Assembly: GCA_003139095.1 (NCBI GenBank)
Contig: PLHW01000046.1
Location: 142,209 to 196,941 of the forward strand
Source of the DNA: Acidobacteriaceae bacterium
GTDB taxonomy: Bacteria > Acidobacteriota > Terriglobia > Terriglobales > Acidobacteriaceae
Reading direction: 5' to 3'
Length of the DNA stretch: 54,733 nucleotides
Below, one piece after another: positions 1-54,733 of the stretch. The first letter of the stretch is position 1. Every line of letters begins with the position of its first letter. The position numbers were made by a program, and so were the translations under genes. The notes below the pieces were generated by a model. The model was not told the DNA's origin. It worked only from the letters and a program-made list of their open reading frames with translations, and made no database searches.

Positions 1-211
1 CCGCCGCGCCCGCCGCGTCCACCACCGCCCCGCGCAGCGCCCCGGTAGACGCGTCCTGCGCCCACGCCAATCCAGCCGCCATCACCAAGACGAAGGCCAT
101 CGCCGCCGCCGCCAGCACCATCAAACCGCCCAATGACCTTAAAACGATGCGGAAAAATGAAAAGCAGGAAATCTTGCAGGCAGAAAAGTGCAGTAAATCA
201 CGGCGGCGCAT
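1..211 (-). CDS. Exported carboxypeptidase-regulatory-like / TonB-receptor-type protein, N-terminal fragment
   Basis: The gene is cut by the left window edge, so only about 70 codons are visible. Reading leftward from an ATG at 211 gives a basic N-terminus (MRRRDLLHF), a hydrophobic stretch ending in AGLAWAQ that looks like a signal peptide, and then TGALRGAVVDAAG. That last piece resembles the first strand of the carboxypeptidase-regulatory-like (CarboxypepD_reg) domain that opens many large TonB-dependent receptor-like outer-membrane proteins in Acidobacteriota. The start at 211 is supported by an AAGGGG box a few bases upstream; a second in-frame ATG lies at 121. The membrane role is family knowledge; what the missing part contains cannot be seen. 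Moderate confidence. Confidence 0.6.
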   Translation of the reverse strand, partial: MRRRDLLHFSACKISCFSFFRIVLRSLGGLMVLAAAAMAFVLVMAAGLAWAQDASTGALRGAVVDAAGAA

Positions 212-422
212 AAATCCCCTTCGTCCTCAAGACTCGGAATCGGAGGGGATTCCAGAAACCCTTATCGTCTATATATCAAAACCACCACAACAAAAATGTG
301 ACCCCACGCACCCCAAAATTGTTCGGTTTCCAAACCGGGTCTGCCGCCGCATTGTTCGGTTCCCAAAGCCGGGTCCGCCACCGCGGACCGCCGCAGGGCC
401 ACCCGTCCGAACTCTCCAGTCG

Positions 423-575
423 TGTCATTCCGAACGAAGTAAAGAATGAATTCACTCAATCTTGTCATTCCGAACGAAGTGAGGAATCCGCTCTCTTGTC
501 CCTCTTCAAGCCGTGTCATCCTGAGCGGAACGGCGTCTTCGCGCAAAGCGCGAGGACGCCGCGCAGTCGAAGGAC
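423..575 (+). repeat. Three REP-like repeat copies in tandem
   Basis: Three copies of a dispersed element occur here: 423-446 and 464-488 (pattern GTCATTCCGA...GAGGAATC, whose outer bases ATTCC/GGAAT are self-complementary) and a variant from 514. Inside the third copy, 532-560 forms a nearly perfect 13-bp stem (GGCGTC...GACGCC, inner CGCGC-AAA-GCGCG, one G-U pair). Further copies of the same family lie at 9832-9857, 14633-14658 and 54570-54594. The decayed RAYT transposase tail just downstream fits a REP-type element, because RAYT proteins are the known partners of REP sequences. Confidence 0.7.
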
Positions 576-630
576 CCCTACACTACCAGTTCCGCCGAGA
601 TCGTTTCAGGGAGTTCTCCCCTCAGTGCCA

Positions 631-753
631 GACGCCTGTGAGCGTCCGGAAGATTGGGAGTGGAGCAGCTTTCGTCAATACGCAATAGGATGCGAAGGAC
701 AAGTGGAGATCGAGTGCGAGTGGACGGCAAGAAAGCGCGAGCGAGCGACAGGG
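631..753 (+). pseudogene. Remnant of a REP-associated tyrosine transposase (RAYT), C-terminal end
   Basis: An open frame here reads ERPEDWEWSSFRQYAIG and then VEIECEWTARKRER. This matches, from memory, the conserved C-terminal end of RAYT (IS200-like Y1) transposases, which typically ends in PEDW-WSS(F/Y)R-YA followed by VEIESEWTARRRE. Nothing upstream in any frame resembles the HUH catalytic part, so only the tail survives. The piece lies immediately after three REP-like repeats and before another hairpin, which is the usual neighbourhood of such a gene. The longer open frame it sits in (298-1089) is otherwise repeat sequence and is not taken as a gene. Confidence 0.6.
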
Positions 754-781
754 ACACTCTGCCCAGCTGTCGAACGCCCCA

Positions 782-804
782 CTCAAGCCAAAGTCGGGCT
801 TGAG
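782..804 (+). repeat. Inverted repeat (8-bp hairpin)
   Basis: CTCAAGCC at 782-789 pairs perfectly with GGCTTGAG at 797-804 across a 7-nt loop. It lies about 30 bases after the RAYT remnant and there is no T-tract, so it looks like a repeat-family hairpin and not a terminator. Confidence 0.55.
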
Positions 805-1072
805 GGCCGAACCGACGAACGACCAGCGACCCGCGACAGATGGCTCGCAGCGAGCGACAAAAATGCCTCGCCCCGGCTTCCCTCCGATGCTATTATGCTA
901 GCAACCTGCGCCTCGCAGGTCATTCTGGATTGGGGTGAAAACTATGGTTTGGACTGCTCCTGTTTTCGAAGAAGTCTGCCTCGGCTGCGAAATCAATTCG
1001 TACGCCAGCGCACAGCTGTAATCTCAATTGACCCAAGTGGAAATCCTCGGCCCCGCTGCTGGGAACAACGCC

Positions 1073-1107
1073 GGACTCGAGGCTCGTAGCTCGCGGCTCG
1101 CAGCTAG
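1073..1107. repeat. Heptamer tandem array (ctcg type) at the mutL 3' end
   Basis: Five consecutive 7-nt units: ggactcg, aggctcg, tagctcg, cggctcg, cagctag. The mutL stop codon (minus strand, 1106-1104) lies inside the last unit. The same kind of unit recurs at 9764-9791, 48693-48713, 51781-51815 and 52835-52904. Confidence 0.75.
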
Positions 1108-3137
1108 ATCCTCTTGAACGCGCGCTGAATTTCCGTCATCGTGTAGCGCAGCACCACCGGCCTCCCATGCGGACACGACATCGGATGCTCCGTCTTCGCC
1201 AGTTCCGCCAAGAGCCATTCCATTTTTTTCTGTTCCAGCGGCATGTTGACTTTAATCGCCGCATGACACGCGATTGAAGCCGCAATTCGCGTTCGCACCG
1301 CCTCCAAATTGATCGCCTGATCTTCGCGCGTAAGCTGCTCCAGAATTTCGTTCAGCATGTGTTCAATCTGCGACGCTTCGATTCCCGCGGGCGCAACTTT
1401 CACCGCGATGCTGCGCGAGCCAAACGGTTCCGCTTCAAATCCGTTGTGCGCAAGTTCGGTCGCAATCTCGCTGAACACCGCTTGCTGCGCGGGAGTCAGC
1501 TCGATCAAGAGCGGCATCAGCATTCTCTGGCTCTCCGCTTGCTGCGCCGCGCGTTGCCGCAACACGCGCTCAAACAGCACGCGCTCATGCGCCACATGCT
1601 GATCGATGATCCAGAGTCCATCTTCATTCACCGCCAAGATAAACGAGTTCCGAATCTGTCCGAGAGCCTTCAAAGTGCGCAGCGATTCAAGCGTAGGAGC
1701 AGATTGCGATGCCGCATCGATTGGAGGAGCACATCCATGATCCGGAACCGAAACTTCGGGCGCGCGCGCCAGCGAAACCGCCGCATTCGCTTCCACCGCG
1801 ATTCCGCCCTCGAATGCAAAGCGTCCACTGATCGGAGGAACGGTCGGAGCGTGCAACGCAAATCCGTCTCCACCATTCGGCGCAATTCCCTGCTCGCCAA
1901 TCGGCCCAAAGCCGCTCCGAGCGCCAGTTCCAGCCAGCGGTTCGTAGAGATTCCTCCAAGGCGCGCGTTCTCCTTCGCTCGCTCGCGCTCCCGGAGTCAG
2001 TCCTGGACTCGCACTTGGTTGCGCTCTGATCTCGGTCAGGAATTGCGGTACAGGACGCGCTTTCATCAGCGCCTCGCGCACGGCATCGCGCACAAAGTCG
2101 TGCATCACCGTCTGCTGCCGAAAGCGCACTTCGGTCTTCGACGGATGCACATTCACGTCAACTTCCGCGGCAGGCATCTCGATGAACAGCAGCACGACGG
2201 GATAAACAGTTGGCGGAAGAATATTGCGGTAAGCCTCAATCAGCGCATGCTGAATCAGCCGATCGCGAATCAGCCGTCCATTCACGAACACATAGATGGA
2301 ATTGCGGTTGAGCTTCTGGATCTCTGGCTTGGAAACAAACCCATGCAACCGCATCTCGCCGAAGTCCGCGGCGTCGTGCGAAGCGGACTCGTCTGCCTTC
2401 TCCGCGTCTCGCCGCCAAGGCGGAGGTTGCGGAAGGCCGATGCGCTCCAACGGTTGCACCGCAGCCAGAGGAATGAGTTGATCGAGCGTCTCCTTGCCAA
2501 ACACCTGGTAGACGCGCTCGCGATGCCCGTTGACAGGAGGCGCGACGAGTAGTGCGTTCGTTGCCGAGTGCAGTTCGAAGTGCTTTTCCGGATGAGCCAG
2601 CGCGTAATGAGTAACCAGCGACGCAATGTGCGAGAGTTCGGTCGATTCCGACTTCAGGAATTTCTTCCGCGCCGGCGTATTAAAGAACAGGTCACGAACC
2701 GTGATCGATGTGCCGACGGGAAAGCCGCCTTCTTCCACGCGGATGATCTTTCCGCCATTGATCTCGACCAGAGTTCCCGCTGCTTCCTCCGCCGCGCAGG
2801 TCTCGAGGTGCAGCCGCGCCACCGAGGCGATCGAAGGCAACGCCTCGCCGCGAAAACCGAGGGTTGCGATGCTGAGTAGATCGTCCGTCTCCTTGATCTT
2901 CGACGTGGCATGACGCTCGAAGGCGAGCATGGCATCGTCGCGCACCATTCCGCAGCCATTGTCCGCGATCTGGATCAGCTTCTTCCCGCCAGCTTCAACG
3001 CCGATGCGAATCCGCGTCGCGCCCGCATCCAGCGCGTTCTCCAGCAACTCCTTCACCACCGATGCAGGGCGCTCGACCACTTCGCCCGCGGCGATCTGGT
3101 TGGCAACGCGCTCCGCCAGTACGTGGATCTTCCCCAT
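1104..3137 (-). CDS. mutL: DNA mismatch repair protein MutL
   Basis: This 677-residue protein is the ATPase and endonuclease of mismatch repair, recruited by MutS to nick and clear the mismatched strand. The GHKL ATPase begins at the N-terminus: LLENALDAG (catalytic Glu about residue 33), DNGCGM (about 58-63) and GFRGEAL. A variable linker runs from about 350 to 490. The C-terminal dimerisation domain keeps the metal-dependent nick motif as DQHVAHERVLFE (about 512-523; the family consensus has A where this has V), ACHAAIK (about 622) and CPHGRP (about 655). It therefore looks nicking-competent, unlike enterobacterial MutL. The start is ATG at 3137; no MutS gene lies nearby. The stop codon falls inside a heptamer repeat. 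Confidence 0.97.
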   Translation of the reverse strand: MGKIHVLAERVANQIAAGEVVERPASVVKELLENALDAGATRIRIGVEAGGKKLIQIADNGCGMVRDDAMLAFERHATSKIKETDDLLSIATLGFRGEALPSIASVARLHLETCAAEEAAGTLVEINGGKIIRVEEGGFPVGTSITVRDLFFNTPARKKFLKSESTELSHIASLVTHYALAHPEKHFELHSATNALLVAPPVNGHRERVYQVFGKETLDQLIPLAAVQPLERIGLPQPPPWRRDAEKADESASHDAADFGEMRLHGFVSKPEIQKLNRNSIYVFVNGRLIRDRLIQHALIEAYRNILPPTVYPVVLLFIEMPAAEVDVNVHPSKTEVRFRQQTVMHDFVRDAVREALMKARPVPQFLTEIRAQPSASPGLTPGARASEGERAPWRNLYEPLAGTGARSGFGPIGEQGIAPNGGDGFALHAPTVPPISGRFAFEGGIAVEANAAVSLARAPEVSVPDHGCAPPIDAASQSAPTLESLRTLKALGQIRNSFILAVNEDGLWIIDQHVAHERVLFERVLRQRAAQQAESQRMLMPLLIELTPAQQAVFSEIATELAHNGFEAEPFGSRSIAVKVAPAGIEASQIEHMLNEILEQLTREDQAINLEAVRTRIAASIACHAAIKVNMPLEQKKMEWLLAELAKTEHPMSCPHGRPVVLRYTMTEIQRAFKRI

Positions 3138-3275
3138 GAGTTCCGCTCAACAGCAGCGGTCAGTGTGACAGATGATGCTGTGCAGGGTAAAGAGCAAGGT
3201 TCAGCGGTTGGAGATGATGCTGGGACAACTGGGCCGCCGAGGGAATGCGCTTCTCGCGCGGAGTCGATGAGGAGA

Positions 3276-3506
3276 TCACCCGCGGGAGCGAGTTGTTCCG
3301 GTTGCAGCTTTGCGGGCGCGTGCGCTGGCGCCGCCTTCGATCATCTCCAGGTTGGGCAAGCCTTCCCACTCGCAGCTGTTGCCGATTCCCGATCGCACGA
3401 CAACATAAAGACGGCACTTGGAATCGCGTCGAGCCTGATTCCAGACTCTGCGCCGATACACAGCTTTCGGATTACGCCAGATGATTGCGGGCACTCTTAC
3501 TGCCAT
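3276..3506 (-). CDS. Small basic protein of unknown function
   Basis: A 76-residue open frame starts at ATG 3506 with an excellent ribosome site, AGAGGAG five bases before the start, which is the main reason to believe it. The product is basic, with no signal peptide or membrane segment; the middle reads LYVVVRSGIGNSCEWEG. I do not recognise a family. It lies upstream of mutL on the same strand with about 140 bases between, so it could be a separate small gene or a decayed longer one. No function is proposed. Confidence 0.4.
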   Translation of the reverse strand: MAVRVPAIIWRNPKAVYRRRVWNQARRDSKCRLYVVVRSGIGNSCEWEGLPNLEMIEGGASARARKAATGTTRSRG

Positions 3507-4031
3507 AGAAACTCCTCTTTTTTCCGTAAGACGCGTTCAGCGAAATTGCTGCTGGAGTGAGTATTGACCGAGATTGATTTGCGGGAGGTAGGCGGAATCA
3601 CGCCGCAAAGTGATGGCAATCACAGGGGGAATGTGGGGAAGAACGTGAAGGCAAGAAGTTCGGAGGCGAAGTGACTTGGAGAATCTTCGGAGGCTCGATC
3701 TTCGGCGGAGTTTACTGGTTAGTAACATATACCCCCCTCCTGTGATCTTTGAAAACAAAAGAGTTACGAGCGCGTCTTCTCTAAATCTTTGAGGAATAAG
3801 GACTTACTGGATAGACACCTTGTAAGATATTGTTAAATAAGGAGTTAGCGAAGAGGCGGCTGGGATTTGCGCCGTCGGGGTTTCGGTTGGCCTACGTAGA
3901 ATCAATCACTTAGGGCGGGCGTGGCCGTGGGCTGGTGATCGGACGACGCCGGTAAGTTATTGACGGAGAAATATCTTACGTCGCTATCCGGGGAACCCAA
4001 GCAGAAATGGAGCATTTTCTCGGGCATGAGA
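3507..4031. other. Gap without a supported gene
   Basis: No convincing gene lies in these 525 bases. A stretch from about 3728 to 3810 begins TACCCCCCTCCTG and is AT-rich after that; a shorter relative (TACCCCCTCCTG) appears at 21374, so it may be another dispersed repeat. A 73-codon minus frame (3537-3758) lies across it but has low-complexity composition and no ribosome site. Confidence 0.4.
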
Positions 4032-4331
4032 TTAGAGCCGAGCCTTCCAATACCCAGGCTTTCGCTTGGCGTGGGCCACAGCTACGATGCTCACCACGTC
4101 GGGGTCGTCGAGGTAAACAAAAGAGAACGGGAAGCGCCGAAGCACGAGGCGGCGGGTTCCGTGCAAGTATCTCGGATGGCGCTGCGGTGCATTCGCAATG
4201 TTGCGGATCGCTTTGGATGCGATTCCACGAAACTCTGCCGCGACACTTGGGCTCCGGTTGCGATACCAGAGGATTGCCTCCCTGAGATCCTGCCTCGCCT
4301 CAGGGTGAAACTGGAACTGCTTACCGCTCAT
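4032..4331 (-). CDS. RelE/ParE family toxin
   Basis: This 99-residue protein has the compact ParE/RelE fold signature: an N-terminal HPEARQDLREAILWYR helix, a middle basic strand RRLVLRRFPFSFVY, and a C-terminal VVSIVAVAHAKRKPGYW. ParE-type toxins poison DNA gyrase while RelE-type toxins cut mRNA at the ribosome; the sequence alone does not decide which. Its start overlaps the end of the preceding antitoxin gene by 11 bases, the usual antitoxin-first order, so the two should be translated together. Length is normal for the family. Confidence 0.85.
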   Translation of the reverse strand: MSGKQFQFHPEARQDLREAILWYRNRSPSVAAEFRGIASKAIRNIANAPQRHPRYLHGTRRLVLRRFPFSFVYLDDPDVVSIVAVAHAKRKPGYWKARL

Positions 4332-4572
4332 CAGGGAACTCTTCGGCGAGTTCCCGGAGCACCTGCTCGCCTGGGATCATCTTGGCCTTGCCGGAGCGAA
4401 TCTCATCCACCCGGCGTTTGATCTCTTCGTCCCAGGCCTCTTCAACCCCGTCTTCCGCGGGCCATTCGTCGAGGCTCTCGATCAGGTGATCGATTAACAG
4501 ACCGCGGTCTTGGGTGGAAAGCGCGAGCGCTTTCTCCAGCACTTCCGAGACTTGCGGCGTCATCTGGGCCAT
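4321..4572 (-). CDS. Antitoxin of the ParE-type module
   Basis: An 83-residue acidic protein (EDGVEEAWDEEI, then RVDEIRSGKAKMIPGEQVL) of the short addiction-module antitoxin family (TIGR02574-like) that commonly precedes a ParE/RelE toxin. It should bind and neutralise the downstream toxin and repress their shared promoter. I chose ATG 4572 over the in-frame GTG at 4578 because a GAGG box lies five bases before the ATG. The pair sits alone, well separated from DUF2971 upstream and the repeat-containing gap downstream. Confidence 0.8.
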   Translation of the reverse strand: MAQMTPQVSEVLEKALALSTQDRGLLIDHLIESLDEWPAEDGVEEAWDEEIKRRVDEIRSGKAKMIPGEQVLRELAEEFPDER

Positions 4573-4769
4573 GGACACCTCACGGAGTCCATTTTAGCGC
4601 AGCGGGCCAGAAGCGGGCCGTTCCGCCGCGACTATCACGAAACTGGCGGGTGGCTTCACCGTAGGGTGAGCCCATACATCGCAGAGAGCTTAATGTGAGC
4701 GGCACAGTGCTTCACATTACGAATGTCGTCAACTCGAGCACGGTCGAAAGAGGCGGTGTAGCCAACGGG

Positions 4770-5771
4770 TTAGCTGTGTTGAACTCGAGATCTCAGAACC
4801 GCTACAGCGTCTAAGTCATGCTTGCTCAGCAATTGCCGGACTGACTCGGCTTCTCGGTCGTGCTGACAGGAACTCAATCGAACTGCCTTGACCGGAAGAG
4901 CGGGCTCGCTTTGCAGAAGGCCGAAAATCGCGCCGGGGACCAAAGTCGATCGCGGCTCGACGGGTGCTAGCTCCACGTGCCTCTTAGGCGGTCCTTGCTT
5001 AATGAAGTACTCACAGTTCCGGTCCGCCTCCGTGGGATCGGATGAGAATCGGAGTCGACATGGCCTAACGACCAATCGCCACTCTCTCTCGTGTCTAAAT
5101 CCCGGCCCCTTCATGCGTGTTATGGACGTAAGGGCCAAGTCTGAGACTGTGAAGGCAACGAACTTCGCCATCGCACGCGCCCATCCACCGTGATCGATAC
5201 CGACTATGAGCGATCGGTCCTCCAAGGTCTGAAGAAGAGGATTGAGCACGGAGAGCAGGGCCGCCTTCTGGTCTTTCTGATCATAAATAGCCGGTACTAG
5301 CTCAGTCAGAAACCCCTGTCCCGCCGCTAGCCCGTGCGGAGCTGTCACTCCAACACTCCCTCGGTTGTCGAGTGGGAACTGCAGGCAATACCCACCGAAA
5401 TTCCTGTGCATTTCCTCATCGCCATCTAACGTGCAGAATGACGTAAGAAAGATGTTCTGGACCCTACCTACGATCAGCGGTTTCAGTTCGTGCAATATTG
5501 CCACGGTGAACGGAGAAATTTCGGTCGTTAGCTGATCGTCGATCAACTTCTTAAACAGCTCGCAGCCATAGTGGATTTCCTTTTGGTCATTCTTAGGCGA
5601 TTCGGCTGCTGAGGTCGCCCACAAGCGGTTTTGTGAAATGATGCCCTCAAGCCCGCTCATACTCGTGTAGTGATATAGACAGGGTGGCAATTTTCGCTTG
5701 CGAAACTTGACCCGCGAGAATACTCGCGTTTCGAGCGCTTCAGAGAGGCGGTCAAAGTGAATTGTTCCCAT
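4770..5771 (-). CDS. DUF2971 family protein
   Basis: A 333-residue cytoplasmic protein without signal peptide or membrane segments. The family is recognised from LYHYTSMSGLEGII near residue 33, the following LWATSAAESPKNDQKE, and HEREWRLVV in the second half; this order is typical of DUF2971, whose biochemical role is not established. ATG 5771 is chosen over the TTG at 5774; the gene begins only five bases after the aspS stop on the same strand, so it may be read through from aspS. Its base composition looks less GC-rich than aspS, which suggests acquisition. The relatively isolated distribution of this family makes a defence role possible but unproven. Confidence 0.75.
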   Translation of the reverse strand: MGTIHFDRLSEALETRVFSRVKFRKRKLPPCLYHYTSMSGLEGIISQNRLWATSAAESPKNDQKEIHYGCELFKKLIDDQLTTEISPFTVAILHELKPLIVGRVQNIFLTSFCTLDGDEEMHRNFGGYCLQFPLDNRGSVGVTAPHGLAAGQGFLTELVPAIYDQKDQKAALLSVLNPLLQTLEDRSLIVGIDHGGWARAMAKFVAFTVSDLALTSITRMKGPGFRHEREWRLVVRPCRLRFSSDPTEADRNCEYFIKQGPPKRHVELAPVEPRSTLVPGAIFGLLQSEPALPVKAVRLSSCQHDREAESVRQLLSKHDLDAVAVLRSRVQHS

Positions 5772-5776
5772 CAAGG

Positions 5777-7648
5777 CTATTTCTTTGTGACGATCCCAAT
5801 CCCCAAGTCGCGGAGCTGCGCATCCGCTACGGGCGTGGGGGCTTCCATCATCAAATCTTTGGCGGCGGCGGTTTTTGGGAACGGGATTACTTCTCGCAAA
5901 CTCTCTGCGCCGGCCAGGATCATTACTATTCTGTCCAGGCCCAGGGCTATGCCTCCGTGTGGGGGAGTGCCGTACTCTAACGCTTCCAGGAAAAAGCCGA
6001 AGCGCGACTTGCTTTCCTCGTCGGTCATGCCCAGGGCGTGGAAGATTCGGCTTTGAATATCTTGCCTATGAATACGAATGGAGCCGGAGCCTAGCTCGGT
6101 ACCGTTTAACACCACGTCGTAGGCTAGCGCGCGCACCATGGCGGGATCGGTTTCGAGCTTGTCCATGTCTTCTTCGTGGGGCGAGGTGAAGGGATGGTGG
6201 GCGGCCATCCAGCGCTTGTCGGCCTCATCGTATTCGAACATGGGGAAATTTGTAACCCAGAGGAAACGGTAGTCCTGGGCGGGGTTTCCCGTTTTTTTGA
6301 AGATGCCGTGACGGTCGGCGTATTTTTGCGCGAGGGCTACGCGCAGCAGGCCGGCGGAGGCGTAGATGGCCATTTCTGCGGGCGTTACTTTGCGCTTGCT
6401 GGCGGGATGGGCGTCTTTGTCGGCGCTGGATTGGGCAGAGCCTACTACCAGGACGATCAGGTCGTCTTGATCGCCTGCTGTTTTCTGGTGGATCTCGAAG
6501 GTGGCATTGGCGCGAACTTTCTCCCGGATTTTTGCGGCGGCTTCGGGATGCTTGTTCTCGATGCGCTTGAAGTCTTCGAAGACGCGGGCTCCGCCTTTGG
6601 AGACGAACAGGGGCTTGATGTCGTCGCGCTCTTTGCGCGAGAGCTCGCCGACTTTGGGGGTGCGGATGGCGAGCACCGGCAGGTCTTGATTGATCGCCAG
6701 CGTTTGCAGTTCTTCGGAGGTGAAGCAGTCGCGCACATCGGTGAGGGCGGGCAGGCGGAGGTCGGGCTTGTCGATGCCGTACTGGCGCATGGCGTCGTCG
6801 TAATCCATGCGGGGGAAGTTGATTTTGATTTCGTGGCCGGCGGCCTTGAAGGCGGCGGCGAGAAAGCCTTCCACCGTTTCCCAGACGCGCTCGGGCTGCG
6901 GATAGGACATCTCTAAGTCGATCTGGGTGAACTCGGGCTGGCGGTCGGCGCGGAGGTCTTCGTCGCGGAAGCAGCGGACGATCTGAAAATATTTGTCGAA
7001 GCCGGAGATCATCAAAATTTGCTTGAAGAGTTGCGGCGATTGGGGCAGCGCGTAGAAAGAGCCGGGCTGGACGCGGCTGGGGACAAGGTAATCGCGCGCG
7101 CCTTCGGGCGTGGAGCGGGTCATGAAGGGGGTTTCGATTTCGAAGAAGCCTTGCGAGGAGAGATAGTCGCGGATGGCGATGGCGACTTTGTGGCGGAGGG
7201 CGATATTGAACTGCATGGCGTCGCGGCGCAGGTCGATGTAGCGGTATTTGAGGCGCATCTCCTCGTTGGCGAGCATGGTGTCGGAGGGGAGAAAAGGCGG
7301 TTGCTTGGAGACGTTGAGGATGCGGAGCTCGTCGACGACGAGCTCGACCTCGCCGGTGGGGATGTTGGGATTGATGGTGTCGGCGTCGCGCTTCTTAACG
7401 GTGCCGAGGGCGGCGATGACGAATTCGTTGCGCAGCTGCTCGGCCTTTTCGTGGACGGTGGCGCTGAGTTCGGCGCTGAAGACGACCTGCGCGACGCCGG
7501 TGCGGTCGCGGAGATCGACGAAAATGATCTGGCCGAGGTCGCGGCGGCGGTTGACCCATCCCATGAGGACGGCTTTTTTGCCAGCGTCGGCGAGGCGAAG
7601 CGCCCCGCACATGTGAGTTCGTCGTAAATCGCCTAGAAAATCGAGCAC
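5777..7648 (-). CDS. aspS: Aspartate-tRNA ligase
   Basis: This 623-residue enzyme charges tRNA-Asp (or also tRNA-Asn if the organism uses the amidotransferase route; not decidable here). The bacterial-type layout is visible: an N-terminal OB-fold anticodon domain starting RRTHMCGAL with GWVNRRRDLGQIIFVDLRD, the class II catalytic core with motif 2 FRDEDLRADRQPEFTQID, the bacterial GAD insertion in the middle, and motif 3 GLDRIVMILAGAESLREVI close to the C-terminus. The start is GTG 7648, where the MLDFLGDLRRTH beginning agrees with relatives and an AAGG box lies seven bases upstream. Length is normal for bacteria. Confidence 0.97.
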   Translation of the reverse strand: MLDFLGDLRRTHMCGALRLADAGKKAVLMGWVNRRRDLGQIIFVDLRDRTGVAQVVFSAELSATVHEKAEQLRNEFVIAALGTVKKRDADTINPNIPTGEVELVVDELRILNVSKQPPFLPSDTMLANEEMRLKYRYIDLRRDAMQFNIALRHKVAIAIRDYLSSQGFFEIETPFMTRSTPEGARDYLVPSRVQPGSFYALPQSPQLFKQILMISGFDKYFQIVRCFRDEDLRADRQPEFTQIDLEMSYPQPERVWETVEGFLAAAFKAAGHEIKINFPRMDYDDAMRQYGIDKPDLRLPALTDVRDCFTSEELQTLAINQDLPVLAIRTPKVGELSRKERDDIKPLFVSKGGARVFEDFKRIENKHPEAAAKIREKVRANATFEIHQKTAGDQDDLIVLVVGSAQSSADKDAHPASKRKVTPAEMAIYASAGLLRVALAQKYADRHGIFKKTGNPAQDYRFLWVTNFPMFEYDEADKRWMAAHHPFTSPHEEDMDKLETDPAMVRALAYDVVLNGTELGSGSIRIHRQDIQSRIFHALGMTDEESKSRFGFFLEALEYGTPPHGGIALGLDRIVMILAGAESLREVIPFPKTAAAKDLMMEAPTPVADAQLRDLGIGIVTKK

Positions 7649-7830
7649 GTTTTTGCCTTATCTCGCTGGACTCGCCAGCGGAATGCGTGTGGTGAATGAC
7701 TGAAAATTATAAATGGGCCGCTGGTGGATTCCATTCGTGAACTGCAAGATTGACTTTCTCGCGGAATGCCTCTAACATCCCGCCCGAAGTGCCGTGGGCG
7801 ATCCAGAAGGACGAAAAAGGAGGAGTGGGC

Positions 7831-8382
7831 ATGCGATATACGTGTGCGGTGTTGCTAGTGTGCATTTTGGTAGCGGGCGCGGCGTTCGCGCAAATGGACA
7901 AGATGAAGCCGGCGCCGGAACTGAAGAAACTCGACTATTTTGTGGGGAATTGGACTTCGGTGGGCGACGTGAAGGCGGGACCGATGGGTCCAGGCGGAAA
8001 GACGACCTTGCATGAGCATACGGCGTGGATGGAGGGCAAGTTCTTTCTGGTAACCCACGCCAACTACACGAGCCCGATGGGTAGCGGCACTGAGATCGCG
8101 TTCCTGGGCTACGATGCCGAGGATAAGGTCTACACCTACGACGAATTCGACAGCCAGGGCGAAGCGGTCCATGCCAAAGGAACGGTGGATGGCGATACGT
8201 GGACCTGGACAAACGAGATGAAGATGGGCGGGCAGACGATGAAGACCCGCTACACGGAGAAGGTGCTGTCGCCGACCGCGTACAGTTATAAGTTCGAAAT
8301 GTCGCCCGATGGCACGAACTGGAATCTGGTCATGGACGGAAAGGATACGAAGGCTGCCGCGAAGGCCCTGGCCAAGCCGTAG
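7831..8382 (+). CDS. Exported DUF1579 family protein
   Basis: A 183-residue protein with a clear signal peptide (MRYTCAVLLVCILVAGAAFAQ), so probably periplasmic. After it comes the DUF1579 pattern: LKKLDYFVGNWTSVGD, then GTEIAFLGYDAEDKVYTY and a C-terminal TRYTEKVLSPTAYSYKFE. The family resembles small beta-barrel lipocalin-like proteins; its ligand is unknown. I set the start at ATG 7831, not at the longer frame beginning 7750, because AAGGAGG lies seven bases upstream of 7831 and the signal peptide begins there. It is transcribed divergently from aspS and is followed by its own terminator. Confidence 0.88.
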   Translation: MRYTCAVLLVCILVAGAAFAQMDKMKPAPELKKLDYFVGNWTSVGDVKAGPMGPGGKTTLHEHTAWMEGKFFLVTHANYTSPMGSGTEIAFLGYDAEDKVYTYDEFDSQGEAVHAKGTVDGDTWTWTNEMKMGGQTMKTRYTEKVLSPTAYSYKFEMSPDGTNWNLVMDGKDTKAAAKALAKP

Positions 8383-8403
8383 CGGCCGAGATTCTCCGGC
8401 ATC

Positions 8404-8439
8404 GCAGTCCGGTTCGCAGGCGGATCGGACTGCTTTTTT
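8404..8439 (+). terminator. Rho-independent terminator after the DUF1579 gene
   Basis: GCAGTCCG (8404-8411) pairs perfectly with CGGACTGC (8426-8433) and is followed by six T residues. It lies 21 bases after the stop codon and separates this gene from the convergent hisS. Confidence 0.85.
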
Positions 8440-8475
8440 CTTTGGGGAAAAGGCTGTTTTCCGGACAAAAGGCCG

Positions 8476-9759
8476 TCAGTGTCTGGCAATGCGGGCGGCG
8501 AGTTCGGCGCGCGGAACACTTACTTGCTCGCCGCTCGCCAAATGCTTTAGCGCGAAGGCATCGGCTTTGACTTCGTTTTCGCCGACGATGAGGATGTAGC
8601 GGGATTTTAGTTTGTCGGCTGCTTCGAAAGATTTTTTGAGGCGGAAGGATTCGTCGCCGAGTTCGACGACAAGATCTTTATTGCTGCGGCGGAGTTCGCG
8701 GGCGAGGCGGGCGGCTTCGCGATTCATGCCGGGGCCGAGCGGGGCGATGTAGACGTCGGGGGTGCGGAGGACGGAGTCGGCGGTGGCGGCGAGCGAGAGA
8801 ACGAGGCGATCTTCGCCAATTGCAAAACCGATGCCGGGCGCGGCGGGGCCGCCGAGGGCTTCGGAGAGGCCGTCGTAGCGACCGCCGCCGAGAATCGCAT
8901 TTTGCGCGCCGAGCGCGCCGTGGGTAAATTCGAAGGCGGTGCGCGTGTAATAGTCGAGGCCGCGGACGAGGCGGCCGTTGAGCGTGAACGGGACGCCGAC
9001 GGCAGTCAGGATTTCTTTGACCTGTTCGAAGTGGGTGCGGCAACCTTCGTCGAGAAATTGGGAGATGCGCGGAAGCGTTTCAATGACGGACTGGTCTTCG
9101 GGGACCTTGCAGTCGAAGACGCGCAGCGGGTTGGTGACGGCGCGGCGCTGGCAGTCGGCGCACATTTTGGCGACAACGGGTTCGAGGGCGGCGCGAAGAG
9201 CCTCGTTGAAGCGGGCGCGGTCGGCGGGGCAGCCGACGGAGTTGAGTTCGAGCGTCCAGCCGGTAATGCCAACGCGGTCAAGGAGCGTGGCCAGGAGTTC
9301 GAGGATTTCGGCGTCGCGGGCGGGGGATTCGCTGCCGGAGGCGGCAGGGCCGATGACTTCGGCGCCGATTTGGTAGAACTGGCGGTAGCGGCCTTTTTGC
9401 GGACGCTCGCGGCGGAATTGGGGGCCGATGTAGAAGAGCTTGTTGAGGCCGCGATCCCAGAGTTTGTGCTCGATGTAGGCGCGGACGACGCCGGCCGTGT
9501 TTTCGGGGCGGAGAGTGAGGGATTGACCGCGGTCGCTTTCGGCGCGGCCGCGATCTTCCCAAGTGAACATTTCCTTGGCGACGATGTCGGTCTCTTCGCC
9601 TACACCGCGGGCGAAGAGTTCTGTGCTCTCGAAGATGGGCGTGCGGATTTCGTGGAAGTTATAGGCGCGGAAGACGTCGCGGACAGTGGCTTCGACGAAG
9701 TTCCAGAGAGCGGTGTCGGGCGGGAGAAGGTCGCGGGTGCCTCGGGGAGATTTGATCAT
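8476..9759 (-). CDS. hisS: Histidine-tRNA ligase
   Basis: A 427-residue class II synthetase that charges tRNA-His. Visible signatures are the N-terminal PRGTRDLLPPD, motif 2 region LRPENTAGVVRAYIEHKLW, the two histidine-specific motifs RGLDYYTRTAFEF and GGGRYDGLSEALGG, and a C-terminal anticodon-binding domain (from about 330) ending in VPRAELAARIARH. Length is typical. The ATG at 9759 is preceded by no normal ribosome site: a heptamer array ends only four bases upstream, so translation initiation may be unusual or the array may have replaced the original leader. Confidence 0.97.
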   Translation of the reverse strand: MIKSPRGTRDLLPPDTALWNFVEATVRDVFRAYNFHEIRTPIFESTELFARGVGEETDIVAKEMFTWEDRGRAESDRGQSLTLRPENTAGVVRAYIEHKLWDRGLNKLFYIGPQFRRERPQKGRYRQFYQIGAEVIGPAASGSESPARDAEILELLATLLDRVGITGWTLELNSVGCPADRARFNEALRAALEPVVAKMCADCQRRAVTNPLRVFDCKVPEDQSVIETLPRISQFLDEGCRTHFEQVKEILTAVGVPFTLNGRLVRGLDYYTRTAFEFTHGALGAQNAILGGGRYDGLSEALGGPAAPGIGFAIGEDRLVLSLAATADSVLRTPDVYIAPLGPGMNREAARLARELRRSNKDLVVELGDESFRLKKSFEAADKLKSRYILIVGENEVKADAFALKHLASGEQVSVPRAELAARIARH

Positions 9760-9763
9760 TTTT

Positions 9764-9791
9764 TAGCTACGAGCTATGAGCCGCGAGCTTG
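9764..9791. repeat. Heptamer array directly upstream of hisS
   Basis: Four 7-nt units: tagctac, gagctat, gagccgc, gagcttg. Read on the minus strand they are the same ctcg/gctcg type as the array at the mutL end. The array ends four bases before the hisS start codon. Confidence 0.65.
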
Positions 9792-9831
9792 AACCCTAAG
9801 CGGGACGCCAATTGCCTGCCCAACGAACTAC

Positions 9832-9857
9832 GGATTTCTCGCTTTGCTCGGAATGAC
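9832..9857 (-). repeat. REP-like repeat copy
   Basis: A single copy, in reverse orientation, of the GTCATTCCGA... family found in three copies at 423-575. It lies between hisS and the carbonic anhydrase-like gene. Confidence 0.65.
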
Positions 9858-9911
9858 AATTGTAAACGGTTGAAAGCTCGCCGTTGGCCGCGCGTCTTTG
9901 GCCGCGCGTCG

Positions 9912-10433
9912 CTAGCCGCCTTTTCTCTCCTGTAAGTATTGCTTTTTGTAGCCGAGGTAGTTTTCGCAGTAGCGGAGGATCATGTCTTCGTCGGCTTTTT
10001 CCAGCTTGCGGCGGAATTTTCCGGGCGACCCCAGCCACAACGAATTCGGCTCGACTACCGTCTTTTCGGGGATCAGCGTGCCAGCAGCAATGATGGAGCC
10101 AGAGCCGATGACGGCGCCGTTGAGAATGATGGAGCCCATACCAATCAGGCAGCGGGACTCGATCTTACATCCGTGCAGGATGACGTTGTGGCCGACGGTA
10201 ACGTAGTCGCCAACATAGACGCCGTACTGTTCTTTCATGCCGTGCAGCGTGGAACCATCCTGAATATTCGAGTAGTGGCCGACGCGGATTTCGTGAACGT
10301 CGCCGCGGAGGACGGCGTTCATCCAGACGCTGGAGTGTTCGCCGCAGATTACGTCGCCGATGAGCTGGGCGGATTCGTCGATGTAGGCAGTGTCGGGAAC
10401 TTGCGGGGAGATGCCTTTGTGAGAACGGAGCAT
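9912..10433 (-). CDS. Gamma carbonic anhydrase-like hexapeptide-repeat protein
   Basis: A 173-residue left-handed beta-helix protein. The hexapeptide rungs are visible from about residue 20 (LIGDVICGEHSSVWMNAVLR) to 125, and the metal-site histidines of the gamma-carbonic-anhydrase family are present in DGSTLHG and VGHNVILHGC. The C-terminal helix (DEDMILRYCENYLGYKKQYL) is as in YrdA/PaaY/CaiE-like proteins. Members are trimeric; some have carbonic anhydrase or thioesterase activity, others none detected, so the reaction is not settled. Start ATG 10433. Length normal. Confidence 0.88.
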   Translation of the reverse strand: MLRSHKGISPQVPDTAYIDESAQLIGDVICGEHSSVWMNAVLRGDVHEIRVGHYSNIQDGSTLHGMKEQYGVYVGDYVTVGHNVILHGCKIESRCLIGMGSIILNGAVIGSGSIIAAGTLIPEKTVVEPNSLWLGSPGKFRRKLEKADEDMILRYCENYLGYKKQYLQERKGG

Positions 10434-10462
10434 GGGAGCAAAATAACATGAAAGCGAGGTTG

Positions 10463-10504
10463 GAGGTGTGAGGTCAGAGGTCAGATTGCAGAGGTTAAGA
10501 GTTA
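10463..10504. repeat. Heptamer array (gaggtca type)
   Basis: Six 7-nt units: gaggtgt, gaggtca, gaggtca, gattgca, gaggtta, agagtta. The order ending gattgca then ga(a/g)gt(a/t)a is shared with the arrays at 13223-13257 and 16645-16686. Confidence 0.75.
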
Positions 10505-10607
10505 GGGTGCAACTCGGGGATGAGAGGGGGAGTCAAAACGTTCGAGGACTGGAGTTACGTACGGGAAATCTTTGGCGCTATACTTGGTTTCACTGGAGGG
10601 AACAGCT

Positions 10608-11354
10608 ATGAGGTACGCATTCTTCTTATTGCTTTTAGGGGCATTGTTAACGGGGATGTCGAGCGCGCAGAATCCGGCGGCGACTGCGCCGACGCCGGCA
10701 GCCGCGGCCGCGCAGGCGCCGATGGCGATGACATTTACGCCGGGGACCTTGCTGCGCGTGTCGCTGGATAAGACCGTGGACGCGAAGAAGGCGCAGGTGG
10801 GAGATCAGATAGTGGCGAAGACGATGGACGACTTGAAGTCGGTACCGCCGGGCCTCGCGACCAAGGGCTGCCAGATCGTTGGGCATGTGGTTGAGGTGAC
10901 GCAGCACCAGGGCGATGCGCCTTCGACAATGCGGATTGTGTTCGACAAGATGGTGTTGAAGAATGGGACGTCGATGCCGCTGCCGGCGTTCATCCAGGCG
11001 GTTGGCTACGCCGATCAATTCAATCCTGCGACCAATATTGAGGCCATTAACCGGATGGGTGGCACGTCCGCGGGTGCGGGACAGCCACAGCCAGCAGGCA
11101 TCGGAAGCGCTTCCACAGTACCCAGCGACATCGGTGCAGGTGGAGGCAATCCTGCCATGTATGGCGGAGGACGGATGCCAGTGCCAGGGGCGACGTCGAA
11201 TCCGGATGCGAAGCTGCCTATGAACGCGGTGGGACCGATTGGAATGTCGGGAGTCGAACTTAAACAGGGGACGTCGCAGGATTCCATTATCAGCGCGAAG
11301 AAGAAGAACGTGAAACTCGAGGGCGGAATGCAGATGATTTTGAAGACGAATTAG
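10608..11354 (+). CDS. Exported protein of unknown function
   Basis: A 248-residue protein with a signal peptide (MRYAFFLLLLGALLTGMSSAQN), so periplasmic or outer-membrane associated. The body has one recognisable block, FTPGTLLRVSLDKTVDAKKA followed by VGDQIVAKTMDD and GCQIVGHVVEVTQ. This resembles small beta-rich exported proteins of Acidobacteriota whose role is unknown. The second half is Gly/Pro/Ala-rich. Start ATG 10608 is preceded by GGAGGG eight bases upstream; a TATACT box at about 10579 could be the -10 element. No function is proposed. Confidence 0.75.
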   Translation: MRYAFFLLLLGALLTGMSSAQNPAATAPTPAAAAAQAPMAMTFTPGTLLRVSLDKTVDAKKAQVGDQIVAKTMDDLKSVPPGLATKGCQIVGHVVEVTQHQGDAPSTMRIVFDKMVLKNGTSMPLPAFIQAVGYADQFNPATNIEAINRMGGTSAGAGQPQPAGIGSASTVPSDIGAGGGNPAMYGGGRMPVPGATSNPDAKLPMNAVGPIGMSGVELKQGTSQDSIISAKKKNVKLEGGMQMILKTN

Positions 11355-11427
11355 CATTCAAGTAAGCTCGCCGTCCATCAACGGGCCTCCACCGCCGGTA
11401 TACAATTCCCGGCTGGAGGCCCGAATT

Positions 11428-13236
11428 ATGAAACTCCGAATTGTCCTGCTGCTCGCCCTGACGGCAGGGTTGCTGATCTCTTCGTTGGCGGCGCAGAGAG
11501 CGCCGTCCGTCTCCGCGCAAGGCTCGGCAGTACAAGGCTCGCCGTCGACGCAGGCCGGCTCGCCGGAACTGGCAAGATTTTTTGCGGACTACTTTGAGGA
11601 GCGGCTGCGCGACTCGCCCGAGTTTGCGACCAACATTGGCCGGCATGAGTATGACGATCGCTGGACGGATTTCTCCAAAGAAGGAGTGGGGCGGCGGCGG
11701 GCGCATCTGGAGCGGGTTTTGGCTACGGACGAGAAATTTTATGCGGGTCGCACTTCCCTTTCCGAGCAGGATCAGCTGAGCGTGGAGTTGCTGCGCTACG
11801 ACTTGCGCACGCAGCTTGATGCGTTTGACCTGGACACGTATCTGCTGCGCGTGGGGCAGATGTTTGGGTTCCACAACAACGTGTACACGGTGATCGACCG
11901 CATGCCCGTGTTTACGGTGAAGGATTGCGAGAACATCGTTGCGCGCATTCGGGCGGTGCCGTCGTATGTGGACGAGAACCTGGGGATTCTGGACGAGGCG
12001 ATTGGGCGCGGCTGGACGCAGCCGAAGATTGTTTCGGACCTGGTGATCGGACAGTTGAAGGTGCAGGCGGAGCAGGACGCGACGACGACTCCGCTGCTCG
12101 TTTTTTTGAAGAAGATGCCGGGGAGTATTCCGGAGACGGAGCGCGAGCGCTTGCGGAAAGAGGCGATGGCGGCGTACGAGAACGATTTTCGTCCGGCGTG
12201 GCGAAAGGCGCTCGACTACATGCAAACGAAGTATGCGCCGCACGTGCGGGCGGGGATTGGGATTTCGACGATGCCGGGCGGGGCGGAGGCGTACCGGGTG
12301 CTGATCCGCCGGCTGACGACGACGGATGCGACGCCGGAGGAGATCCACAAGATTGGGCTCGCAGAGGTGGACCGGATTGAGGCGGAGATGCTGGCGATTG
12401 CGCGGCAGACGGGCTTTCAGGGGTCGGTCAGCGAGTTGCAGGTGAAGCTGGAGAACGATCCGGCGCAGAGGTTTCACTCGAAGGACGAGATGCTGGCGTA
12501 TTGCCGGAATGCGGCGATGATCATTGAGCCTGAACTGCCAAACCAGTTCAAGCATATTCCGATGCTGCTGTTTGGGGTTCGGGCGATTCCGGAAGACCGG
12601 GAGCAGGCAACGGCGTCGAACGCGCAGCCGCCGTCGCCGGATGGCAGCACGCCGGGATGGTTCAACCTGCGGGCGTATCAGCCGGAGAAGCAGGTGAAGT
12701 ACGACAAGGAGGCGCTGGTGCTGCATGAGGCGATTCCGGGACATATTTTTCAGGGATCGCTGGCGCACTCGCAGAAGGGCTTGCCGGAGTTTCGGAAATT
12801 TTATTGGAACAGCGCGTATGGCGAAGGATGGGCGCTTTATGCGGAGTCGCTGGGATCGCAGCTGGGATTGTATGTAGACCCGTACAACAAATTTGGACAA
12901 CTGGCGAGCGAGCGGTTCCGGGCGGCGCGGCTGGTGATCGATACGGGCGTGCACGCGATGGGCTGGACGCGCGAGCAGGCGCAGGATTATTTGCGGGCGC
13001 ACGCTCCGACCCAGGCGATTGAGGAAGTGGACCGATATATTTCGTGGCCGTCGCAGGCGCTGTCCTACAAGATGGGGCAGTTGAAGATTGTGGAGATGAG
13101 GAAGCAGGCGGAGGCGAAGCTGGGGGCGAAGTTCGATGTGAGGGACTTTCACGATGCGGTGCTGAGGGATGGAGCGCTGCCGCTGGAATTGCTGGAGGAG
13201 GAAGTGGGGCGGTACATTGCGGGAGGTCAGAGGTAA
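11428..13236 (+). CDS. Exported DUF885 family protein, putative metallopeptidase
   Basis: A 602-residue protein with a signal peptide ending about residue 23 (LLISSLAAQ). DUF885 members are predicted zinc peptidases; the signature HEAIPGHIFQG is present near residue 430, followed by FYWNSAYGEGWALYAE carrying the likely third ligand, and the C-terminal SWPSQALSYKMGQLKI block is also typical. Substrate is unknown; cleavage of peptides in the periplasm is the usual proposal. GGAGG lies 13 to 9 bases before ATG 11428 and TACAAT is at about 11401. The stop codon (13234-13236) falls inside a heptamer array, so the last residues are repeat-encoded. Confidence 0.92.
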   Translation: MKLRIVLLLALTAGLLISSLAAQRAPSVSAQGSAVQGSPSTQAGSPELARFFADYFEERLRDSPEFATNIGRHEYDDRWTDFSKEGVGRRRAHLERVLATDEKFYAGRTSLSEQDQLSVELLRYDLRTQLDAFDLDTYLLRVGQMFGFHNNVYTVIDRMPVFTVKDCENIVARIRAVPSYVDENLGILDEAIGRGWTQPKIVSDLVIGQLKVQAEQDATTTPLLVFLKKMPGSIPETERERLRKEAMAAYENDFRPAWRKALDYMQTKYAPHVRAGIGISTMPGGAEAYRVLIRRLTTTDATPEEIHKIGLAEVDRIEAEMLAIARQTGFQGSVSELQVKLENDPAQRFHSKDEMLAYCRNAAMIIEPELPNQFKHIPMLLFGVRAIPEDREQATASNAQPPSPDGSTPGWFNLRAYQPEKQVKYDKEALVLHEAIPGHIFQGSLAHSQKGLPEFRKFYWNSAYGEGWALYAESLGSQLGLYVDPYNKFGQLASERFRAARLVIDTGVHAMGWTREQAQDYLRAHAPTQAIEEVDRYISWPSQALSYKMGQLKIVEMRKQAEAKLGAKFDVRDFHDAVLRDGALPLELLEEEVGRYIAGGQR

Positions 13237-13257
13237 GAGGTAGGATTGCAGAAGTAA
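13223..13257. repeat. Heptamer array overlapping the DUF885 stop codon
   Basis: Five 7-nt units: gaggtca, gaggtaa, gaggtag, gattgca, gaagtaa. The second unit supplies the TAA stop of the DUF885 gene. The 7-nt phase continues to the inverted arm at 13271-13292, where units read ttagaac, ctctaac, aagaccc. Confidence 0.75.
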
Positions 13258-13270
13258 AACGTTTCAAGCT

Positions 13271-13684
13271 CTTAGAACCTCTAACAAGACCCTCATCTTC
13301 TCCAACTTTCCTTATAAGTATTGTAGTTTCAAGGAGTCCACATGGCAAAGCCCCCGATTGGAACAATTCAAAAACGAGACAACTACATATGCCAGTATTG
13401 CGGAAAGGACGGACTTGAATCGCTGGTCAATTGGCATGACAGCACGGTCGATCACTTTAGGCCCCGAAAGTATGGCGGCACAGATGATTCGGAAAACTTA
13501 GTGACGAGTTGCGGTCACTGCAATTCCATCAAGGGTGATCTGCTATTCGGATCACTAGAGGAGTGCAAGGTATACATCCTCAAACGACGTGCCGAACTCC
13601 AGATAACCTTTGAAGCAGTCAAGAAAGCCGTACGCGGGTGATCCGCCATTTTCCAGCCTCAAGGGTTTTGTTAGAGCCTCTTAT
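13271..13684. repeat. Inverted arms flanking the HNH gene
   Basis: The left arm (13271-13292) read on the minus strand and the right arm (13663-13684) read on the plus strand match at 17 of 22 positions, with the core GGGTyTTGTTAGAG shared. The arms lie 49 bases before the HNH start and 21 bases after its stop. This is an imperfect inverted repeat and could mark the ends of a small inserted unit. Confidence 0.5.
13342..13641 (+). CDS. Small HNH endonuclease
   Basis: A 99-residue protein that is essentially one HNH nuclease domain. The CQYCG zinc knuckle lies at residues 17-21, the first catalytic histidine region is VDHFRPRKYGG (D37, H38), and the second half is NLVTSCGHCNSIKGD (N52, C57, C60, N61). 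So the four zinc cysteines and the H-N-H residues are present. HNH enzymes of this size cut DNA, often as parts of mobile elements or defence systems. An AAGGAG box five bases upstream supports ATG 13342. The gene is visibly less GC-rich than its neighbours and lies between imperfect inverted arms, suggesting acquisition. Confidence 0.9.
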   Translation: MAKPPIGTIQKRDNYICQYCGKDGLESLVNWHDSTVDHFRPRKYGGTDDSENLVTSCGHCNSIKGDLLFGSLEECKVYILKRRAELQITFEAVKKAVRG

Positions 13685-13745
13685 GTCCGACTGTGATGGA
13701 AAAATCGAATTGGGACGCTTAGATCATGTGTTCTAATCTTAGCGA

Positions 13746-14624
13746 ATGACGGAACAGGAGCTACTGGACGCGCGGGCGGTGAAGTGGCGGCTGGACGGGC
13801 AACCGGTGCGCACGCTGGAAGACGCGCGGGCGTTTATCGAGTCGGTGGGATTTTGTCTGATGTATCCAACGCGACCGAGCGTGCTGGCGCCGACGTTTAT
13901 CGGGGCGTGGGTGGGCGAAGACGACCGGCTGCCGATGCAGCAACATGCGTATTCCGACTTGCGGGCGAAAGAAGCGAACGAGTTGATGGTGCGGGTGCTG
14001 CGGGCGAAGGCGGCGTACGAAGCTCCGCTGATCGACGAGAATAATCCGTTCCTGGTGTCGCCGGCGGCGTTTCCGTTTTTTTATGCGCTGGTGGGGGAGC
14101 GGAACCCGAAGGTCGCGCCCAAGGCGGGGCCGCGCTCGGCGTACTCGCCGCTGGCCTGCGATGCGTTTCAAATCATCCGGCGGATGGGACCGATCTCAAA
14201 AAGAAAACTGCTGGAATTGCTGGGCGGGGGACTCTCGACAGCGGGTTCGGACCGAGCGCTTGCGGAATTGTTTGCCAAGCTGCGAATTACGCGGGTGGAT
14301 TACACGGAGGAAGAAGGTTCGGTGTGGGACGAGTTGACGCGATGGGCGCCTGACAAGGTGTGGGAGGGCGTGAGCGCGTCGATGGGGCAGGCGCTCTCGG
14401 CGCTGCTGTCGAAATACATGGATTGCGTGGTGGCGGCGGAACAGGAAGAGGTGGAGAATTTCTTTTCCGTATTTGTTCCGCGGTCGAAGGCGCGGGAGGG
14501 GATTAAGGCGCTGCTGGCGGCGCGCGAGCTGGGCTATGTACACATGGGGAGCAGGACGCTGCTGCAAGTGGCGCCGCGACGGGAGCCGTTTGTGTTGCGG
14601 CCACGGGTGGAGCGGGTGCGGTAG
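13746..14624 (+). CDS. Winged-helix DNA-binding protein, AlkZ/YcaQ-related (tentative)
   Basis: A 292-residue cytoplasmic protein. It begins TEQELLDARAVKWRLDGQ, has FCLMYPTRPSVLAPTFIGAW around residue 37, and a likely winged-helix segment about 140-190 (DAFQIIRRMGPISKRKLLELL followed by LAELFAKLRITRV). That arrangement resembles proteins labelled AlkZ-related or winged-helix DNA-binding in Acidobacteriota. I do not see the catalytic QxQ motif that defines true AlkZ glycosylases, so activity on DNA is only a possibility. ATG 13746 has no ribosome site; a TAATCT box ends seven bases upstream, consistent with a leaderless transcript. Confidence 0.6.
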   Translation: MTEQELLDARAVKWRLDGQPVRTLEDARAFIESVGFCLMYPTRPSVLAPTFIGAWVGEDDRLPMQQHAYSDLRAKEANELMVRVLRAKAAYEAPLIDENNPFLVSPAAFPFFYALVGERNPKVAPKAGPRSAYSPLACDAFQIIRRMGPISKRKLLELLGGGLSTAGSDRALAELFAKLRITRVDYTEEEGSVWDELTRWAPDKVWEGVSASMGQALSALLSKYMDCVVAAEQEEVENFFSVFVPRSKAREGIKALLAARELGYVHMGSRTLLQVAPRREPFVLRPRVERVR

Positions 14625-14632
14625 GCGAGAGC

Positions 14633-14658
14633 GGATTCCTCCCTGCGGTCGGAATGAC
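14633..14658 (-). repeat. REP-like repeat copy
   Basis: A reverse-oriented copy (GGATTCCTC...CGGAATGAC) of the family seen at 423-575, placed between the stop of the winged-helix gene and the cmk promoter. Confidence 0.65.
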
Positions 14659-14720
14659 AAGGCAATAGGGCCGAAATTACAAGGCATATGCAGCAGATGG
14701 TTTTCCGCGCGGGCAGCATG

Positions 14721-14726
14721 TAGAAT
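14721..14726 (+). promoter_or_regulatory. Probable -10 box of cmk
   Basis: TAGAAT ends 13 bases before the cmk ATG, so transcription would begin only a few bases before the start codon. The same TAGAAT box precedes mqnA, mqnC and tkt. No good -35 box is visible. Confidence 0.45.
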
Positions 14727-14739
14727 CGGCCTTCGCGTC

Positions 14740-15429
14740 ATGGTCGATTTCAACTCAAAAAAACTTATTATTGCGATAGACGGGCCGGCGGGCGCGGGCA
14801 AGAGTACCGTGGCGGCGCGGGTGGCGCGGAAGCTCGGGTATGTAAACCTGGACAGCGGCGCGATGTACAGGGCTTTGGCGCTGAAGGCGATTGAGGGCGA
14901 CGCCGCATTTGAGGACGAGGACGCGCTGGTGAAGATGGCGCACGGGTCGCGCATCCGGCTGGAGCCGACGGTGAGCGGCAACCGCGTACTGCTTGATGGG
15001 CGCGACGTTTCGGGGCGCATCCGCGAGCGCGATGTGACGGAGGCGGCGTCAAAGGTATCGGTGCATCCGGCGGTGCGCGCGTGGATGGTGGCCCGGCAGC
15101 GTGAGATGGGATTGGGCGGCGGCGTAGTGATGGAAGGCCGCGATATTGGGACGAAGGTTTTTCCGGACGCCGATCTGAAGATTTTTCTGGATGCCGATCC
15201 GGTGATCCGCGAGCAGAGGCGGCTGGATCAGCAGCGAATTAAGGGCGCGCCGGCGGAATCGATGGCGGCGGAGTTGCGGGAGCGCGATCTGCGGGACCGA
15301 ACGCGCGCGGCGTCACCGCTGGTGGCGGCGGAGGATGCGATGCTGCTGGATTCCACGCACTTGAGCGAGGACGCAGTGGTGGAGCAGATCGAACGGCTGG
15401 CGCGGGAAAAACTGGCGGCTAAGGGATAG
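14740..15429 (+). CDS. cmk: Cytidylate kinase
   Basis: A 229-residue P-loop kinase that phosphorylates CMP and dCMP. The P-loop GPAGAGKST lies at residues 15-23, followed by LDSGAMYRALAL; the CMP-binding part shows VMEGRDIGTKVFPDADLKIFL, and the lid region has RDLRDRTRAASPL. Length matches the family. I placed the start at ATG 14740 because homology begins there; the longer open frame from 14473 overlaps the previous gene and encodes unrelated residues. The start lacks a ribosome site and lies just after a TAGAAT box, so the mRNA may be nearly leaderless. Confidence 0.96.
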   Translation: MVDFNSKKLIIAIDGPAGAGKSTVAARVARKLGYVNLDSGAMYRALALKAIEGDAAFEDEDALVKMAHGSRIRLEPTVSGNRVLLDGRDVSGRIRERDVTEAASKVSVHPAVRAWMVARQREMGLGGGVVMEGRDIGTKVFPDADLKIFLDADPVIREQRRLDQQRIKGAPAESMAAELRERDLRDRTRAASPLVAAEDAMLLDSTHLSEDAVVEQIERLAREKLAAKG

Positions 15430-15539
15430 GCTTCTCTTGGCGCAGACTGAAAGCGCTGCGCGATCATCCGCGCGTTTTGCCTCGGAAATAAAATTCAGCG
15501 CTCCCTGAAATCATCCAGCCTGCTACACTCTCTCGATCT

Positions 15540-16634
15540 ATGAGAACCCTGAAGGTGTTGCTTGAGTCCTACGTCTTCACAGCCGTGGTCTTTTTAGTCG
15601 CCGGCGTGAGCTTCGCGCAAACGCCATCTCCGTCAGCCGCGCCTCCTGCTGCCGCGACCGAACTGCGCACGCCGGAAGAAAAGCATCTGCGCAATGTGCG
15701 GCAGTTGACGTTTGGAGGGTCGAATGCGGAGGCGTACTTTTCGGCGGACGGCAAGAAACTTATTTTTCAGTCGACGCGCAACGGCCTGGGATGCGACCAG
15801 ATCTTCACAATGAACTTGGATGGAAGCGACCAGAAGATGGTCTCGACCGGCAAGGGACGGACAACGTGCAGCTATATTTTTCCATCGAATGACAAGATTC
15901 TTTATTCGTCGACGCACTTGGGTGATGCGGCATGCCCGCCGAGGCCGGATTACTCGAAGGGGTACGTTTGGGCGGTCTATCCGTCGTATGACATTTTTAC
16001 GGCGAAGATGGACGGCTCGGATCTGAAGCAACTCACGACCACGCCCGGATATGACGCGGAGGCAACGATCTCCGAGGATGGAAAGAAGATTGTCTTCACT
16101 TCCCTGCGCAATGGCGATCTCGACATTTATTCGATGGATGCGGATGGGAGCCATGTGGAGCAACTGACGCACGAATTGGGCTACGATGGCGGCCCGTTTT
16201 ATTCGAAAGACCGGCAATGGATTGTGTATCGCGCGTATCATCCGAAGACCGACGCCGAGATTGCCGAGTACAAAGAGCTGCTGAAGCAGAACCTGATTCG
16301 CCCGACGACGCTGGAGATTTGGCTGATGAAGGCCGATGGTAGCGGCAAACGGCAGTTGACGAACCTGAATGCGGCGAGTTTTGCGCCGTCGTTTTTTCCG
16401 GATGGGAAGCGGAGTATTTTTGCGACCAACGTGGGCTCGACGGGTGGGATGGGGAATTTTGAGTTGTACACGATCCGCGTAGACGGAACGGGGCTGGAGC
16501 GAATTACGTTCAGCGATGGATTTGACGGGTTCCCCATGTTCAGTCCGGACGGAAAGCAGTTGGTGTGGATTTCGCATCGCAACGGGAAAGAGACACACGA
16601 GACGAATGTGTTTATTGCGGACTGGGTGGAGTGA
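15540..16634 (+). CDS. Exported TolB-like beta-propeller (PD40) protein
   Basis: A 364-residue protein with a signal sequence ending near residue 28 (LVAGVSFAQ), so periplasmic. It then carries about five to six PD40/WD40-like propeller blades, seen as AEAYFSADGKKLIFQSTR, AEATISEDGKKIVFTSLR, YDGGPFYSKDRQWIVYRAY, FAPSFFPDGKRSIFATN and FDGFPMFSPDGKQLVWISHR. TolB uses such blades to bind Pal, but this protein lacks the TolB N-terminal domain and stands away from tol genes, so it is only propeller-related. A TACACT box ends 12 bases before ATG 15540, with no ribosome site. Confidence 0.88.
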   Translation: MRTLKVLLESYVFTAVVFLVAGVSFAQTPSPSAAPPAAATELRTPEEKHLRNVRQLTFGGSNAEAYFSADGKKLIFQSTRNGLGCDQIFTMNLDGSDQKMVSTGKGRTTCSYIFPSNDKILYSSTHLGDAACPPRPDYSKGYVWAVYPSYDIFTAKMDGSDLKQLTTTPGYDAEATISEDGKKIVFTSLRNGDLDIYSMDADGSHVEQLTHELGYDGGPFYSKDRQWIVYRAYHPKTDAEIAEYKELLKQNLIRPTTLEIWLMKADGSGKRQLTNLNAASFAPSFFPDGKRSIFATNVGSTGGMGNFELYTIRVDGTGLERITFSDGFDGFPMFSPDGKQLVWISHRNGKETHETNVFIADWVE

Positions 16635-16644
16635 GGGAGGGCAG

Positions 16645-16686
16645 GAAGTCGGAAGTCAGAAGTGAGAAGTGAGAATGCAGAAGTAA
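16645..16686. repeat. Heptamer array after the TolB-like gene
   Basis: Six 7-nt units: gaagtcg, gaagtca, gaagtga, gaagtga, gaatgca, gaagtaa, beginning 10 bases after the stop. The closing pair ga(a/t)tgca then gaagtaa is the same as at 13223-13257. Confidence 0.75.
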
Positions 16687-16812
16687 AAACCTATCCTTCC
16701 CTATTTTTCCAGTCTAAGAGCACAGTGTTTTGCTTAAAAACTTCTTCCACACATTGACTCCGATCGGCTGCGTGAAGTTTACGCACCCATAAGATTCGCC
16801 TGATCGGTGAAG

Positions 16813-17739
16813 CTACTCGGCCATCGCGCGGCCTGCGGCGCGGGCTCGGGCGAGTGCGCCCATTGCTGGTTCGACGAAATCATCGAGAAGCGCGATGCCG
16901 GGGAAATTTTTCTCAAGCCGATTGTGGAAAACGCGACGCACCTCCGCCGACTGCCGAAAGACGCTGCCCGTGGTGGCCACCGGGACGTAAGGGGGGGCCG
17001 GAGAGACGCGGCGGAGCACGATGCTAGCGAGGTCGGCCAACTCGGCGCCGGCATGGGCCAGGAGTTCGAGTGAAAGCGGGTCGCCGTGCTCGGCGGCGCG
17101 CGCCACAATTCGAGAGAGGCGCGGGAACTCGGGAGGCGGGGTTGAATTGGCGCGCTGGATGAGTTCGTCGATGTCGGCGAGTTTCCAGGCTTCGAGAATG
17201 AGCGCGGTGAGCGCGGTTTCGCGGCCCTCGTCGCGCGCGCGCAGGAGCGCGGAAACGGCGTGGCGACCGATCCATTGACCGGAGCCTTCATCGGAGATCG
17301 CAAATCCCCAACCGCCGGCGCGCGAGGTGAGCCCGGCGGAGTCGCGTCCGTAGACGATCGAGCCCGTGCCGGCGATTGCGATTACACCGGGACGGGAGCC
17401 GAAAGCGGCCTCGAGCGCGATGACCGCGTCCGTGACAACTTCGATGCGGTCCGCGAACTGAGCCTCGAGTTCGGTGAGCAAACGACGCAGTGTGGCGGCG
17501 ATGGCGGGCCGGGCCGCGCCGGCAGCGCCAATGCAGAGTGCGCGAATCTGGCGGGAGGAGATTTTTGCGGCGACGCACGCCTGCCGCACGACCGCGTGCA
17601 GCGATTCGCGCGCTTGCGCTTCGCCGAGGCGAACGATGTTGCAGCCGCCGGCTACCGCGGTGCCCAGCACCATCGTTTCATCGCCGACTACGCAACGCGT
17701 CTTGGTGCCACCGCCGTCAATGCCGAGGTAGAAGCTCAT
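16813..17739 (-). CDS. BadF/BadG/BcrA/BcrD-type ATPase, N-acetylglucosamine kinase-like
   Basis: A 308-residue ASKHA-fold kinase. The phosphate-1 motif GIDGGGTKTRCVVGD starts at residue 6; a later AGTGSIVYG and a GGWGFAISDEGSGQWIG block (about residues 141-157) are typical of the GlcNAc kinase-like branch of the BadF family, in which the enzyme phosphorylates an amino sugar using ATP. The 2-hydroxyacyl-CoA dehydratase activators of the same family carry a cysteine cluster that is absent here, so a sugar kinase is the better guess. It is divergent from the symporter gene, with about 170 bases between. Confidence 0.88.
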   Translation of the reverse strand: MSFYLGIDGGGTKTRCVVGDETMVLGTAVAGGCNIVRLGEAQARESLHAVVRQACVAAKISSRQIRALCIGAAGAARPAIAATLRRLLTELEAQFADRIEVVTDAVIALEAAFGSRPGVIAIAGTGSIVYGRDSAGLTSRAGGWGFAISDEGSGQWIGRHAVSALLRARDEGRETALTALILEAWKLADIDELIQRANSTPPPEFPRLSRIVARAAEHGDPLSLELLAHAGAELADLASIVLRRVSPAPPYVPVATTGSVFRQSAEVRRVFHNRLEKNFPGIALLDDFVEPAMGALARARAAGRAMAE

Positions 17740-17908
17740 GTCATCGGGTCATCTGGCGATCGGTCCTCGGGTCATCTGAACATCCGACGGCTCGGGAACA
17801 CGATCTCGCGATGCCGGTAGTAGTTCTAACACAGGTTCGGGCGGAGTTTCTGCGTGGAACATGCTTGTACAATGCTCGACAATTCAGGTAGCGGACTGCG
17901 GAGTTGAA

Positions 17909-19375
17909 TTGGGATTGAATCGGACCGACCTGCTGATTATCGGGTTGTACCTGGCGGGGATCACGCTGTTTGGACTGCGATTTCGCAAGCGCCAGCGCAC
18001 GATGCGCGATTATTTTCTGGCCGATCGCGAAATTCCGTGGTGGGCCATCTCGCTCTCGATTGTCGCGGCGGAGACGAGCACGCTGACCATCATCAGTATT
18101 CCCGGGCTGGCCTACGATTCGAATTTTACTTTTCTGCAATGGGTGATGGGTTATCTGGTGGGGCGCGTCATTATCAGCTTTGTGCTGCTCCCGCAGTATT
18201 TTCGCGGCGACCTCTACACGGCTTACCAGTTGATTGAGCGGCGCTTTGGGCAGACGCTGCGGAGCGTGACGGCCGGACTGTTTCTGCTGACGCGCGCGGC
18301 GGCGGAGGGCGTGCGCGTGTATGCGGTGTCGATTGTGGTGGCGATTGCGATCGGCACAGGCGAGGTTGCTTCGATTGCAATCATCACGCTGCTGACTTTG
18401 ATTTACACGTTCGAGGGCGGATTGGCTGCGGTGATTTGGACGGACGTGGTGCAGACGTTCATTTATATCGGCGGCACGCTAGTGGGATTGTTCACGATTC
18501 TGCATCTGATTCCGGGAGGATGGAGCGCAGCGCAGGCGACGGCCGCAGGGTTGCACAAATTCCAGGTGTTCGATTTTTCGCTTACCAACGGCGCGACCTC
18601 GGCGCATTGGCCTTCTTTACTTCTTGCGAAGCCATACACAATTTGGGCGGGAATTATCGGCGGCGCGTTCTTCACCACGGCGAGCCATGGGACCGATCAG
18701 CTGATCGTGCAGCGGCTGCTGGCGGCGCGCAATCAGCGGCAGTCGGCGTTGGCACTCGTCTCGAGCGGAGTCGCCATCCTGTTTCAGTTCGCGTTATTTC
18801 TTTTTGTTGGCGTGATGCTGTTTGCTTACTATCGCGCGCCGTCGGCGGCGTTTGGGCGGGCCGACAGAATCTATCTGACGTTTATTGTGAGCCGGATGCC
18901 GCACGGGATCTCGGGGCTGCTGATTGCGGCGATCCTGGCGGCGGCAATGTCGAACCTGAGCGCAGCGTTGAACTCGCTGTCGTCGAGTTCGATGATGGAT
19001 TTTTGCTTTCGATTCTGGCCGGAGGGAAGCGAGGCGCGGCGTTTGCGGATGGCGCGGCTGGGAACGGTGGTCTGGGCGCTCGTTTTGTTTGGACTGGCAG
19101 TGGTGGCGTTGCATCGGGTGGGGCGCGTGGTGGAGGTTGGGTTGCAGATTGCGTCGATTGCGTACGGGGCGCTGCTAGGAGTGTTTTTGCTGGGGGTGCT
19201 TACAAAACGCGCCAATCAAAGCGGAGCGATTGCCGGCATGATCTGCGGGCTGGTGACTGAAGTTTATTTGTGGGGATGGACGCAGGTGGCGTTCACGTGG
19301 TGGGTGGCGATTGGGACGTGCGTGACTTTTGCGGTCGGATATGCTCTGAGTATGATAACGCGGGCAAGGGATTGA
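17909..19375 (+). CDS. Sodium:solute symporter (SSS family)
   Basis: A 488-residue inner-membrane transporter with about 13 hydrophobic segments. The SSS pattern is clear: DLLIIGLYLAGITLFGLRFR, the DYFLADREIPWWAIS substrate-gate region, VAAETSTLTIISIPGLAYDS, and SHGTDQLIVQRLLAARN in the middle. It imports a solute with sodium; the substrate (sugar, amino acid or a sialic-acid-like compound) cannot be assigned. I prefer TTG 17909, which has GGAG five bases upstream and starts where homology starts; an ATG at 17861 in the same frame would add 16 unconvincing residues. Its last bases overlap the next gene. Confidence 0.92.
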   Translation: MGLNRTDLLIIGLYLAGITLFGLRFRKRQRTMRDYFLADREIPWWAISLSIVAAETSTLTIISIPGLAYDSNFTFLQWVMGYLVGRVIISFVLLPQYFRGDLYTAYQLIERRFGQTLRSVTAGLFLLTRAAAEGVRVYAVSIVVAIAIGTGEVASIAIITLLTLIYTFEGGLAAVIWTDVVQTFIYIGGTLVGLFTILHLIPGGWSAAQATAAGLHKFQVFDFSLTNGATSAHWPSLLLAKPYTIWAGIIGGAFFTTASHGTDQLIVQRLLAARNQRQSALALVSSGVAILFQFALFLFVGVMLFAYYRAPSAAFGRADRIYLTFIVSRMPHGISGLLIAAILAAAMSNLSAALNSLSSSSMMDFCFRFWPEGSEARRLRMARLGTVVWALVLFGLAVVALHRVGRVVEVGLQIASIAYGALLGVFLLGVLTKRANQSGAIAGMICGLVTEVYLWGWTQVAFTWWVAIGTCVTFAVGYALSMITRARD

Positions 19376-19770
19376 ATCCGAATCACATTACTTCCGAAAT
19401 CATCGGCGCGGCCATAAAGGTCCATCGAAAACTGGGGCCGGGGCTACTGGAGTCCGCTTACGAATCGTGCATGGAGTACGAACTAACGACAGCCGGGTTG
19501 CAGGTGGAGAGACAGAAAGCCGTGCCGCTTGTCTATGCAACGGTGAAGCTCGATTGTGGCTTTCGTGCAGATTTGGTTGTGAATGGGCTCGTTGTAGTCG
19601 AACTGAAATGTAAAGAAGCGCTTCATCCCGTGGATGAGGCTCAGCTTTTATCATATTTGCGGCTACTCAATCTTCCGGTCGGGTTACTCATCAATTTTCA
19701 CGTGGTCATGCTCAAGGACGGGATTCGCCGACTGGTTAATAACTATCGGGAGGAGGAATTTTTACCTTAG
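19372..19770 (+). CDS. GxxExxY family protein, PD-(D/E)XK nuclease fold
   Basis: A 132-residue protein. The family-defining GLLESAY lies at residues 24-30 and a PD-(D/E)XK-like site reads D67 with E77-L-K79 (ADLVVNG...VVVELKCKEAL). These proteins are small and of unknown activity; a nucleic-acid-cutting role is inferred only from the fold. TTG 19372 is the most likely start: it overlaps the symporter stop as TTGA, and no in-frame ATG occurs before the conserved part except one inside the symporter gene. A 23-bp-arm inverted repeat with 9-nt units follows 14 bases after the stop. Confidence 0.88.
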   Translation: MNPNHITSEIIGAAIKVHRKLGPGLLESAYESCMEYELTTAGLQVERQKAVPLVYATVKLDCGFRADLVVNGLVVVELKCKEALHPVDEAQLLSYLRLLNLPVGLLINFHVVMLKDGIRRLVNNYREEEFLP

Positions 19771-19784
19771 GCCAGAACCAAAAT

Positions 19785-19876
19785 CTTAAACCGCAGAGTT
19801 CGCAGAGGAAACGCTGAGGACGCTGAGAGGTTTCCGCGATCTCCGCGGCTTCTCTCTGCGCACTCTGCGGTTAAAG
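19785..19876. repeat. Inverted repeat of 9-nt units (cgcagag type)
   Basis: Left arm 19785-19807 and right arm 19854-19876 are reverse complements at 21 of 23 positions. Inside, degenerate 9-nt units such as cgcagagtt, cgcagagga, aacgctgag and gacgctgag follow each other. Such CGCAGAG arrays are often seen near GxxExxY genes in other genomes, as far as I recall; here the whole inverted repeat lies downstream of the gene. Confidence 0.75.
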
Positions 19877-19902
19877 GCTTTCGTCCGAATCGGCAGAGAA
19901 GC

Positions 19903-21315
19903 ATGAATTCCATCCCGCAATCCTCGCTACCTAGCGGGCATCCTCGACCGCAACTCGCTCGCGATTTGGCGCTCTCGCATGCGGGGGCGATCGTCGTGGG
20001 GACGATTATTGGGAGCGGAATTTTTCTGGTGCCGCAGGAGATGATGCAGGCTGTGGGGTCGGCGCGGCTTGTTTACCTGGCATGGTTGGTGGGCGGCGTG
20101 CTCTCGTTTTTCGGGGCGATGACATACGCGGAACTGGGCGCAATGAAGCCGCAGGCAGGCGGCGAGTACGTGTATGTACGCGACGCTTACGGGCCGCTGG
20201 CGGGTTTTTTGTATGGCTGGACGTGGTTTCTGATCGCCAAGCCCGCATCGATCGCCACTGTCGCGACGGGCCTGGTGCGGACACTGGGAAATTTTCCAAT
20301 TTTCTTTTTCTTTTCGCAGCCATGCTTCGCGCTCTCATCTGCGGGGCATGCCTTCGCCATCACGTACGGCCAACTGGTTGCCATCGCGGCGGCGATCGCA
20401 ATCACGTGGCTGAATTACATCGGGGTGCGCAGGGCCGGCGAATTTCAATTTGTGTTCACGTTGCTAAAGGTTGCAATCATCCTCGCCATCGTGTTTGTCG
20501 GCTTCAGCTACCGGGGCGGAGCGTGGGCGAACTTTGCGACCGATTTTGCGGGCGCGAAGGGCGGCATCGCGGGCTTCTTTGCGGCGCTGGTGGCGGCGCT
20601 ATGGGCCTATGACGGATGGAACGATCTGAACATGGTGGCGGGAGAAATCCGCAATCCGCAGCGCAATATTCCGCTGGCGCTGATCTGGGGAGTGGCCACG
20701 GTTGGACTGCTGTATGTACTCGTCAATGCGGCGATTCAATACGCAATGCCGGCGAGCGCGCTGGCGGCGTCGGCGCGGCCCGCGGCGGATGTAGTCGCAA
20801 TGGCGCTGGGGCACGCGGGCGCGAGCCTGGTTTCGATCGGCATCGCGGTCTCGATGCTGGTGACTTTGAATGGCACCACTATGAGCGGGGCGCGCGTACC
20901 GTTTGCGATGTCGCGCGACGGATATTTTTTTCAATCGCTGGCGAAGGTGCATCCGCGGTTTCACACGCCGTCGGCGGCGCTGGTGGTGCAATGCGGACTG
21001 TCGGTGGTGCTGCTCGCTGCGGGCGGAAGCTTTCGACAGTTTTTCTCGCTCGCTATTTTTGCGGAATGGTTGTTTTACATGATCGCGGGCAGCACGGTAT
21101 TCGTCTTCCGGCGACGAGAGCCGCAGGCGGATCGGCCCTATCGAGTGTTGGGATACCCGATGATTCCTGCTATTTTCGTTTTAGTTTCCGCGGTTCTTCT
21201 TTATTACACATTTACGGATAACCTTCGTTATTCGGTGGAGGGGCTGTTGGCGATACTGGTGGGGGTGCCAGTTTTCTTTTTCTTCAAAACGAGACGGGAC
21301 GCGAAACCAAAGTAA
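19903..21315 (+). CDS. Amino acid permease (APC superfamily)
   Basis: A 470-residue inner-membrane protein with about 12 hydrophobic segments. The first transmembrane segment carries AGAIVVGTIIGSGIFLVPQ (the GSGIF substrate motif) near residue 30, followed by TYAELGAMKPQAGGEYVYVR and ALWAYDGWNDLNMVAGEI, all typical of the LAT/APA branch of APC transporters. It exchanges or imports amino acids; the specific substrate is not clear. Start ATG 19903 lies 27 bases after the inverted repeat of the GxxExxY locus. Confidence 0.92.
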   Translation: MNSIPQSSLPSGHPRPQLARDLALSHAGAIVVGTIIGSGIFLVPQEMMQAVGSARLVYLAWLVGGVLSFFGAMTYAELGAMKPQAGGEYVYVRDAYGPLAGFLYGWTWFLIAKPASIATVATGLVRTLGNFPIFFFFSQPCFALSSAGHAFAITYGQLVAIAAAIAITWLNYIGVRRAGEFQFVFTLLKVAIILAIVFVGFSYRGGAWANFATDFAGAKGGIAGFFAALVAALWAYDGWNDLNMVAGEIRNPQRNIPLALIWGVATVGLLYVLVNAAIQYAMPASALAASARPAADVVAMALGHAGASLVSIGIAVSMLVTLNGTTMSGARVPFAMSRDGYFFQSLAKVHPRFHTPSAALVVQCGLSVVLLAAGGSFRQFFSLAIFAEWLFYMIAGSTVFVFRRREPQADRPYRVLGYPMIPAIFVLVSAVLLYYTFTDNLRYSVEGLLAILVGVPVFFFFKTRRDAKPK

Positions 21316-21456
21316 GCGGGCAAGGCATAGAAACCTAAGTCCATTACCAAAGGACACCTGCCGCTGACACGTTTACCCCCTCCTGAAACTTTCATAAGGT
21401 GGAGACTCCAAGCACCGAGCCGTTTTGCGGCTCTGGTCCGCCATTGGAGTCAGGGG

Positions 21457-22494
21457 ATGCCCACGCTCGAACAGGACTTTCAACTCGGGATATTGCCAGA
21501 AAACAAGTGGGATTGGCGGACGTTCGCGACCAGCTATGGGCTGGTTGGGGCGGCTGTCTTGTTCCTCGTATTTTTCGGCATTATCGTCCCGGACACGCTG
21601 AAGCTGACGGCGAATTACCAGGTTATCGAGCTGGTGCCACGGCCACCCTTGAAGCCGGAGCGGCTACCAAAGTCAAAACGGCGATTGCAAGCGAAGTTAC
21701 TGCCGGCAGTACCGGTGTTGCGAGCGCCGAAGCTGGTTGTGCCGCACGAGGCGATGACGCCCAAGCCGCAGGAGGTCGAGCCACCAAAGGTCGCGGTGAA
21801 TAATTTCCTGCCGGCCTCGCTCAAGGCGCCGGGTGGGGCGCGACCCGTGCTCATTCATACGGGTGATTTTCAGGGTAGTTCAGCTGCACCTACCGTGAAC
21901 GCGCCAATTCAAAATGTGCAGACCGGCGGATTTGGCGATCCCAATGGGCTGAAGCCGAACGCGAACAGCAAAGGCGGCAAGCTGGTTGCGTCGGCGGCCG
22001 GCGCGTTTGATATGCCGGTGGGGCCGGGGCTAGGCAACGGATCGGGCGGCGCAAAAGGAGTCAAAGGGACGGTGGCGAGCGCCGACTTCGGCGACGGCAT
22101 CGCAACGCCGGGCCGAGGGGATGGACGCAGCGGCGGGCGAGGAAACGTGCAGACGTCTGGATTCGCAACCCAGCAGGTCGCACAGAATGTTTCACACGCG
22201 CAAACGATGGAGAGCGGGCCGGCAAGCTCGGGGGTGGAGATTGTCGAGAAGCCGAACCCGGTCTATACGCAAGAAGCCAGAAACCTGAAGGTGGAAGGCG
22301 AAGTTTTGCTGGAAGTTTCGTTTGGGGCAAATGGGCAATTGCAGGTTAATCGCGTGGTGCGGGGCCTGGGACATGGACTGGACGAGGCCGCCGTGGCCGC
22401 CGCGAAGAGGATGCGTTTCAAACCCGCGATGCGGAACGGACAGCCGGTGGATTCGACCGCAGTCGTACATGTGGTATTTCAACTGGCGTACTGA
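21457..22494 (+). CDS. TonB family protein
   Basis: A 345-residue protein with one N-terminal membrane helix (about 26-46, YGLVGAAVLFLVFFGIIV), a Pro/Lys-rich periplasmic stretch, a long Gly-rich low-complexity middle (about 150-250), and a C-terminal TonB domain (about 255-345; NPVYTQEARNLKVEGEVLLE and later RMRFKPAMRNGQPV). TonB proteins pass energy from ExbBD to outer-membrane receptors; Acidobacteriota hold many copies. The unusual length of the linker suggests a special partner. It is 15 bases from the next gene, so the two form an operon. Confidence 0.9.
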   Translation: MPTLEQDFQLGILPENKWDWRTFATSYGLVGAAVLFLVFFGIIVPDTLKLTANYQVIELVPRPPLKPERLPKSKRRLQAKLLPAVPVLRAPKLVVPHEAMTPKPQEVEPPKVAVNNFLPASLKAPGGARPVLIHTGDFQGSSAAPTVNAPIQNVQTGGFGDPNGLKPNANSKGGKLVASAAGAFDMPVGPGLGNGSGGAKGVKGTVASADFGDGIATPGRGDGRSGGRGNVQTSGFATQQVAQNVSHAQTMESGPASSGVEIVEKPNPVYTQEARNLKVEGEVLLEVSFGANGQLQVNRVVRGLGHGLDEAAVAAAKRMRFKPAMRNGQPVDSTAVVHVVFQLAY

Positions 22495-22509
22495 AATGGG
22501 GAGAGTGTT

Positions 22510-24303
22510 ATGCGCAACATGAGTTGGATGGTCCTGGCTCTGCTGGCAGTGAGCATGACAGCGGCAGCGCAACAAACGGCGGCAGCGCCGCAAAATTCGC
22601 AAACCGTACAATCGGTGCAAACTCCGCCTCCCCCGGCGCCGGAGACGCTACCGCCGCCTACAACGATGGACCAGGTGGCGGACCGCGCCATTTTGCGGGA
22701 GAAGGCGCTGGTCAAATATCTGGCCAAGCGCACGCCCATCGTCGAAACGTATTTGCAAAATCTGGTGCAGGATCCGCAACTCGGGCCGGTGCCGAAGGAT
22801 GATCGCTACTTCCTGGGGCGCATGGATTTGAGCGACTCGGTGGATCGCTCGGACTTTTTGTCCGACAAAAATAAAGACGAAGGAATGGAGCGGCACCTTC
22901 TCGGCGGGCTCACGAAGCTGTTCAAGTTCCAGTATCAGCCGCTGGGATTCTCGTGGATGATTTACGCGGACCGCAACGAGTTTGACCGGCAGCACTATGA
23001 ATTCCACTACTCGCAGCGGCAGTTTCTGGGCGACGTGCGCTGCCTGGTATTTGATGTCACCCCGAAGAAAGACGCCGGGCACGGCCGCTTCATGGGCCGC
23101 ATCTGGATTGAGGATCAGGATTTCAACATCGTGCGCATTAACGGCACCTACAGCCATCCGGCGCGCAACAACTACTACTTTCACCTGGATAGCTGGCGGC
23201 TGAACTTGATTCCCGGTTACTGGCTGCCGGCGTATATCTACAGCGAGGAAGGCGACTTTACCGCCGGAGCGAAGAACAGGATTGCCTTCAAGGCGCAGAC
23301 GCGCCTGTGGGGCTACAACCTGAACCTGGGCACGCAGAGCGACGAACTGACGCAAATCCGGGTGGACAGCGTGAAGGACGATACGCCGGAAGCGCAGGAC
23401 GCGTCTCCGCTCGCCGCCGAGCGCCAATGGCAACAGCAGGCGGAAGACAACGTGGTGGAGCGACTGGAGCGCGCGGGCTTGCTGGCGCCAGAGGGCGACG
23501 TCGATAAGATCCTGCAAACCGTCATCAACAACCTGCTGATTACGAACAATGTCGAATTGCCGCGCCCGGTGCGCGCTCGCGTGATGACGACCTCGCCGCT
23601 GGAGACCTTCAGCGTGGGCAATACCATCGTGATCAGCCGCGGGATGATCGATGTGCTGCCGGATGAGAGCAGCCTGGCCATGGTGCTCTCGCATGAACTG
23701 GCGCACATCGTTTTGGGCCACAATCTGGGCAGCCAGTACGCGTTCAACGATCGCATGCTGTTTTCCGATGAAGGGACGTTCGGCAACCTTGGGTTCAAGC
23801 ACATTCCCGAGGAGGAGACGGCCGCGGATAAGAAAGCGATCGAGATGCTGAAGGCATCGCCGTACGCGCAGAAACTGGATTCGGCAGGGCTCTTTTTGAA
23901 GATGCTGCAACTGCGGGCGCCGCAACTTTCGGCGCTGTTGCAGGCTCACTTGGGCAACAACATCTCCAGCAACGGCACAGTGACGCGGATGGCGCAGTTG
24001 GCCACCTCGGCGCCGGCGGTCGATTGGAACAAACTCGACCAGATCGCGGCGCTGCCGCTGGGCGGGCGCGTCAAGCTGAACCCGTGGGACAACAAAGTCG
24101 AGATGGTAAAGGCACAGCCGGTGGCAATCACCTCGGCTCGCGATAAGATGCCGTTCGAGGTGACACCTTTCTTCCCCCGACTGGCGCGCATTAACGCGAC
24201 AGCGCCAAGCACGGCTGCTCCGGCGACGGCGGCGACGGCGACCAACCCAGCGGCAGCGACAGCGACAACGGCCGCCGCTTCTCCACCGGCTCAAACCAAC
24301 TAG
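22510..24303 (+). CDS. Exported M48-family zinc metallopeptidase
   Basis: A 597-residue exported protein with a signal peptide (to about residue 20, SMTAAAQ). The M48 zinc site is HELAH at residues 395-399 (SHELAHIVLGH), with a third ligand in EEETAADKKAIEML near 434-440. M48 members act in outer-membrane or periplasmic protein quality control (BepA, LoiP and HtpX are relatives), but the large N-terminal region with YADRNEFDRQHYEFHYSQR and an outer-membrane-lipoprotein-like beta-rich domain is additional. It follows the TonB gene by 15 bases (operon). The C-terminus is an Ala/Thr/Pro-rich tail. Confidence 0.92.
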   Translation: MRNMSWMVLALLAVSMTAAAQQTAAAPQNSQTVQSVQTPPPPAPETLPPPTTMDQVADRAILREKALVKYLAKRTPIVETYLQNLVQDPQLGPVPKDDRYFLGRMDLSDSVDRSDFLSDKNKDEGMERHLLGGLTKLFKFQYQPLGFSWMIYADRNEFDRQHYEFHYSQRQFLGDVRCLVFDVTPKKDAGHGRFMGRIWIEDQDFNIVRINGTYSHPARNNYYFHLDSWRLNLIPGYWLPAYIYSEEGDFTAGAKNRIAFKAQTRLWGYNLNLGTQSDELTQIRVDSVKDDTPEAQDASPLAAERQWQQQAEDNVVERLERAGLLAPEGDVDKILQTVINNLLITNNVELPRPVRARVMTTSPLETFSVGNTIVISRGMIDVLPDESSLAMVLSHELAHIVLGHNLGSQYAFNDRMLFSDEGTFGNLGFKHIPEEETAADKKAIEMLKASPYAQKLDSAGLFLKMLQLRAPQLSALLQAHLGNNISSNGTVTRMAQLATSAPAVDWNKLDQIAALPLGGRVKLNPWDNKVEMVKAQPVAITSARDKMPFEVTPFFPRLARINATAPSTAAPATAATATNPAAATATTAAASPPAQTN

Positions 24304-24327
24304 CCGGCTTACAAGTTGAGTGAAGCG

Positions 24328-24365
24328 CAGGCTGAAGCCCGGAAGAAATTCCGCGTTTCAGCCTG
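24328..24365 (+). terminator. Possible terminator after the M48 gene
   Basis: CAGGCTGAA (24328-24336) pairs with TTCAGCCTG (24357-24365) across a 20-nt loop, followed only by a weak T-rich stretch (TTGTCTTTT). It could equally be a repeat hairpin. Confidence 0.4.
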
Positions 24366-24514
24366 TTGTCTTTTGGGGCGTCCTCCTGGGCGGGAGAGGG
24401 CACAAAACCCGCTCCGGGCGGCTGACTTGAATTCCCACACAACCAGCCGAAAATCTGATAGCATTATTTCCCGCAGCGCTTCCGCGCAGGCCGTAGTCCC
24501 CAGGGAGGGTGAGG

Positions 24515-26005
24515 ATGATCAGCGTTTTACCGACAAGCAGTATAAGTGTGTCCGGAGGGCGTGCAAATGCGCGTACCGTGACCGCTTTCTTTGCCGCGAT
24601 CTTTTTGCTATTGGTTTCTGGCGCCGCGGCGCAAACCGTAACGCAACTTAAACATCAACCAGCGGATGGCATCCAGCTGACCTTCCAATTGACGGACGGG
24701 ACGGTTTTGGGCCAAGGCTACAATGATACCGACTGGTATAAGCTGACGCCCGACAATACCGGCAGCTACGTCAACGGTACCTGGACCCAGGTCGCGAGCT
24801 TGCCGTCGGGCTATTCTCCGGACGCATATTCCTCCGCTACGCTGGCGAATGGCAAAGTGCTGATCGAAGGCGGAGAGTACAATTTCGGCAACTTCGCCCT
24901 CACGAACCTGGGTGCGATTTACGACCCCGTGGCGAATACCTGGACGAATGTGAGCCCGCCGAAAGGGTGGAAGTATATCGGCGACTCTCCCTCGTCTGTA
25001 CTGGCGGACGGGACCTACCTGATCGGTAACAAGCTTACAAAACAGTTGCGCCTGCTGGACCCCAAGACGATGACGTGGTCAACCCTCAGCTCCAAGGGGA
25101 AGAAAGATTTTGACGCCGAAGAAGGCTGGACGCTGCTGGCCGATGGCGACATTCTGACCGCGGATGTGAAAGCTGCGCCGAACTCCGAGCTCTATTCGAG
25201 CGCCGCCAGAAAATGGACAACTGCCGGGAGTACGATCGTCGATCTGCACTCGCCTTCGCCCGACGGTTGCATTAATTACGGACCGGGCGGAAAGCTTTGC
25301 TACTACCCGCCTGGAGAGATCGGGCCGCAGATTCTGCGTCCGGATGGCACCGTCTATGTGACGGGCTCTTACACCAAGGGCGGGAGCGGCCCGGGACACA
25401 CCGCCTATTACAACAGTCTGGCAGGCGGATGGACGGTCGGTCCCGACTTCCCGAATAACGACAACGCGGGCGATTCCTTCGCCGCTTTGTTGCCCAATGG
25501 CGAAGTCCTGGTGGAGGGCGATTCGGGCATCTCTTACACATGGGATGGCTCAAATCTTACCCCCGGACCATATCTGGGCGGCGCTTTGATGGTATTGCCT
25601 ACCGGTCAGATTCTGATAGCTGGCAGCCCGTCGGCAGTATACAATCCGACTGGAACTTACCAGAGTTCGTGGCAGCCCACGATCTCGACTTACCCGAGCA
25701 CCGTAACTCGCGGTTCGACATACGCCATCTCCGGAACACAGTTCAATGGGCTATCCCAGGCGAACGCGTTTGGAGACGAGTACCAGACGAACACAAATTA
25801 TCCGCTCGTGCAAATCACGAATAACAGCACGAAACATGTGTTTTACGCGCGGACGCATGACCACAGCTCGATGGGAGTGGCCACCGGTTCAGCTACGGTT
25901 TCCACCAACTTCGACGTTCCCGCTTCGATGGAGACGGGCGCAAGTACGTTGGTGGTGATTGCCAATGGCATTCCGTCCGCTTCAGTCAATGTTACCGTTC
26001 AGTAA
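24515..26005 (+). CDS. Exported kelch/galactose-oxidase-like repeat protein
   Basis: A 496-residue protein with an N-terminal signal sequence after a basic leader (AFFAAIFLLLVSGAAAQ). The body is a series of kelch-like blades, e.g. YSSATLANGKVLIEGGEYN followed by GAIYDPVANTWTNV, and FAALLPNGEVLVEGD. The last 130 residues (TYPSTVTRGSTYAISG to the end) look like the immunoglobulin-like C-terminal domain (DUF1929) of galactose oxidase. The copper ligands and Cys-Tyr cofactor of that enzyme cannot be confirmed, so activity is unknown. ATG 24515 is preferred over the GTG two codons earlier because GGGAGG lies six bases upstream. Confidence 0.82.
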   Translation: MISVLPTSSISVSGGRANARTVTAFFAAIFLLLVSGAAAQTVTQLKHQPADGIQLTFQLTDGTVLGQGYNDTDWYKLTPDNTGSYVNGTWTQVASLPSGYSPDAYSSATLANGKVLIEGGEYNFGNFALTNLGAIYDPVANTWTNVSPPKGWKYIGDSPSSVLADGTYLIGNKLTKQLRLLDPKTMTWSTLSSKGKKDFDAEEGWTLLADGDILTADVKAAPNSELYSSAARKWTTAGSTIVDLHSPSPDGCINYGPGGKLCYYPPGEIGPQILRPDGTVYVTGSYTKGGSGPGHTAYYNSLAGGWTVGPDFPNNDNAGDSFAALLPNGEVLVEGDSGISYTWDGSNLTPGPYLGGALMVLPTGQILIAGSPSAVYNPTGTYQSSWQPTISTYPSTVTRGSTYAISGTQFNGLSQANAFGDEYQTNTNYPLVQITNNSTKHVFYARTHDHSSMGVATGSATVSTNFDVPASMETGASTLVVIANGIPSASVNVTVQ

Positions 26006-26029
26006 GCGATAGACAGTCAGTTTTTTTTG

Positions 26030-26069
26030 CTCCCTCGTATCTTGATAAGATACGAGGGAGGTTTTTTTT
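26030..26069 (+). terminator. Strong rho-independent terminator
   Basis: A perfect 14-bp stem (CTCCCTCGTATCTT with AAGATACGAGGGAG) and a 3-nt loop is followed by eight T residues at 26062-26069. It begins 25 bases after the stop of the kelch-like gene. Another T8 run precedes the stem, so it works only for the plus strand. Confidence 0.95.
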
Positions 26070-26114
26070 AATTGTAAGTTGATTCCCCTCAGAGCTTCGC
26101 TGGCAATAAGGAGC

Positions 26115-26828
26115 TCAGAAGTGCTTCATAAGATCACTGAAGTAGTCGACCGTCAGCAGGCGCTGCGCCGGCGGAGCGCCCGCCAGTTCTTCGTGCTCGA
26201 GGATCCAGGTATTGTCATGCGGCACGAAAACGGCGTTCAAGCCTGCGGCCAGCGCAGGATTAATGTCGGATTTTGGACTATTGCCAACCATCCAAGTTAG
26301 ATCAGTCGCCAGTTCGTACTTCGAAATCACCGAGCGATAGGTGGGCAGATCTTTTTCGGCCACAATCTCCACCGCCGAAAAATATTCCTTCAGACCAGAG
26401 CGCTCGACTTTCCCGGATTGCTCGGCGGGATGCCCCTTGGTCATAAGAATCAGGTGATGTTTGCCGCATAGGTAGTCAAGCGTTTCAGGTACACCGGGCA
26501 AAACCTCCACGGGATGATCCGCGATCTGATGGGCGAAGCTGTGGATACGTTCGTGGCTCTCCGGCGTGATTGGGTCGACGGAGAGCTTCTCGAAGGTTTC
26601 CACCAGCGAATGCGCGAAACTATGCAGGCCATATCCGTGTTTCAGGATCGAATCCCGCTCCACGTCATTGAGGACGAGGCGAACCTGCTCGCGCGAATAT
26701 TCGCGATGATTGAGGAAAGAAATAAACTTCGCGATCGCCCGCTCGAAATAGATGTTGTTCTCCCAGAGCGTGTCATCGGCATCGATGAGCAAAGTCTGAG
26801 CGCCATTCGGAGCAAGCATGACTACCAT
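26115..26828 (-). CDS. HAD-superfamily hydrolase
   Basis: A 237-residue phosphatase-like protein. HAD motif I is LLIDADDTLWENN (nucleophile Asp at the first D of DADDT), motif II is ILMTKGHP, motif III lysine is in AEKDLPTY, and motif IV is MVGNSPKSDINPALAAG. The cap helices between motifs I and II fit the phosphoglycolate-phosphatase/YjjG branch. Substrate is not assignable. I chose ATG 26828; the ATG at 26819 is also possible and the longer frame to 26876 touches the start of the divergent gene. No ribosome site is visible. Confidence 0.85.
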   Translation of the reverse strand: MVVMLAPNGAQTLLIDADDTLWENNIYFERAIAKFISFLNHREYSREQVRLVLNDVERDSILKHGYGLHSFAHSLVETFEKLSVDPITPESHERIHSFAHQIADHPVEVLPGVPETLDYLCGKHHLILMTKGHPAEQSGKVERSGLKEYFSAVEIVAEKDLPTYRSVISKYELATDLTWMVGNSPKSDINPALAAGLNAVFVPHDNTWILEHEELAGAPPAQRLLTVDYFSDLMKHF

Positions 26829-26876
26829 GATACCGGCTGCGGAAGCATGCGGCAGTTTTGATAAGATCGAACTCAC

Positions 26877-28583
26877 ATGAAGAGTGGGGTGTTCTTTTTC
26901 GCCTTGGTGATCTTGTCAGTCGCCGGTTCGTCGCAAAGCGGTAAAACTCGATTTATGACGGGATCGGCGTCGAAGAGCGGAGCGCCGGCGAACCTGAAGG
27001 TGTCGCCTGACTTGCCGAAGCGCCTGGCGAAATTCCAGCGCGTTCAAATGCCGTTTCGCACTACCGGCTTGAGCGCTCGCGAGATTCAACTCGTGCGCAA
27101 ACTCACGGAGGCCTGCGTCTACCTGGAGAGCATCTACTGGCGGCAAAGCGATCCCGAAGCGCTGGCGCTCTACCAGTCGCTCAAGGCGAGCAAGAACGCG
27201 CGCGATGTGCAATTGCGCCGTTATTTGTGGATCAATGCCTCGCGCTTCGACTTGCTGGATAACAATAAGCCCTTCGTGGGGAAAGACCCGATGTCTCCCG
27301 GCCGCGGCTTCTATCCCGCGAACCTTACGCGCGCGCAAGTCGAGGAATACGTAAAAAAACATCCCGCGCAAAAAACGGCGATCTACGACCCATTGACGAT
27401 TGTGCGCTGGCACGACAGCCAGCTTGAGACAGTTCCCTACCACATCGCGTATCGCGCTTTTCTAGAGCCGGCCGCCGCTGCCTTGCGGGACGCGGCAACT
27501 CTTAGCCGCGATCCGGCATTTGCGAAATTTCTTCGACTACGCGCCGACGCTTTGCTGAGCGACAACTACCTGCCGAGCGACCGGGAATGGCTGAAGTTGC
27601 AAAATCCAAAAATCGATATCATCTTCGCTCCCTACGAAACGTATCTCGACGATCTGTTGGGCGTGAAGGCCTCGTATGGGGCGGCGGTGCTGGTGCGCAA
27701 CGACCGTGAGAGCAAGCGACTGGACCTGTTCACCAAGTATGTCCCCGACATTCAGGAGGCGCTGCCACTGGCCGCGGCGGACCGTCCCTCGAAGTGGGGG
27801 CTTGATTCACCGATGGAAGTGGTGGATTCGCCTTTTCGCGCCGGCGATTTGGCGCATGGTTACCAGGCCGTGGCCGACAATCTGCCGAACGATCCGCAAA
27901 TCCACGAGGAGCACGGCAGCAAGAAGATATTTTTCAACAACTTTATGGATGCGCGGGTGAATTCCGTGATCATCCCACTGGCGCGCAAGGTGATGGAACC
28001 GGGGCAGGCGGCAAAAGTCACCGCGGATGGCTACCTTATCGGAACGGTGATGCATGAAATCTGCCACGGCCTCGGCCCCGCTTATGCGCGCACGCCGGCG
28101 GGGAAGGTCGATATTCGACAGGCGATCGGACCGCAGTATAGCGGACTGGAGGAGGCCAAGGCGGACGTCGCGGGAATGTTCGCGGTGCAATGGCTGATCG
28201 ATCATGACGTTCTGCCCCGCAAAAGCCGGGACGAGTATTACGCGTCGTATATCGGGGATCTGTTTCGCAGCGCGCGCTTTGGCGCAGCCGAGGCCCATGC
28301 GCAGGCCGAGATCATGGAGTTGAATTATTTCTTGGAGCGCGGCGCTTTGAGCCCAAATGCGCGCGGCCTATACGCGATCGACTATGAAAAGCTGCCGGGC
28401 GCAATCGCCGATCTTACGAAGGAACTGCTGGAGATCGAGGCTACCGGCGACCGTCAGCGGGCCGAAAACTGGTTCGCAAAATATGGCCGGATGCAAGACG
28501 ACGTGAAGCAGGCTCTCACGGCGGCGTCCGATGTACCGGTCGATATCGATCCCGTTTTTTCGTTCGCGACTAACGTGAAATAA
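26877..28583 (+). CDS. Exported peptidase, M49 (dipeptidyl-peptidase III)-like
   Basis: A 568-residue protein with a short signal peptide (LVILSVAGSSQ). The putative zinc site is HEICH at residues 393-397 (MHEICHGLGP), with LEEAKADVAG near 424-433 supplying the third ligand, an order that matches M49-like families. Classical DPP III has HEXXXH (HELLGH); here the histidines are one residue closer, as in ordinary HEXXH peptidases, so this is a divergent member. A periplasmic dipeptide-releasing role is a guess. The gene is divergent from the HAD gene and 19 bases from the next. Confidence 0.75.
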   Translation: MKSGVFFFALVILSVAGSSQSGKTRFMTGSASKSGAPANLKVSPDLPKRLAKFQRVQMPFRTTGLSAREIQLVRKLTEACVYLESIYWRQSDPEALALYQSLKASKNARDVQLRRYLWINASRFDLLDNNKPFVGKDPMSPGRGFYPANLTRAQVEEYVKKHPAQKTAIYDPLTIVRWHDSQLETVPYHIAYRAFLEPAAAALRDAATLSRDPAFAKFLRLRADALLSDNYLPSDREWLKLQNPKIDIIFAPYETYLDDLLGVKASYGAAVLVRNDRESKRLDLFTKYVPDIQEALPLAAADRPSKWGLDSPMEVVDSPFRAGDLAHGYQAVADNLPNDPQIHEEHGSKKIFFNNFMDARVNSVIIPLARKVMEPGQAAKVTADGYLIGTVMHEICHGLGPAYARTPAGKVDIRQAIGPQYSGLEEAKADVAGMFAVQWLIDHDVLPRKSRDEYYASYIGDLFRSARFGAAEAHAQAEIMELNYFLERGALSPNARGLYAIDYEKLPGAIADLTKELLEIEATGDRQRAENWFAKYGRMQDDVKQALTAASDVPVDIDPVFSFATNVK

Positions 28584-28602
28584 GGTCCGTCGCAAACCGG
28601 CA

Positions 28603-29394
28603 ATGCCATTCACTCCCGCCCATGTTGCCGCTGCGCTTCCGTTTCGCCGCTCGCGACTAATCTGGTCCCCGCTGATCGTGGGCACCATCGCGCCCGATCT
28701 CGAATATTATGTCCGCCTCAACGCCGACGGCCGCTACGGGCATACGCTGGCAGGCACGTTCCTGGTAACGCTGCCGCTGGCGTTTGGCACTCTGTGGCTA
28801 TTCCACAGATTCGTCAAGGAGCCCTTCGTCGAACTGATGCCAGATGGACTCCGGCGGAGACTGACCGTTTACCTTGGCGGCTTCGGCTTTGGAGGAGCGG
28901 CGCGTTTTTCCTTGATCATTGCACCACTCCTAGTCGGAATCGTGACGCATCTGGTTTGGGATTCGTTCACGCATCCCAACGGATGGCCTGTGCTTCATTG
29001 GGCAACTCTGCGGCACCGCGTTCACATGCCTTTGATCGGAGGAGTGCCGGTCTACAAAATTCTGCAACATGCGAGCACGCTACTCGGAATCGCAATTTTG
29101 CTGGTGTGGCTATTGGCATGGTATCGGACGGCCGAAGTTTGCAGCGCATCACCAGGCCGTTCCCAAGATGGGTGGCCCAAGCGAAAGAGTCTGACCCTGC
29201 TCGCGATGGCGGGCATAGCCGCCGTGGGAGCGCTCACTCGCGCATTGGCGGGGACGGGAATCCCATCCAGCCGCGTTGCCATCCCGCGCTTCCTCGGGCC
29301 ATTCGTGGTTACGCTGATCGCGATAGTGTGGTGGGAGTTTGTTGTGCTGGGGATATTGCGGTCAAAACGGAGGCCGCAGGAGACGCCGAATTAA
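28603..29394 (+). CDS. DUF4184 membrane protein
   Basis: A 263-residue integral membrane protein with about six hydrophobic segments. The N-terminal MPFTPAHVAAALPF, then TIAPDLEYYVRL and VTHLVWDSFTHPNGW are the DUF4184 hallmarks, with conserved His/Asp that resemble a metal site. Some databases name the family membrane-bound metal-dependent hydrolase, but no activity is established. It follows the M49-like gene by 19 bases on the same strand and may be co-transcribed. Confidence 0.85.
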   Translation: MPFTPAHVAAALPFRRSRLIWSPLIVGTIAPDLEYYVRLNADGRYGHTLAGTFLVTLPLAFGTLWLFHRFVKEPFVELMPDGLRRRLTVYLGGFGFGGAARFSLIIAPLLVGIVTHLVWDSFTHPNGWPVLHWATLRHRVHMPLIGGVPVYKILQHASTLLGIAILLVWLLAWYRTAEVCSASPGRSQDGWPKRKSLTLLAMAGIAAVGALTRALAGTGIPSSRVAIPRFLGPFVVTLIAIVWWEFVVLGILRSKRRPQETPN

Positions 29395-29423
29395 AGTTCC
29401 GCCAGGGGCCGTTAGCAGTTGCC

Positions 29424-30272
29424 CTACACCCACTCCACGCGCGGCTCTTGCGCAATGATGCCGGCCTTGTGTCCCATGTCGAGCAGGCGGCGCACCGCTT
29501 CCCTTCCGTCGTCGCCGTAGTCGAGCGTGCGGTCATTCACGTACATGCCGACAAACTTGTCCGCAAGCTGCGGGTCGAGGTCGCGCGCAAACTGCATCGC
29601 GTAGGCGAGAGCTTCTTCGCGGTGATCGATTGCATACTGAATACTCTCGCGCAGCGCCTGGGTCACACTGGCCATCGTCTCCGCACCCAGCGAGCGGCGG
29701 ATCGCGTTGCCGCCGAGCGGCAAGGGGAGGCCGGTCACTTTCAGCCACCATTTGCCGAGATCGACCACGCGATGCAATCCCGATTTGTCGTAGGTGAGCT
29801 GGCCCTCATGGATGATCAGCCCCGCTTCGTATTTTCCTTCGAGAATCTGCGGGATGATCTGGTCAAAAGGAACAACCTCGACGTCGATGCCGGGCGCAAA
29901 CAGTTGCAGGGCCAGGTAGGCCGTCGTCAACTTTCCGGGCACAGCAATCTTCTTGCTCTTGATCTCACTGGTGGTAAACGATCGCGTCGAAACCAGCATG
30001 GGGCCGTATCCATCGCCCACACTCCCGCCGCACGACATAAGAGCGTAATTCTCCTGAATGTACGGGTAGGCGTGGAATGAAATCGCGGTCACATCGTAAA
30101 CGCCGCGCTGGGCGTCGCGATTCAGCGTTTCAATGTCGCACAACGTGTGCGTGAAACGAAGCCCGGGCACGCGCACTTTGTTCGTGGCCAGACCGTAAAA
30201 CATGAATGCGTCGTCGGAATCCGGGCTGTGCGCCACTGTGATTTCGCGAACCGGAGAAGAAACTGTACTCAT
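29424..30272 (-). CDS. mqnD: 1,4-dihydroxy-6-naphthoate synthase
   Basis: A 282-residue enzyme of the futalosine pathway, cleaving cyclic dehypoxanthinyl futalosine to 1,4-dihydroxy-6-naphthoate on the way to menaquinone. The family signature begins ITVAHSPDSDDAFMFYGL, followed by DIETLNRDAQRGVYDVTAISFHAY and a mid-protein GLIIHEGQLTYDKSGL with the catalytic His. Length is typical. ATG 30272 is chosen because the protein aligns from there; the longer frame to 30353 has no support. The other pathway genes in the window, mqnA and mqnC, are 6 and 8 kb away on the other strand. Confidence 0.95.
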   Translation of the reverse strand: MSTVSSPVREITVAHSPDSDDAFMFYGLATNKVRVPGLRFTHTLCDIETLNRDAQRGVYDVTAISFHAYPYIQENYALMSCGGSVGDGYGPMLVSTRSFTTSEIKSKKIAVPGKLTTAYLALQLFAPGIDVEVVPFDQIIPQILEGKYEAGLIIHEGQLTYDKSGLHRVVDLGKWWLKVTGLPLPLGGNAIRRSLGAETMASVTQALRESIQYAIDHREEALAYAMQFARDLDPQLADKFVGMYVNDRTLDYGDDGREAVRRLLDMGHKAGIIAQEPRVEWV

Positions 30273-30434
30273 AATTTCAGACTTGGCTTTCGGCTGTCGG
30301 AATCGGGCTTGGAACGTTAACTTCCGATTGGATATTGGACGGTCGTCGAACAAGCGCTAATTTTTCTTCCGGCGCGAAGCGAAGATTTTTCACATCCCCG
30401 CAGGCCAGGAAACTCTCAGATATATTCGATCCCG

Positions 30435-31088
30435 TCAAACTCTTGCGGAAGATTGCCGCTTCCATGTGCCGGCAATTCCCGCTGCCAGCATGATCTTGAT
30501 CACCTCGGCAAATACGAACCAGTAAAGGCCCCAGCGAACGGCCTGCGCGAGCGAATGGGTGAATAGGAATAGCCAGCTCAGCCCACCGCAAAAAAGCACG
30601 ATCTCTGCGGCTGTTCCCGCGACTGCGCCCCAGGCGAAACTGCGCGAGGAGCGTTCGTAGATCCAGCCGGCAACGAAGGCCACGAAAGGATACGCCATCA
30701 GGAATCCGCCGGTTGCGCCCATCAACTGAGCCACGCCGCCCGGCCCGGGACTGAACACCGGTAATCCCATTGCGCCCTCGGCGAGATAAAGAGCCAGGGC
30801 AAGGAAGCCCCGCCGCGAACCGAGCGTAAGAGCCACGGCCAGTACGCCGAAATTCGACAGCGTGAGCGGCACCGGGGTAAACGGGAGCGGCACGGTGACG
30901 CGCGCACACACGGCCACGAAGAGGCTGGCGCCGATCACAATGGCAGCGTTCTTCGCCCACTCCTCGGCGCGCGAAATGTGCTGGACTTCGGTATAGGGTT
31001 GCGAAACTTCGCTCGGCAAAACCTCGCTCGGCAAAACCTGCGTCGGCAAAATCTGGCTCGGAAAAAGCTTGGCCTGCACCTTCGACAT
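30435..31088 (-). CDS. bioY: Biotin transporter BioY
   Basis: A 217-residue membrane protein, the substrate-binding S component of the biotin energy-coupling factor transporter (BioY can act alone or with EcfA/EcfT). About six hydrophobic helices are visible, with the BioY signatures LPFTPVPLTLSNFGVL, SRRGFLALALYLAEGAMGLPVF and GGFLMAYPFVAFVAGW. The first about 30 residues are an unusual extension: a pentapeptide repeat P-(S/T)-(Q/E)-(V/I)-L coded by 15-nt DNA repeats. It is followed by mqnD 162 bases downstream on the same strand. No BirA operator was recognised. Confidence 0.93.
   Translation of the reverse strand: MSKVQAKLFPSQILPTQVLPSEVLPSEVSQPYTEVQHISRAEEWAKNAAIVIGASLFVAVCARVTVPLPFTPVPLTLSNFGVLAVALTLGSRRGFLALALYLAEGAMGLPVFSPGPGGVAQLMGATGGFLMAYPFVAFVAGWIYERSSRSFAWGAVAGTAAEIVLFCGGLSWLFLFTHSLAQAVRWGLYWFVFAEVIKIMLAAGIAGTWKRQSSARV
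31001..31075. repeat. 15-nt tandem repeat inside the bioY N-terminus
   Basis: Five in-frame 15-nt units (pattern gcaaaacctcgctcg with changes) at 31001, 31016, 31031, 31046 and 31061. They encode a repeated pentapeptide in the BioY leader. The unit length is a multiple of three, so copy-number change would keep the frame. Confidence 0.8.
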
Positions 31089-31100
31089 AATCTCCCCTAG

Positions 31101-31256
31101 TTAAGCTTCAGGTGGCGGATCCTGGTCGGGCCCGTCCGATCCCGCCTTCAGAGCCGCCGAGGCCTTCATCTGCCTCCGCACCCGCATATAAAGCGAGGCA
31201 GCAACCGACAGGACAAGAACTAAGCTGACTCCCAGGATGAGAAACCACCAGAGCAT
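31101..31256 (-). CDS. Tiny single-span membrane protein
   Basis: A 51-residue open frame on the minus strand, ending at TAA 31103-31101 just upstream of bioY. It reads MLWWFLILGVSLVLVLSVAA, then a basic SLYMRVRRQMKASA and an acidic Pro-rich tail (DGPDQDPPPEA). This is the form of a small type I/II bitopic membrane protein: one hydrophobic helix at residues 2-20 followed by a positive stretch. A GTG at 31262 is a possible alternative start. The position 12 bases from bioY on the same strand suggests co-transcription. No family is recognised. Confidence 0.5.
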   Translation of the reverse strand: MLWWFLILGVSLVLVLSVAASLYMRVRRQMKASAALKAGSDGPDQDPPPEA

Positions 31257-31320
31257 CCGCACAACAACCTAGAATAGCAGAAGCATCGACGGCGCCGGTG
31301 CAGGCTTCCGCAACAAGTTT

Positions 31321-31779
31321 TTATTTCTTGCCCTTGGCAAGCGCGGCGCGACGCTTGTCCACATTCGCAGAAACCCGATCCAGTCGTTTGCGCGCCAGCT
31401 TCGAGCCGGTCGCCACTTGCTCGATGTTCGCCCATGCGTCCGGATTGCCCATTTTCTGCCGTATCTCCTTCAGAAATGGATGCACCTTGGCGAAGAAGAA
31501 AAACATTTCGCCGCTGTTGCCGGGCTGTATAAAGAGGTCTTCGTTAAGCGCGCCCTGGACCACGAGCGACGCCGCCATATCCCAGTAACTTTGCACCTGG
31601 CGAAGCCAGCTGTTTTCCTGGCTGGGAAACGCGTTGACAACTTTTAGAAAATCGTCGGCGCTCTGCGGCCAGAACTCCACCAGAAACCAATTCCTTGCCT
31701 TGCGCATCTCCTCTTCGCGACGTAGTTCGTAAAGCTTCAAGACTATCTGGGCATCGTTCGCGTTCGCTTTCTTTGCCAT
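31321..31779 (-). CDS. Conserved-looking protein of unknown function
   Basis: A 152-residue cytoplasmic protein: a charged N-terminal helix (VLKLYELRREEEMRKARNWF), an aromatic middle (FLVEFWPQSADDF, WLRQVQSYWDMAASLV, GEMFFFFAKVHPFL) and a Lys/Arg-rich tail (KLARKRLDRVSANVDKRRAA). There is no signal peptide or membrane helix. I do not recognise the family; good helical composition and normal codon use suggest a real gene. It lies upstream of topA's 3' end on the same strand, 49 bases away. Confidence 0.7.
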   Translation of the reverse strand: MAKKANANDAQIVLKLYELRREEEMRKARNWFLVEFWPQSADDFLKVVNAFPSQENSWLRQVQSYWDMAASLVVQGALNEDLFIQPGNSGEMFFFFAKVHPFLKEIRQKMGNPDAWANIEQVATGSKLARKRLDRVSANVDKRRAALAKGKK

Positions 31780-31828
31780 TTTCTCGCCTCGTCAGTTCAG
31801 ATATGACCGCTTTTTCGTTCGTGTTCTT

Positions 31829-34324
31829 TTATCCAGACTTCGCATCCGCCGTCAACTCGCCTGCTCCTTCACGCTCGTAATCGCATTCCTTGTTGGGGCA
31901 CGCGATCACGGTTCCCTCTTTGCGCAGACGCTCCACCAGGTATTCATTGCCGCATTTGGGGCATTTTTCTGCGAGCGGTTTCGCGGCGGAGGTGAATTTA
32001 CACTTCGGATACCTGGCGCATCCGTAAAATGTGTTTCCCTTGCGCGCGCGTTTTTCGACCAACTCGCCTTCCTTGCAAAGCGGGCACTTCACGCCGATGA
32101 AATTCTGCTTCACATACTTGCAGTCGGGATATCCGCTGCACGAAGTGAACTCGCCATAGCGGCCATGGCGAATGATCAGGTTGCGCCCGCAGTCCGGGCA
32201 CTTCTCATCCAGCGGAATGTCCGGCACACGCTTGCCCTGGTCGAGCCGGCGCGTGGTTTTGCAGTCCGGGTAACCCGTGCACGCCATGAACTGCCCAAAG
32301 CGCCCGCGCTTCAGCACCATCACGCGGCCGCAGTTTTCGCAGTACTCTTCCTGCGATGTCTCCTGCATATCCGCCGAATCGAGGTCCGGCAGATTGATAG
32401 GATTTTCTTTGGTGAAGGTGCAGGAGTTCGGATCCTCTTTATCGTATGTGCTGCAGGCGTAAAACGAGCCGTGCTTGCCCCACTTGATGACGAGCGGCGC
32501 GCCGCAACGCTCGCACTTCTCGTCCGTCGGCTTCTCCATACGCTTGATGTTCTCCATGTGCTTCTCGGCGTATCGGAGGTCCTTGGCGAACTTTTTGTAA
32601 AAGTCGGCGAGCGCATCGGTCCACTTTTCCTTGCCTTCTTCAATTTCGTCGAGCTCTTCTTCCAGGCGCGCGGTGTACTGAAAGTCGAAAATGTCTTTGA
32701 AGTTTTCGACCAGCAGATCGGTGACGACCAGCCCAATTTCGGTGGGAGTAAATTTTCCGCCCAGCTTTTGCGCGTATTGCCGCTCCTGAATCGTGCTCAG
32801 AATGGTGGCATAGGTCGAAGGCCGCCCAATGCCGCGCTCCTCCAGCTCTTTCACCAGCGACGCTTCGTTGTAGCGCGGAGGTGGTTCGGTGAAATGCTGT
32901 TCCGGCTTCAAGGACTTGAGCGTCAGCTTCTGTCCCGCTTCCAACGGCGGAAGCTTGTGCTTCAGTTCCTCGTCTTCCTCGTCTTTCGAGTCTTTCGACT
33001 CTTCGTAAACCTTGAGGAAGCCGTCGAACTTCATCACCGATCCGGTTACCCGGAACCAGAAGACTTCGTTTCCCGACTTCGCATCGATGTCGACCGTGGT
33101 TTGATCGAATACCGCCGGATTCATCTGCGAGGCGATAAACCGCTGCCATATCAGCTTGTAAACCTTGAACTCATCTTCCTGTAGATACTGCTTGACCTGG
33201 TCGGGATGCCGCATGGCTGAGGTGGGGCGAATCGCTTCGTGCGCGCCCTGCGCATCCTTCTTCTCCTTATATGTATTGGGGGATTCGGGTAAATATTGAG
33301 CGCCATACTCCCCCGTGATGTACTCGCGCACCTCGGCAATCGCTTCCGGCGCCACGCGCGTCGAATCGGTACGCATGTAAGTGATCAACCCAACCAGGCC
33401 TTCTTCGCCTAGTTCAACGCCTTCGTATAAGCGCTGCGCGATCATCATGGTGCGCTTGACGCTGAATCGGAGTTTGCGCGACGAATCCTGCTGCAATTTG
33501 CTGGTCGTAAACGGCGGAGTTGGATTGCGGCGCCGCTCCTTCTTTTCCGCCGAGCGGACGGCCCACTGCGCGCTCTCGAGGGCGAGGCGGATCTTCTCCG
33601 CATGCTCGCCATTCGTAATTTCGACCTTCTCTTCGCCCTTGCCGAGAAAGCGTGCGTCGAACGCGGGCGGCTTGCCGCCCGTCAGGTTCGCATCGATGGT
33701 CCAATATTCTTTTTTCTCGAAGGCCTTGATTTCGCGCTCGCGATCGACGATCAAGCGCAGCGCGACGGTCTGTACGCGCCCGGCGGACAACCCGCGCCGA
33801 ACCTTATCCCACAACAGCGGAGATACCTGATACCCCACCAGACGATCAAGCACACGCCGCGCTTGCTGCGCGTCCACCAGGTTCTGGTCGATGTCGCGAG
33901 GATGCTCAAACGCCGCTTTCACGGCGCGCTGCGTGATCTCGTTAAAAGTTACGCGCTGGATCCGCGGGCCATCGGCATCTTCCGCTTTTTTGGCGGTTTT
34001 TCCCTTTTTCTTTTTCTTGCCGTCGTCGCTGAGTTCGTCGGCCAGGTGCGCGGCGATGGCTTCGCCTTCGCGGTCCGGGTCAGGCGCCAGATAGATCTTG
34101 TCGGCGGAAAGCGCCAGCTTCTTCAGCTTGGCCAGAACCTTTTCTTTGCCGGGAATGACAACGTACTCGGTCAAGAACCCGTCTTCGACATCGACACCGA
34201 GGCTGCTCTTGGGCAGGTCCTTTACGTGCCCGAACGAGGCATCGACCGTGAATCCCTTCCCCAGATATTTCTGAATGGTTTTCGCCTTCGCGGGCGATTC
34301 GACAATGACTAGACCTTTGGACAA
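31829..34324 (-). CDS. topA: DNA topoisomerase I
   Basis: An 831-residue type IA topoisomerase that relaxes negative supercoils. The Toprim domain starts at residue 4 (LVIVESPAKAKTIQKYLG) and holds the acidic DPDREGEAIAAHL; a Lys-rich insert (about 105-120) sits in it. The catalytic tyrosine is in TYMRTDSTRV (about residue 320) and the core continues with RGIGRPSTYATIL. The C-terminal part has five zinc-ribbon modules of the pattern CxxCG...C(x)C, from CERCGAPLVIKWG to CPKCGNEYLV, somewhat more than the three or four typical of E. coli. Start ATG 34324. Confidence 0.97.
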   Translation of the reverse strand: MSKGLVIVESPAKAKTIQKYLGKGFTVDASFGHVKDLPKSSLGVDVEDGFLTEYVVIPGKEKVLAKLKKLALSADKIYLAPDPDREGEAIAAHLADELSDDGKKKKKGKTAKKAEDADGPRIQRVTFNEITQRAVKAAFEHPRDIDQNLVDAQQARRVLDRLVGYQVSPLLWDKVRRGLSAGRVQTVALRLIVDREREIKAFEKKEYWTIDANLTGGKPPAFDARFLGKGEEKVEITNGEHAEKIRLALESAQWAVRSAEKKERRRNPTPPFTTSKLQQDSSRKLRFSVKRTMMIAQRLYEGVELGEEGLVGLITYMRTDSTRVAPEAIAEVREYITGEYGAQYLPESPNTYKEKKDAQGAHEAIRPTSAMRHPDQVKQYLQEDEFKVYKLIWQRFIASQMNPAVFDQTTVDIDAKSGNEVFWFRVTGSVMKFDGFLKVYEESKDSKDEEDEELKHKLPPLEAGQKLTLKSLKPEQHFTEPPPRYNEASLVKELEERGIGRPSTYATILSTIQERQYAQKLGGKFTPTEIGLVVTDLLVENFKDIFDFQYTARLEEELDEIEEGKEKWTDALADFYKKFAKDLRYAEKHMENIKRMEKPTDEKCERCGAPLVIKWGKHGSFYACSTYDKEDPNSCTFTKENPINLPDLDSADMQETSQEEYCENCGRVMVLKRGRFGQFMACTGYPDCKTTRRLDQGKRVPDIPLDEKCPDCGRNLIIRHGRYGEFTSCSGYPDCKYVKQNFIGVKCPLCKEGELVEKRARKGNTFYGCARYPKCKFTSAAKPLAEKCPKCGNEYLVERLRKEGTVIACPNKECDYEREGAGELTADAKSG

Positions 34325-34384
34325 TGGTTCCTCAGTTTGGTAACGGTGAATTTGAAGCTAGCACGAATCGGCGGATTGCAACAA

Positions 34385-34419
34385 CCCGTTCTCAGTTGTC
34401 AGTTCTCAGTTCTCAGTTA
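34385..34419. repeat. Heptamer array (tcagttc type) at the 3' end of the S23 gene
   Basis: Units tcagttg, tcagttc, tcagttc and tcagtta at 34392-34419, with a less certain cccgttc before. Read on the minus strand they are gaactga/taactga, and the TAA of the last one is the stop codon of the S23-type gene. A partner array in inverse orientation lies at 34792-34812. Confidence 0.75.
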
Positions 34420-34772
34420 ACCGCCTTTACTTTTTGCATCAGCGAAGACAGCATCCGCTTTAGCTCGACTGCCTGTGTTGAAAGCCTGTCACGGTCCGGA
34501 TCCTTTAAATAGTCGAGGTCATGGGCGAGCAGAAGTTGATACTCGAGCTCGCCAGCCGATCCCATCGCAATTTGCAAAAACCGAGCCATCTCCGTACTGC
34601 TCTTTCTGCAACATCCTTCCGCGATGTTCGTTCCGATCGAAGCCGAGGCGCGACGCATCTGGCTTATGAGGCCGTACATTTCCTCTCGGGGAAAGGCCTT
34701 GCTGCAAGAGTAAATCTCCAGGGTCAAATGATGCGATTTCTCCCAAACTCGAAGACCGCGAAAATTCTGTAT
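34413..34772 (-). CDS. S23 / four-helix-bundle (23S rRNA intervening-sequence) protein
   Basis: The translated product reads QNFRGLRVWEKSHHLTLEIY, then MRRASASIGTNIAEGC and ends MQKVKAVN: the S23/IVP four-helix-bundle family, first known from intervening sequences of 23S rRNA and related in fold to Avd proteins of diversity-generating retroelements. No ATG, GTG or TTG precedes the conserved N-terminus; the codon where the family has Met is ATA (34772-34770), with GAGG six bases upstream. An internal TTG at 34727 would remove the first 15 conserved residues. So the gene either uses a rare ATA start or has lost its start. Both ends touch or approach heptamer arrays. Confidence 0.85.
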   Translation of the reverse strand: MQNFRGLRVWEKSHHLTLEIYSCSKAFPREEMYGLISQMRRASASIGTNIAEGCCRKSSTEMARFLQIAMGSAGELEYQLLLAHDLDYLKDPDRDRLSTQAVELKRMLSSLMQKVKAVN

Positions 34773-34791
34773 GACGTACCTCGTGGCTCTA

Positions 34792-34812
34792 CTGAAAACT
34801 GATAACTGATAA
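34792..34812. repeat. Heptamer array (aactga type) between the S23 gene and dprA
   Basis: Units ctgaaaa, ctgataa and ctgataa at 34792-34812. The array starts directly after the dprA stop (34815-34813, minus strand) and contains AACTGA, the inverse of TCAGTT at 34385-34419, so the two arrays flank the S23 gene as inverted repeats. Confidence 0.65.
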
Positions 34813-36030
34813 CTAGAATGCCTTCACAAAATTCTTCCCCGGCAGTTGGCGGATTTTGCCGTTCAACTCGAGTTCAAAGAGTGCGGCAAAAATTTCCGAG
34901 GAGGACATTTCGTTTTCGAGCATCTCGACCAGTTCGTCGATGTGCGTCGACTGGTCCGGCTTCAGCAGCTTGAGGAGTCTTTGTTCGTGAGGCGAATGAA
35001 CGTCGTCAGGAAATAGAGATGCGTTGCCGGGCGCGGGGGATTCATTCTGCACCGCATTGAGAGCGACTTGCACGTCGGTAGGTAGTTCTTCCCAAACGTC
35101 TTCCCAGGTCGCAACCAGCTTTGCACCCTGCTTGATGAGCGTATTCGGCCCCCAGGAATTTTTATTCGTAACATTGCCCGGCACCGCGTACACGTCGCGG
35201 TTCTGCTCCAGAGCGCAGCGCGAAGTGATGCGCGTGCCGCTGTATTCGGCCGCCTCCACCACCAGCACCCCGGCCGACATACCGCTGATGATGCGGTTGC
35301 GAATGGGAAAATTTTGCGGCACGGGAGCGGTCCCCATTGGAAATTCGGAAATGACCGCACCCCCAAGCGCGAGCATCTGCTCGGCCAAGCGCGCATTTTC
35401 CCTCGGGTACAGCACATCGAGTCCGGTACCGAGCACGGCGATGGTCTTTCCTTTTGCCGCGATGGCTCCGCGATGCGATGCGGTATCAATTCCGCGCGCC
35501 ATGCCGCTGATGATCACCAGCCCACGCGCGGCCAAATCGGTCGCCAACCGCTCCGCCATGCCGGTACCGTAGGGCGTCGGATGCCGCGTCCCAACCATCG
35601 CGATCCCCGGCTCTGACAACAATTCCACGCTTCCCTTCACGAACAGGATCACCGGCGGATCGTAGATTTCCCGCAGCCGCGGCGGGTATGTTGGCTCGCT
35701 CAGCGAAATAATTCGCGCGCCGCCTTGCGCCGCCTTGGCGACTTCGTCGTGGGCCAGTTCCAGCGCCTTCCCAGTCGCGAGCGCCTGCGCGGAGACGGCG
35801 CGCATGCCCGTCGACTCAAGCTCGGTCAGGCTCGCCTGCAAAACGCGGTCGGCGCTGCCAAAATGCTCGACGAGTTTCTTGATGCGCGATGGACCTAGCC
35901 CTTCGGTCAGCGCCAGCGCGAGCCAGCAGATGGTGTCGCGCGATGCGGTTTGAGCCGAAGAAGTTGTGGACGAATTCGCGGCAAAGGCTGCGACCCCGAC
36001 GGAGGCTCCGATAGACGTGGAATCTGGCAT
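34813..36030 (-). CDS. dprA: DNA processing protein DprA
   Basis: A 405-residue protein that loads RecA on incoming single-stranded DNA during natural transformation. The Rossmann core shows the DprA signatures: VGTRHPTPYGTGMAERLATD, then LVIISGMARGIDTASHRGA and GVLVVEAAEYSGTRITSR. A short helix-hairpin-helix-like N-terminal part precedes (LTEGLGPSRIKKLVEHFG) and a DprA winged-helix C-terminal domain follows (about 340-405). Start ATG 36030; the first 25 residues are poorly conserved low-complexity sequence. The stop is immediately followed by a heptamer array, and mqnA diverges from its start. Confidence 0.95.
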   Translation of the reverse strand: MPDSTSIGASVGVAAFAANSSTTSSAQTASRDTICWLALALTEGLGPSRIKKLVEHFGSADRVLQASLTELESTGMRAVSAQALATGKALELAHDEVAKAAQGGARIISLSEPTYPPRLREIYDPPVILFVKGSVELLSEPGIAMVGTRHPTPYGTGMAERLATDLAARGLVIISGMARGIDTASHRGAIAAKGKTIAVLGTGLDVLYPRENARLAEQMLALGGAVISEFPMGTAPVPQNFPIRNRIISGMSAGVLVVEAAEYSGTRITSRCALEQNRDVYAVPGNVTNKNSWGPNTLIKQGAKLVATWEDVWEELPTDVQVALNAVQNESPAPGNASLFPDDVHSPHEQRLLKLLKPDQSTHIDELVEMLENEMSSSEIFAALFELELNGKIRQLPGKNFVKAF

Positions 36031-36091
36031 TGTCGATGACCCTAGCCGCCGCCAGCAACGCTGTCAATGATGGCGCACACACCGCTTTTGG

Positions 36092-36097
36092 TAGAAT
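36092..36097 (+). promoter_or_regulatory. Probable -10 box of mqnA
   Basis: TAGAAT ends ten bases before the mqnA ATG, so the transcript should begin at or within a few bases of the start codon. No ribosome site is present. The spacing to any -35-like sequence is poor. Confidence 0.45.
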
Positions 36098-36107
36098 TCG
36101 CAAAGTC

Positions 36108-36959
36108 ATGAATCGGCTGAGGATTTCGGCCATCTCCTACCTGAATACGGTCCCGCTTATGTGGGATTTCGAGCATCGCGCTCTCGAGTTCGGGGCGCCG
36201 CGGCCGGAGTCGCCGCAGACCGCGGACGCCGCCCTTTTCGACATTTCCTACACCATTCCGTCGGTTTGCGCGCGCGCGCTCACCGAAGGCACGGCCGATA
36301 TCGGCATCATTCCCGCGGCCGCCTACACCACCGTTCCCGATCTCGTCATCGTTCCCGACGTCGCCATCGCGGCGCGAAATGCAGTCCGCTCCATCCTGCT
36401 CGTCAGCAAAATGCCAGTGGACCGGGTGCGCACGGTTGCGCTCGATACTTCCTCCCTGACCTCGGTCGCGCTCACAAAAATTCTTTTTGCAAAATGGCTG
36501 GGAGGGGCGCGCAGCTATACCGCGATGGCTCCCAACCTTGATGAAATGCTCTCCAGTTGCGACGCGGCGCTGCTGATCGGAGATCCCGCATTAAAAGTCG
36601 ATCGCGCCCGTTACATCACGCTCGACCTGGCCGAAGAATGGCACGCGCGCACTGGCAAGTCGTTCGTGTTCGCCTTCTGGGCGGTTCGACGGGCCGCGCT
36701 CGCCGGACGCGACCCGCGTGCGATTGCAAAGCTTTTCGCGCAATCGCGCGACCACGGCGTCATGCCCGAACATCTGGAAGTGATTGCCGGGGAGTGGGCG
36801 CCGAGGCTTGACCTGCCGCTTGAAACGATTCGATCCTACCTCGTTCGCAACATTCATTACTATCTCGATCCACCAAGTCTGGAAGGTCTCGCGCTGTTCT
36901 ACCGCCTCGGCGCCGAAGTTGGCGCGCTCCCGCCCGCGCCCGAATTGCAATTTCTGTAG
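36108..36959 (+). CDS. mqnA: Chorismate dehydratase
   Basis: A 283-residue enzyme that makes 3-enolpyruvylbenzoate from chorismate, the first committed step of the futalosine pathway to menaquinone. The MqnA signature starts at once: RISAISYLNTVPLMWDFEH, followed by YTIPSVCARALTEGTADIGIIPAAAY and a ligand-binding region ending AAGRDPRAIAKLF-like. The fold is a periplasmic-binding-protein type and length is typical. ATG 36108 is the family's usual beginning; the longer open frame from 36030 overlaps dprA. It probably makes a leaderless mRNA (TAGAAT ten bases upstream). Confidence 0.95.
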   Translation: MNRLRISAISYLNTVPLMWDFEHRALEFGAPRPESPQTADAALFDISYTIPSVCARALTEGTADIGIIPAAAYTTVPDLVIVPDVAIAARNAVRSILLVSKMPVDRVRTVALDTSSLTSVALTKILFAKWLGGARSYTAMAPNLDEMLSSCDAALLIGDPALKVDRARYITLDLAEEWHARTGKSFVFAFWAVRRAALAGRDPRAIAKLFAQSRDHGVMPEHLEVIAGEWAPRLDLPLETIRSYLVRNIHYYLDPPSLEGLALFYRLGAEVGALPPAPELQFL

Positions 36960-37097
36960 ACCGCGGTGCTGGCGGTTGCGCGGGCGCCTCGCCGCCACCT
37001 CACCCGTCACGGACTGTCGATTTGCCGGGGACACCCGATTACACGGGATTACAATTCCTTCTTGCATCCGCCCGCTCAAATCCTGCCTCTAATCGGC

Positions 37098-37754
37098 ATG
37101 ACGCGTCTGCCCGCGCTCGTCGCCCTGTTCGCTGCCAAAACCAAAAAGACCGGTATGCTTCGGTGGCTGGTTCACCTCGGAGGGCCAAGTCTGATTCTTC
37201 TGGGTCTGATTGACAACTCTTTGATCCCACTGCCCGGCAGCACGGACATTGTGACGATTTTGTTGGCGGCCCACCACCGCGAACCGTGGATCTACTATGC
37301 ATTCATGGCCACGGCGGGCTCGGTATTAGGCGGCTATCTCACCTACCGCATGGCTCGCAAAGGCGGCAAAGAAATGCTGGAAAAGCGTTTCTCGCAGAAG
37401 AAAGTAAAGAAAGTATACGCGCTGTTTGAACGCTGGGGTTTCGCGTCGGTCGCGATCCCCGCGATCCTTCCGCCCCCCTTTCCGATCGTCCCCATGCTGC
37501 TGGCGGCGGGTGCCATGCAATATCCGACGAAAAAATTCCTGGGGGCGCTGGCCGTTGGCCGCGGCACTCGCTACATTCTTCTGGGTTATCTCGGGTACCG
37601 ATACGGACGGCACATCGTTAAGTTTTTCGCCGAGTATTACTGGCCGGTACTCATCATCCTGATCGTTTTTTCAGGGCTGGGCGGATTGTACGGTCTCTAC
37701 GAATACAAGCGGACGCAAAAGTCCGGCCGCGGACAGGTCGCGACGACAACCTGA
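37098..37754 (+). CDS. DedA/VTT-domain membrane protein (YqaA-like)
   Basis: A 218-residue membrane protein with about five hydrophobic segments. The VTT/DedA pattern is seen in LGLIDNSLIPLPGSTDIVTILL, AFMATAGSVLGGYLTYRMARKGG and ERWGFASVAIPAILPPPFPIVPMLLAAG, where the GxxxP and re-entrant loop features of the family recur. DedA proteins are thought to flip phospholipids or undecaprenyl phosphate. The start is ATG 37098; the 130 bases upstream in frame look non-coding. It lies 138 bases after mqnA. Confidence 0.88.
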   Translation: MTRLPALVALFAAKTKKTGMLRWLVHLGGPSLILLGLIDNSLIPLPGSTDIVTILLAAHHREPWIYYAFMATAGSVLGGYLTYRMARKGGKEMLEKRFSQKKVKKVYALFERWGFASVAIPAILPPPFPIVPMLLAAGAMQYPTKKFLGALAVGRGTRYILLGYLGYRYGRHIVKFFAEYYWPVLIILIVFSGLGGLYGLYEYKRTQKSGRGQVATTT

Positions 37755-37793
37755 AGAGTGCGCCGCCGAACGATGTAAGGAAAGCGCCGCAGC

Positions 37794-38117
37794 CTATTTA
37801 CCAACCCGAACGAGTAGGCCGGCTTTTATGGAAGTGAGCGCCTGAAAAATGTCAGGCATCAGGGGGAGTAAATCGCCCATTTGGCTCGTCCGAGCGCAAA
37901 CAACCACAATCCCAATGTTCCGCCCGAGAAGACTCTGTTCGTACTCAAAACCCTGATCCAGCGTTAAGAAGGCATCGAATCCAGCCTCTTCCGCCAGCGA
38001 CAACAATTCCCCGTTCTTTCGGCCTGAAAGGCCGATCTCCGGAACAGTTCGGCACTCAAACTTGGAAAAAAGGTTCTTCAGCTTTCGTGGAACACACTCA
38101 TCGAGGAGCAGCTTCAT
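37794..38117 (-). CDS. DUF5615 PIN-like toxin
   Basis: A 107-residue protein with the small PIN-like DUF5615 fold: LLLDECVPRKL at the start (first acidic ligand), GLSGRKNGELLSLAEEAGFDAFLTLDQGFEYEQ in the middle with the second acidic cluster, and a conserved IGIVVV near 70. PIN-like proteins are presumed RNases. Its ATG overlaps the end of the DUF433 gene by four bases, so the two form one toxin-antitoxin operon. Length is normal. Confidence 0.88.
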   Translation of the reverse strand: MKLLLDECVPRKLKNLFSKFECRTVPEIGLSGRKNGELLSLAEEAGFDAFLTLDQGFEYEQSLLGRNIGIVVVCARTSQMGDLLPLMPDIFQALTSIKAGLLVRVGK

Positions 38118-38335
38118 AACAGCTGGTTCACAACCAGCAACTTGGCGTGTTCAAGAGCACTGATCGCAAAGTTCCGGCTCACGGTGGGAAAGTCATCGAG
38201 GAAGTCGTCTAGGGTCTGCCCGCCCTCCAGATAATCCAGCAGTGTCTGAAACGGGACTCGCGTTCCTCGAAACACCGGCGCACCACCAAGCACGTCAGGG
38301 TCCCTCGTGATAATGTTCGTTACCGTTTGGCTCAT
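38114..38335 (-). CDS. DUF433 antitoxin
   Basis: A 73-residue protein with the DUF433 core ITRDPDVLGGAPVFRGTRVPF and LEGGQTLDDFLDDFPTVSRN, a winged-helix-like antitoxin that is nearly always found before DUF5615. I place the start at ATG 38335, nine bases after a GAGG box; ATG 38344, three codons earlier, is in frame but directly abuts that box. Four bases (ATGA) overlap the downstream toxin gene. The pair stands alone between the DedA-like gene and the mqnC promoter. Confidence 0.88.
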   Translation of the reverse strand: MSQTVTNIITRDPDVLGGAPVFRGTRVPFQTLLDYLEGGQTLDDFLDDFPTVSRNFAISALEHAKLLVVNQLL

Positions 38336-38450
38336 GCTGCTCATCCTCGACTCAGCTCATGGTAAGTCCATTCCTGAGCGGAAACAAGGCAGAACTACCG
38401 CCGAAAACGCCGCGGGCGCCTGATATCCTTTTCTGATGTTGACGCTCCCA

Positions 38451-38479
38451 TTGGAGACAACGCCCCATTCCGTTAGAAT
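38451..38479 (+). promoter_or_regulatory. Probable promoter of mqnC
   Basis: TTGGAG (38451-38456) and TAGAAT (38474-38479) are spaced by exactly 17 bases, a sigma70-like layout. It lies 25 bases before the mqnC start. Confidence 0.55.
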
Positions 38480-38503
38480 CATCACAGGCATGTGGGCCAC
38501 CGA

Positions 38504-39550
38504 ATGTCATTGACCAAAGAGCAAGCCTTGGACTTGTTTCGCTCCGATGACCTGATTGGCATCGGCATGGAGGCCGACGCCGTCCGCCGGCGCCTGCACC
38601 CCGAGGGCGTCGTCACCTACATCATCGACCGCAACATTAATTACACCAATTTCTGCACGGAGTATTGCACTTTCTGCGCCTTCTATCGCCCGCTGAAGGG
38701 GCCGGCGGCGAAAGAGGGCTACATCCTCGACTTCGAAACCATCTACGAAAAGATTCGTGAGACCGTCGAACTCGGCGGCACCGGCGTTCTCATGCAGGGC
38801 GGACTGCATCCCGACCTCAAAATTGACTGGCACGAAAAGATGCTCAGCGGCATCAAACAGCGGTTCCCGAAGATTCATCTGCACTGTTACTCCGCCTCCG
38901 AGATTCTCGCCATCGCCGAGTACAGCGACCTCACCGTGCGCGACACGATCGCCCGTCTGCGCGATGCCGGCCTCGACTCCGTCCCCGGCGGAGGGGCGGA
39001 AATTCTCGACGACGAAGTCCGCCGTCGCATTGCACGCCTCAAGTGCCTGACCGACGATTGGCTGCTGGTCCATCGCACCGCGCACCAGCTCGGCATGCGC
39101 ACCACTGCGACCATGATGTTCGGCGTCGGCGAATCCATCGAGCATCGTGTCAATCATTTCGATGCCATCTATCGCCTTCAGGAGGAGACTGGCGGCTTCA
39201 CTGCCTTCATCCCCTGGAGTTTCCAGCCCGCCAATACCGCGCTCGGCGGGCGGAAATGGGACGAAGCGACCGCGGTCGAATATTTGAAAGTTCTCGCCAT
39301 CTCGCGCCTGTATCTTTCGAATTTTTTGAACGTGCAATCGAGCTGGGTAACGCAGGGCCTGAAAGTCTGCCAGATGGGATTGCGCTTCGGCGGCAATGAC
39401 GTGGGCTCGGTGATGCTGGAAGAAAACGTGGTGCGCGCCGCAGGCGTCACCAATTGCACAACCGAAGAAGAATTGCGCCGCATCATACGGGATGCGGGCT
39501 TTCGTCCGGCCCAGCGTGACACACTCTACCGGCAGTATTTTCTAAATTGA
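38504..39550 (+). CDS. mqnC: Cyclic dehypoxanthinyl futalosine synthase
   Basis: A 348-residue radical-SAM enzyme of the futalosine pathway. The 4Fe-4S cluster cysteines are C51, C55 and C58 (NFCTEYCTFCAFYR), preceded by NINYTN. The SASEILAIAEYSDL and GLDSVPGGGAEIL blocks and the C-terminal FRPAQRDTLYRQYF separate MqnC from the related MqnE. MqnC cyclises dehypoxanthine futalosine, which MqnD then cleaves. ATG 38504 is preferred; a GTG four codons earlier is in frame. The iron-sulfur cluster means it needs an anaerobic or protected environment for activity. Confidence 0.93.
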   Translation: MSLTKEQALDLFRSDDLIGIGMEADAVRRRLHPEGVVTYIIDRNINYTNFCTEYCTFCAFYRPLKGPAAKEGYILDFETIYEKIRETVELGGTGVLMQGGLHPDLKIDWHEKMLSGIKQRFPKIHLHCYSASEILAIAEYSDLTVRDTIARLRDAGLDSVPGGGAEILDDEVRRRIARLKCLTDDWLLVHRTAHQLGMRTTATMMFGVGESIEHRVNHFDAIYRLQEETGGFTAFIPWSFQPANTALGGRKWDEATAVEYLKVLAISRLYLSNFLNVQSSWVTQGLKVCQMGLRFGGNDVGSVMLEENVVRAAGVTNCTTEEELRRIIRDAGFRPAQRDTLYRQYFLN

Positions 39551-39633
39551 TCTTCGCTATCGAGACGAGCTTGCGTAGGGAGGGTCGCTCGCGGCTGTCC
39601 GCTGCCGATGCGCGCCGGACACTTTTGATCCCC

Positions 39634-41322
39634 ATGGCACGCGTGCTCTTTTTTGTTTGTCTCTTCGTATTCGCCCTCGGGGCATCCGGCCAAAATGCCA
39701 CCCCCGCGCCGAATTCCGGGGAAATTTCCGGCTCGGTCGTGGAGGAACCCGGCAGCCATCCTCTGAAGAAGGTCATCGTCCAGATGATCGCCGAAGAGCA
39801 GAAGCAGGGCGGCAACTACAGCACAGCGACCGACGCGGACGGACGTTTTCGCATCGAGGATGTCGCGCCAGGCCGCTACCGCATCTTCTTCGAAAAATCG
39901 GGCTTTGCCGAAGTGAATGGCCGCGGACAAAAGGCCGACGTCAACGTTGTCACCGTCTCCACCGGCCAGTCGCTCGACGATCTGGCTTTCCACATGTTGC
40001 CCACCGCGGTGATTACGGGCCGCATCGCGGACGAAGATGGCGATCCGATGACCGCGGTACGAGTCGTCATACAAAAGAAAATGCCCGGCAAGGCGAGGCG
40101 GGAAACGGTCAGCGTCGCAACCACTAACGATCTCGGAGAATACCGCGCCGCCGGTCTATTCCCCGGCCAATACTGGGTTGCGGCGATGCCGCCCCCCGAT
40201 TTCCGCGACTACGCCGAGCATCATGATTCGGCCGGACACGATGCCGCCGATAACGACAAACCCGAATCGCCCGAAGCCGGCGTCGAAACGCGTTACCTTA
40301 CCACTTATTATCCCGGCACGACCGACGCGACGCTCGCCTCCCTCCTGACACTAAAGGCGGGCGATGAAATGCCCGTAAGCCTTACGCTGCTACCCGCGAG
40401 AACATATCGCATCCGCGGAACTGTGACCGGTCTCGCACCGGGACAAACGCCAAACGTCGACCTGGATTCGAAAACCGGCGATTCCATCCGCGCGACCGAC
40501 GTCGGCCCGGATGGTCACTTCGAAATTCGCGGCGCCGCGCCCGGCAGCTATGTCGTCCGGGCCTCCGTAGCCTCCGACTCTGCGACGCTCACCGCGCGCC
40601 AGGATGTCGCCGTGGTCGCCGCCGACGTGGACAACGTCAAGCTTGCGCCCGCGCCCTCGTTCAGCCTCTTCGGACATTTGCGCCTCGACGGCCAGCCCAC
40701 GGCCGATCTCTCGCAGTACACCGTCAATCTCCGCCAAGCCGACCTGCCCGACGACCCTGGCATTTTCATGTCTCCCGATGCATTCGGCGAGAATGCGCCC
40801 GTCGACCGCCAGGGTAATTGTGAATGGAAAAACGTGAATGCCGGCAGCTATATTCTCCAGGTGTATGGCGGCGATGGTGGCAACGGTTTTTACGTGAAGT
40901 CCGCGCACCTCGGAGACCGCAATATCGACGCCGGTTTTTCGGTCAGCGGCTCGGCCACGCTTGACGTCGTCATCAGCACGAAAGCCGCTACGGTTGAGGG
41001 TGTCGTAACGGACAAGGATCAGCAGGGCAACGACGTCCCAGTCTCGAACGTCCAAGTCGTCGCCGTGCCTGAAGAGCGACTGCGCAAGATTCCCGACCGC
41101 TTTGGCCAGGGCGCCACGGATCAGTTGGGGCGCTTCACCATTCGCGGGCTCGCGCCCGGAACCTACACGCTGTTTGCCTGGCAGGACCTGTCTGGAGATC
41201 TCTACCGCGACTCCGACTTTCTGAAATCGCAGCAGTCGAATGGCGTCACCGTGAAGGTCGAAGAGAGCTCTCGTCAAACCGTCAACCTAAAACTGAGCGC
41301 GGTGGGCGAAGGCTGGCAGTAG
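39634..41322 (+). CDS. Exported multi-domain carboxypeptidase-regulatory-like protein
   Basis: A 562-residue protein with a signal sequence (VLFFVCLFVFALGASGQ), then repeated beta-sandwich domains of the carboxypeptidase-regulatory/CarboxypepD_reg type. The best-kept parts are SGEISGSVVEEPGSHPLKKV at residue 28 with ATDADGRFRIEDVAPGRYRI after it, and the later TDQLGRFTIRGLAPGTYTLFAW. About five such domains are likely. There is no TonB-receptor barrel, so it may be a secreted or surface adhesive or binding protein. No catalytic residues are recognised. It is 83 bases after mqnC; ATG 39634 starts at the signal peptide although no ribosome site is clear. Confidence 0.82.
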   Translation: MARVLFFVCLFVFALGASGQNATPAPNSGEISGSVVEEPGSHPLKKVIVQMIAEEQKQGGNYSTATDADGRFRIEDVAPGRYRIFFEKSGFAEVNGRGQKADVNVVTVSTGQSLDDLAFHMLPTAVITGRIADEDGDPMTAVRVVIQKKMPGKARRETVSVATTNDLGEYRAAGLFPGQYWVAAMPPPDFRDYAEHHDSAGHDAADNDKPESPEAGVETRYLTTYYPGTTDATLASLLTLKAGDEMPVSLTLLPARTYRIRGTVTGLAPGQTPNVDLDSKTGDSIRATDVGPDGHFEIRGAAPGSYVVRASVASDSATLTARQDVAVVAADVDNVKLAPAPSFSLFGHLRLDGQPTADLSQYTVNLRQADLPDDPGIFMSPDAFGENAPVDRQGNCEWKNVNAGSYILQVYGGDGGNGFYVKSAHLGDRNIDAGFSVSGSATLDVVISTKAATVEGVVTDKDQQGNDVPVSNVQVVAVPEERLRKIPDRFGQGATDQLGRFTIRGLAPGTYTLFAWQDLSGDLYRDSDFLKSQQSNGVTVKVEESSRQTVNLKLSAVGEGWQ

Positions 41323-41438
41323 ACCGACCCTGGGTATGCGCGCGGCTTGCGCCGTCTCCGGCAGCCCCCGCGAATGCATCAGGTACAATTCATTGTTCGG
41401 GGTCTACGTCTGTTGACGTGCACGGCTTCATTCGATTC

Positions 41439-43064
41439 ATGGGCTCCATATTCCAACCTTCCCTGCTCGCGCTTTTCGTCGCCTCCAAAGGGCTTGGCCC
41501 CTACCTGCGCCAGCATTTTCTCGACAAAACCTTTCAGGGCCTCTATCAGGTCAACGCCTTCGACCTTGCGCTGCTGATTCCCTACTTCATCGTCCTGATC
41601 ATCCTGGCGGCGTACGGCGGCCACCGCTACTGGCTGGTCTATCTTTATTACAAGCACAAAAAGAACAAGACGACCGAGCCGACCGCGCGCTTCACCGACT
41701 TGCCGCGGGTCACCGTGCAACTGCCGATCTTTAACGAGCAATACGTAGTCGAGCGCCTTCTGGACGCCGTCTGCCGCCTGGAGTATCCGCGCGAAAAGCT
41801 CGATATTCAGCTCCTCGACGACTCAACCGACGAAACCATCGAGGTCGCCCGCGCCCTCGTAGACCGCTACGCCGCGCTGGGCAATCCGGTCACCTACATC
41901 CACCGCGAAAATCGCCACGGCTTCAAAGCCGGAGCGCTCGAGGCCGGCCTCCAGACGGCCAAGGGCGAGTTCGTCGCCATCTTCGACGCCGACTTTGTTC
42001 CACCGTCCGATTTCCTGCTTAAGTGCATCCACCATTTCACCGACCCCAAAATCGGCATGGTGCAAACCCGCTGGACGCACATTAACCGCAACTATTCTCT
42101 GCTCACCGAGGTCGAAGCCATCCTGCTCGACGGCCATTTTGTGCTCGAGCATTCCGGGCGCGCCCGCAGCGGCGTCTTCTTCAACTTCAACGGCACCGCC
42201 GGCATGTGGCGGCGCCAGGCCATCGACGAGGCCGGCGGCTGGGAGCACGACACGCTCACCGAAGACACCGACCTCTCCTACCGCGCGCAATTAAAAGGAT
42301 GGAAGTTTCTCTACCTGCAGGATGTCGAATGTCCCGCCGAACTGCCCGTCGAGATGACCGCCTTCAAGACCCAGCAGGCGCGCTGGGCAAAAGGCCTGAT
42401 TCAAGTCTCGAAAAAAATTCTGCCGCAGGTTTTTTCCAGCAACGCCTCGCGCCATCAAAAAGTCGAGGCCTGGTATCACCTCACCGCCAATCTCAGCTAT
42501 CCGCTGATGATCGTGCTCTCCGTGCTCTTGCTTCCCGCCATGGTCATCCGCTTTTATCAGGGATGGTTCCAGATGCTCTACATCGACCTTCCCTTGTTCA
42601 TGGCGTCCACTTTTTCCATCTCCAGCTTCTATCTGGTTTCGCAAAAAGAACTATTTCCCAAAAGCTGGCTGCGTTCGCTGCTGTTTCTTCCGCTTCTTAT
42701 GGCGCTTGGAATCGGGCTGACCATTACCAACACGCGAGCCGTGCTCGAGGCTCTGGTCGGCAAACAGACCTCTTTTGTGCGGACTCCAAAATACCGAGTC
42801 GAATCGAAGAAAGACAAGGTGGGCGCCAAGAAGTATCGCAAGCGCCTGGGTTGGGTTCCGTGGATTGAGCTGGCTATCGGCTGCTACTTTGCCCTCACGG
42901 TCTATTACGCCATCGACAACGAGAACTATTTCACGGTTCCCTTCCTGCTTTTGTTTGTGATTGGGTATTGGTGTACTGGGCTGATGTCGCTGTTGCAAGG
43001 CCGCTTCACGGGAATCTCAGTCGGCGCGGAGAGCCACACCAAGCCGTTCCCAGTAGGCGTGTAG
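41439..43064 (+). CDS. Glycosyltransferase family 2, cellulose/mannan-synthase-like
   Basis: A 541-residue processive membrane glycosyltransferase. The catalytic GT-A domain has [34 protein letters not shown] and [16 protein letters not shown]; the acceptor-binding QQARW motif follows (about residue 310, [13 protein letters not shown]). At least two hydrophobic segments precede the domain and several follow it, as in BcsA/CslA-type synthases. The polymer made (beta-glucan, mannan or other) is unknown, and no PilZ or BcsB gene is seen near, so regulation by c-di-GMP is possible only by the nearby HD-GYP gene. ATG 41439 is used; GTG 41418 is an alternative. Confidence 0.9.
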
Positions 43065-43156
43065 GGGATCGTCATCAGTCGTTAGTTGGGCGGTCGCTCG
43101 GAATGCGTTCGTTATTTGCGCGGCCCGCACGATGGCCAAATGGCGGGCGTTTGACG

Positions 43157-44779
43157 CTACCGCGGCCCCGACCCGGACGGTAACTTAAAATCCACCGTAA
43201 TCCGCGTCGGCGTCTTGACCGGCTTGCCATCCAGCAAGAACGGAGAATATCGCCATTGCTTCACGGCGTCGAGTGCGGCTTGCGCAAACACCGGAGGTCC
43301 CTGCACAACTTTCACATCGCGCAGATGGCCGTCTTCCAGCACCGTCGCCTCGAGTACAACCTGACCTTCCAGTCGAAACGTCTTGGCCTGCGCCGGAAAG
43401 GCCGGAGAAACGCGGTGCAACAGTTGCCCGCCGGAAACGCCTTGCGACACCGTCACCGAGAGCGAAGGCATGGTGGCCGTGGGCAGTAGAAGGTTGCCCA
43501 AACCCGAGGGATTCATTTGCTCCGCGACCAACGCGGGCGCGACCACGCCTGCGTCTCCTGTTTGCGCACTGCGAGCCGGCGTTCCTGCGCTCTTCCCGTC
43601 CGGCGTCGCGGATGCCTTCGGGTTGGAGATAACTGTGACGTCCGACGCGGGCGCTGCCGGTTGCGCGTTGCTACGCTTCTCTTTATTTCCCTCTTTCGAA
43701 GCGCTGCCATCCTTGGAAGCCGTTTTACCTCCGGCTGCGGAAACTCCCTGAAGGCCGACGCGTTCGCCACCGGGATTCGGCTTCCAGATAGAATCATTGT
43801 CCGGAAGTCGGGCCGCTCCACCGCTCGGGGCGACCGCCGACGCCGCCGCATGCGCTTTGCCGACACTTTCCTTCGGTCCGCGCCATCCCAGCCAGGCCAC
43901 AAACACCAAGAGCAGAACCGCGACCAGACCCGCTCCCGCCAAAACAAAAGGCCGCCGACGACCGTGTAGAAGCGCCGAGACAAAATCGATTACCCGATCG
44001 GATGCCGGCAAAAATCCCCGCCGCGCAGGCTCTTCAATCGACTGCGCAATGCCCGCCGGCTCGATGCACAGCCCTTCCGCGATCTCCGGGGCAGTCGCTT
44101 CGATCGCCGCGACCGGCGCGCCTGCCTGCACTCCCGCGGGAACTAAGTGCTCCGCCGCGGTGCCTTGCGCCTCGGCCGGATGCGCCGCCTGTTCAGCGGG
44201 AATCGTTGCTGGTTCCAGCGCCCGCGCCTTTTCAGCAAGCGCCGCGAGTTGCTCAAGCACTCCCAGCTGGCGCGCGGTAAATGCCGATGGCTTCGTCGAA
44301 AAGGCCTCCAGGATACCGCTGATCCCTTGCCTTCCCTGAATCGGCAGCGCGGAGATCGAACGCAGGCCGAGGGCCCGGCAAACTTCGCGATCCACGACGG
44401 AGTTCGTCTCGGTGTCCGCGCAATGCTGCGCCTTGCCCTTCCGCAGGCATTCACCGGAGATTCCCTTGTCGGCGCTGAGCCGCGCGCCGAGCGCAGGAGC
44501 AGTTTCGCCGCTTCGCGCTCGGCAAAGCATCGCGCCATCTTTCCACATCGCCAGCGCCACGCCCGAAGCGCCGGTCAGAACCAGCGCCGCGTCGGCGATC
44601 GCCGCCAACATCGGGTCGAGCTGGTGCTCTCCCGCCGCAACCAGTTGTTTCAGCGTAGCCAGGACCAAGGCATCATCCGGGGGAGCTTTGCGTTGCGGCC
44701 CGGGATTCCGCTCAAGCTCGCGAAGGTCCTCGCTGGGTGCTTTCTCCGGGAAAAGTGGATTGGGCTGGAGTACGGACAC
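43157..44779 (-). CDS. GAF domain - membrane helix - TonB C-terminal fusion protein
   Basis: A 540-residue protein with an unusual order. Residues about 40-190 look like a GAF sensor domain (LVAAGEHQLDPMLAAIADAAL, SISALPIQGRQGISGILEAF). A single membrane helix lies at about 276-297 (VLAGAGLVAVLLLVFVAWLGW). After a Pro/Ser/Ala-rich stretch, the last 90 residues form a TonB C-terminal domain (HRVSPAFPAQAKTFRLEGQV, VKQWRYSPFLLDGKPVKTP). The layout implies a cytoplasmic ligand-sensing part joined to a periplasmic energy-coupling part. TonB from this type of protein may act on receptors in response to a small molecule; this is inference. ATG 44779. Confidence 0.85.
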   Translation of the reverse strand: MSVLQPNPLFPEKAPSEDLRELERNPGPQRKAPPDDALVLATLKQLVAAGEHQLDPMLAAIADAALVLTGASGVALAMWKDGAMLCRARSGETAPALGARLSADKGISGECLRKGKAQHCADTETNSVVDREVCRALGLRSISALPIQGRQGISGILEAFSTKPSAFTARQLGVLEQLAALAEKARALEPATIPAEQAAHPAEAQGTAAEHLVPAGVQAGAPVAAIEATAPEIAEGLCIEPAGIAQSIEEPARRGFLPASDRVIDFVSALLHGRRRPFVLAGAGLVAVLLLVFVAWLGWRGPKESVGKAHAAASAVAPSGGAARLPDNDSIWKPNPGGERVGLQGVSAAGGKTASKDGSASKEGNKEKRSNAQPAAPASDVTVISNPKASATPDGKSAGTPARSAQTGDAGVVAPALVAEQMNPSGLGNLLLPTATMPSLSVTVSQGVSGGQLLHRVSPAFPAQAKTFRLEGQVVLEATVLEDGHLRDVKVVQGPPVFAQAALDAVKQWRYSPFLLDGKPVKTPTRITVDFKLPSGSGPR

Positions 44780-45095
44780 GGAAATCCCTCATTTGTTACG
44801 GTTACAGGAAAAATCAAACAAAGCGGCGCGGTTAGATGGTCTGGAGTATGAGCCAAGCCGCCGCGCACTGTCAAGGCAAGCGAATGCATGTTAGTTCATT
44901 TCCTTGCATCGCACGATTCCATTTTTGCACTCCGCGAATGGGCTCGGCGCCACGCATGTTCGTCGGCGCCAACTCCCATCCCGCGTGTATTCGTAGAATG
45001 GCCTGAAAGTGCCGGGCATCAACTTAACCAATCATCGGCGCACACTTCGGGTGCTACGCTAATTCTGCTCTGGTATTTGCAGCTTCGCACCGGCG
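44780..45095. other. Intergenic gap with a possible promoter
   Basis: In these 316 bases I see no gene. TAGAAT at 44994-44999 could be a -10 box for the HD-GYP gene, which would then have a leader of about 90 bases. No terminator or repeat was recognised. Confidence 0.4.
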
Positions 45096-46340
45096 TTGCT
45101 GGGACCCAATCTTAAGAAGATCTTACGCACTGTTGAAGCCCTGGCCGATTTGGGGCCGGAACTTACGGCCGACCGCGATTTCCGCCAGACCGCGCATGCC
45201 ATGCTTGCCGCCGCAATGGAGGCGGCAGGTGCGCGTGAAGGTGTGCTTTTTTCTTTCGGCGAGCGCCCTTCCCAGCTCACCTCGCTCGGCGCACAAGGGT
45301 TTGCGCTCATGCCCGAGCCTGCGTTCATTCCTCTTCTGCCTCGCCAGGTTCAACTGCTCGCAGCCTCCAGCGGCGCGATCCTCCTGAACAGTTCCACTAC
45401 CGACGCCTACCTGAGTTCCAGCGGCAACGTCGCGCCCGAACTGTTCAAATGCATCTGCGCCCTCAGAGTTCGCGGCAAGCTGGTGGGTCTCATCGCGCTC
45501 GGCCGCCGTCCGGGCGAGGCGGCATACGATGAAGATGCGCTTGAGGCCTTCGAGATGATCGCGAATTATGTGGCGCTCGCGATTCAAAACCACTCACTCC
45601 GTCAGACGATCGAGAAGCGAGTCTCCGAAAATGTGCGCCTGCTCGCCTCGCTGCACGGCTTTTACGACAACGCGCTTGAGGCCTTCGCCACCGCCATCGA
45701 CGTCAAACACGTGAACGTCCACGGACATTCCCTGCGCGTCGGCCGCTACGCCCAAGCCATTGGCGAGGCTCTCGAGATGGAGCCGGGCGAGGTCGCGCCG
45801 CTGCGCTCGGCCGGCTATCTCCACGATATCGGCATGGTCGCGATCGATAAGGGACTGTTCGCCAAGCCCGCGCCCCTCAATACCGACGAATCGCTCGCCA
45901 TGCGCGAGCACACCATCATCGGCCACCAGATTGTCAGCCAGGTGCAATTCCCATGGCCTCAGGTGCCCGAAATCGTGCGCTGGCATCACGAACGAGCCGA
46001 CGGTTCCGGCTACCCAGACGGCCTGCATGGCGACGAAATACCCCGCGCCGTGCGCATCATCGCCCTCGCCGATACCTTCGACGCCATGACCACCGAGCGT
46101 CCTTATCGTGCCCGCATGTCCATCGGTGCCGCCCTGCAGGAGCTGATCCGATTGACGCCGGAAAAATACGATCCCTCCGCCCTGCAAGCCCTGCTCATCC
46201 AGATTCGACGTGACGCCGTCGGCACCAACCGCCTCCCCATCCTCGAACCTGACCTCGTCAACCTCTCCCCCGTCGACATCGATCAACTCGCCGCCACCCT
46301 CCAGCACCGCACCACGCGGGGCCGCACCTACGTCACTTAG
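45096..46340 (+). CDS. GAF/HD-GYP cyclic di-GMP phosphodiesterase
   Basis: A 414-residue cytoplasmic protein. An N-terminal GAF-like sensor domain (about 20-170, ALADLGPELTADRDF to MIANYVALAIQNHSL) is followed by an HD-GYP domain, with HSLRVGRYAQAIGEAL, the HD pair in YLHDIGMVAI (about residue 242), HHERADGSGYPDG (GYP about 304-308) and ALADTFDAMT. HD-GYP enzymes hydrolyse c-di-GMP to GMP. The GAF ligand is unknown. The start is uncertain: TTG 45096 is the only start-type codon before the conserved region, after a stop a few codons further upstream. It precedes the pentose phosphate cluster by 185 bases. Confidence 0.9.
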   Translation: MLGPNLKKILRTVEALADLGPELTADRDFRQTAHAMLAAAMEAAGAREGVLFSFGERPSQLTSLGAQGFALMPEPAFIPLLPRQVQLLAASSGAILLNSSTTDAYLSSSGNVAPELFKCICALRVRGKLVGLIALGRRPGEAAYDEDALEAFEMIANYVALAIQNHSLRQTIEKRVSENVRLLASLHGFYDNALEAFATAIDVKHVNVHGHSLRVGRYAQAIGEALEMEPGEVAPLRSAGYLHDIGMVAIDKGLFAKPAPLNTDESLAMREHTIIGHQIVSQVQFPWPQVPEIVRWHHERADGSGYPDGLHGDEIPRAVRIIALADTFDAMTTERPYRARMSIGAALQELIRLTPEKYDPSALQALLIQIRRDAVGTNRLPILEPDLVNLSPVDIDQLAATLQHRTTRGRTYVT

Positions 46341-46388
46341 TGCTTCTGCGCCGGTCGAGCACTCTTACCGGCCTCAATCTGCACGGTG

Positions 46389-46394
46389 TAGAAT
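46389..46394 (+). promoter_or_regulatory. Possible -10 box of tkt
   Basis: TAGAAT lies 131 bases before the tkt ATG, which would give a long untranslated leader. No matching -35 box is clear, so this is a weak call. Confidence 0.3.
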
Positions 46395-46525
46395 TTAACC
46401 TTGAATCCGCCGACATTGGTTGCCTTGGGAATTCTTGGGGAAAACGCATTTACATCAGCAGCGCATCAAATCGCTGGCTTCGTCATCTAACTCCGAAAGC
46501 ACCTGAGTTGCGAGGAGAACTCTAA

Positions 46526-48604
46526 ATGGCAGTGAGTGATCAGGCTGTCGCCACCGGAAAGCTGCTCGACCAGTTGTGCATTAATACCATTCGCACGCTT
46601 TCGATGGATGCCGTGCAAAAGGCCAACTCCGGGCATCCCGGCGCGCCCATGGCCCTGGCCCCGGCGGCCTACGTTCTCTGGCAGCAATTCTTGCGCTACG
46701 ATCCCGCCGATCCGCACTGGCCCAATCGCGATCGTTTCGTTCTCTCTAACGGCCACGCCTCCATGCTCCTTTATTCCCTGCTGTACCTGGCGGGCGTGCA
46801 AGAGGTCGATAAGAGCGGGAGAGTTCTTTCCACACCCGCCGTCTCGCTCGATGACATCAAGAACTTTCGCCAGATCGACAGCAAGACTCCCGGCCATCCC
46901 GAATCCAATTTGACCACTGGCGTTGAGACTACCACCGGTCCGCTCGGCCAGGGCGTTGCCAACAGCGTCGGCATGGCCATCGCCGAACGCTGGCTGGCCG
47001 CGCATTTCAATCGTCCTGGTTTCGAACTCTTCAACTACAACATCTGGGCCATCTGCGGCGATGGCGACATGATGGAAGGCATCTCCTCCGAGGCCGCATC
47101 CGTCGCCGGACATCTGCGCCTTTCCAACCTTTGCTGGATTTACGACAACAACCACATCACCATCGAAGGCAAGACCAATCTCGCGTTCGATGAAGACGTT
47201 GCCGCCCGTTTCCGGGCCTATGGTTGGGACGTCTGTCACCTTCACGATGCCAACGATCTCGACGCCATCGGCGGCGCCTATCGTCACGCTCTCGCCATCG
47301 GCGATCGCCCGAAGCTGATTGTCCTCGATAGCCACATCGCTTTCGGATCCCCGAATAAACAAGACACGAAGGAAGCTCACGGCGAGCCGCTCGGCGAAGA
47401 AGAGGTCAAACTCACCAAGCGCGCTTATGGCTGGCCCGAAGACGCCAAGTTCCTCGTTCCCGACGGCGTGCGCGAAAACTTCCGCGACGGAATGGGCAGG
47501 CGCGGCCACCTGCTAGGCTCCGCATGGCATGCGCTCTTCGACAAGTACTCCGAGCAGCATGCCGATCTCGCCGGACAATACAACTGCATGCAGAAGCGCG
47601 AATTGCCCGATGGCTGGGACAAAGAATTGCCCACCTTCCCCACCGACGCCAAGGGCATGGCCACGCGCGACTCGTCCTCCAGGGTTCTCAACGCCATCGC
47701 AAAAAACGACCCGTGGCTGATGGGCGGCTCCGCCGATCTCTATCCCTCAACCAAAACGCGCCTGACCTTCGACGGCGTCGGAGATTTTGAAGCCAACAAC
47801 TACAACGCGCGCAACTTCCACTTTGGCATCCGCGAACACGCCATGGGCGCCATCGTCAACGGCATGACGCTCTCTTTCTTGCGCACCTATGGTTCCACTT
47901 TCCTCATCTTTTCGGATTACATGAAGCCCGCTATACGCCTCTCCGCGATCATGGAAATCCCAAGCCTCTGGATCTACACCCACGATTCCATCGGCGTCGG
48001 CGAAGATGGGCCCACGCACCAGCCCATTGAGCAATTGGCAACGTTGCGCGCCGTTCCCGGCTTGCTGACGATCCGGCCCGCCGACGCGAACGAGGTGGTC
48101 GAAGCCTGGAGGGTAATCATGAAGTTGAAGACCGAGCCCGCCGCGCTCATTCTCACGCGCCAGGCGCTGCCCACGCTCGATCGCAGCAAATACGCGCCCG
48201 CGAGCGGCCTCGCCCGCGGCGGTTACATCCTCGCCGACGCCGAAGGCGGCAAGCCGCAGGTCATTCTCATCGCCACCGGCAGCGAAGTGAGCCTCTGCGT
48301 CGCCGCGTACGAAACGCTAAAGACCGAAGGCATTCGCGCCCGCGTCGTCAGCCTGCCCTGCTGGGAATTGTTCCAGCACCAGGAGCAGAGCTATCGCGAT
48401 AAAGTGCTTCCGCCTGAAATCACCGCTCGCGTCGCCGTCGAGCAGGCCGCGAGCCTGGGCTGGGCGAGTTATGTTGGAACAAAGGGCCGCATGATAGCCA
48501 TGTTCAGCTTCGGCGCCTCCGCGCCGTTAAAAGATTTGCAGAAGAAGTTCGGATTCACCCCGGAAGCGGTAGCCGCAGCGGCCCGCGACCTGGTTGGCAA
48601 ATAA
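46526..48604 (+). CDS. tkt: Transketolase
   Basis: A 692-residue thiamine-diphosphate enzyme that swaps two-carbon units between ketose and aldose phosphates in the non-oxidative pentose phosphate pathway. The N-terminal substrate loop SGHPGAPMALAPAAY, the ThDP-binding CGDGDMMEGISSEA and DNNHITIEGKTNLAFDED, and the central catalytic GIREHAMGAI are all visible, followed by the typical C-terminal domain. Length and order are normal. GAGGAG eight bases upstream supports ATG 46526. It is the first gene of the cluster tkt, tal-pgi, gnd, zwf. Confidence 0.97.
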   Translation: MAVSDQAVATGKLLDQLCINTIRTLSMDAVQKANSGHPGAPMALAPAAYVLWQQFLRYDPADPHWPNRDRFVLSNGHASMLLYSLLYLAGVQEVDKSGRVLSTPAVSLDDIKNFRQIDSKTPGHPESNLTTGVETTTGPLGQGVANSVGMAIAERWLAAHFNRPGFELFNYNIWAICGDGDMMEGISSEAASVAGHLRLSNLCWIYDNNHITIEGKTNLAFDEDVAARFRAYGWDVCHLHDANDLDAIGGAYRHALAIGDRPKLIVLDSHIAFGSPNKQDTKEAHGEPLGEEEVKLTKRAYGWPEDAKFLVPDGVRENFRDGMGRRGHLLGSAWHALFDKYSEQHADLAGQYNCMQKRELPDGWDKELPTFPTDAKGMATRDSSSRVLNAIAKNDPWLMGGSADLYPSTKTRLTFDGVGDFEANNYNARNFHFGIREHAMGAIVNGMTLSFLRTYGSTFLIFSDYMKPAIRLSAIMEIPSLWIYTHDSIGVGEDGPTHQPIEQLATLRAVPGLLTIRPADANEVVEAWRVIMKLKTEPAALILTRQALPTLDRSKYAPASGLARGGYILADAEGGKPQVILIATGSEVSLCVAAYETLKTEGIRARVVSLPCWELFQHQEQSYRDKVLPPEITARVAVEQAASLGWASYVGTKGRMIAMFSFGASAPLKDLQKKFGFTPEAVAAAARDLVGK

Positions 48605-48615
48605 GATGCGAGGCG

Positions 48616-48637
48616 GAGACGGGGCCAACCCCGTCTC
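48616..48637 (+). repeat. Hairpin between tkt and tal-pgi
   Basis: GAGACGGGG (48616-48624) pairs perfectly with CCCCGTCTC (48629-48637) around a CCAA loop. There is no T-tract, so it is a repeat-type or mRNA-stabilising hairpin and not a typical terminator. Confidence 0.65.
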
Positions 48638-48692
48638 TGTCGGAGGCGAACGTAATCTAACTCTTTGAGACGCGGCATCAATCTAAGGATTG

Positions 48693-48713
48693 CTCGCGGC
48701 TCGAAGCTCGCAG
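48693..48713. repeat. Heptamer array (ctcg type) upstream of tal-pgi
   Basis: Three 7-nt units: ctcgcgg, ctcgaag, ctcgcag, just 20 bases before the tal-pgi start codon. Confidence 0.6.
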
Positions 48714-48732
48714 TACTTCAGGAGACGCAGTC

Positions 48733-51618
48733 ATGAATCCCGTATCCACCCTCGAAACCGCCAAAGCCGCCAATCCTCTTAAAAAGCTTCACGCTTTCGG
48801 CCAGTCCATCTGGATCGATTACATTCGCCGCGATCTCCTTAAAAACGGCGAGCTCCAGCGCATGATCGACGAAGACGGCCTCTGCGGCATGACCTCCAAC
48901 CCGTCGATTTTCGAAAAAGCGATTGGCGAATCCGCGCTCTACCAGGACTTCCTCGACTCTTTTGCCGACCGCTCCGATCTCGACGCGAAAGCTCGCTACG
49001 AATTGCTCGCCATCCGCGACATTCAGGACGCCGCCGACCTTCTCCAGCCCGTCTACAAAAGCACGAATCGCCGCGACGGCTACGTCAGCCTCGAAGTCTC
49101 TCCCTATCTCGCCAACGACACAAACGGCACGCTCGAAGAGGCTCGGCGCCTCTGGAAGTCCGTCGCCCGCGACAACGTCATGATCAAAGTTCCCGGCACG
49201 CCCCAGGGCATTCCCGCGTTCCGCCAACTCATCAGCGAGGGCATCAACGTCAACGTCACGCTTCTGTTCGCGCAGGACGTGTACGAGCAAGTGGCCGCCG
49301 CTTACATCGATGGCGTCGAGCGCTTCGCCGGGTCCGGCGGAGACATTGGCCGAATCGCCAGCGTGGCCAGCTTCTTCATCAGCCGCATCGACACGCTCAT
49401 CGACTCGTTGGTCGGCGAAAAACTCAAAACCGAATCCGATCCCGCCCGCAAGACCAAGCTGCAAAGCATCCTGGGCAAGGTTGCCATCGCCAACGGCAAG
49501 CTCACCTACGAGGCTTACCAGCACATCTTCTCTTCCGCGCGCTGGAAGGCGCTCGCCGCTAAGGGCGCGCAAACGCAACGCGTGCTCTGGGCCAGCACGA
49601 GTACGAAAAATAAAGCCTATCGCGACGTGATCTACGTCGAAGAGCTGATCGGGCCTGACACCGTCAACACCGTGCCTCCCGCCACGCTCGACGCCTTTCG
49701 TGATCACGGCAAACCTCGTGCCAGCCTCACCGAAGATCTCGACGCCGCACGCACGACCATGGTCGGCCTCGCTGCCGCCGGCATCTCCATGAAAGAGGCC
49801 ACCGACAAGCTCACCGCCGATGGCGTGAAGCTCTTCGCCGAGGCCTTCGACAAGCTTCTCGAAGCCGTCGAGAAAAATACTCATCGCTCCGCCGTGCCGC
49901 AGGTTAACGCCCAAAGCGCCACTCTTCCGGCCGAGCTTGACGCCGCCGTAAAAAAAAACCTTAACGACTGGCGCGCCTCCGGCAAGGTAAGACGTCTATG
50001 GCAGCACGACTCGTCGCTGTGGACTGGCGCAGACGAAAACGCCTGGCTCGGCTGGCTTAGCGCCGTCGACGATCAACTCGCTAACATCCCGCGCCTGAAC
50101 GACCTCGCCGCCGAAATCAAGTCCGCCGGCTTCTCCCACGTCGTCCTGCTCGGCATGGGCGGCTCCAGCCTCTGCCCCGAAGTCTTCGCGCTCACCTTCC
50201 CGCAAGCGCCCGGCTTCCCGCGCCTGCACATTCTCGACTCCACCGATCCCGCGCAAATCAAGAGCGTCGAAAGCAAGCTCGATCTCCCCAGGACTCTCTT
50301 CATCGTCTCCAGTAAATCCGGCAGCACGCTCGAACCGAACATCTACAAACAATATTTCTTCGAGCGCATGCGGCAGACCGTTGGCGATAAGGCCGGCAGC
50401 CACTTCATCGCCATCACCGATCCCGGCTCCAAAATGCAGGAGGTAGCCGAGCGCGACCACTTCCGCCACATTTTTTACGGCGTCCCCTCGATCGGCGGCC
50501 GCTACTCCGCGCTCTCCAACTTTGGAATGGTTCCCGCCGCCGTCATGGGCGTGGACACGCGCAAATTTCTGGAGCGCACCCAACAGATGTCCGAGGCCTG
50601 CGTCGCCGCCGTCGCCATCGAACACAACCCCGGCGTCATGCTCGGCATCATTCTGGGCTCCGCCGCAAAACTCGGCCGCGACAAAATCACTCTCGTCGCC
50701 TCGCCCGGCATCTTCGATCTCGGCGCCTGGCTCGAACAACTCATCGCCGAATCCACCGGGAAAATCGGCAAAGGCATCATCCCCGTCGATCGCGAGCCGC
50801 TCGGCCCGCCTGACGTCTACGGCCACGACCATATATTCGCCTACATCCGCCTCGAATCCGCGCCCGACGCCGAGCAGGACGCGAAAGTCACGGCGCTCGA
50901 AAAGGCCGGCCAGCCAGTCGTTTTCATCAAAGTCCCCGACATCTACAATCTCGGTCAGGAATTTTTCCGCTGGGAAATCGCCACCGCCGTCGCCGGCTCG
51001 ATCATCGGCATCAATGCCTTCAATCAGCCTGACGTGGAGGCCAGCAAACTCGAAACGAAAAAACTAACCTCCGAGTACGAGAGCAAAGGTTCGCTGCCCG
51101 CCGAACAGCCAATCTTCGAAGACGCCGGCTTCAAACTCTTTACCGACGCGCGTAACGCTGCCGACCTCGCCAAAGCCGTTGGCTCCGATCGCTCGCTTGC
51201 AAACTATCTGCGCGCCCATCTCGCGCGTCTATCCGCCAACGATTATTTCGCCGTGCTCGCCTACATTGAGATGAACGCCGAGCATGAATCCGTGTTGCAG
51301 GGCCTGCGCACCCGCGTTCGCGATCGCAAGCACGTCGCCACCTGCCTTGGCTTCGGTCCGCGCTTTCTGCACTCCACCGGCCAGGCCTACAAAGGCGGCC
51401 CCAACAGCGGCGTCTTCCTGCAAATCACCTGCGACGACGCCAATGATCTCCAGGTTCCGCAGCAGAAATACACCTTCGGCGTGGTGAAAGCGGCCCAGGC
51501 TCGCGGCGATTTCGCAGTCTTGGCCGAACGCAATCGTCGCGCCCTGCGCGTGCATATCGGCAGCGACGTAAACGCAGGACTGAAAAAACTCGATTCTCTG
51601 ATAAATGAAGCGATGTAA
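48733..51618 (+). CDS. tal-pgi: Bifunctional transaldolase / glucose-6-phosphate isomerase
   Basis: A 961-residue fusion. Residues about 1-375 are transaldolase, with GQSIWIDYIRRDLLKNGELQ and the Schiff-base lysine K152 in NVMIKVPGTPQG. Residues about 395-961 are glucose-6-phosphate isomerase, with LLGMGGSSLCPEVF, VSSKSGSTLEPNIYKQYFF and the C-terminal HSTGQAYKGGPNSG. The fusion links sedoheptulose-to-fructose-6-phosphate conversion to the step that makes glucose-6-phosphate. Such fusions are known from Acidobacteriota and a few other groups, so it is not a frameshift artefact. AGGAGA eight bases upstream supports ATG 48733. Confidence 0.95.
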   Translation: MNPVSTLETAKAANPLKKLHAFGQSIWIDYIRRDLLKNGELQRMIDEDGLCGMTSNPSIFEKAIGESALYQDFLDSFADRSDLDAKARYELLAIRDIQDAADLLQPVYKSTNRRDGYVSLEVSPYLANDTNGTLEEARRLWKSVARDNVMIKVPGTPQGIPAFRQLISEGINVNVTLLFAQDVYEQVAAAYIDGVERFAGSGGDIGRIASVASFFISRIDTLIDSLVGEKLKTESDPARKTKLQSILGKVAIANGKLTYEAYQHIFSSARWKALAAKGAQTQRVLWASTSTKNKAYRDVIYVEELIGPDTVNTVPPATLDAFRDHGKPRASLTEDLDAARTTMVGLAAAGISMKEATDKLTADGVKLFAEAFDKLLEAVEKNTHRSAVPQVNAQSATLPAELDAAVKKNLNDWRASGKVRRLWQHDSSLWTGADENAWLGWLSAVDDQLANIPRLNDLAAEIKSAGFSHVVLLGMGGSSLCPEVFALTFPQAPGFPRLHILDSTDPAQIKSVESKLDLPRTLFIVSSKSGSTLEPNIYKQYFFERMRQTVGDKAGSHFIAITDPGSKMQEVAERDHFRHIFYGVPSIGGRYSALSNFGMVPAAVMGVDTRKFLERTQQMSEACVAAVAIEHNPGVMLGIILGSAAKLGRDKITLVASPGIFDLGAWLEQLIAESTGKIGKGIIPVDREPLGPPDVYGHDHIFAYIRLESAPDAEQDAKVTALEKAGQPVVFIKVPDIYNLGQEFFRWEIATAVAGSIIGINAFNQPDVEASKLETKKLTSEYESKGSLPAEQPIFEDAGFKLFTDARNAADLAKAVGSDRSLANYLRAHLARLSANDYFAVLAYIEMNAEHESVLQGLRTRVRDRKHVATCLGFGPRFLHSTGQAYKGGPNSGVFLQITCDDANDLQVPQQKYTFGVVKAAQARGDFAVLAERNRRALRVHIGSDVNAGLKKLDSLINEAM

Positions 51619-51644
51619 CTAAGAGAGTACGGGGTTAACAAGAA

Positions 51645-51730
51645 GCCGCAAAGCGGCGAAAGAGTACAGCCCACGGCGAAAGCCGTGGGTTACGTGGGGA
51701 AATTCGAGCGAGCCCCGAAGGGGCGAAAGA
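51645..51730 (+). repeat. Three consecutive hairpins with GAAAGA tails (REP/BIME-like)
   Basis: Three small perfect hairpins in a row: GCCGC-AAA-GCGGC-GAAAGA (51645-51663), CCCACGGC-GAAA-GCCGTGGG (51670-51689), and GCCCC-GAA-GGGGC-GAAAGA (51712-51730). The GAAAGA tail is shared by the first and third. None has a T-tract. They lie in the 200-base spacer between tal-pgi and gnd. Confidence 0.75.
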
Positions 51731-51780
51731 GAACGCACAAAGGGCGAAACCTGATCCGGGAACGATCCGAAGCAAGGTTG

Positions 51781-51815
51781 CTCGAAGCTCGCGGCTCGAA
51801 GCTCTTAGCTCAAGG
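51781..51815. repeat. Heptamer array (ctcg type) upstream of gnd
   Basis: Five units: ctcgaag, ctcgcgg, ctcgaag, ctcttag, ctcaagg. The ribosome-binding site of gnd (AAGGAG) overlaps the last one. Confidence 0.7.
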
Positions 51816-51822
51816 AGAAGCT

Positions 51823-52815
51823 ATGCAACTCGCAATGGTAGGCCTCGGTCGCATGGGCGCGAACATGACGCGCCGCCTCATGCGCGGCGGCCATCAACTC
51901 GTCGTTTCCGACCTCAGCCCCGACGCCGTCAAGCAACTCGCCGGCGAAGGCGCCACTGGCTCCGCCTCGCTCGACGATCTCGTCACGAAACTCACTGCGC
52001 CCCGCGCCGCCTGGGTCATGGTCCCTTCGGGCGACCCCACGGAAAAAACCGTGCAAACTCTCCTCGCCCGCATGGAGAAAGGCGACACCATTATCGACGG
52101 CGGCAATTCTTTTTTTAAAGATGACGTCCGCCGCGCCGAAATGTGCGCCGCCAAAGGCGTCCACTATGTCGACGTCGGCACCAGCGGCGGCGTCTGGGGA
52201 CTGGAACGCGGCTACTGCATGATGATCGGCGGTCCCAAAGAGGCCGTCCAGCGCCTCGATCCAATCTTCAAAACCCTCGCCCCCGGCCGGGGCGACATCC
52301 CCCGCACGCCCGGTTTCGAAAAACGCATCGGCAGCACCGCCGAAGACGGGTATATACACTGCGGCCCCAGCGGTTCCGGCCACTTCGTCAAAATGGTGCA
52401 CAACGGCATCGAGTACGGACTCATGCAGGCCTACGCCGAAGGCTTCGACATTTTCAAGAACGCCACCAGCGAGGATCTACCGGCCAACATTCGCTACGAT
52501 CTCGATCTGCCGGACATCGCCGAAGTCTGGCGCCGCGGCAGCGTCATCAGTTCGTGGCTGCTCGATCTCACCGCCATGGCGCTCACGGAGAATCCCGCGC
52601 TCTCCGAATACAGCGGTTTTGTGCAGGATTCCGGCGAAGGCCGCTGGACCATCCAGGCCGCGATCGAAGAAGCCGTGCCCGCCGAGGTGCTGACGGCCGC
52701 GCTCTATGCCCGTTTCCGTTCGCGACAGGAGCACACATTCGCGGATAAGATGCTCTCCGCCATGCGCCAGAAATTCGGCGGCCATGTGGAGCCGAAAGCC
52801 GCGGGGAAAAGTTAA
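51823..52815 (+). CDS. gnd: 6-phosphogluconate dehydrogenase, decarboxylating (short form)
   Basis: A 330-residue enzyme that oxidises and decarboxylates 6-phosphogluconate to ribulose-5-phosphate. The nucleotide-binding loop is at the N-terminus ([11 protein letters not shown]), with [16 protein letters not shown] and [17 protein letters not shown]; the catalytic Lys/Asn pair is in [14 protein letters not shown]. At about 330 residues it is the short class (YqeC/GntZ-like), which often prefers NAD+, unlike the 470-residue classical form. ATG 51823 is chosen over the longer frame because AAGGAG lies five bases upstream and the Rossmann motif begins right there. Confidence 0.95.
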
Positions 52816-52834
52816 GCAGTATGGAAGAAGCAGC

Positions 52835-52904
52835 GAGCCACGGGTAACGAGTCGCGAGCAATCGTCGCGGTAAGTCTGCTCGAGGCTCGACTCGCGGCTA
52901 ACTA
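52835..52904. repeat. Inverted heptamer arrays in the gnd-zwf spacer
   Basis: Units gagccac, gggtaac, gagtcgc, gagcaat at 52835-52862 face the reverse-type units tgctcga, ggctcga, ctcgcgg, ctaacta at 52877-52904, with 14 bases between. The inner 13 bases of the two halves match at 11 positions when inverted. No gene lies between them. Confidence 0.6.
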
Positions 52905-52961
52905 CCTTGAAACCAGCACCGTGTAACTCTCATCGAACTTTACCGAGGAACCGAGGAACCA

Positions 52962-54503
52962 ATGGTCTTTACCGACACGCAGACCGCTCCCGTCAAGCCG
53001 CGCACGGCGCGCGTCGCCGATCCCTGCATCATGGTCATCTTCGGTTTCTCCGGAGATCTCACGCGCCGCAAGCTCATACCCGCGCTCTACAATCTCGCCA
53101 GCCAGCGTCTGCTCTCGCCCGATTTCGCCGTCATCGGCCTGGGCCGCAGTCCCATGAGCGACGACGACGCGCGCAAAAAAGCCACCGAGGATTTCAAACA
53201 GTTTGCCAGCGGTCCGATTGACGAAACGGTTTGGAACGACTTCGTCCAGCGCATCCACTACATCGGCGGAGATTTCGACAATCCCGGTACCTACGAACAT
53301 CTCAAAGAAGTTCTCGGCCAGGTCGATCAGGATCACGGCAAGCACGGCAATTATTTCTTTTATCTTGCCACTGCGCCCAATTTTTTCGGCGACATCGTCG
53401 AGCGCCTCGCAAACGTCGGCTTAATGCACGAAGAGAACGGCCACTGGCGCCGCGTGATCGTCGAGAAGCCCTTCGGCCACGATCTCGATTCCGCCAAAGC
53501 GCTCAACCAGCAACTCCTCAAAGTGGCTTCGGAATGCCAGATCTACCGTATCGACCACTACCTCGGCAAAGAGACGGTTCAAAATATTTTGGCCCTGCGT
53601 TTCGCCAATGGAATCTTCGAGCCCATTTGGAATCGCCGCTACATTGACCACGTCCAAATTTCCGTCGTCGAAACCGTCGGCGTCGAATCGCGCGGCGGCT
53701 ACTATGACAACGCCGGCGCGCTGCGCGATATGGTGCCCAACCACATCATGCAGCTCATCACGCTCACCGCCATGGAACCGCCCATTTCATTCGAGGCCAA
53801 CGCCGTGCGCGACGAGCAAGCCAAAATCCTGCACGCCATTCAGCCCTTCAGCAATGAAGATGTGCTCAGCAAAACCGTGCGCGGACAGTACGGCGAAGGC
53901 ACCGTCGACGGCGAACGCGTTCCCGCCTATCGCGCCGAGGATGGCGTCCCGCCCGACTCGCGCACCGAAACTTTTGTCGCCATGCGCCTTCTCATCGACA
54001 ACTGGCGCTGGGCGGGCGTTCCCTTCTACCTCCGCACCGGCAAGCGCTTACCCGGGCGCAATACGCACGTCGTCATTCAATTCCGTCGCGCGCCTTTCAT
54101 GCTCTTCCGCGAAACCAAAGTCGAAAACATGATGCCCAACCAACTCGTCCTCCACATTCAACCCGAAGAAGGTATCTCGCTGCGCTTCGCAGCAAAAACG
54201 CCCGGCCCGGCCATGCAACTCGGCGAGGTCAACATGGACTTCGCCTACGCCGACTATTTCGGCCAGACGCCCTCCACCGGCTACGAGCGCCTGCTGCACG
54301 ACTGCATGATCGGAGACGCCACGCTCTTCCAGCGCGCCGACATGGTCGAAGCCGGCTGGAGCATCGTCAATCCGGTGCTCGATGTTTGGAAAGCTCTGCC
54401 GCCCAGAAATTTTCCAAATTATCCCTCCGGCACCTGGGGCCCGAAGGAATCCGAAGAACTAATGGAGCGGGACGGCCGCCGCTGGAGGAACTTCGAGAAA
54501 TGA
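52962..54503 (+). CDS. zwf: Glucose-6-phosphate 1-dehydrogenase
   Basis: A 513-residue enzyme that oxidises glucose-6-phosphate to 6-phosphogluconolactone with NADP+ (or NAD+), the entry to the oxidative branch. The nucleotide-binding [18 protein letters not shown] motif is at about residue 28 ([19 protein letters not shown]), the substrate-binding [13 protein letters not shown] near 190, and [14 protein letters not shown] around 167. The C-terminal half and length are typical. GAGGAA boxes lie upstream of ATG 52962. It ends the tkt, tal-pgi, gnd, zwf cluster; the next enzyme, 6-phosphogluconolactonase, is not in the window. Confidence 0.97.
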
Positions 54504-54517
54504 TTGAAGAGAATTGA

Positions 54518-54550
54518 GTAATTTTGTAATCGGGTAAATTGTGTAATTGA
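54518..54550. repeat. Degenerate tandem repeat (gtaatt type) after zwf
   Basis: GTAAT-like units recur at 54518, 54526, 54534 and 54543, a period of 8 to 9 bases, beginning 15 bases after the zwf stop. It resembles the other post-stop arrays although the period differs. Confidence 0.45.
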
Positions 54551-54569
54551 AAACCGCATGGTCAAAATT

Positions 54570-54594
54570 GTCATTCCGAGCAAAGCGAGGAATC
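54570..54594 (+). repeat. REP-like repeat copy near the window end
   Basis: A copy of the GTCATTCCGA...GAGGAATC family in forward orientation, the same as those at 423-575. The remaining sequence to 54733 holds no gene I can support. Confidence 0.7.
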
Positions 54595-54733
54595 TGCATT
54601 TGGATGGCGCCACCGAAGCGCATCCCATGTGCGACGCCGTGTGCCCTCTGGTTAAGGATTTTGTCGATCCCTGATCGCCACGTCGACTCAAACATGGCCA
54701 CCGCACTCGACTAGTGTAGTGTCCCAGTGATAA

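Follow-up and report, generated by a model that had tools for sequence, protein, structure and literature searches.

Three small genes in one stretch of acidobacterial DNA are each accompanied by short repeats in inverted orientation, raising the question of whether they belong to a single kind of mobile unit. The window (the whole stretch analyzed, 54,733 nucleotides) carries an HNH endonuclease-like gene, a GxxExxY gene, and an S23 gene, and a first-pass annotation had proposed that all three are passengers of one mobile family. Profile searches confirmed the protein families that it had named (PF01844, PF13366/TIGR04256, and PF05635/TIGR02436). We found that the proposal holds together for S23 and GxxExxY but not for HNH, which is apparently mobile but sits in an IS-like unit with no tandem repeats. 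The features of the S23 and GxxExxY loci are:

34413..34772, minus strand: S23 / 23S rRNA IVP gene of the four-helix-bundle type, with ATA as first codon and topA and dprA as neighbors (PF05635, E 2e-37)
34791..34814, no strand assigned: S23 unit, upstream arm of TCAGTTA heptamers (in gene direction)
34388..34418, no strand assigned: S23 unit, downstream arm of heptamers in inverted orientation
19372..19770, plus strand: GxxExxY PD-(D/E)XK gene, TTG start (PF13366, E 9.8e-41; TIGR04256, E 5.1e-42)
19788..19873, no strand assigned: hairpin of ~9-nt units, GxxExxY type

The S23 gene does lie between heptamer arrays of opposite orientation, as had been described, and the long inverted repeat reported after the GxxExxY gene is a hairpin that, as a single strand, folded far better than its shuffled versions (z of -6.35 and -6.86 for the two strands; 0 of 200 shuffles folded as well). 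Both of its arms are 3' of the gene in the window, and relatives have arms on either side. D63, E73, and K75 were each present in 30 of 31 aligned GxxExxY proteins, providing the D and ExK of a PD-(D/E)XK nuclease-like protein with predicted activity.

Inverted arms of 7-9-nt units were specific to these two kinds of gene. In the genus, the same test detected such arms at 63 of 86 S23 genes and 22 of 31 GxxExxY genes and at only 8 of 729 other ORFs, so the arms are far from equally frequent around genes of all kinds; equal frequency would have spoken against the proposal. The other 23 S23 and 9 GxxExxY genes, the GxxExxY gene of the window included, fell below the arm threshold. In wider sets, inverted arms accompanied 50 of 79 S23 loci drawn from many phyla and 26 of 29 GxxExxY loci of the phylum. 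Within a locus the arms match each other, but their repeat unit varies from one locus to the next, even where the sites are orthologous. Likeness of the arms dropped fast as the proteins diverged, which is not expected under a strict code of recognition between protein and unit. The arms were not exact copies of each other by a test of unit order, which was weak or negative: the mean mid-p was 0.41 for S23 in the genus (Wilcoxon p 0.053, 32 loci) and 0.50 for S23 in many phyla (22 loci), with only one usable locus for GxxExxY. Unit order is generally not mirrored between arms, indicating that the arms are not simply fresh copies of each other. The suggestion that other small genes might sit between such arms was not borne out. 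The control ORFs at two loci (L109 and L172) were apparent host genes (NrdR) or unidentified ORFs between solo arrays, and a census of 400 kb of one genome (G015) found two inverted array pairs, both too tight for a gene.

Whole S23 units were present at some sites and absent from the same sites in related DNA. The first-pass annotation had looked to absence of gene plus arms with the flanks joined as support for insertion, and we observed this directly in cyanobacterial plasmids, where one record has the arms and the S23 gene and another lacks both. In a pair of Nostoc plasmids that share a backbone, each has an S23 unit where the other has an empty site; the two sites are 0.3 kb apart, and the repeats of these two units are unrelated (CAGGAGT and GGGAAAA). 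At three sites, S23 units were 79-83% alike over their whole length and the adjoining DNA was unlike; flank identity at the corresponding empty sites was 97-98%, one of them with a duplication of GTAAT. The plasmid units were 413-503 bp. One site showed a clean 5-bp target duplication, two sites had a duplication that was imperfect or of 3 bp, and at the others it was unreadable. No array was visible at the empty plasmid sites in seven comparisons. S23 had no match in phages at E up to 1e-5.

At the window's own S23 site, the gene was between dprA and topA in 20 of 22 genomes, indicating that this insertion is old, as judged from the comparison of genomes; presence at the same place in all relatives, named beforehand as an argument against mobility, was thus nearly reached here, but mobility was demonstrated elsewhere. 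At conserved symporter-permease sites the GxxExxY gene was missing from 20 of 23, which fits the proposal, and many of these sites keep a gene-less hairpin. Two of the three genes had been reported to have non-ATG starts. GxxExxY can start at a TTG inside TTGA, overlapping the stop codon of the upstream sodium:solute symporter gene. The ATA of S23 may instead be a damaged start, since nine of ten compared orthologues have ATG or GTG.

Arm motifs of the GxxExxY type were numerous only in genomes that carry the gene. One such motif had three or more occurrences in 29 of 73 gene-carrying genomes and in 0 of 126 lacking the gene, a comparison based on one motif and uncorrected for kinship; the same motif was missing from 31 of the 73. 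In 410 kb of the genome of the window, some of it picked for holding S23 genes, there were 54 period-7 arrays, more than chance would give: two third-order Markov randomizations had 2 and 0. The density of these arrays was 0.35 per 100 kb in the sole S23-free member of the genus sampled versus 5.75, 10.0, and 12.8 in three S23 carriers. The CCCGG-subtype S23 unit was present in 10-42 copies (median 29) in five genomes predicted to have it and in 0-36 copies (median 12) in the 19 others (Mann-Whitney p 0.044), with zero copies only in the S23-free G022 and G021. A stricter expectation set beforehand, that the unit would be near zero in genomes without a cognate S23, failed given the median of 12.

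The combination of gene and hairpins resembles REPIN/RAYT systems, in which a gene sits beside hairpins of inverted short repeats and gene-carrying genomes contain many gene-less hairpins. Hairpins frequent only in gene-bearing genomes were found for GxxExxY with the one motif above; for S23 the comparison has a single gene-free genome. Co-diversification of gene and hairpin has been proposed for REPIN/RAYT, and RAYTs are described as single copy in the accessible text of that work (PMC3116915). Unlike RAYTs, which are Y1 tyrosine transposases, the proteins here belong to PF05635 and PF13366, and unlike REPINs, the units here are 7-9-nt tandem arrays. In contrast to single-copy RAYTs, the unit that bears the gene is itself mobile here and sometimes occurs in several copies.

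The intervening sequences (IVSs) of 23S rRNA are a second relative. They share with the units here the S23/IVP family and the arrangement of one small ORF between complementary arms. The Coxiella IVS is ~430 nt, IVS distribution is sporadic, and a mobile origin was suggested earlier, as given in the accessible part of the source (PMC4990558). IVSs differ in being inside rRNA, whereas the units here are between protein genes, with arms of tandem arrays, locus-specific units, and gene-less hairpin relatives. The S23 gene of the window, between topA and dprA, is not in an rRNA gene; the window had no rRNA match, and 20 of 80 many-phyla S23 loci searched for RNA genes yielded one tRNA and no rRNA.

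Based on these results, we conclude, with a probability of about 0.68, that S23 and GxxExxY genes are each the copy with a gene in a family of small mobile units and hairpin repeats that follows a logic like that of REPIN/RAYT, neither being a known transposase. No known transposase was found inside the S23 or GxxExxY units. The unit would be one gene between inverted arrays of 7-9-nt tandem repeats. We infer that the encoded protein recognizes its own repeats at the two ends, whether in DNA or in a folded strand, and it would then bring these ends close to each other and help the unit to spread, and in trans the gene-less hairpins too. GxxExxY may cut alone; S23 would need a partner enzyme.

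Some of the same observations could come from an element acting through RNA, which we consider unlikely. As in rRNA intervening sequences, the arms would form a stem in the host transcript by which the small gene is set apart or taken out (RNase III), spread would occur via RNA and a reverse transcriptase, and S23, a putative relative of Avd, would be an Avd-like RNA partner. The arms do close the minimum-energy fold of the window's S23 transcript, but the fold as a whole did not clearly surpass its shuffled versions (z -1.67; 4 of 100 did as well). Arm mismatches on the sense strand of S23 leaned toward G-U over A-C (81 versus 54, p 0.025, with cells that are not independent), but those of GxxExxY did not (17 versus 19), and we rejected strand-specific RNA pairing as a general rule. 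Most neighboring genes were on the same strand in two sets: 58 of the 64 upstream and 56 of the 64 downstream neighbors of S23 in many phyla, and 28 of the 30 upstream and 25 of the 31 downstream neighbors of GxxExxY in the genus. In the main genus S23 set, by contrast, the downstream neighbor was on the opposite strand in 29 of 43; these frames are rough, running stop to stop, and the sets disagree with one another. One S23 unit is opposite in strand to both of its neighbors, nrdB and an nrdA-like gene. RNase III cuts the stem of rRNA intervening sequences, and S23 is the gene that these carry (accessible part of PMC4990558), but the 5-bp target duplication points to insertion as DNA.

It is more doubtful still that another agent spreads the hairpin arrays, with the small genes doing no more than landing in or next to them. 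The gene-less hairpins with GxxExxY-type arms at the window's GxxExxY site in relatives, a GxxExxY gene between two full hairpins in G001, and the presence of the CCCGG unit in several genomes without a recognized cognate S23 (26 copies in G012, for example) are consistent with such a target preference. Against it are the lack of hairpin-rich genomes without a GxxExxY gene (at least three matches, one motif), the empty plasmid sites, at which no array was visible, and the two S23 units of one plasmid backbone, whose arms differ between units and match within each. That ordinary regulatory or terminator hairpins flank the small genes by chance is very hard to credit. The hairpins are between genes and some abut stop codons, but very few other ORFs scored in the same test, the unit sequence changes wholesale with the arms still matched, and gene and arms come and go as one piece.

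A broader proposal, which seems to us evenly balanced between right and wrong, is that these units represent a class of minimal mobile elements that extends across the bacteria and has no recognized transposase. One small protein (S23 or GxxExxY, depending on lineage) would recognize its own 7-9-nt arms and spread both the gene unit and the gene-less hairpins. Under this proposal, an rRNA intervening sequence would be a special case, an S23 unit whose insertion site happened to be in rRNA, and many genomes would bear the footprints of such units in the form of heptamer arrays. If true, two open questions become testable: how rRNA intervening sequences move, for which a need for the ORF is a long-standing proposal (PMC4990558, accessible part), and the origin of intergenic heptamer arrays. 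Such arrays, TAACTGA for example, also occur in Cyanobacteria and are of the same kind as those here; the paper on them found no obvious mechanism of exchange and floated a repeat-binding protein as the mobile element (PMC4679880). In its main text we found no S23, 23S, four helix, or GxxExxY, and the parts consulted do not describe inverted arms bounding a gene. Nor did we find a description of this gene-bounding architecture in the literature covered, which mostly excludes subscription journals. Mobile S23 units may also explain S23/IVP genes near CRISPR systems. In three plasmids S23 genes are inside cas operons, and a figure legend names a 23S rRNA IVP in a CRISPR setting (PMC10910872, seen in part).

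The HNH gene is in a unit of a different kind. Its features are:

13223..13262, plus strand: solo array of heptamers (GAGGTCA..GATTGCAGAAGTAAAAC), not part of the HNH cassette
13272..13274, no strand assigned: left copy of the 3-bp target duplication TTA (TAA on both sides of the second copy, L002)
13275..13292, no strand assigned: left terminal inverted repeat, 18 bp
13342..13641, plus strand: HNH endonuclease-like gene, 99 aa, cassette passenger (PF01844, E 1.6e-13)
13663..13680, no strand assigned: right terminal inverted repeat, 18 bp
13681..13683, no strand assigned: right copy of the duplication TTA

Mobile insertion cassettes and MITEs have IS-like terminal inverted repeats, a short target duplication, and a passenger, without a transposase. 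The imperfect inverted arms reported around the HNH gene proved to be ends of this sort, with TTA at each border. A second copy in the same genome is 95% alike from arm to arm, and the ends of both copies measure 18 bp, are not tandem, and are bordered by a 3-bp TWA duplication. Inverted ends are thus at the exact boundaries of the copied unit, together with a target duplication. By these features of its sequence, the HNH unit looks like an IS-like mobile cassette without a transposase, separate from the S23 and GxxExxY kind; a place in the same family was ruled out because the ends are not tandem arrays and the adjoining array is outside the copied unit. It differs from mobile insertion cassettes in its HNH passenger and in that an autonomous partner was not found. 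The HNH-end pattern (at most two mismatches) had 22 matches in 24 genus genomes versus 64 for a reversed control, so the number of matches is no evidence for a partner IS. In G010 (L025), one HNH-like end adjoins a DUF4096 IS4/5 transposase; its second end was not found. At the HNH site, the downstream gene was present in 23 of 24 genus genomes and the upstream gene was beside it in 0 of 22 others (three with stretches of less than 0.7 kb upstream). HNH relatives were rare, comprising the two copies here and one 42% relative among 297 phylum genomes (E up to 1e-12), with no comparable ends seen around that relative. The genome of the window has just four ends of the HNH type, those of its two units, and 11 of 15 inspected matches outside were preceded by TTA or TAA; three more did not fit the pattern used for this inspection.

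The heptamer array before the HNH gene had been counted as part of its unit. Alikeness of the two copies starts at the arm and leaves the array (13223-13243) outside, and this array occurs at six further places in the genome. In relatives, the arms around one subgroup of S23 genes have a unit and tail of the same kind.

The S23 and GxxExxY genes in the window probably belong to two families of small mobile units, a unit typically consisting of one small gene bounded by inverted arrays of 7-9-nt tandem repeats. The window is C7:142209-196941 of a 5.53-Mb genome in 75 contigs, and we compared it with 23 relatives from the same genus. The first-pass annotation had grouped these two genes with an HNH gene in one candidate family of repeat-bounded mobile cassettes. 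The repeats it reported at all three genes were present, with edges corrected. The features are:

13275-13680: HNH element (gene PF01844), trimmed to its 18-bp inverted ends
19372-19770, plus strand: GxxExxY gene (PF13366, TIGR04256)
34413-34772, minus strand: S23 gene (PF05635, TIGR02436)

Inverted arms were found at most S23 and GxxExxY genes and were rare at other genes. We scored arms by comparing the ~260 nt on either side of a gene and taking the highest-scoring inverted match without gaps (+1/-2), with a threshold of 14 or more. In the genus, 63/86 S23 entries passed (median score 18; 92 entries less 6 too near contig ends), a set whose entries are not independent, as it includes orthologues of shared insertions and three broken genes in two pieces each. 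Among GxxExxY entries, 22/31 passed (median 21; 1 of 32 left out, and one broken gene counted as two pieces). Arms were thus not equally common around genes of every kind, as only 8/729 control ORFs passed (median 8; 90 aa or more, called mechanically in 54 retrieved sequences at least 8 kb long). Arms also passed at 26/29 additional GxxExxY loci, drawn from the top-scoring ones in 199 Acidobacteriota genomes, and at 50/79 scorable S23 loci from the best 80 of 578 confirmed loci in the genome collection, whose records included Bacteroidota, Chloroflexi, cyanobacteria, Planctomycetota, Nitrospirota, Acidobacteria, and others. Plasmids gave 32 matches (24 S23, 8 GxxExxY); of the 11 inspected for arms, the first seven all passed, as did 2 of the further four. 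A GxxExxY gene between fabD and fabG in a Sphingomonas record (L419:1483-1911) scored 11, below threshold, and is possibly a captured copy. In a Bacteroides record, a GxxExxY gene with 9-nt arms (L408:2489-2863) lies between radA and the gene for an FAD-dependent protein.

The two arms of a locus shared the same unit wherever they passed the score, and the unit varied by locus (GTTCTCA, GTCGTTA, AGCACTT, AGGTTTCA, and others). S23 arms had mostly 7-nt units, 8 in some, and GxxExxY arms mostly 8-9-nt units of the CACAGAG, CACGGAG, or CGCAGAG kind. At the orthologous dprA-topA site, the matched pair was kept although the unit switched between species. S23 was present there in 20/22 genomes, with arrays on both sides in 18/20 at a slightly lower array threshold, so that constancy in all relatives, which would have argued against mobility, was approached and not reached. 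In the two genomes without the gene (G012 and G022), dprA is still followed by short remnants resembling arrays, and loss of S23 is therefore as likely as its never having been present. Among loci without common flanks, arm similarity followed protein similarity (Mantel r: S23, 0.45; GxxExxY, 0.29; reached by 0/2000 permutations in each case), and shared units were restricted to close proteins. Mirrored unit order between arms was tested and was not general, indicating that the unit itself is what arms share. Such sharing would be expected if one protein bound all the sites, or if pairing could absorb one mismatch per unit.

Comparisons between plasmids revealed occupied and empty sites. The Nostoc plasmids pC052_D and pNsp_c have a common backbone at 89-99% identity and carry S23 units in different gaps 0.3 kb apart, the gap filled in either plasmid being empty in its counterpart. 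With their arms, the inserts measure 413 and 503 bp. A Trichormus site was empty in two plasmids with 97-98% flank identity, and the occupied site had a 5-bp duplication (GTAAT); comparison with a third record (L415) was not clean, as its similarity extended into the unit. At the two Nostoc sites the overlaps were 5 bp (imperfect) and 3 bp, and at the remaining sites any duplication was hidden by flank divergence or by other sequence at the gap. Units similar at 79-83% from end to end occurred at three sites with dissimilar adjoining DNA, apart from a common 137-bp stretch elsewhere in two of these 5-kb loci. An S23 gene was also found between nrdB and nrdA-like genes at a site empty in a relative. 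The absence of gene plus arms with flanks joined, which the first-pass annotation had named as support for insertion, was thus seen for S23 units in cyanobacterial plasmids. In three such plasmids (L407, L416, and L418), S23 is inserted between cas genes of type I-D and III-B CRISPR operons; in a nearly identical operon from Dolichospermum, the cas6-cas4 gap is filled by 273 nt of different sequence. The symporter-permease pair at the window GxxExxY site is adjacent in 23/24 genomes, and among these only G000, G021, and G001 have GxxExxY in the gap.

Gene-less hairpins probably depend on the gene. Without GxxExxY, the symporter-permease site has a hairpin with the same kind of arms in many relatives (e.g., G002, G007, G017, G018, G020, and G023), and in G001 two hairpins flank the gene. 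Across 199 phylum genomes, the GxxExxY arm motif was present in 42/73 with the gene and 13/126 without, and three or more times in 29/73 versus 0/126 (Fisher 3e-15, kinship ignored). Gene-bearing genomes accounted for 403/418 matches, with as many as 77 in a genome where a single gene was detected; the reversed motif had 3 matches across the whole set. Period-7 arrays occurred at 0.35 per 100 kb in one S23-free genus genome (286 kb sampled) and at 10.0, 5.75, and 12.8 in three carriers, with no inverted array pairs versus 12, 2, and 7. The stricter prediction, that one unit type is tied to its cognate S23, was only weakly borne out.

The simplest account, and the most likely working mode, would be a self-recognising unit. 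The encoded protein would bind the repeats at either end, and the two ends would be drawn together. Insertion of the unit, or of a gene-less hairpin, would follow through a short staggered cut. The GxxExxY nuclease residues D and ExK were each kept in 30/31 sequences. Two solved S23 relatives (2gsc and 2rld, deposited as uncharacterised proteins) have five chains per entry, and we infer that S23 may be a ring-like oligomer reading iterated units. Spread through RNA is possible. Self-recognising units would work like REPIN/RAYT, but without a Y1 transposase; the S23 branch shares its gene with rRNA intervening sequences, but the window copy is not in rRNA, nor were rRNA matches found at the 20 further loci searched. 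They fit neither class, and we therefore consider them a new category relative to the literature compared, mostly outside subscription journals. The rRNA intervening sequences may be a special case of this general form.

The HNH unit is an IS-like passenger cassette without a transposase, a conclusion based on two copies and their flanking duplications. The second copy (contig C44) is 95% identical across window 13271-13681, arm to arm, and the element is bordered on each side by TTA in the window and by TAA in C44. We rejected HNH as a tandem-arm unit, since the element has no tandem arms, and the proposed common architecture holds for S23 and GxxExxY only. The heptamer array at 13223-13262, previously associated with the HNH gene, falls outside the element and is similar to the arms found in relatives around one subgroup of S23 genes. 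The HNH end pattern occurred at 22 places in 12/24 genus genomes, compared with 64 for the reversed control, and this count is therefore no evidence. TTA or TAA preceded 11/15 inspected matches outside HNH units. One HNH-like end (L025) lies next to a frame encoding an IS4/5 transposase domain (DUF4096); we looked for its second end and did not find one. A search of the window's own genome for HNH-type ends found none beyond those of the HNH units.

Two more solo arrays, with heptamers of the GAGGTCA / GAAGTCA type, lie at 10470-10485 and 16644-16684. The S23 codon at 34770-34772 is ATA, where 9/10 orthologues compared start with ATG or GTG, and the window copy may be losing expression. The sole Rfam match in the window at gathering threshold is an Acido-Lenti-1 RNA (RF01687; 51644-51689, minus strand).
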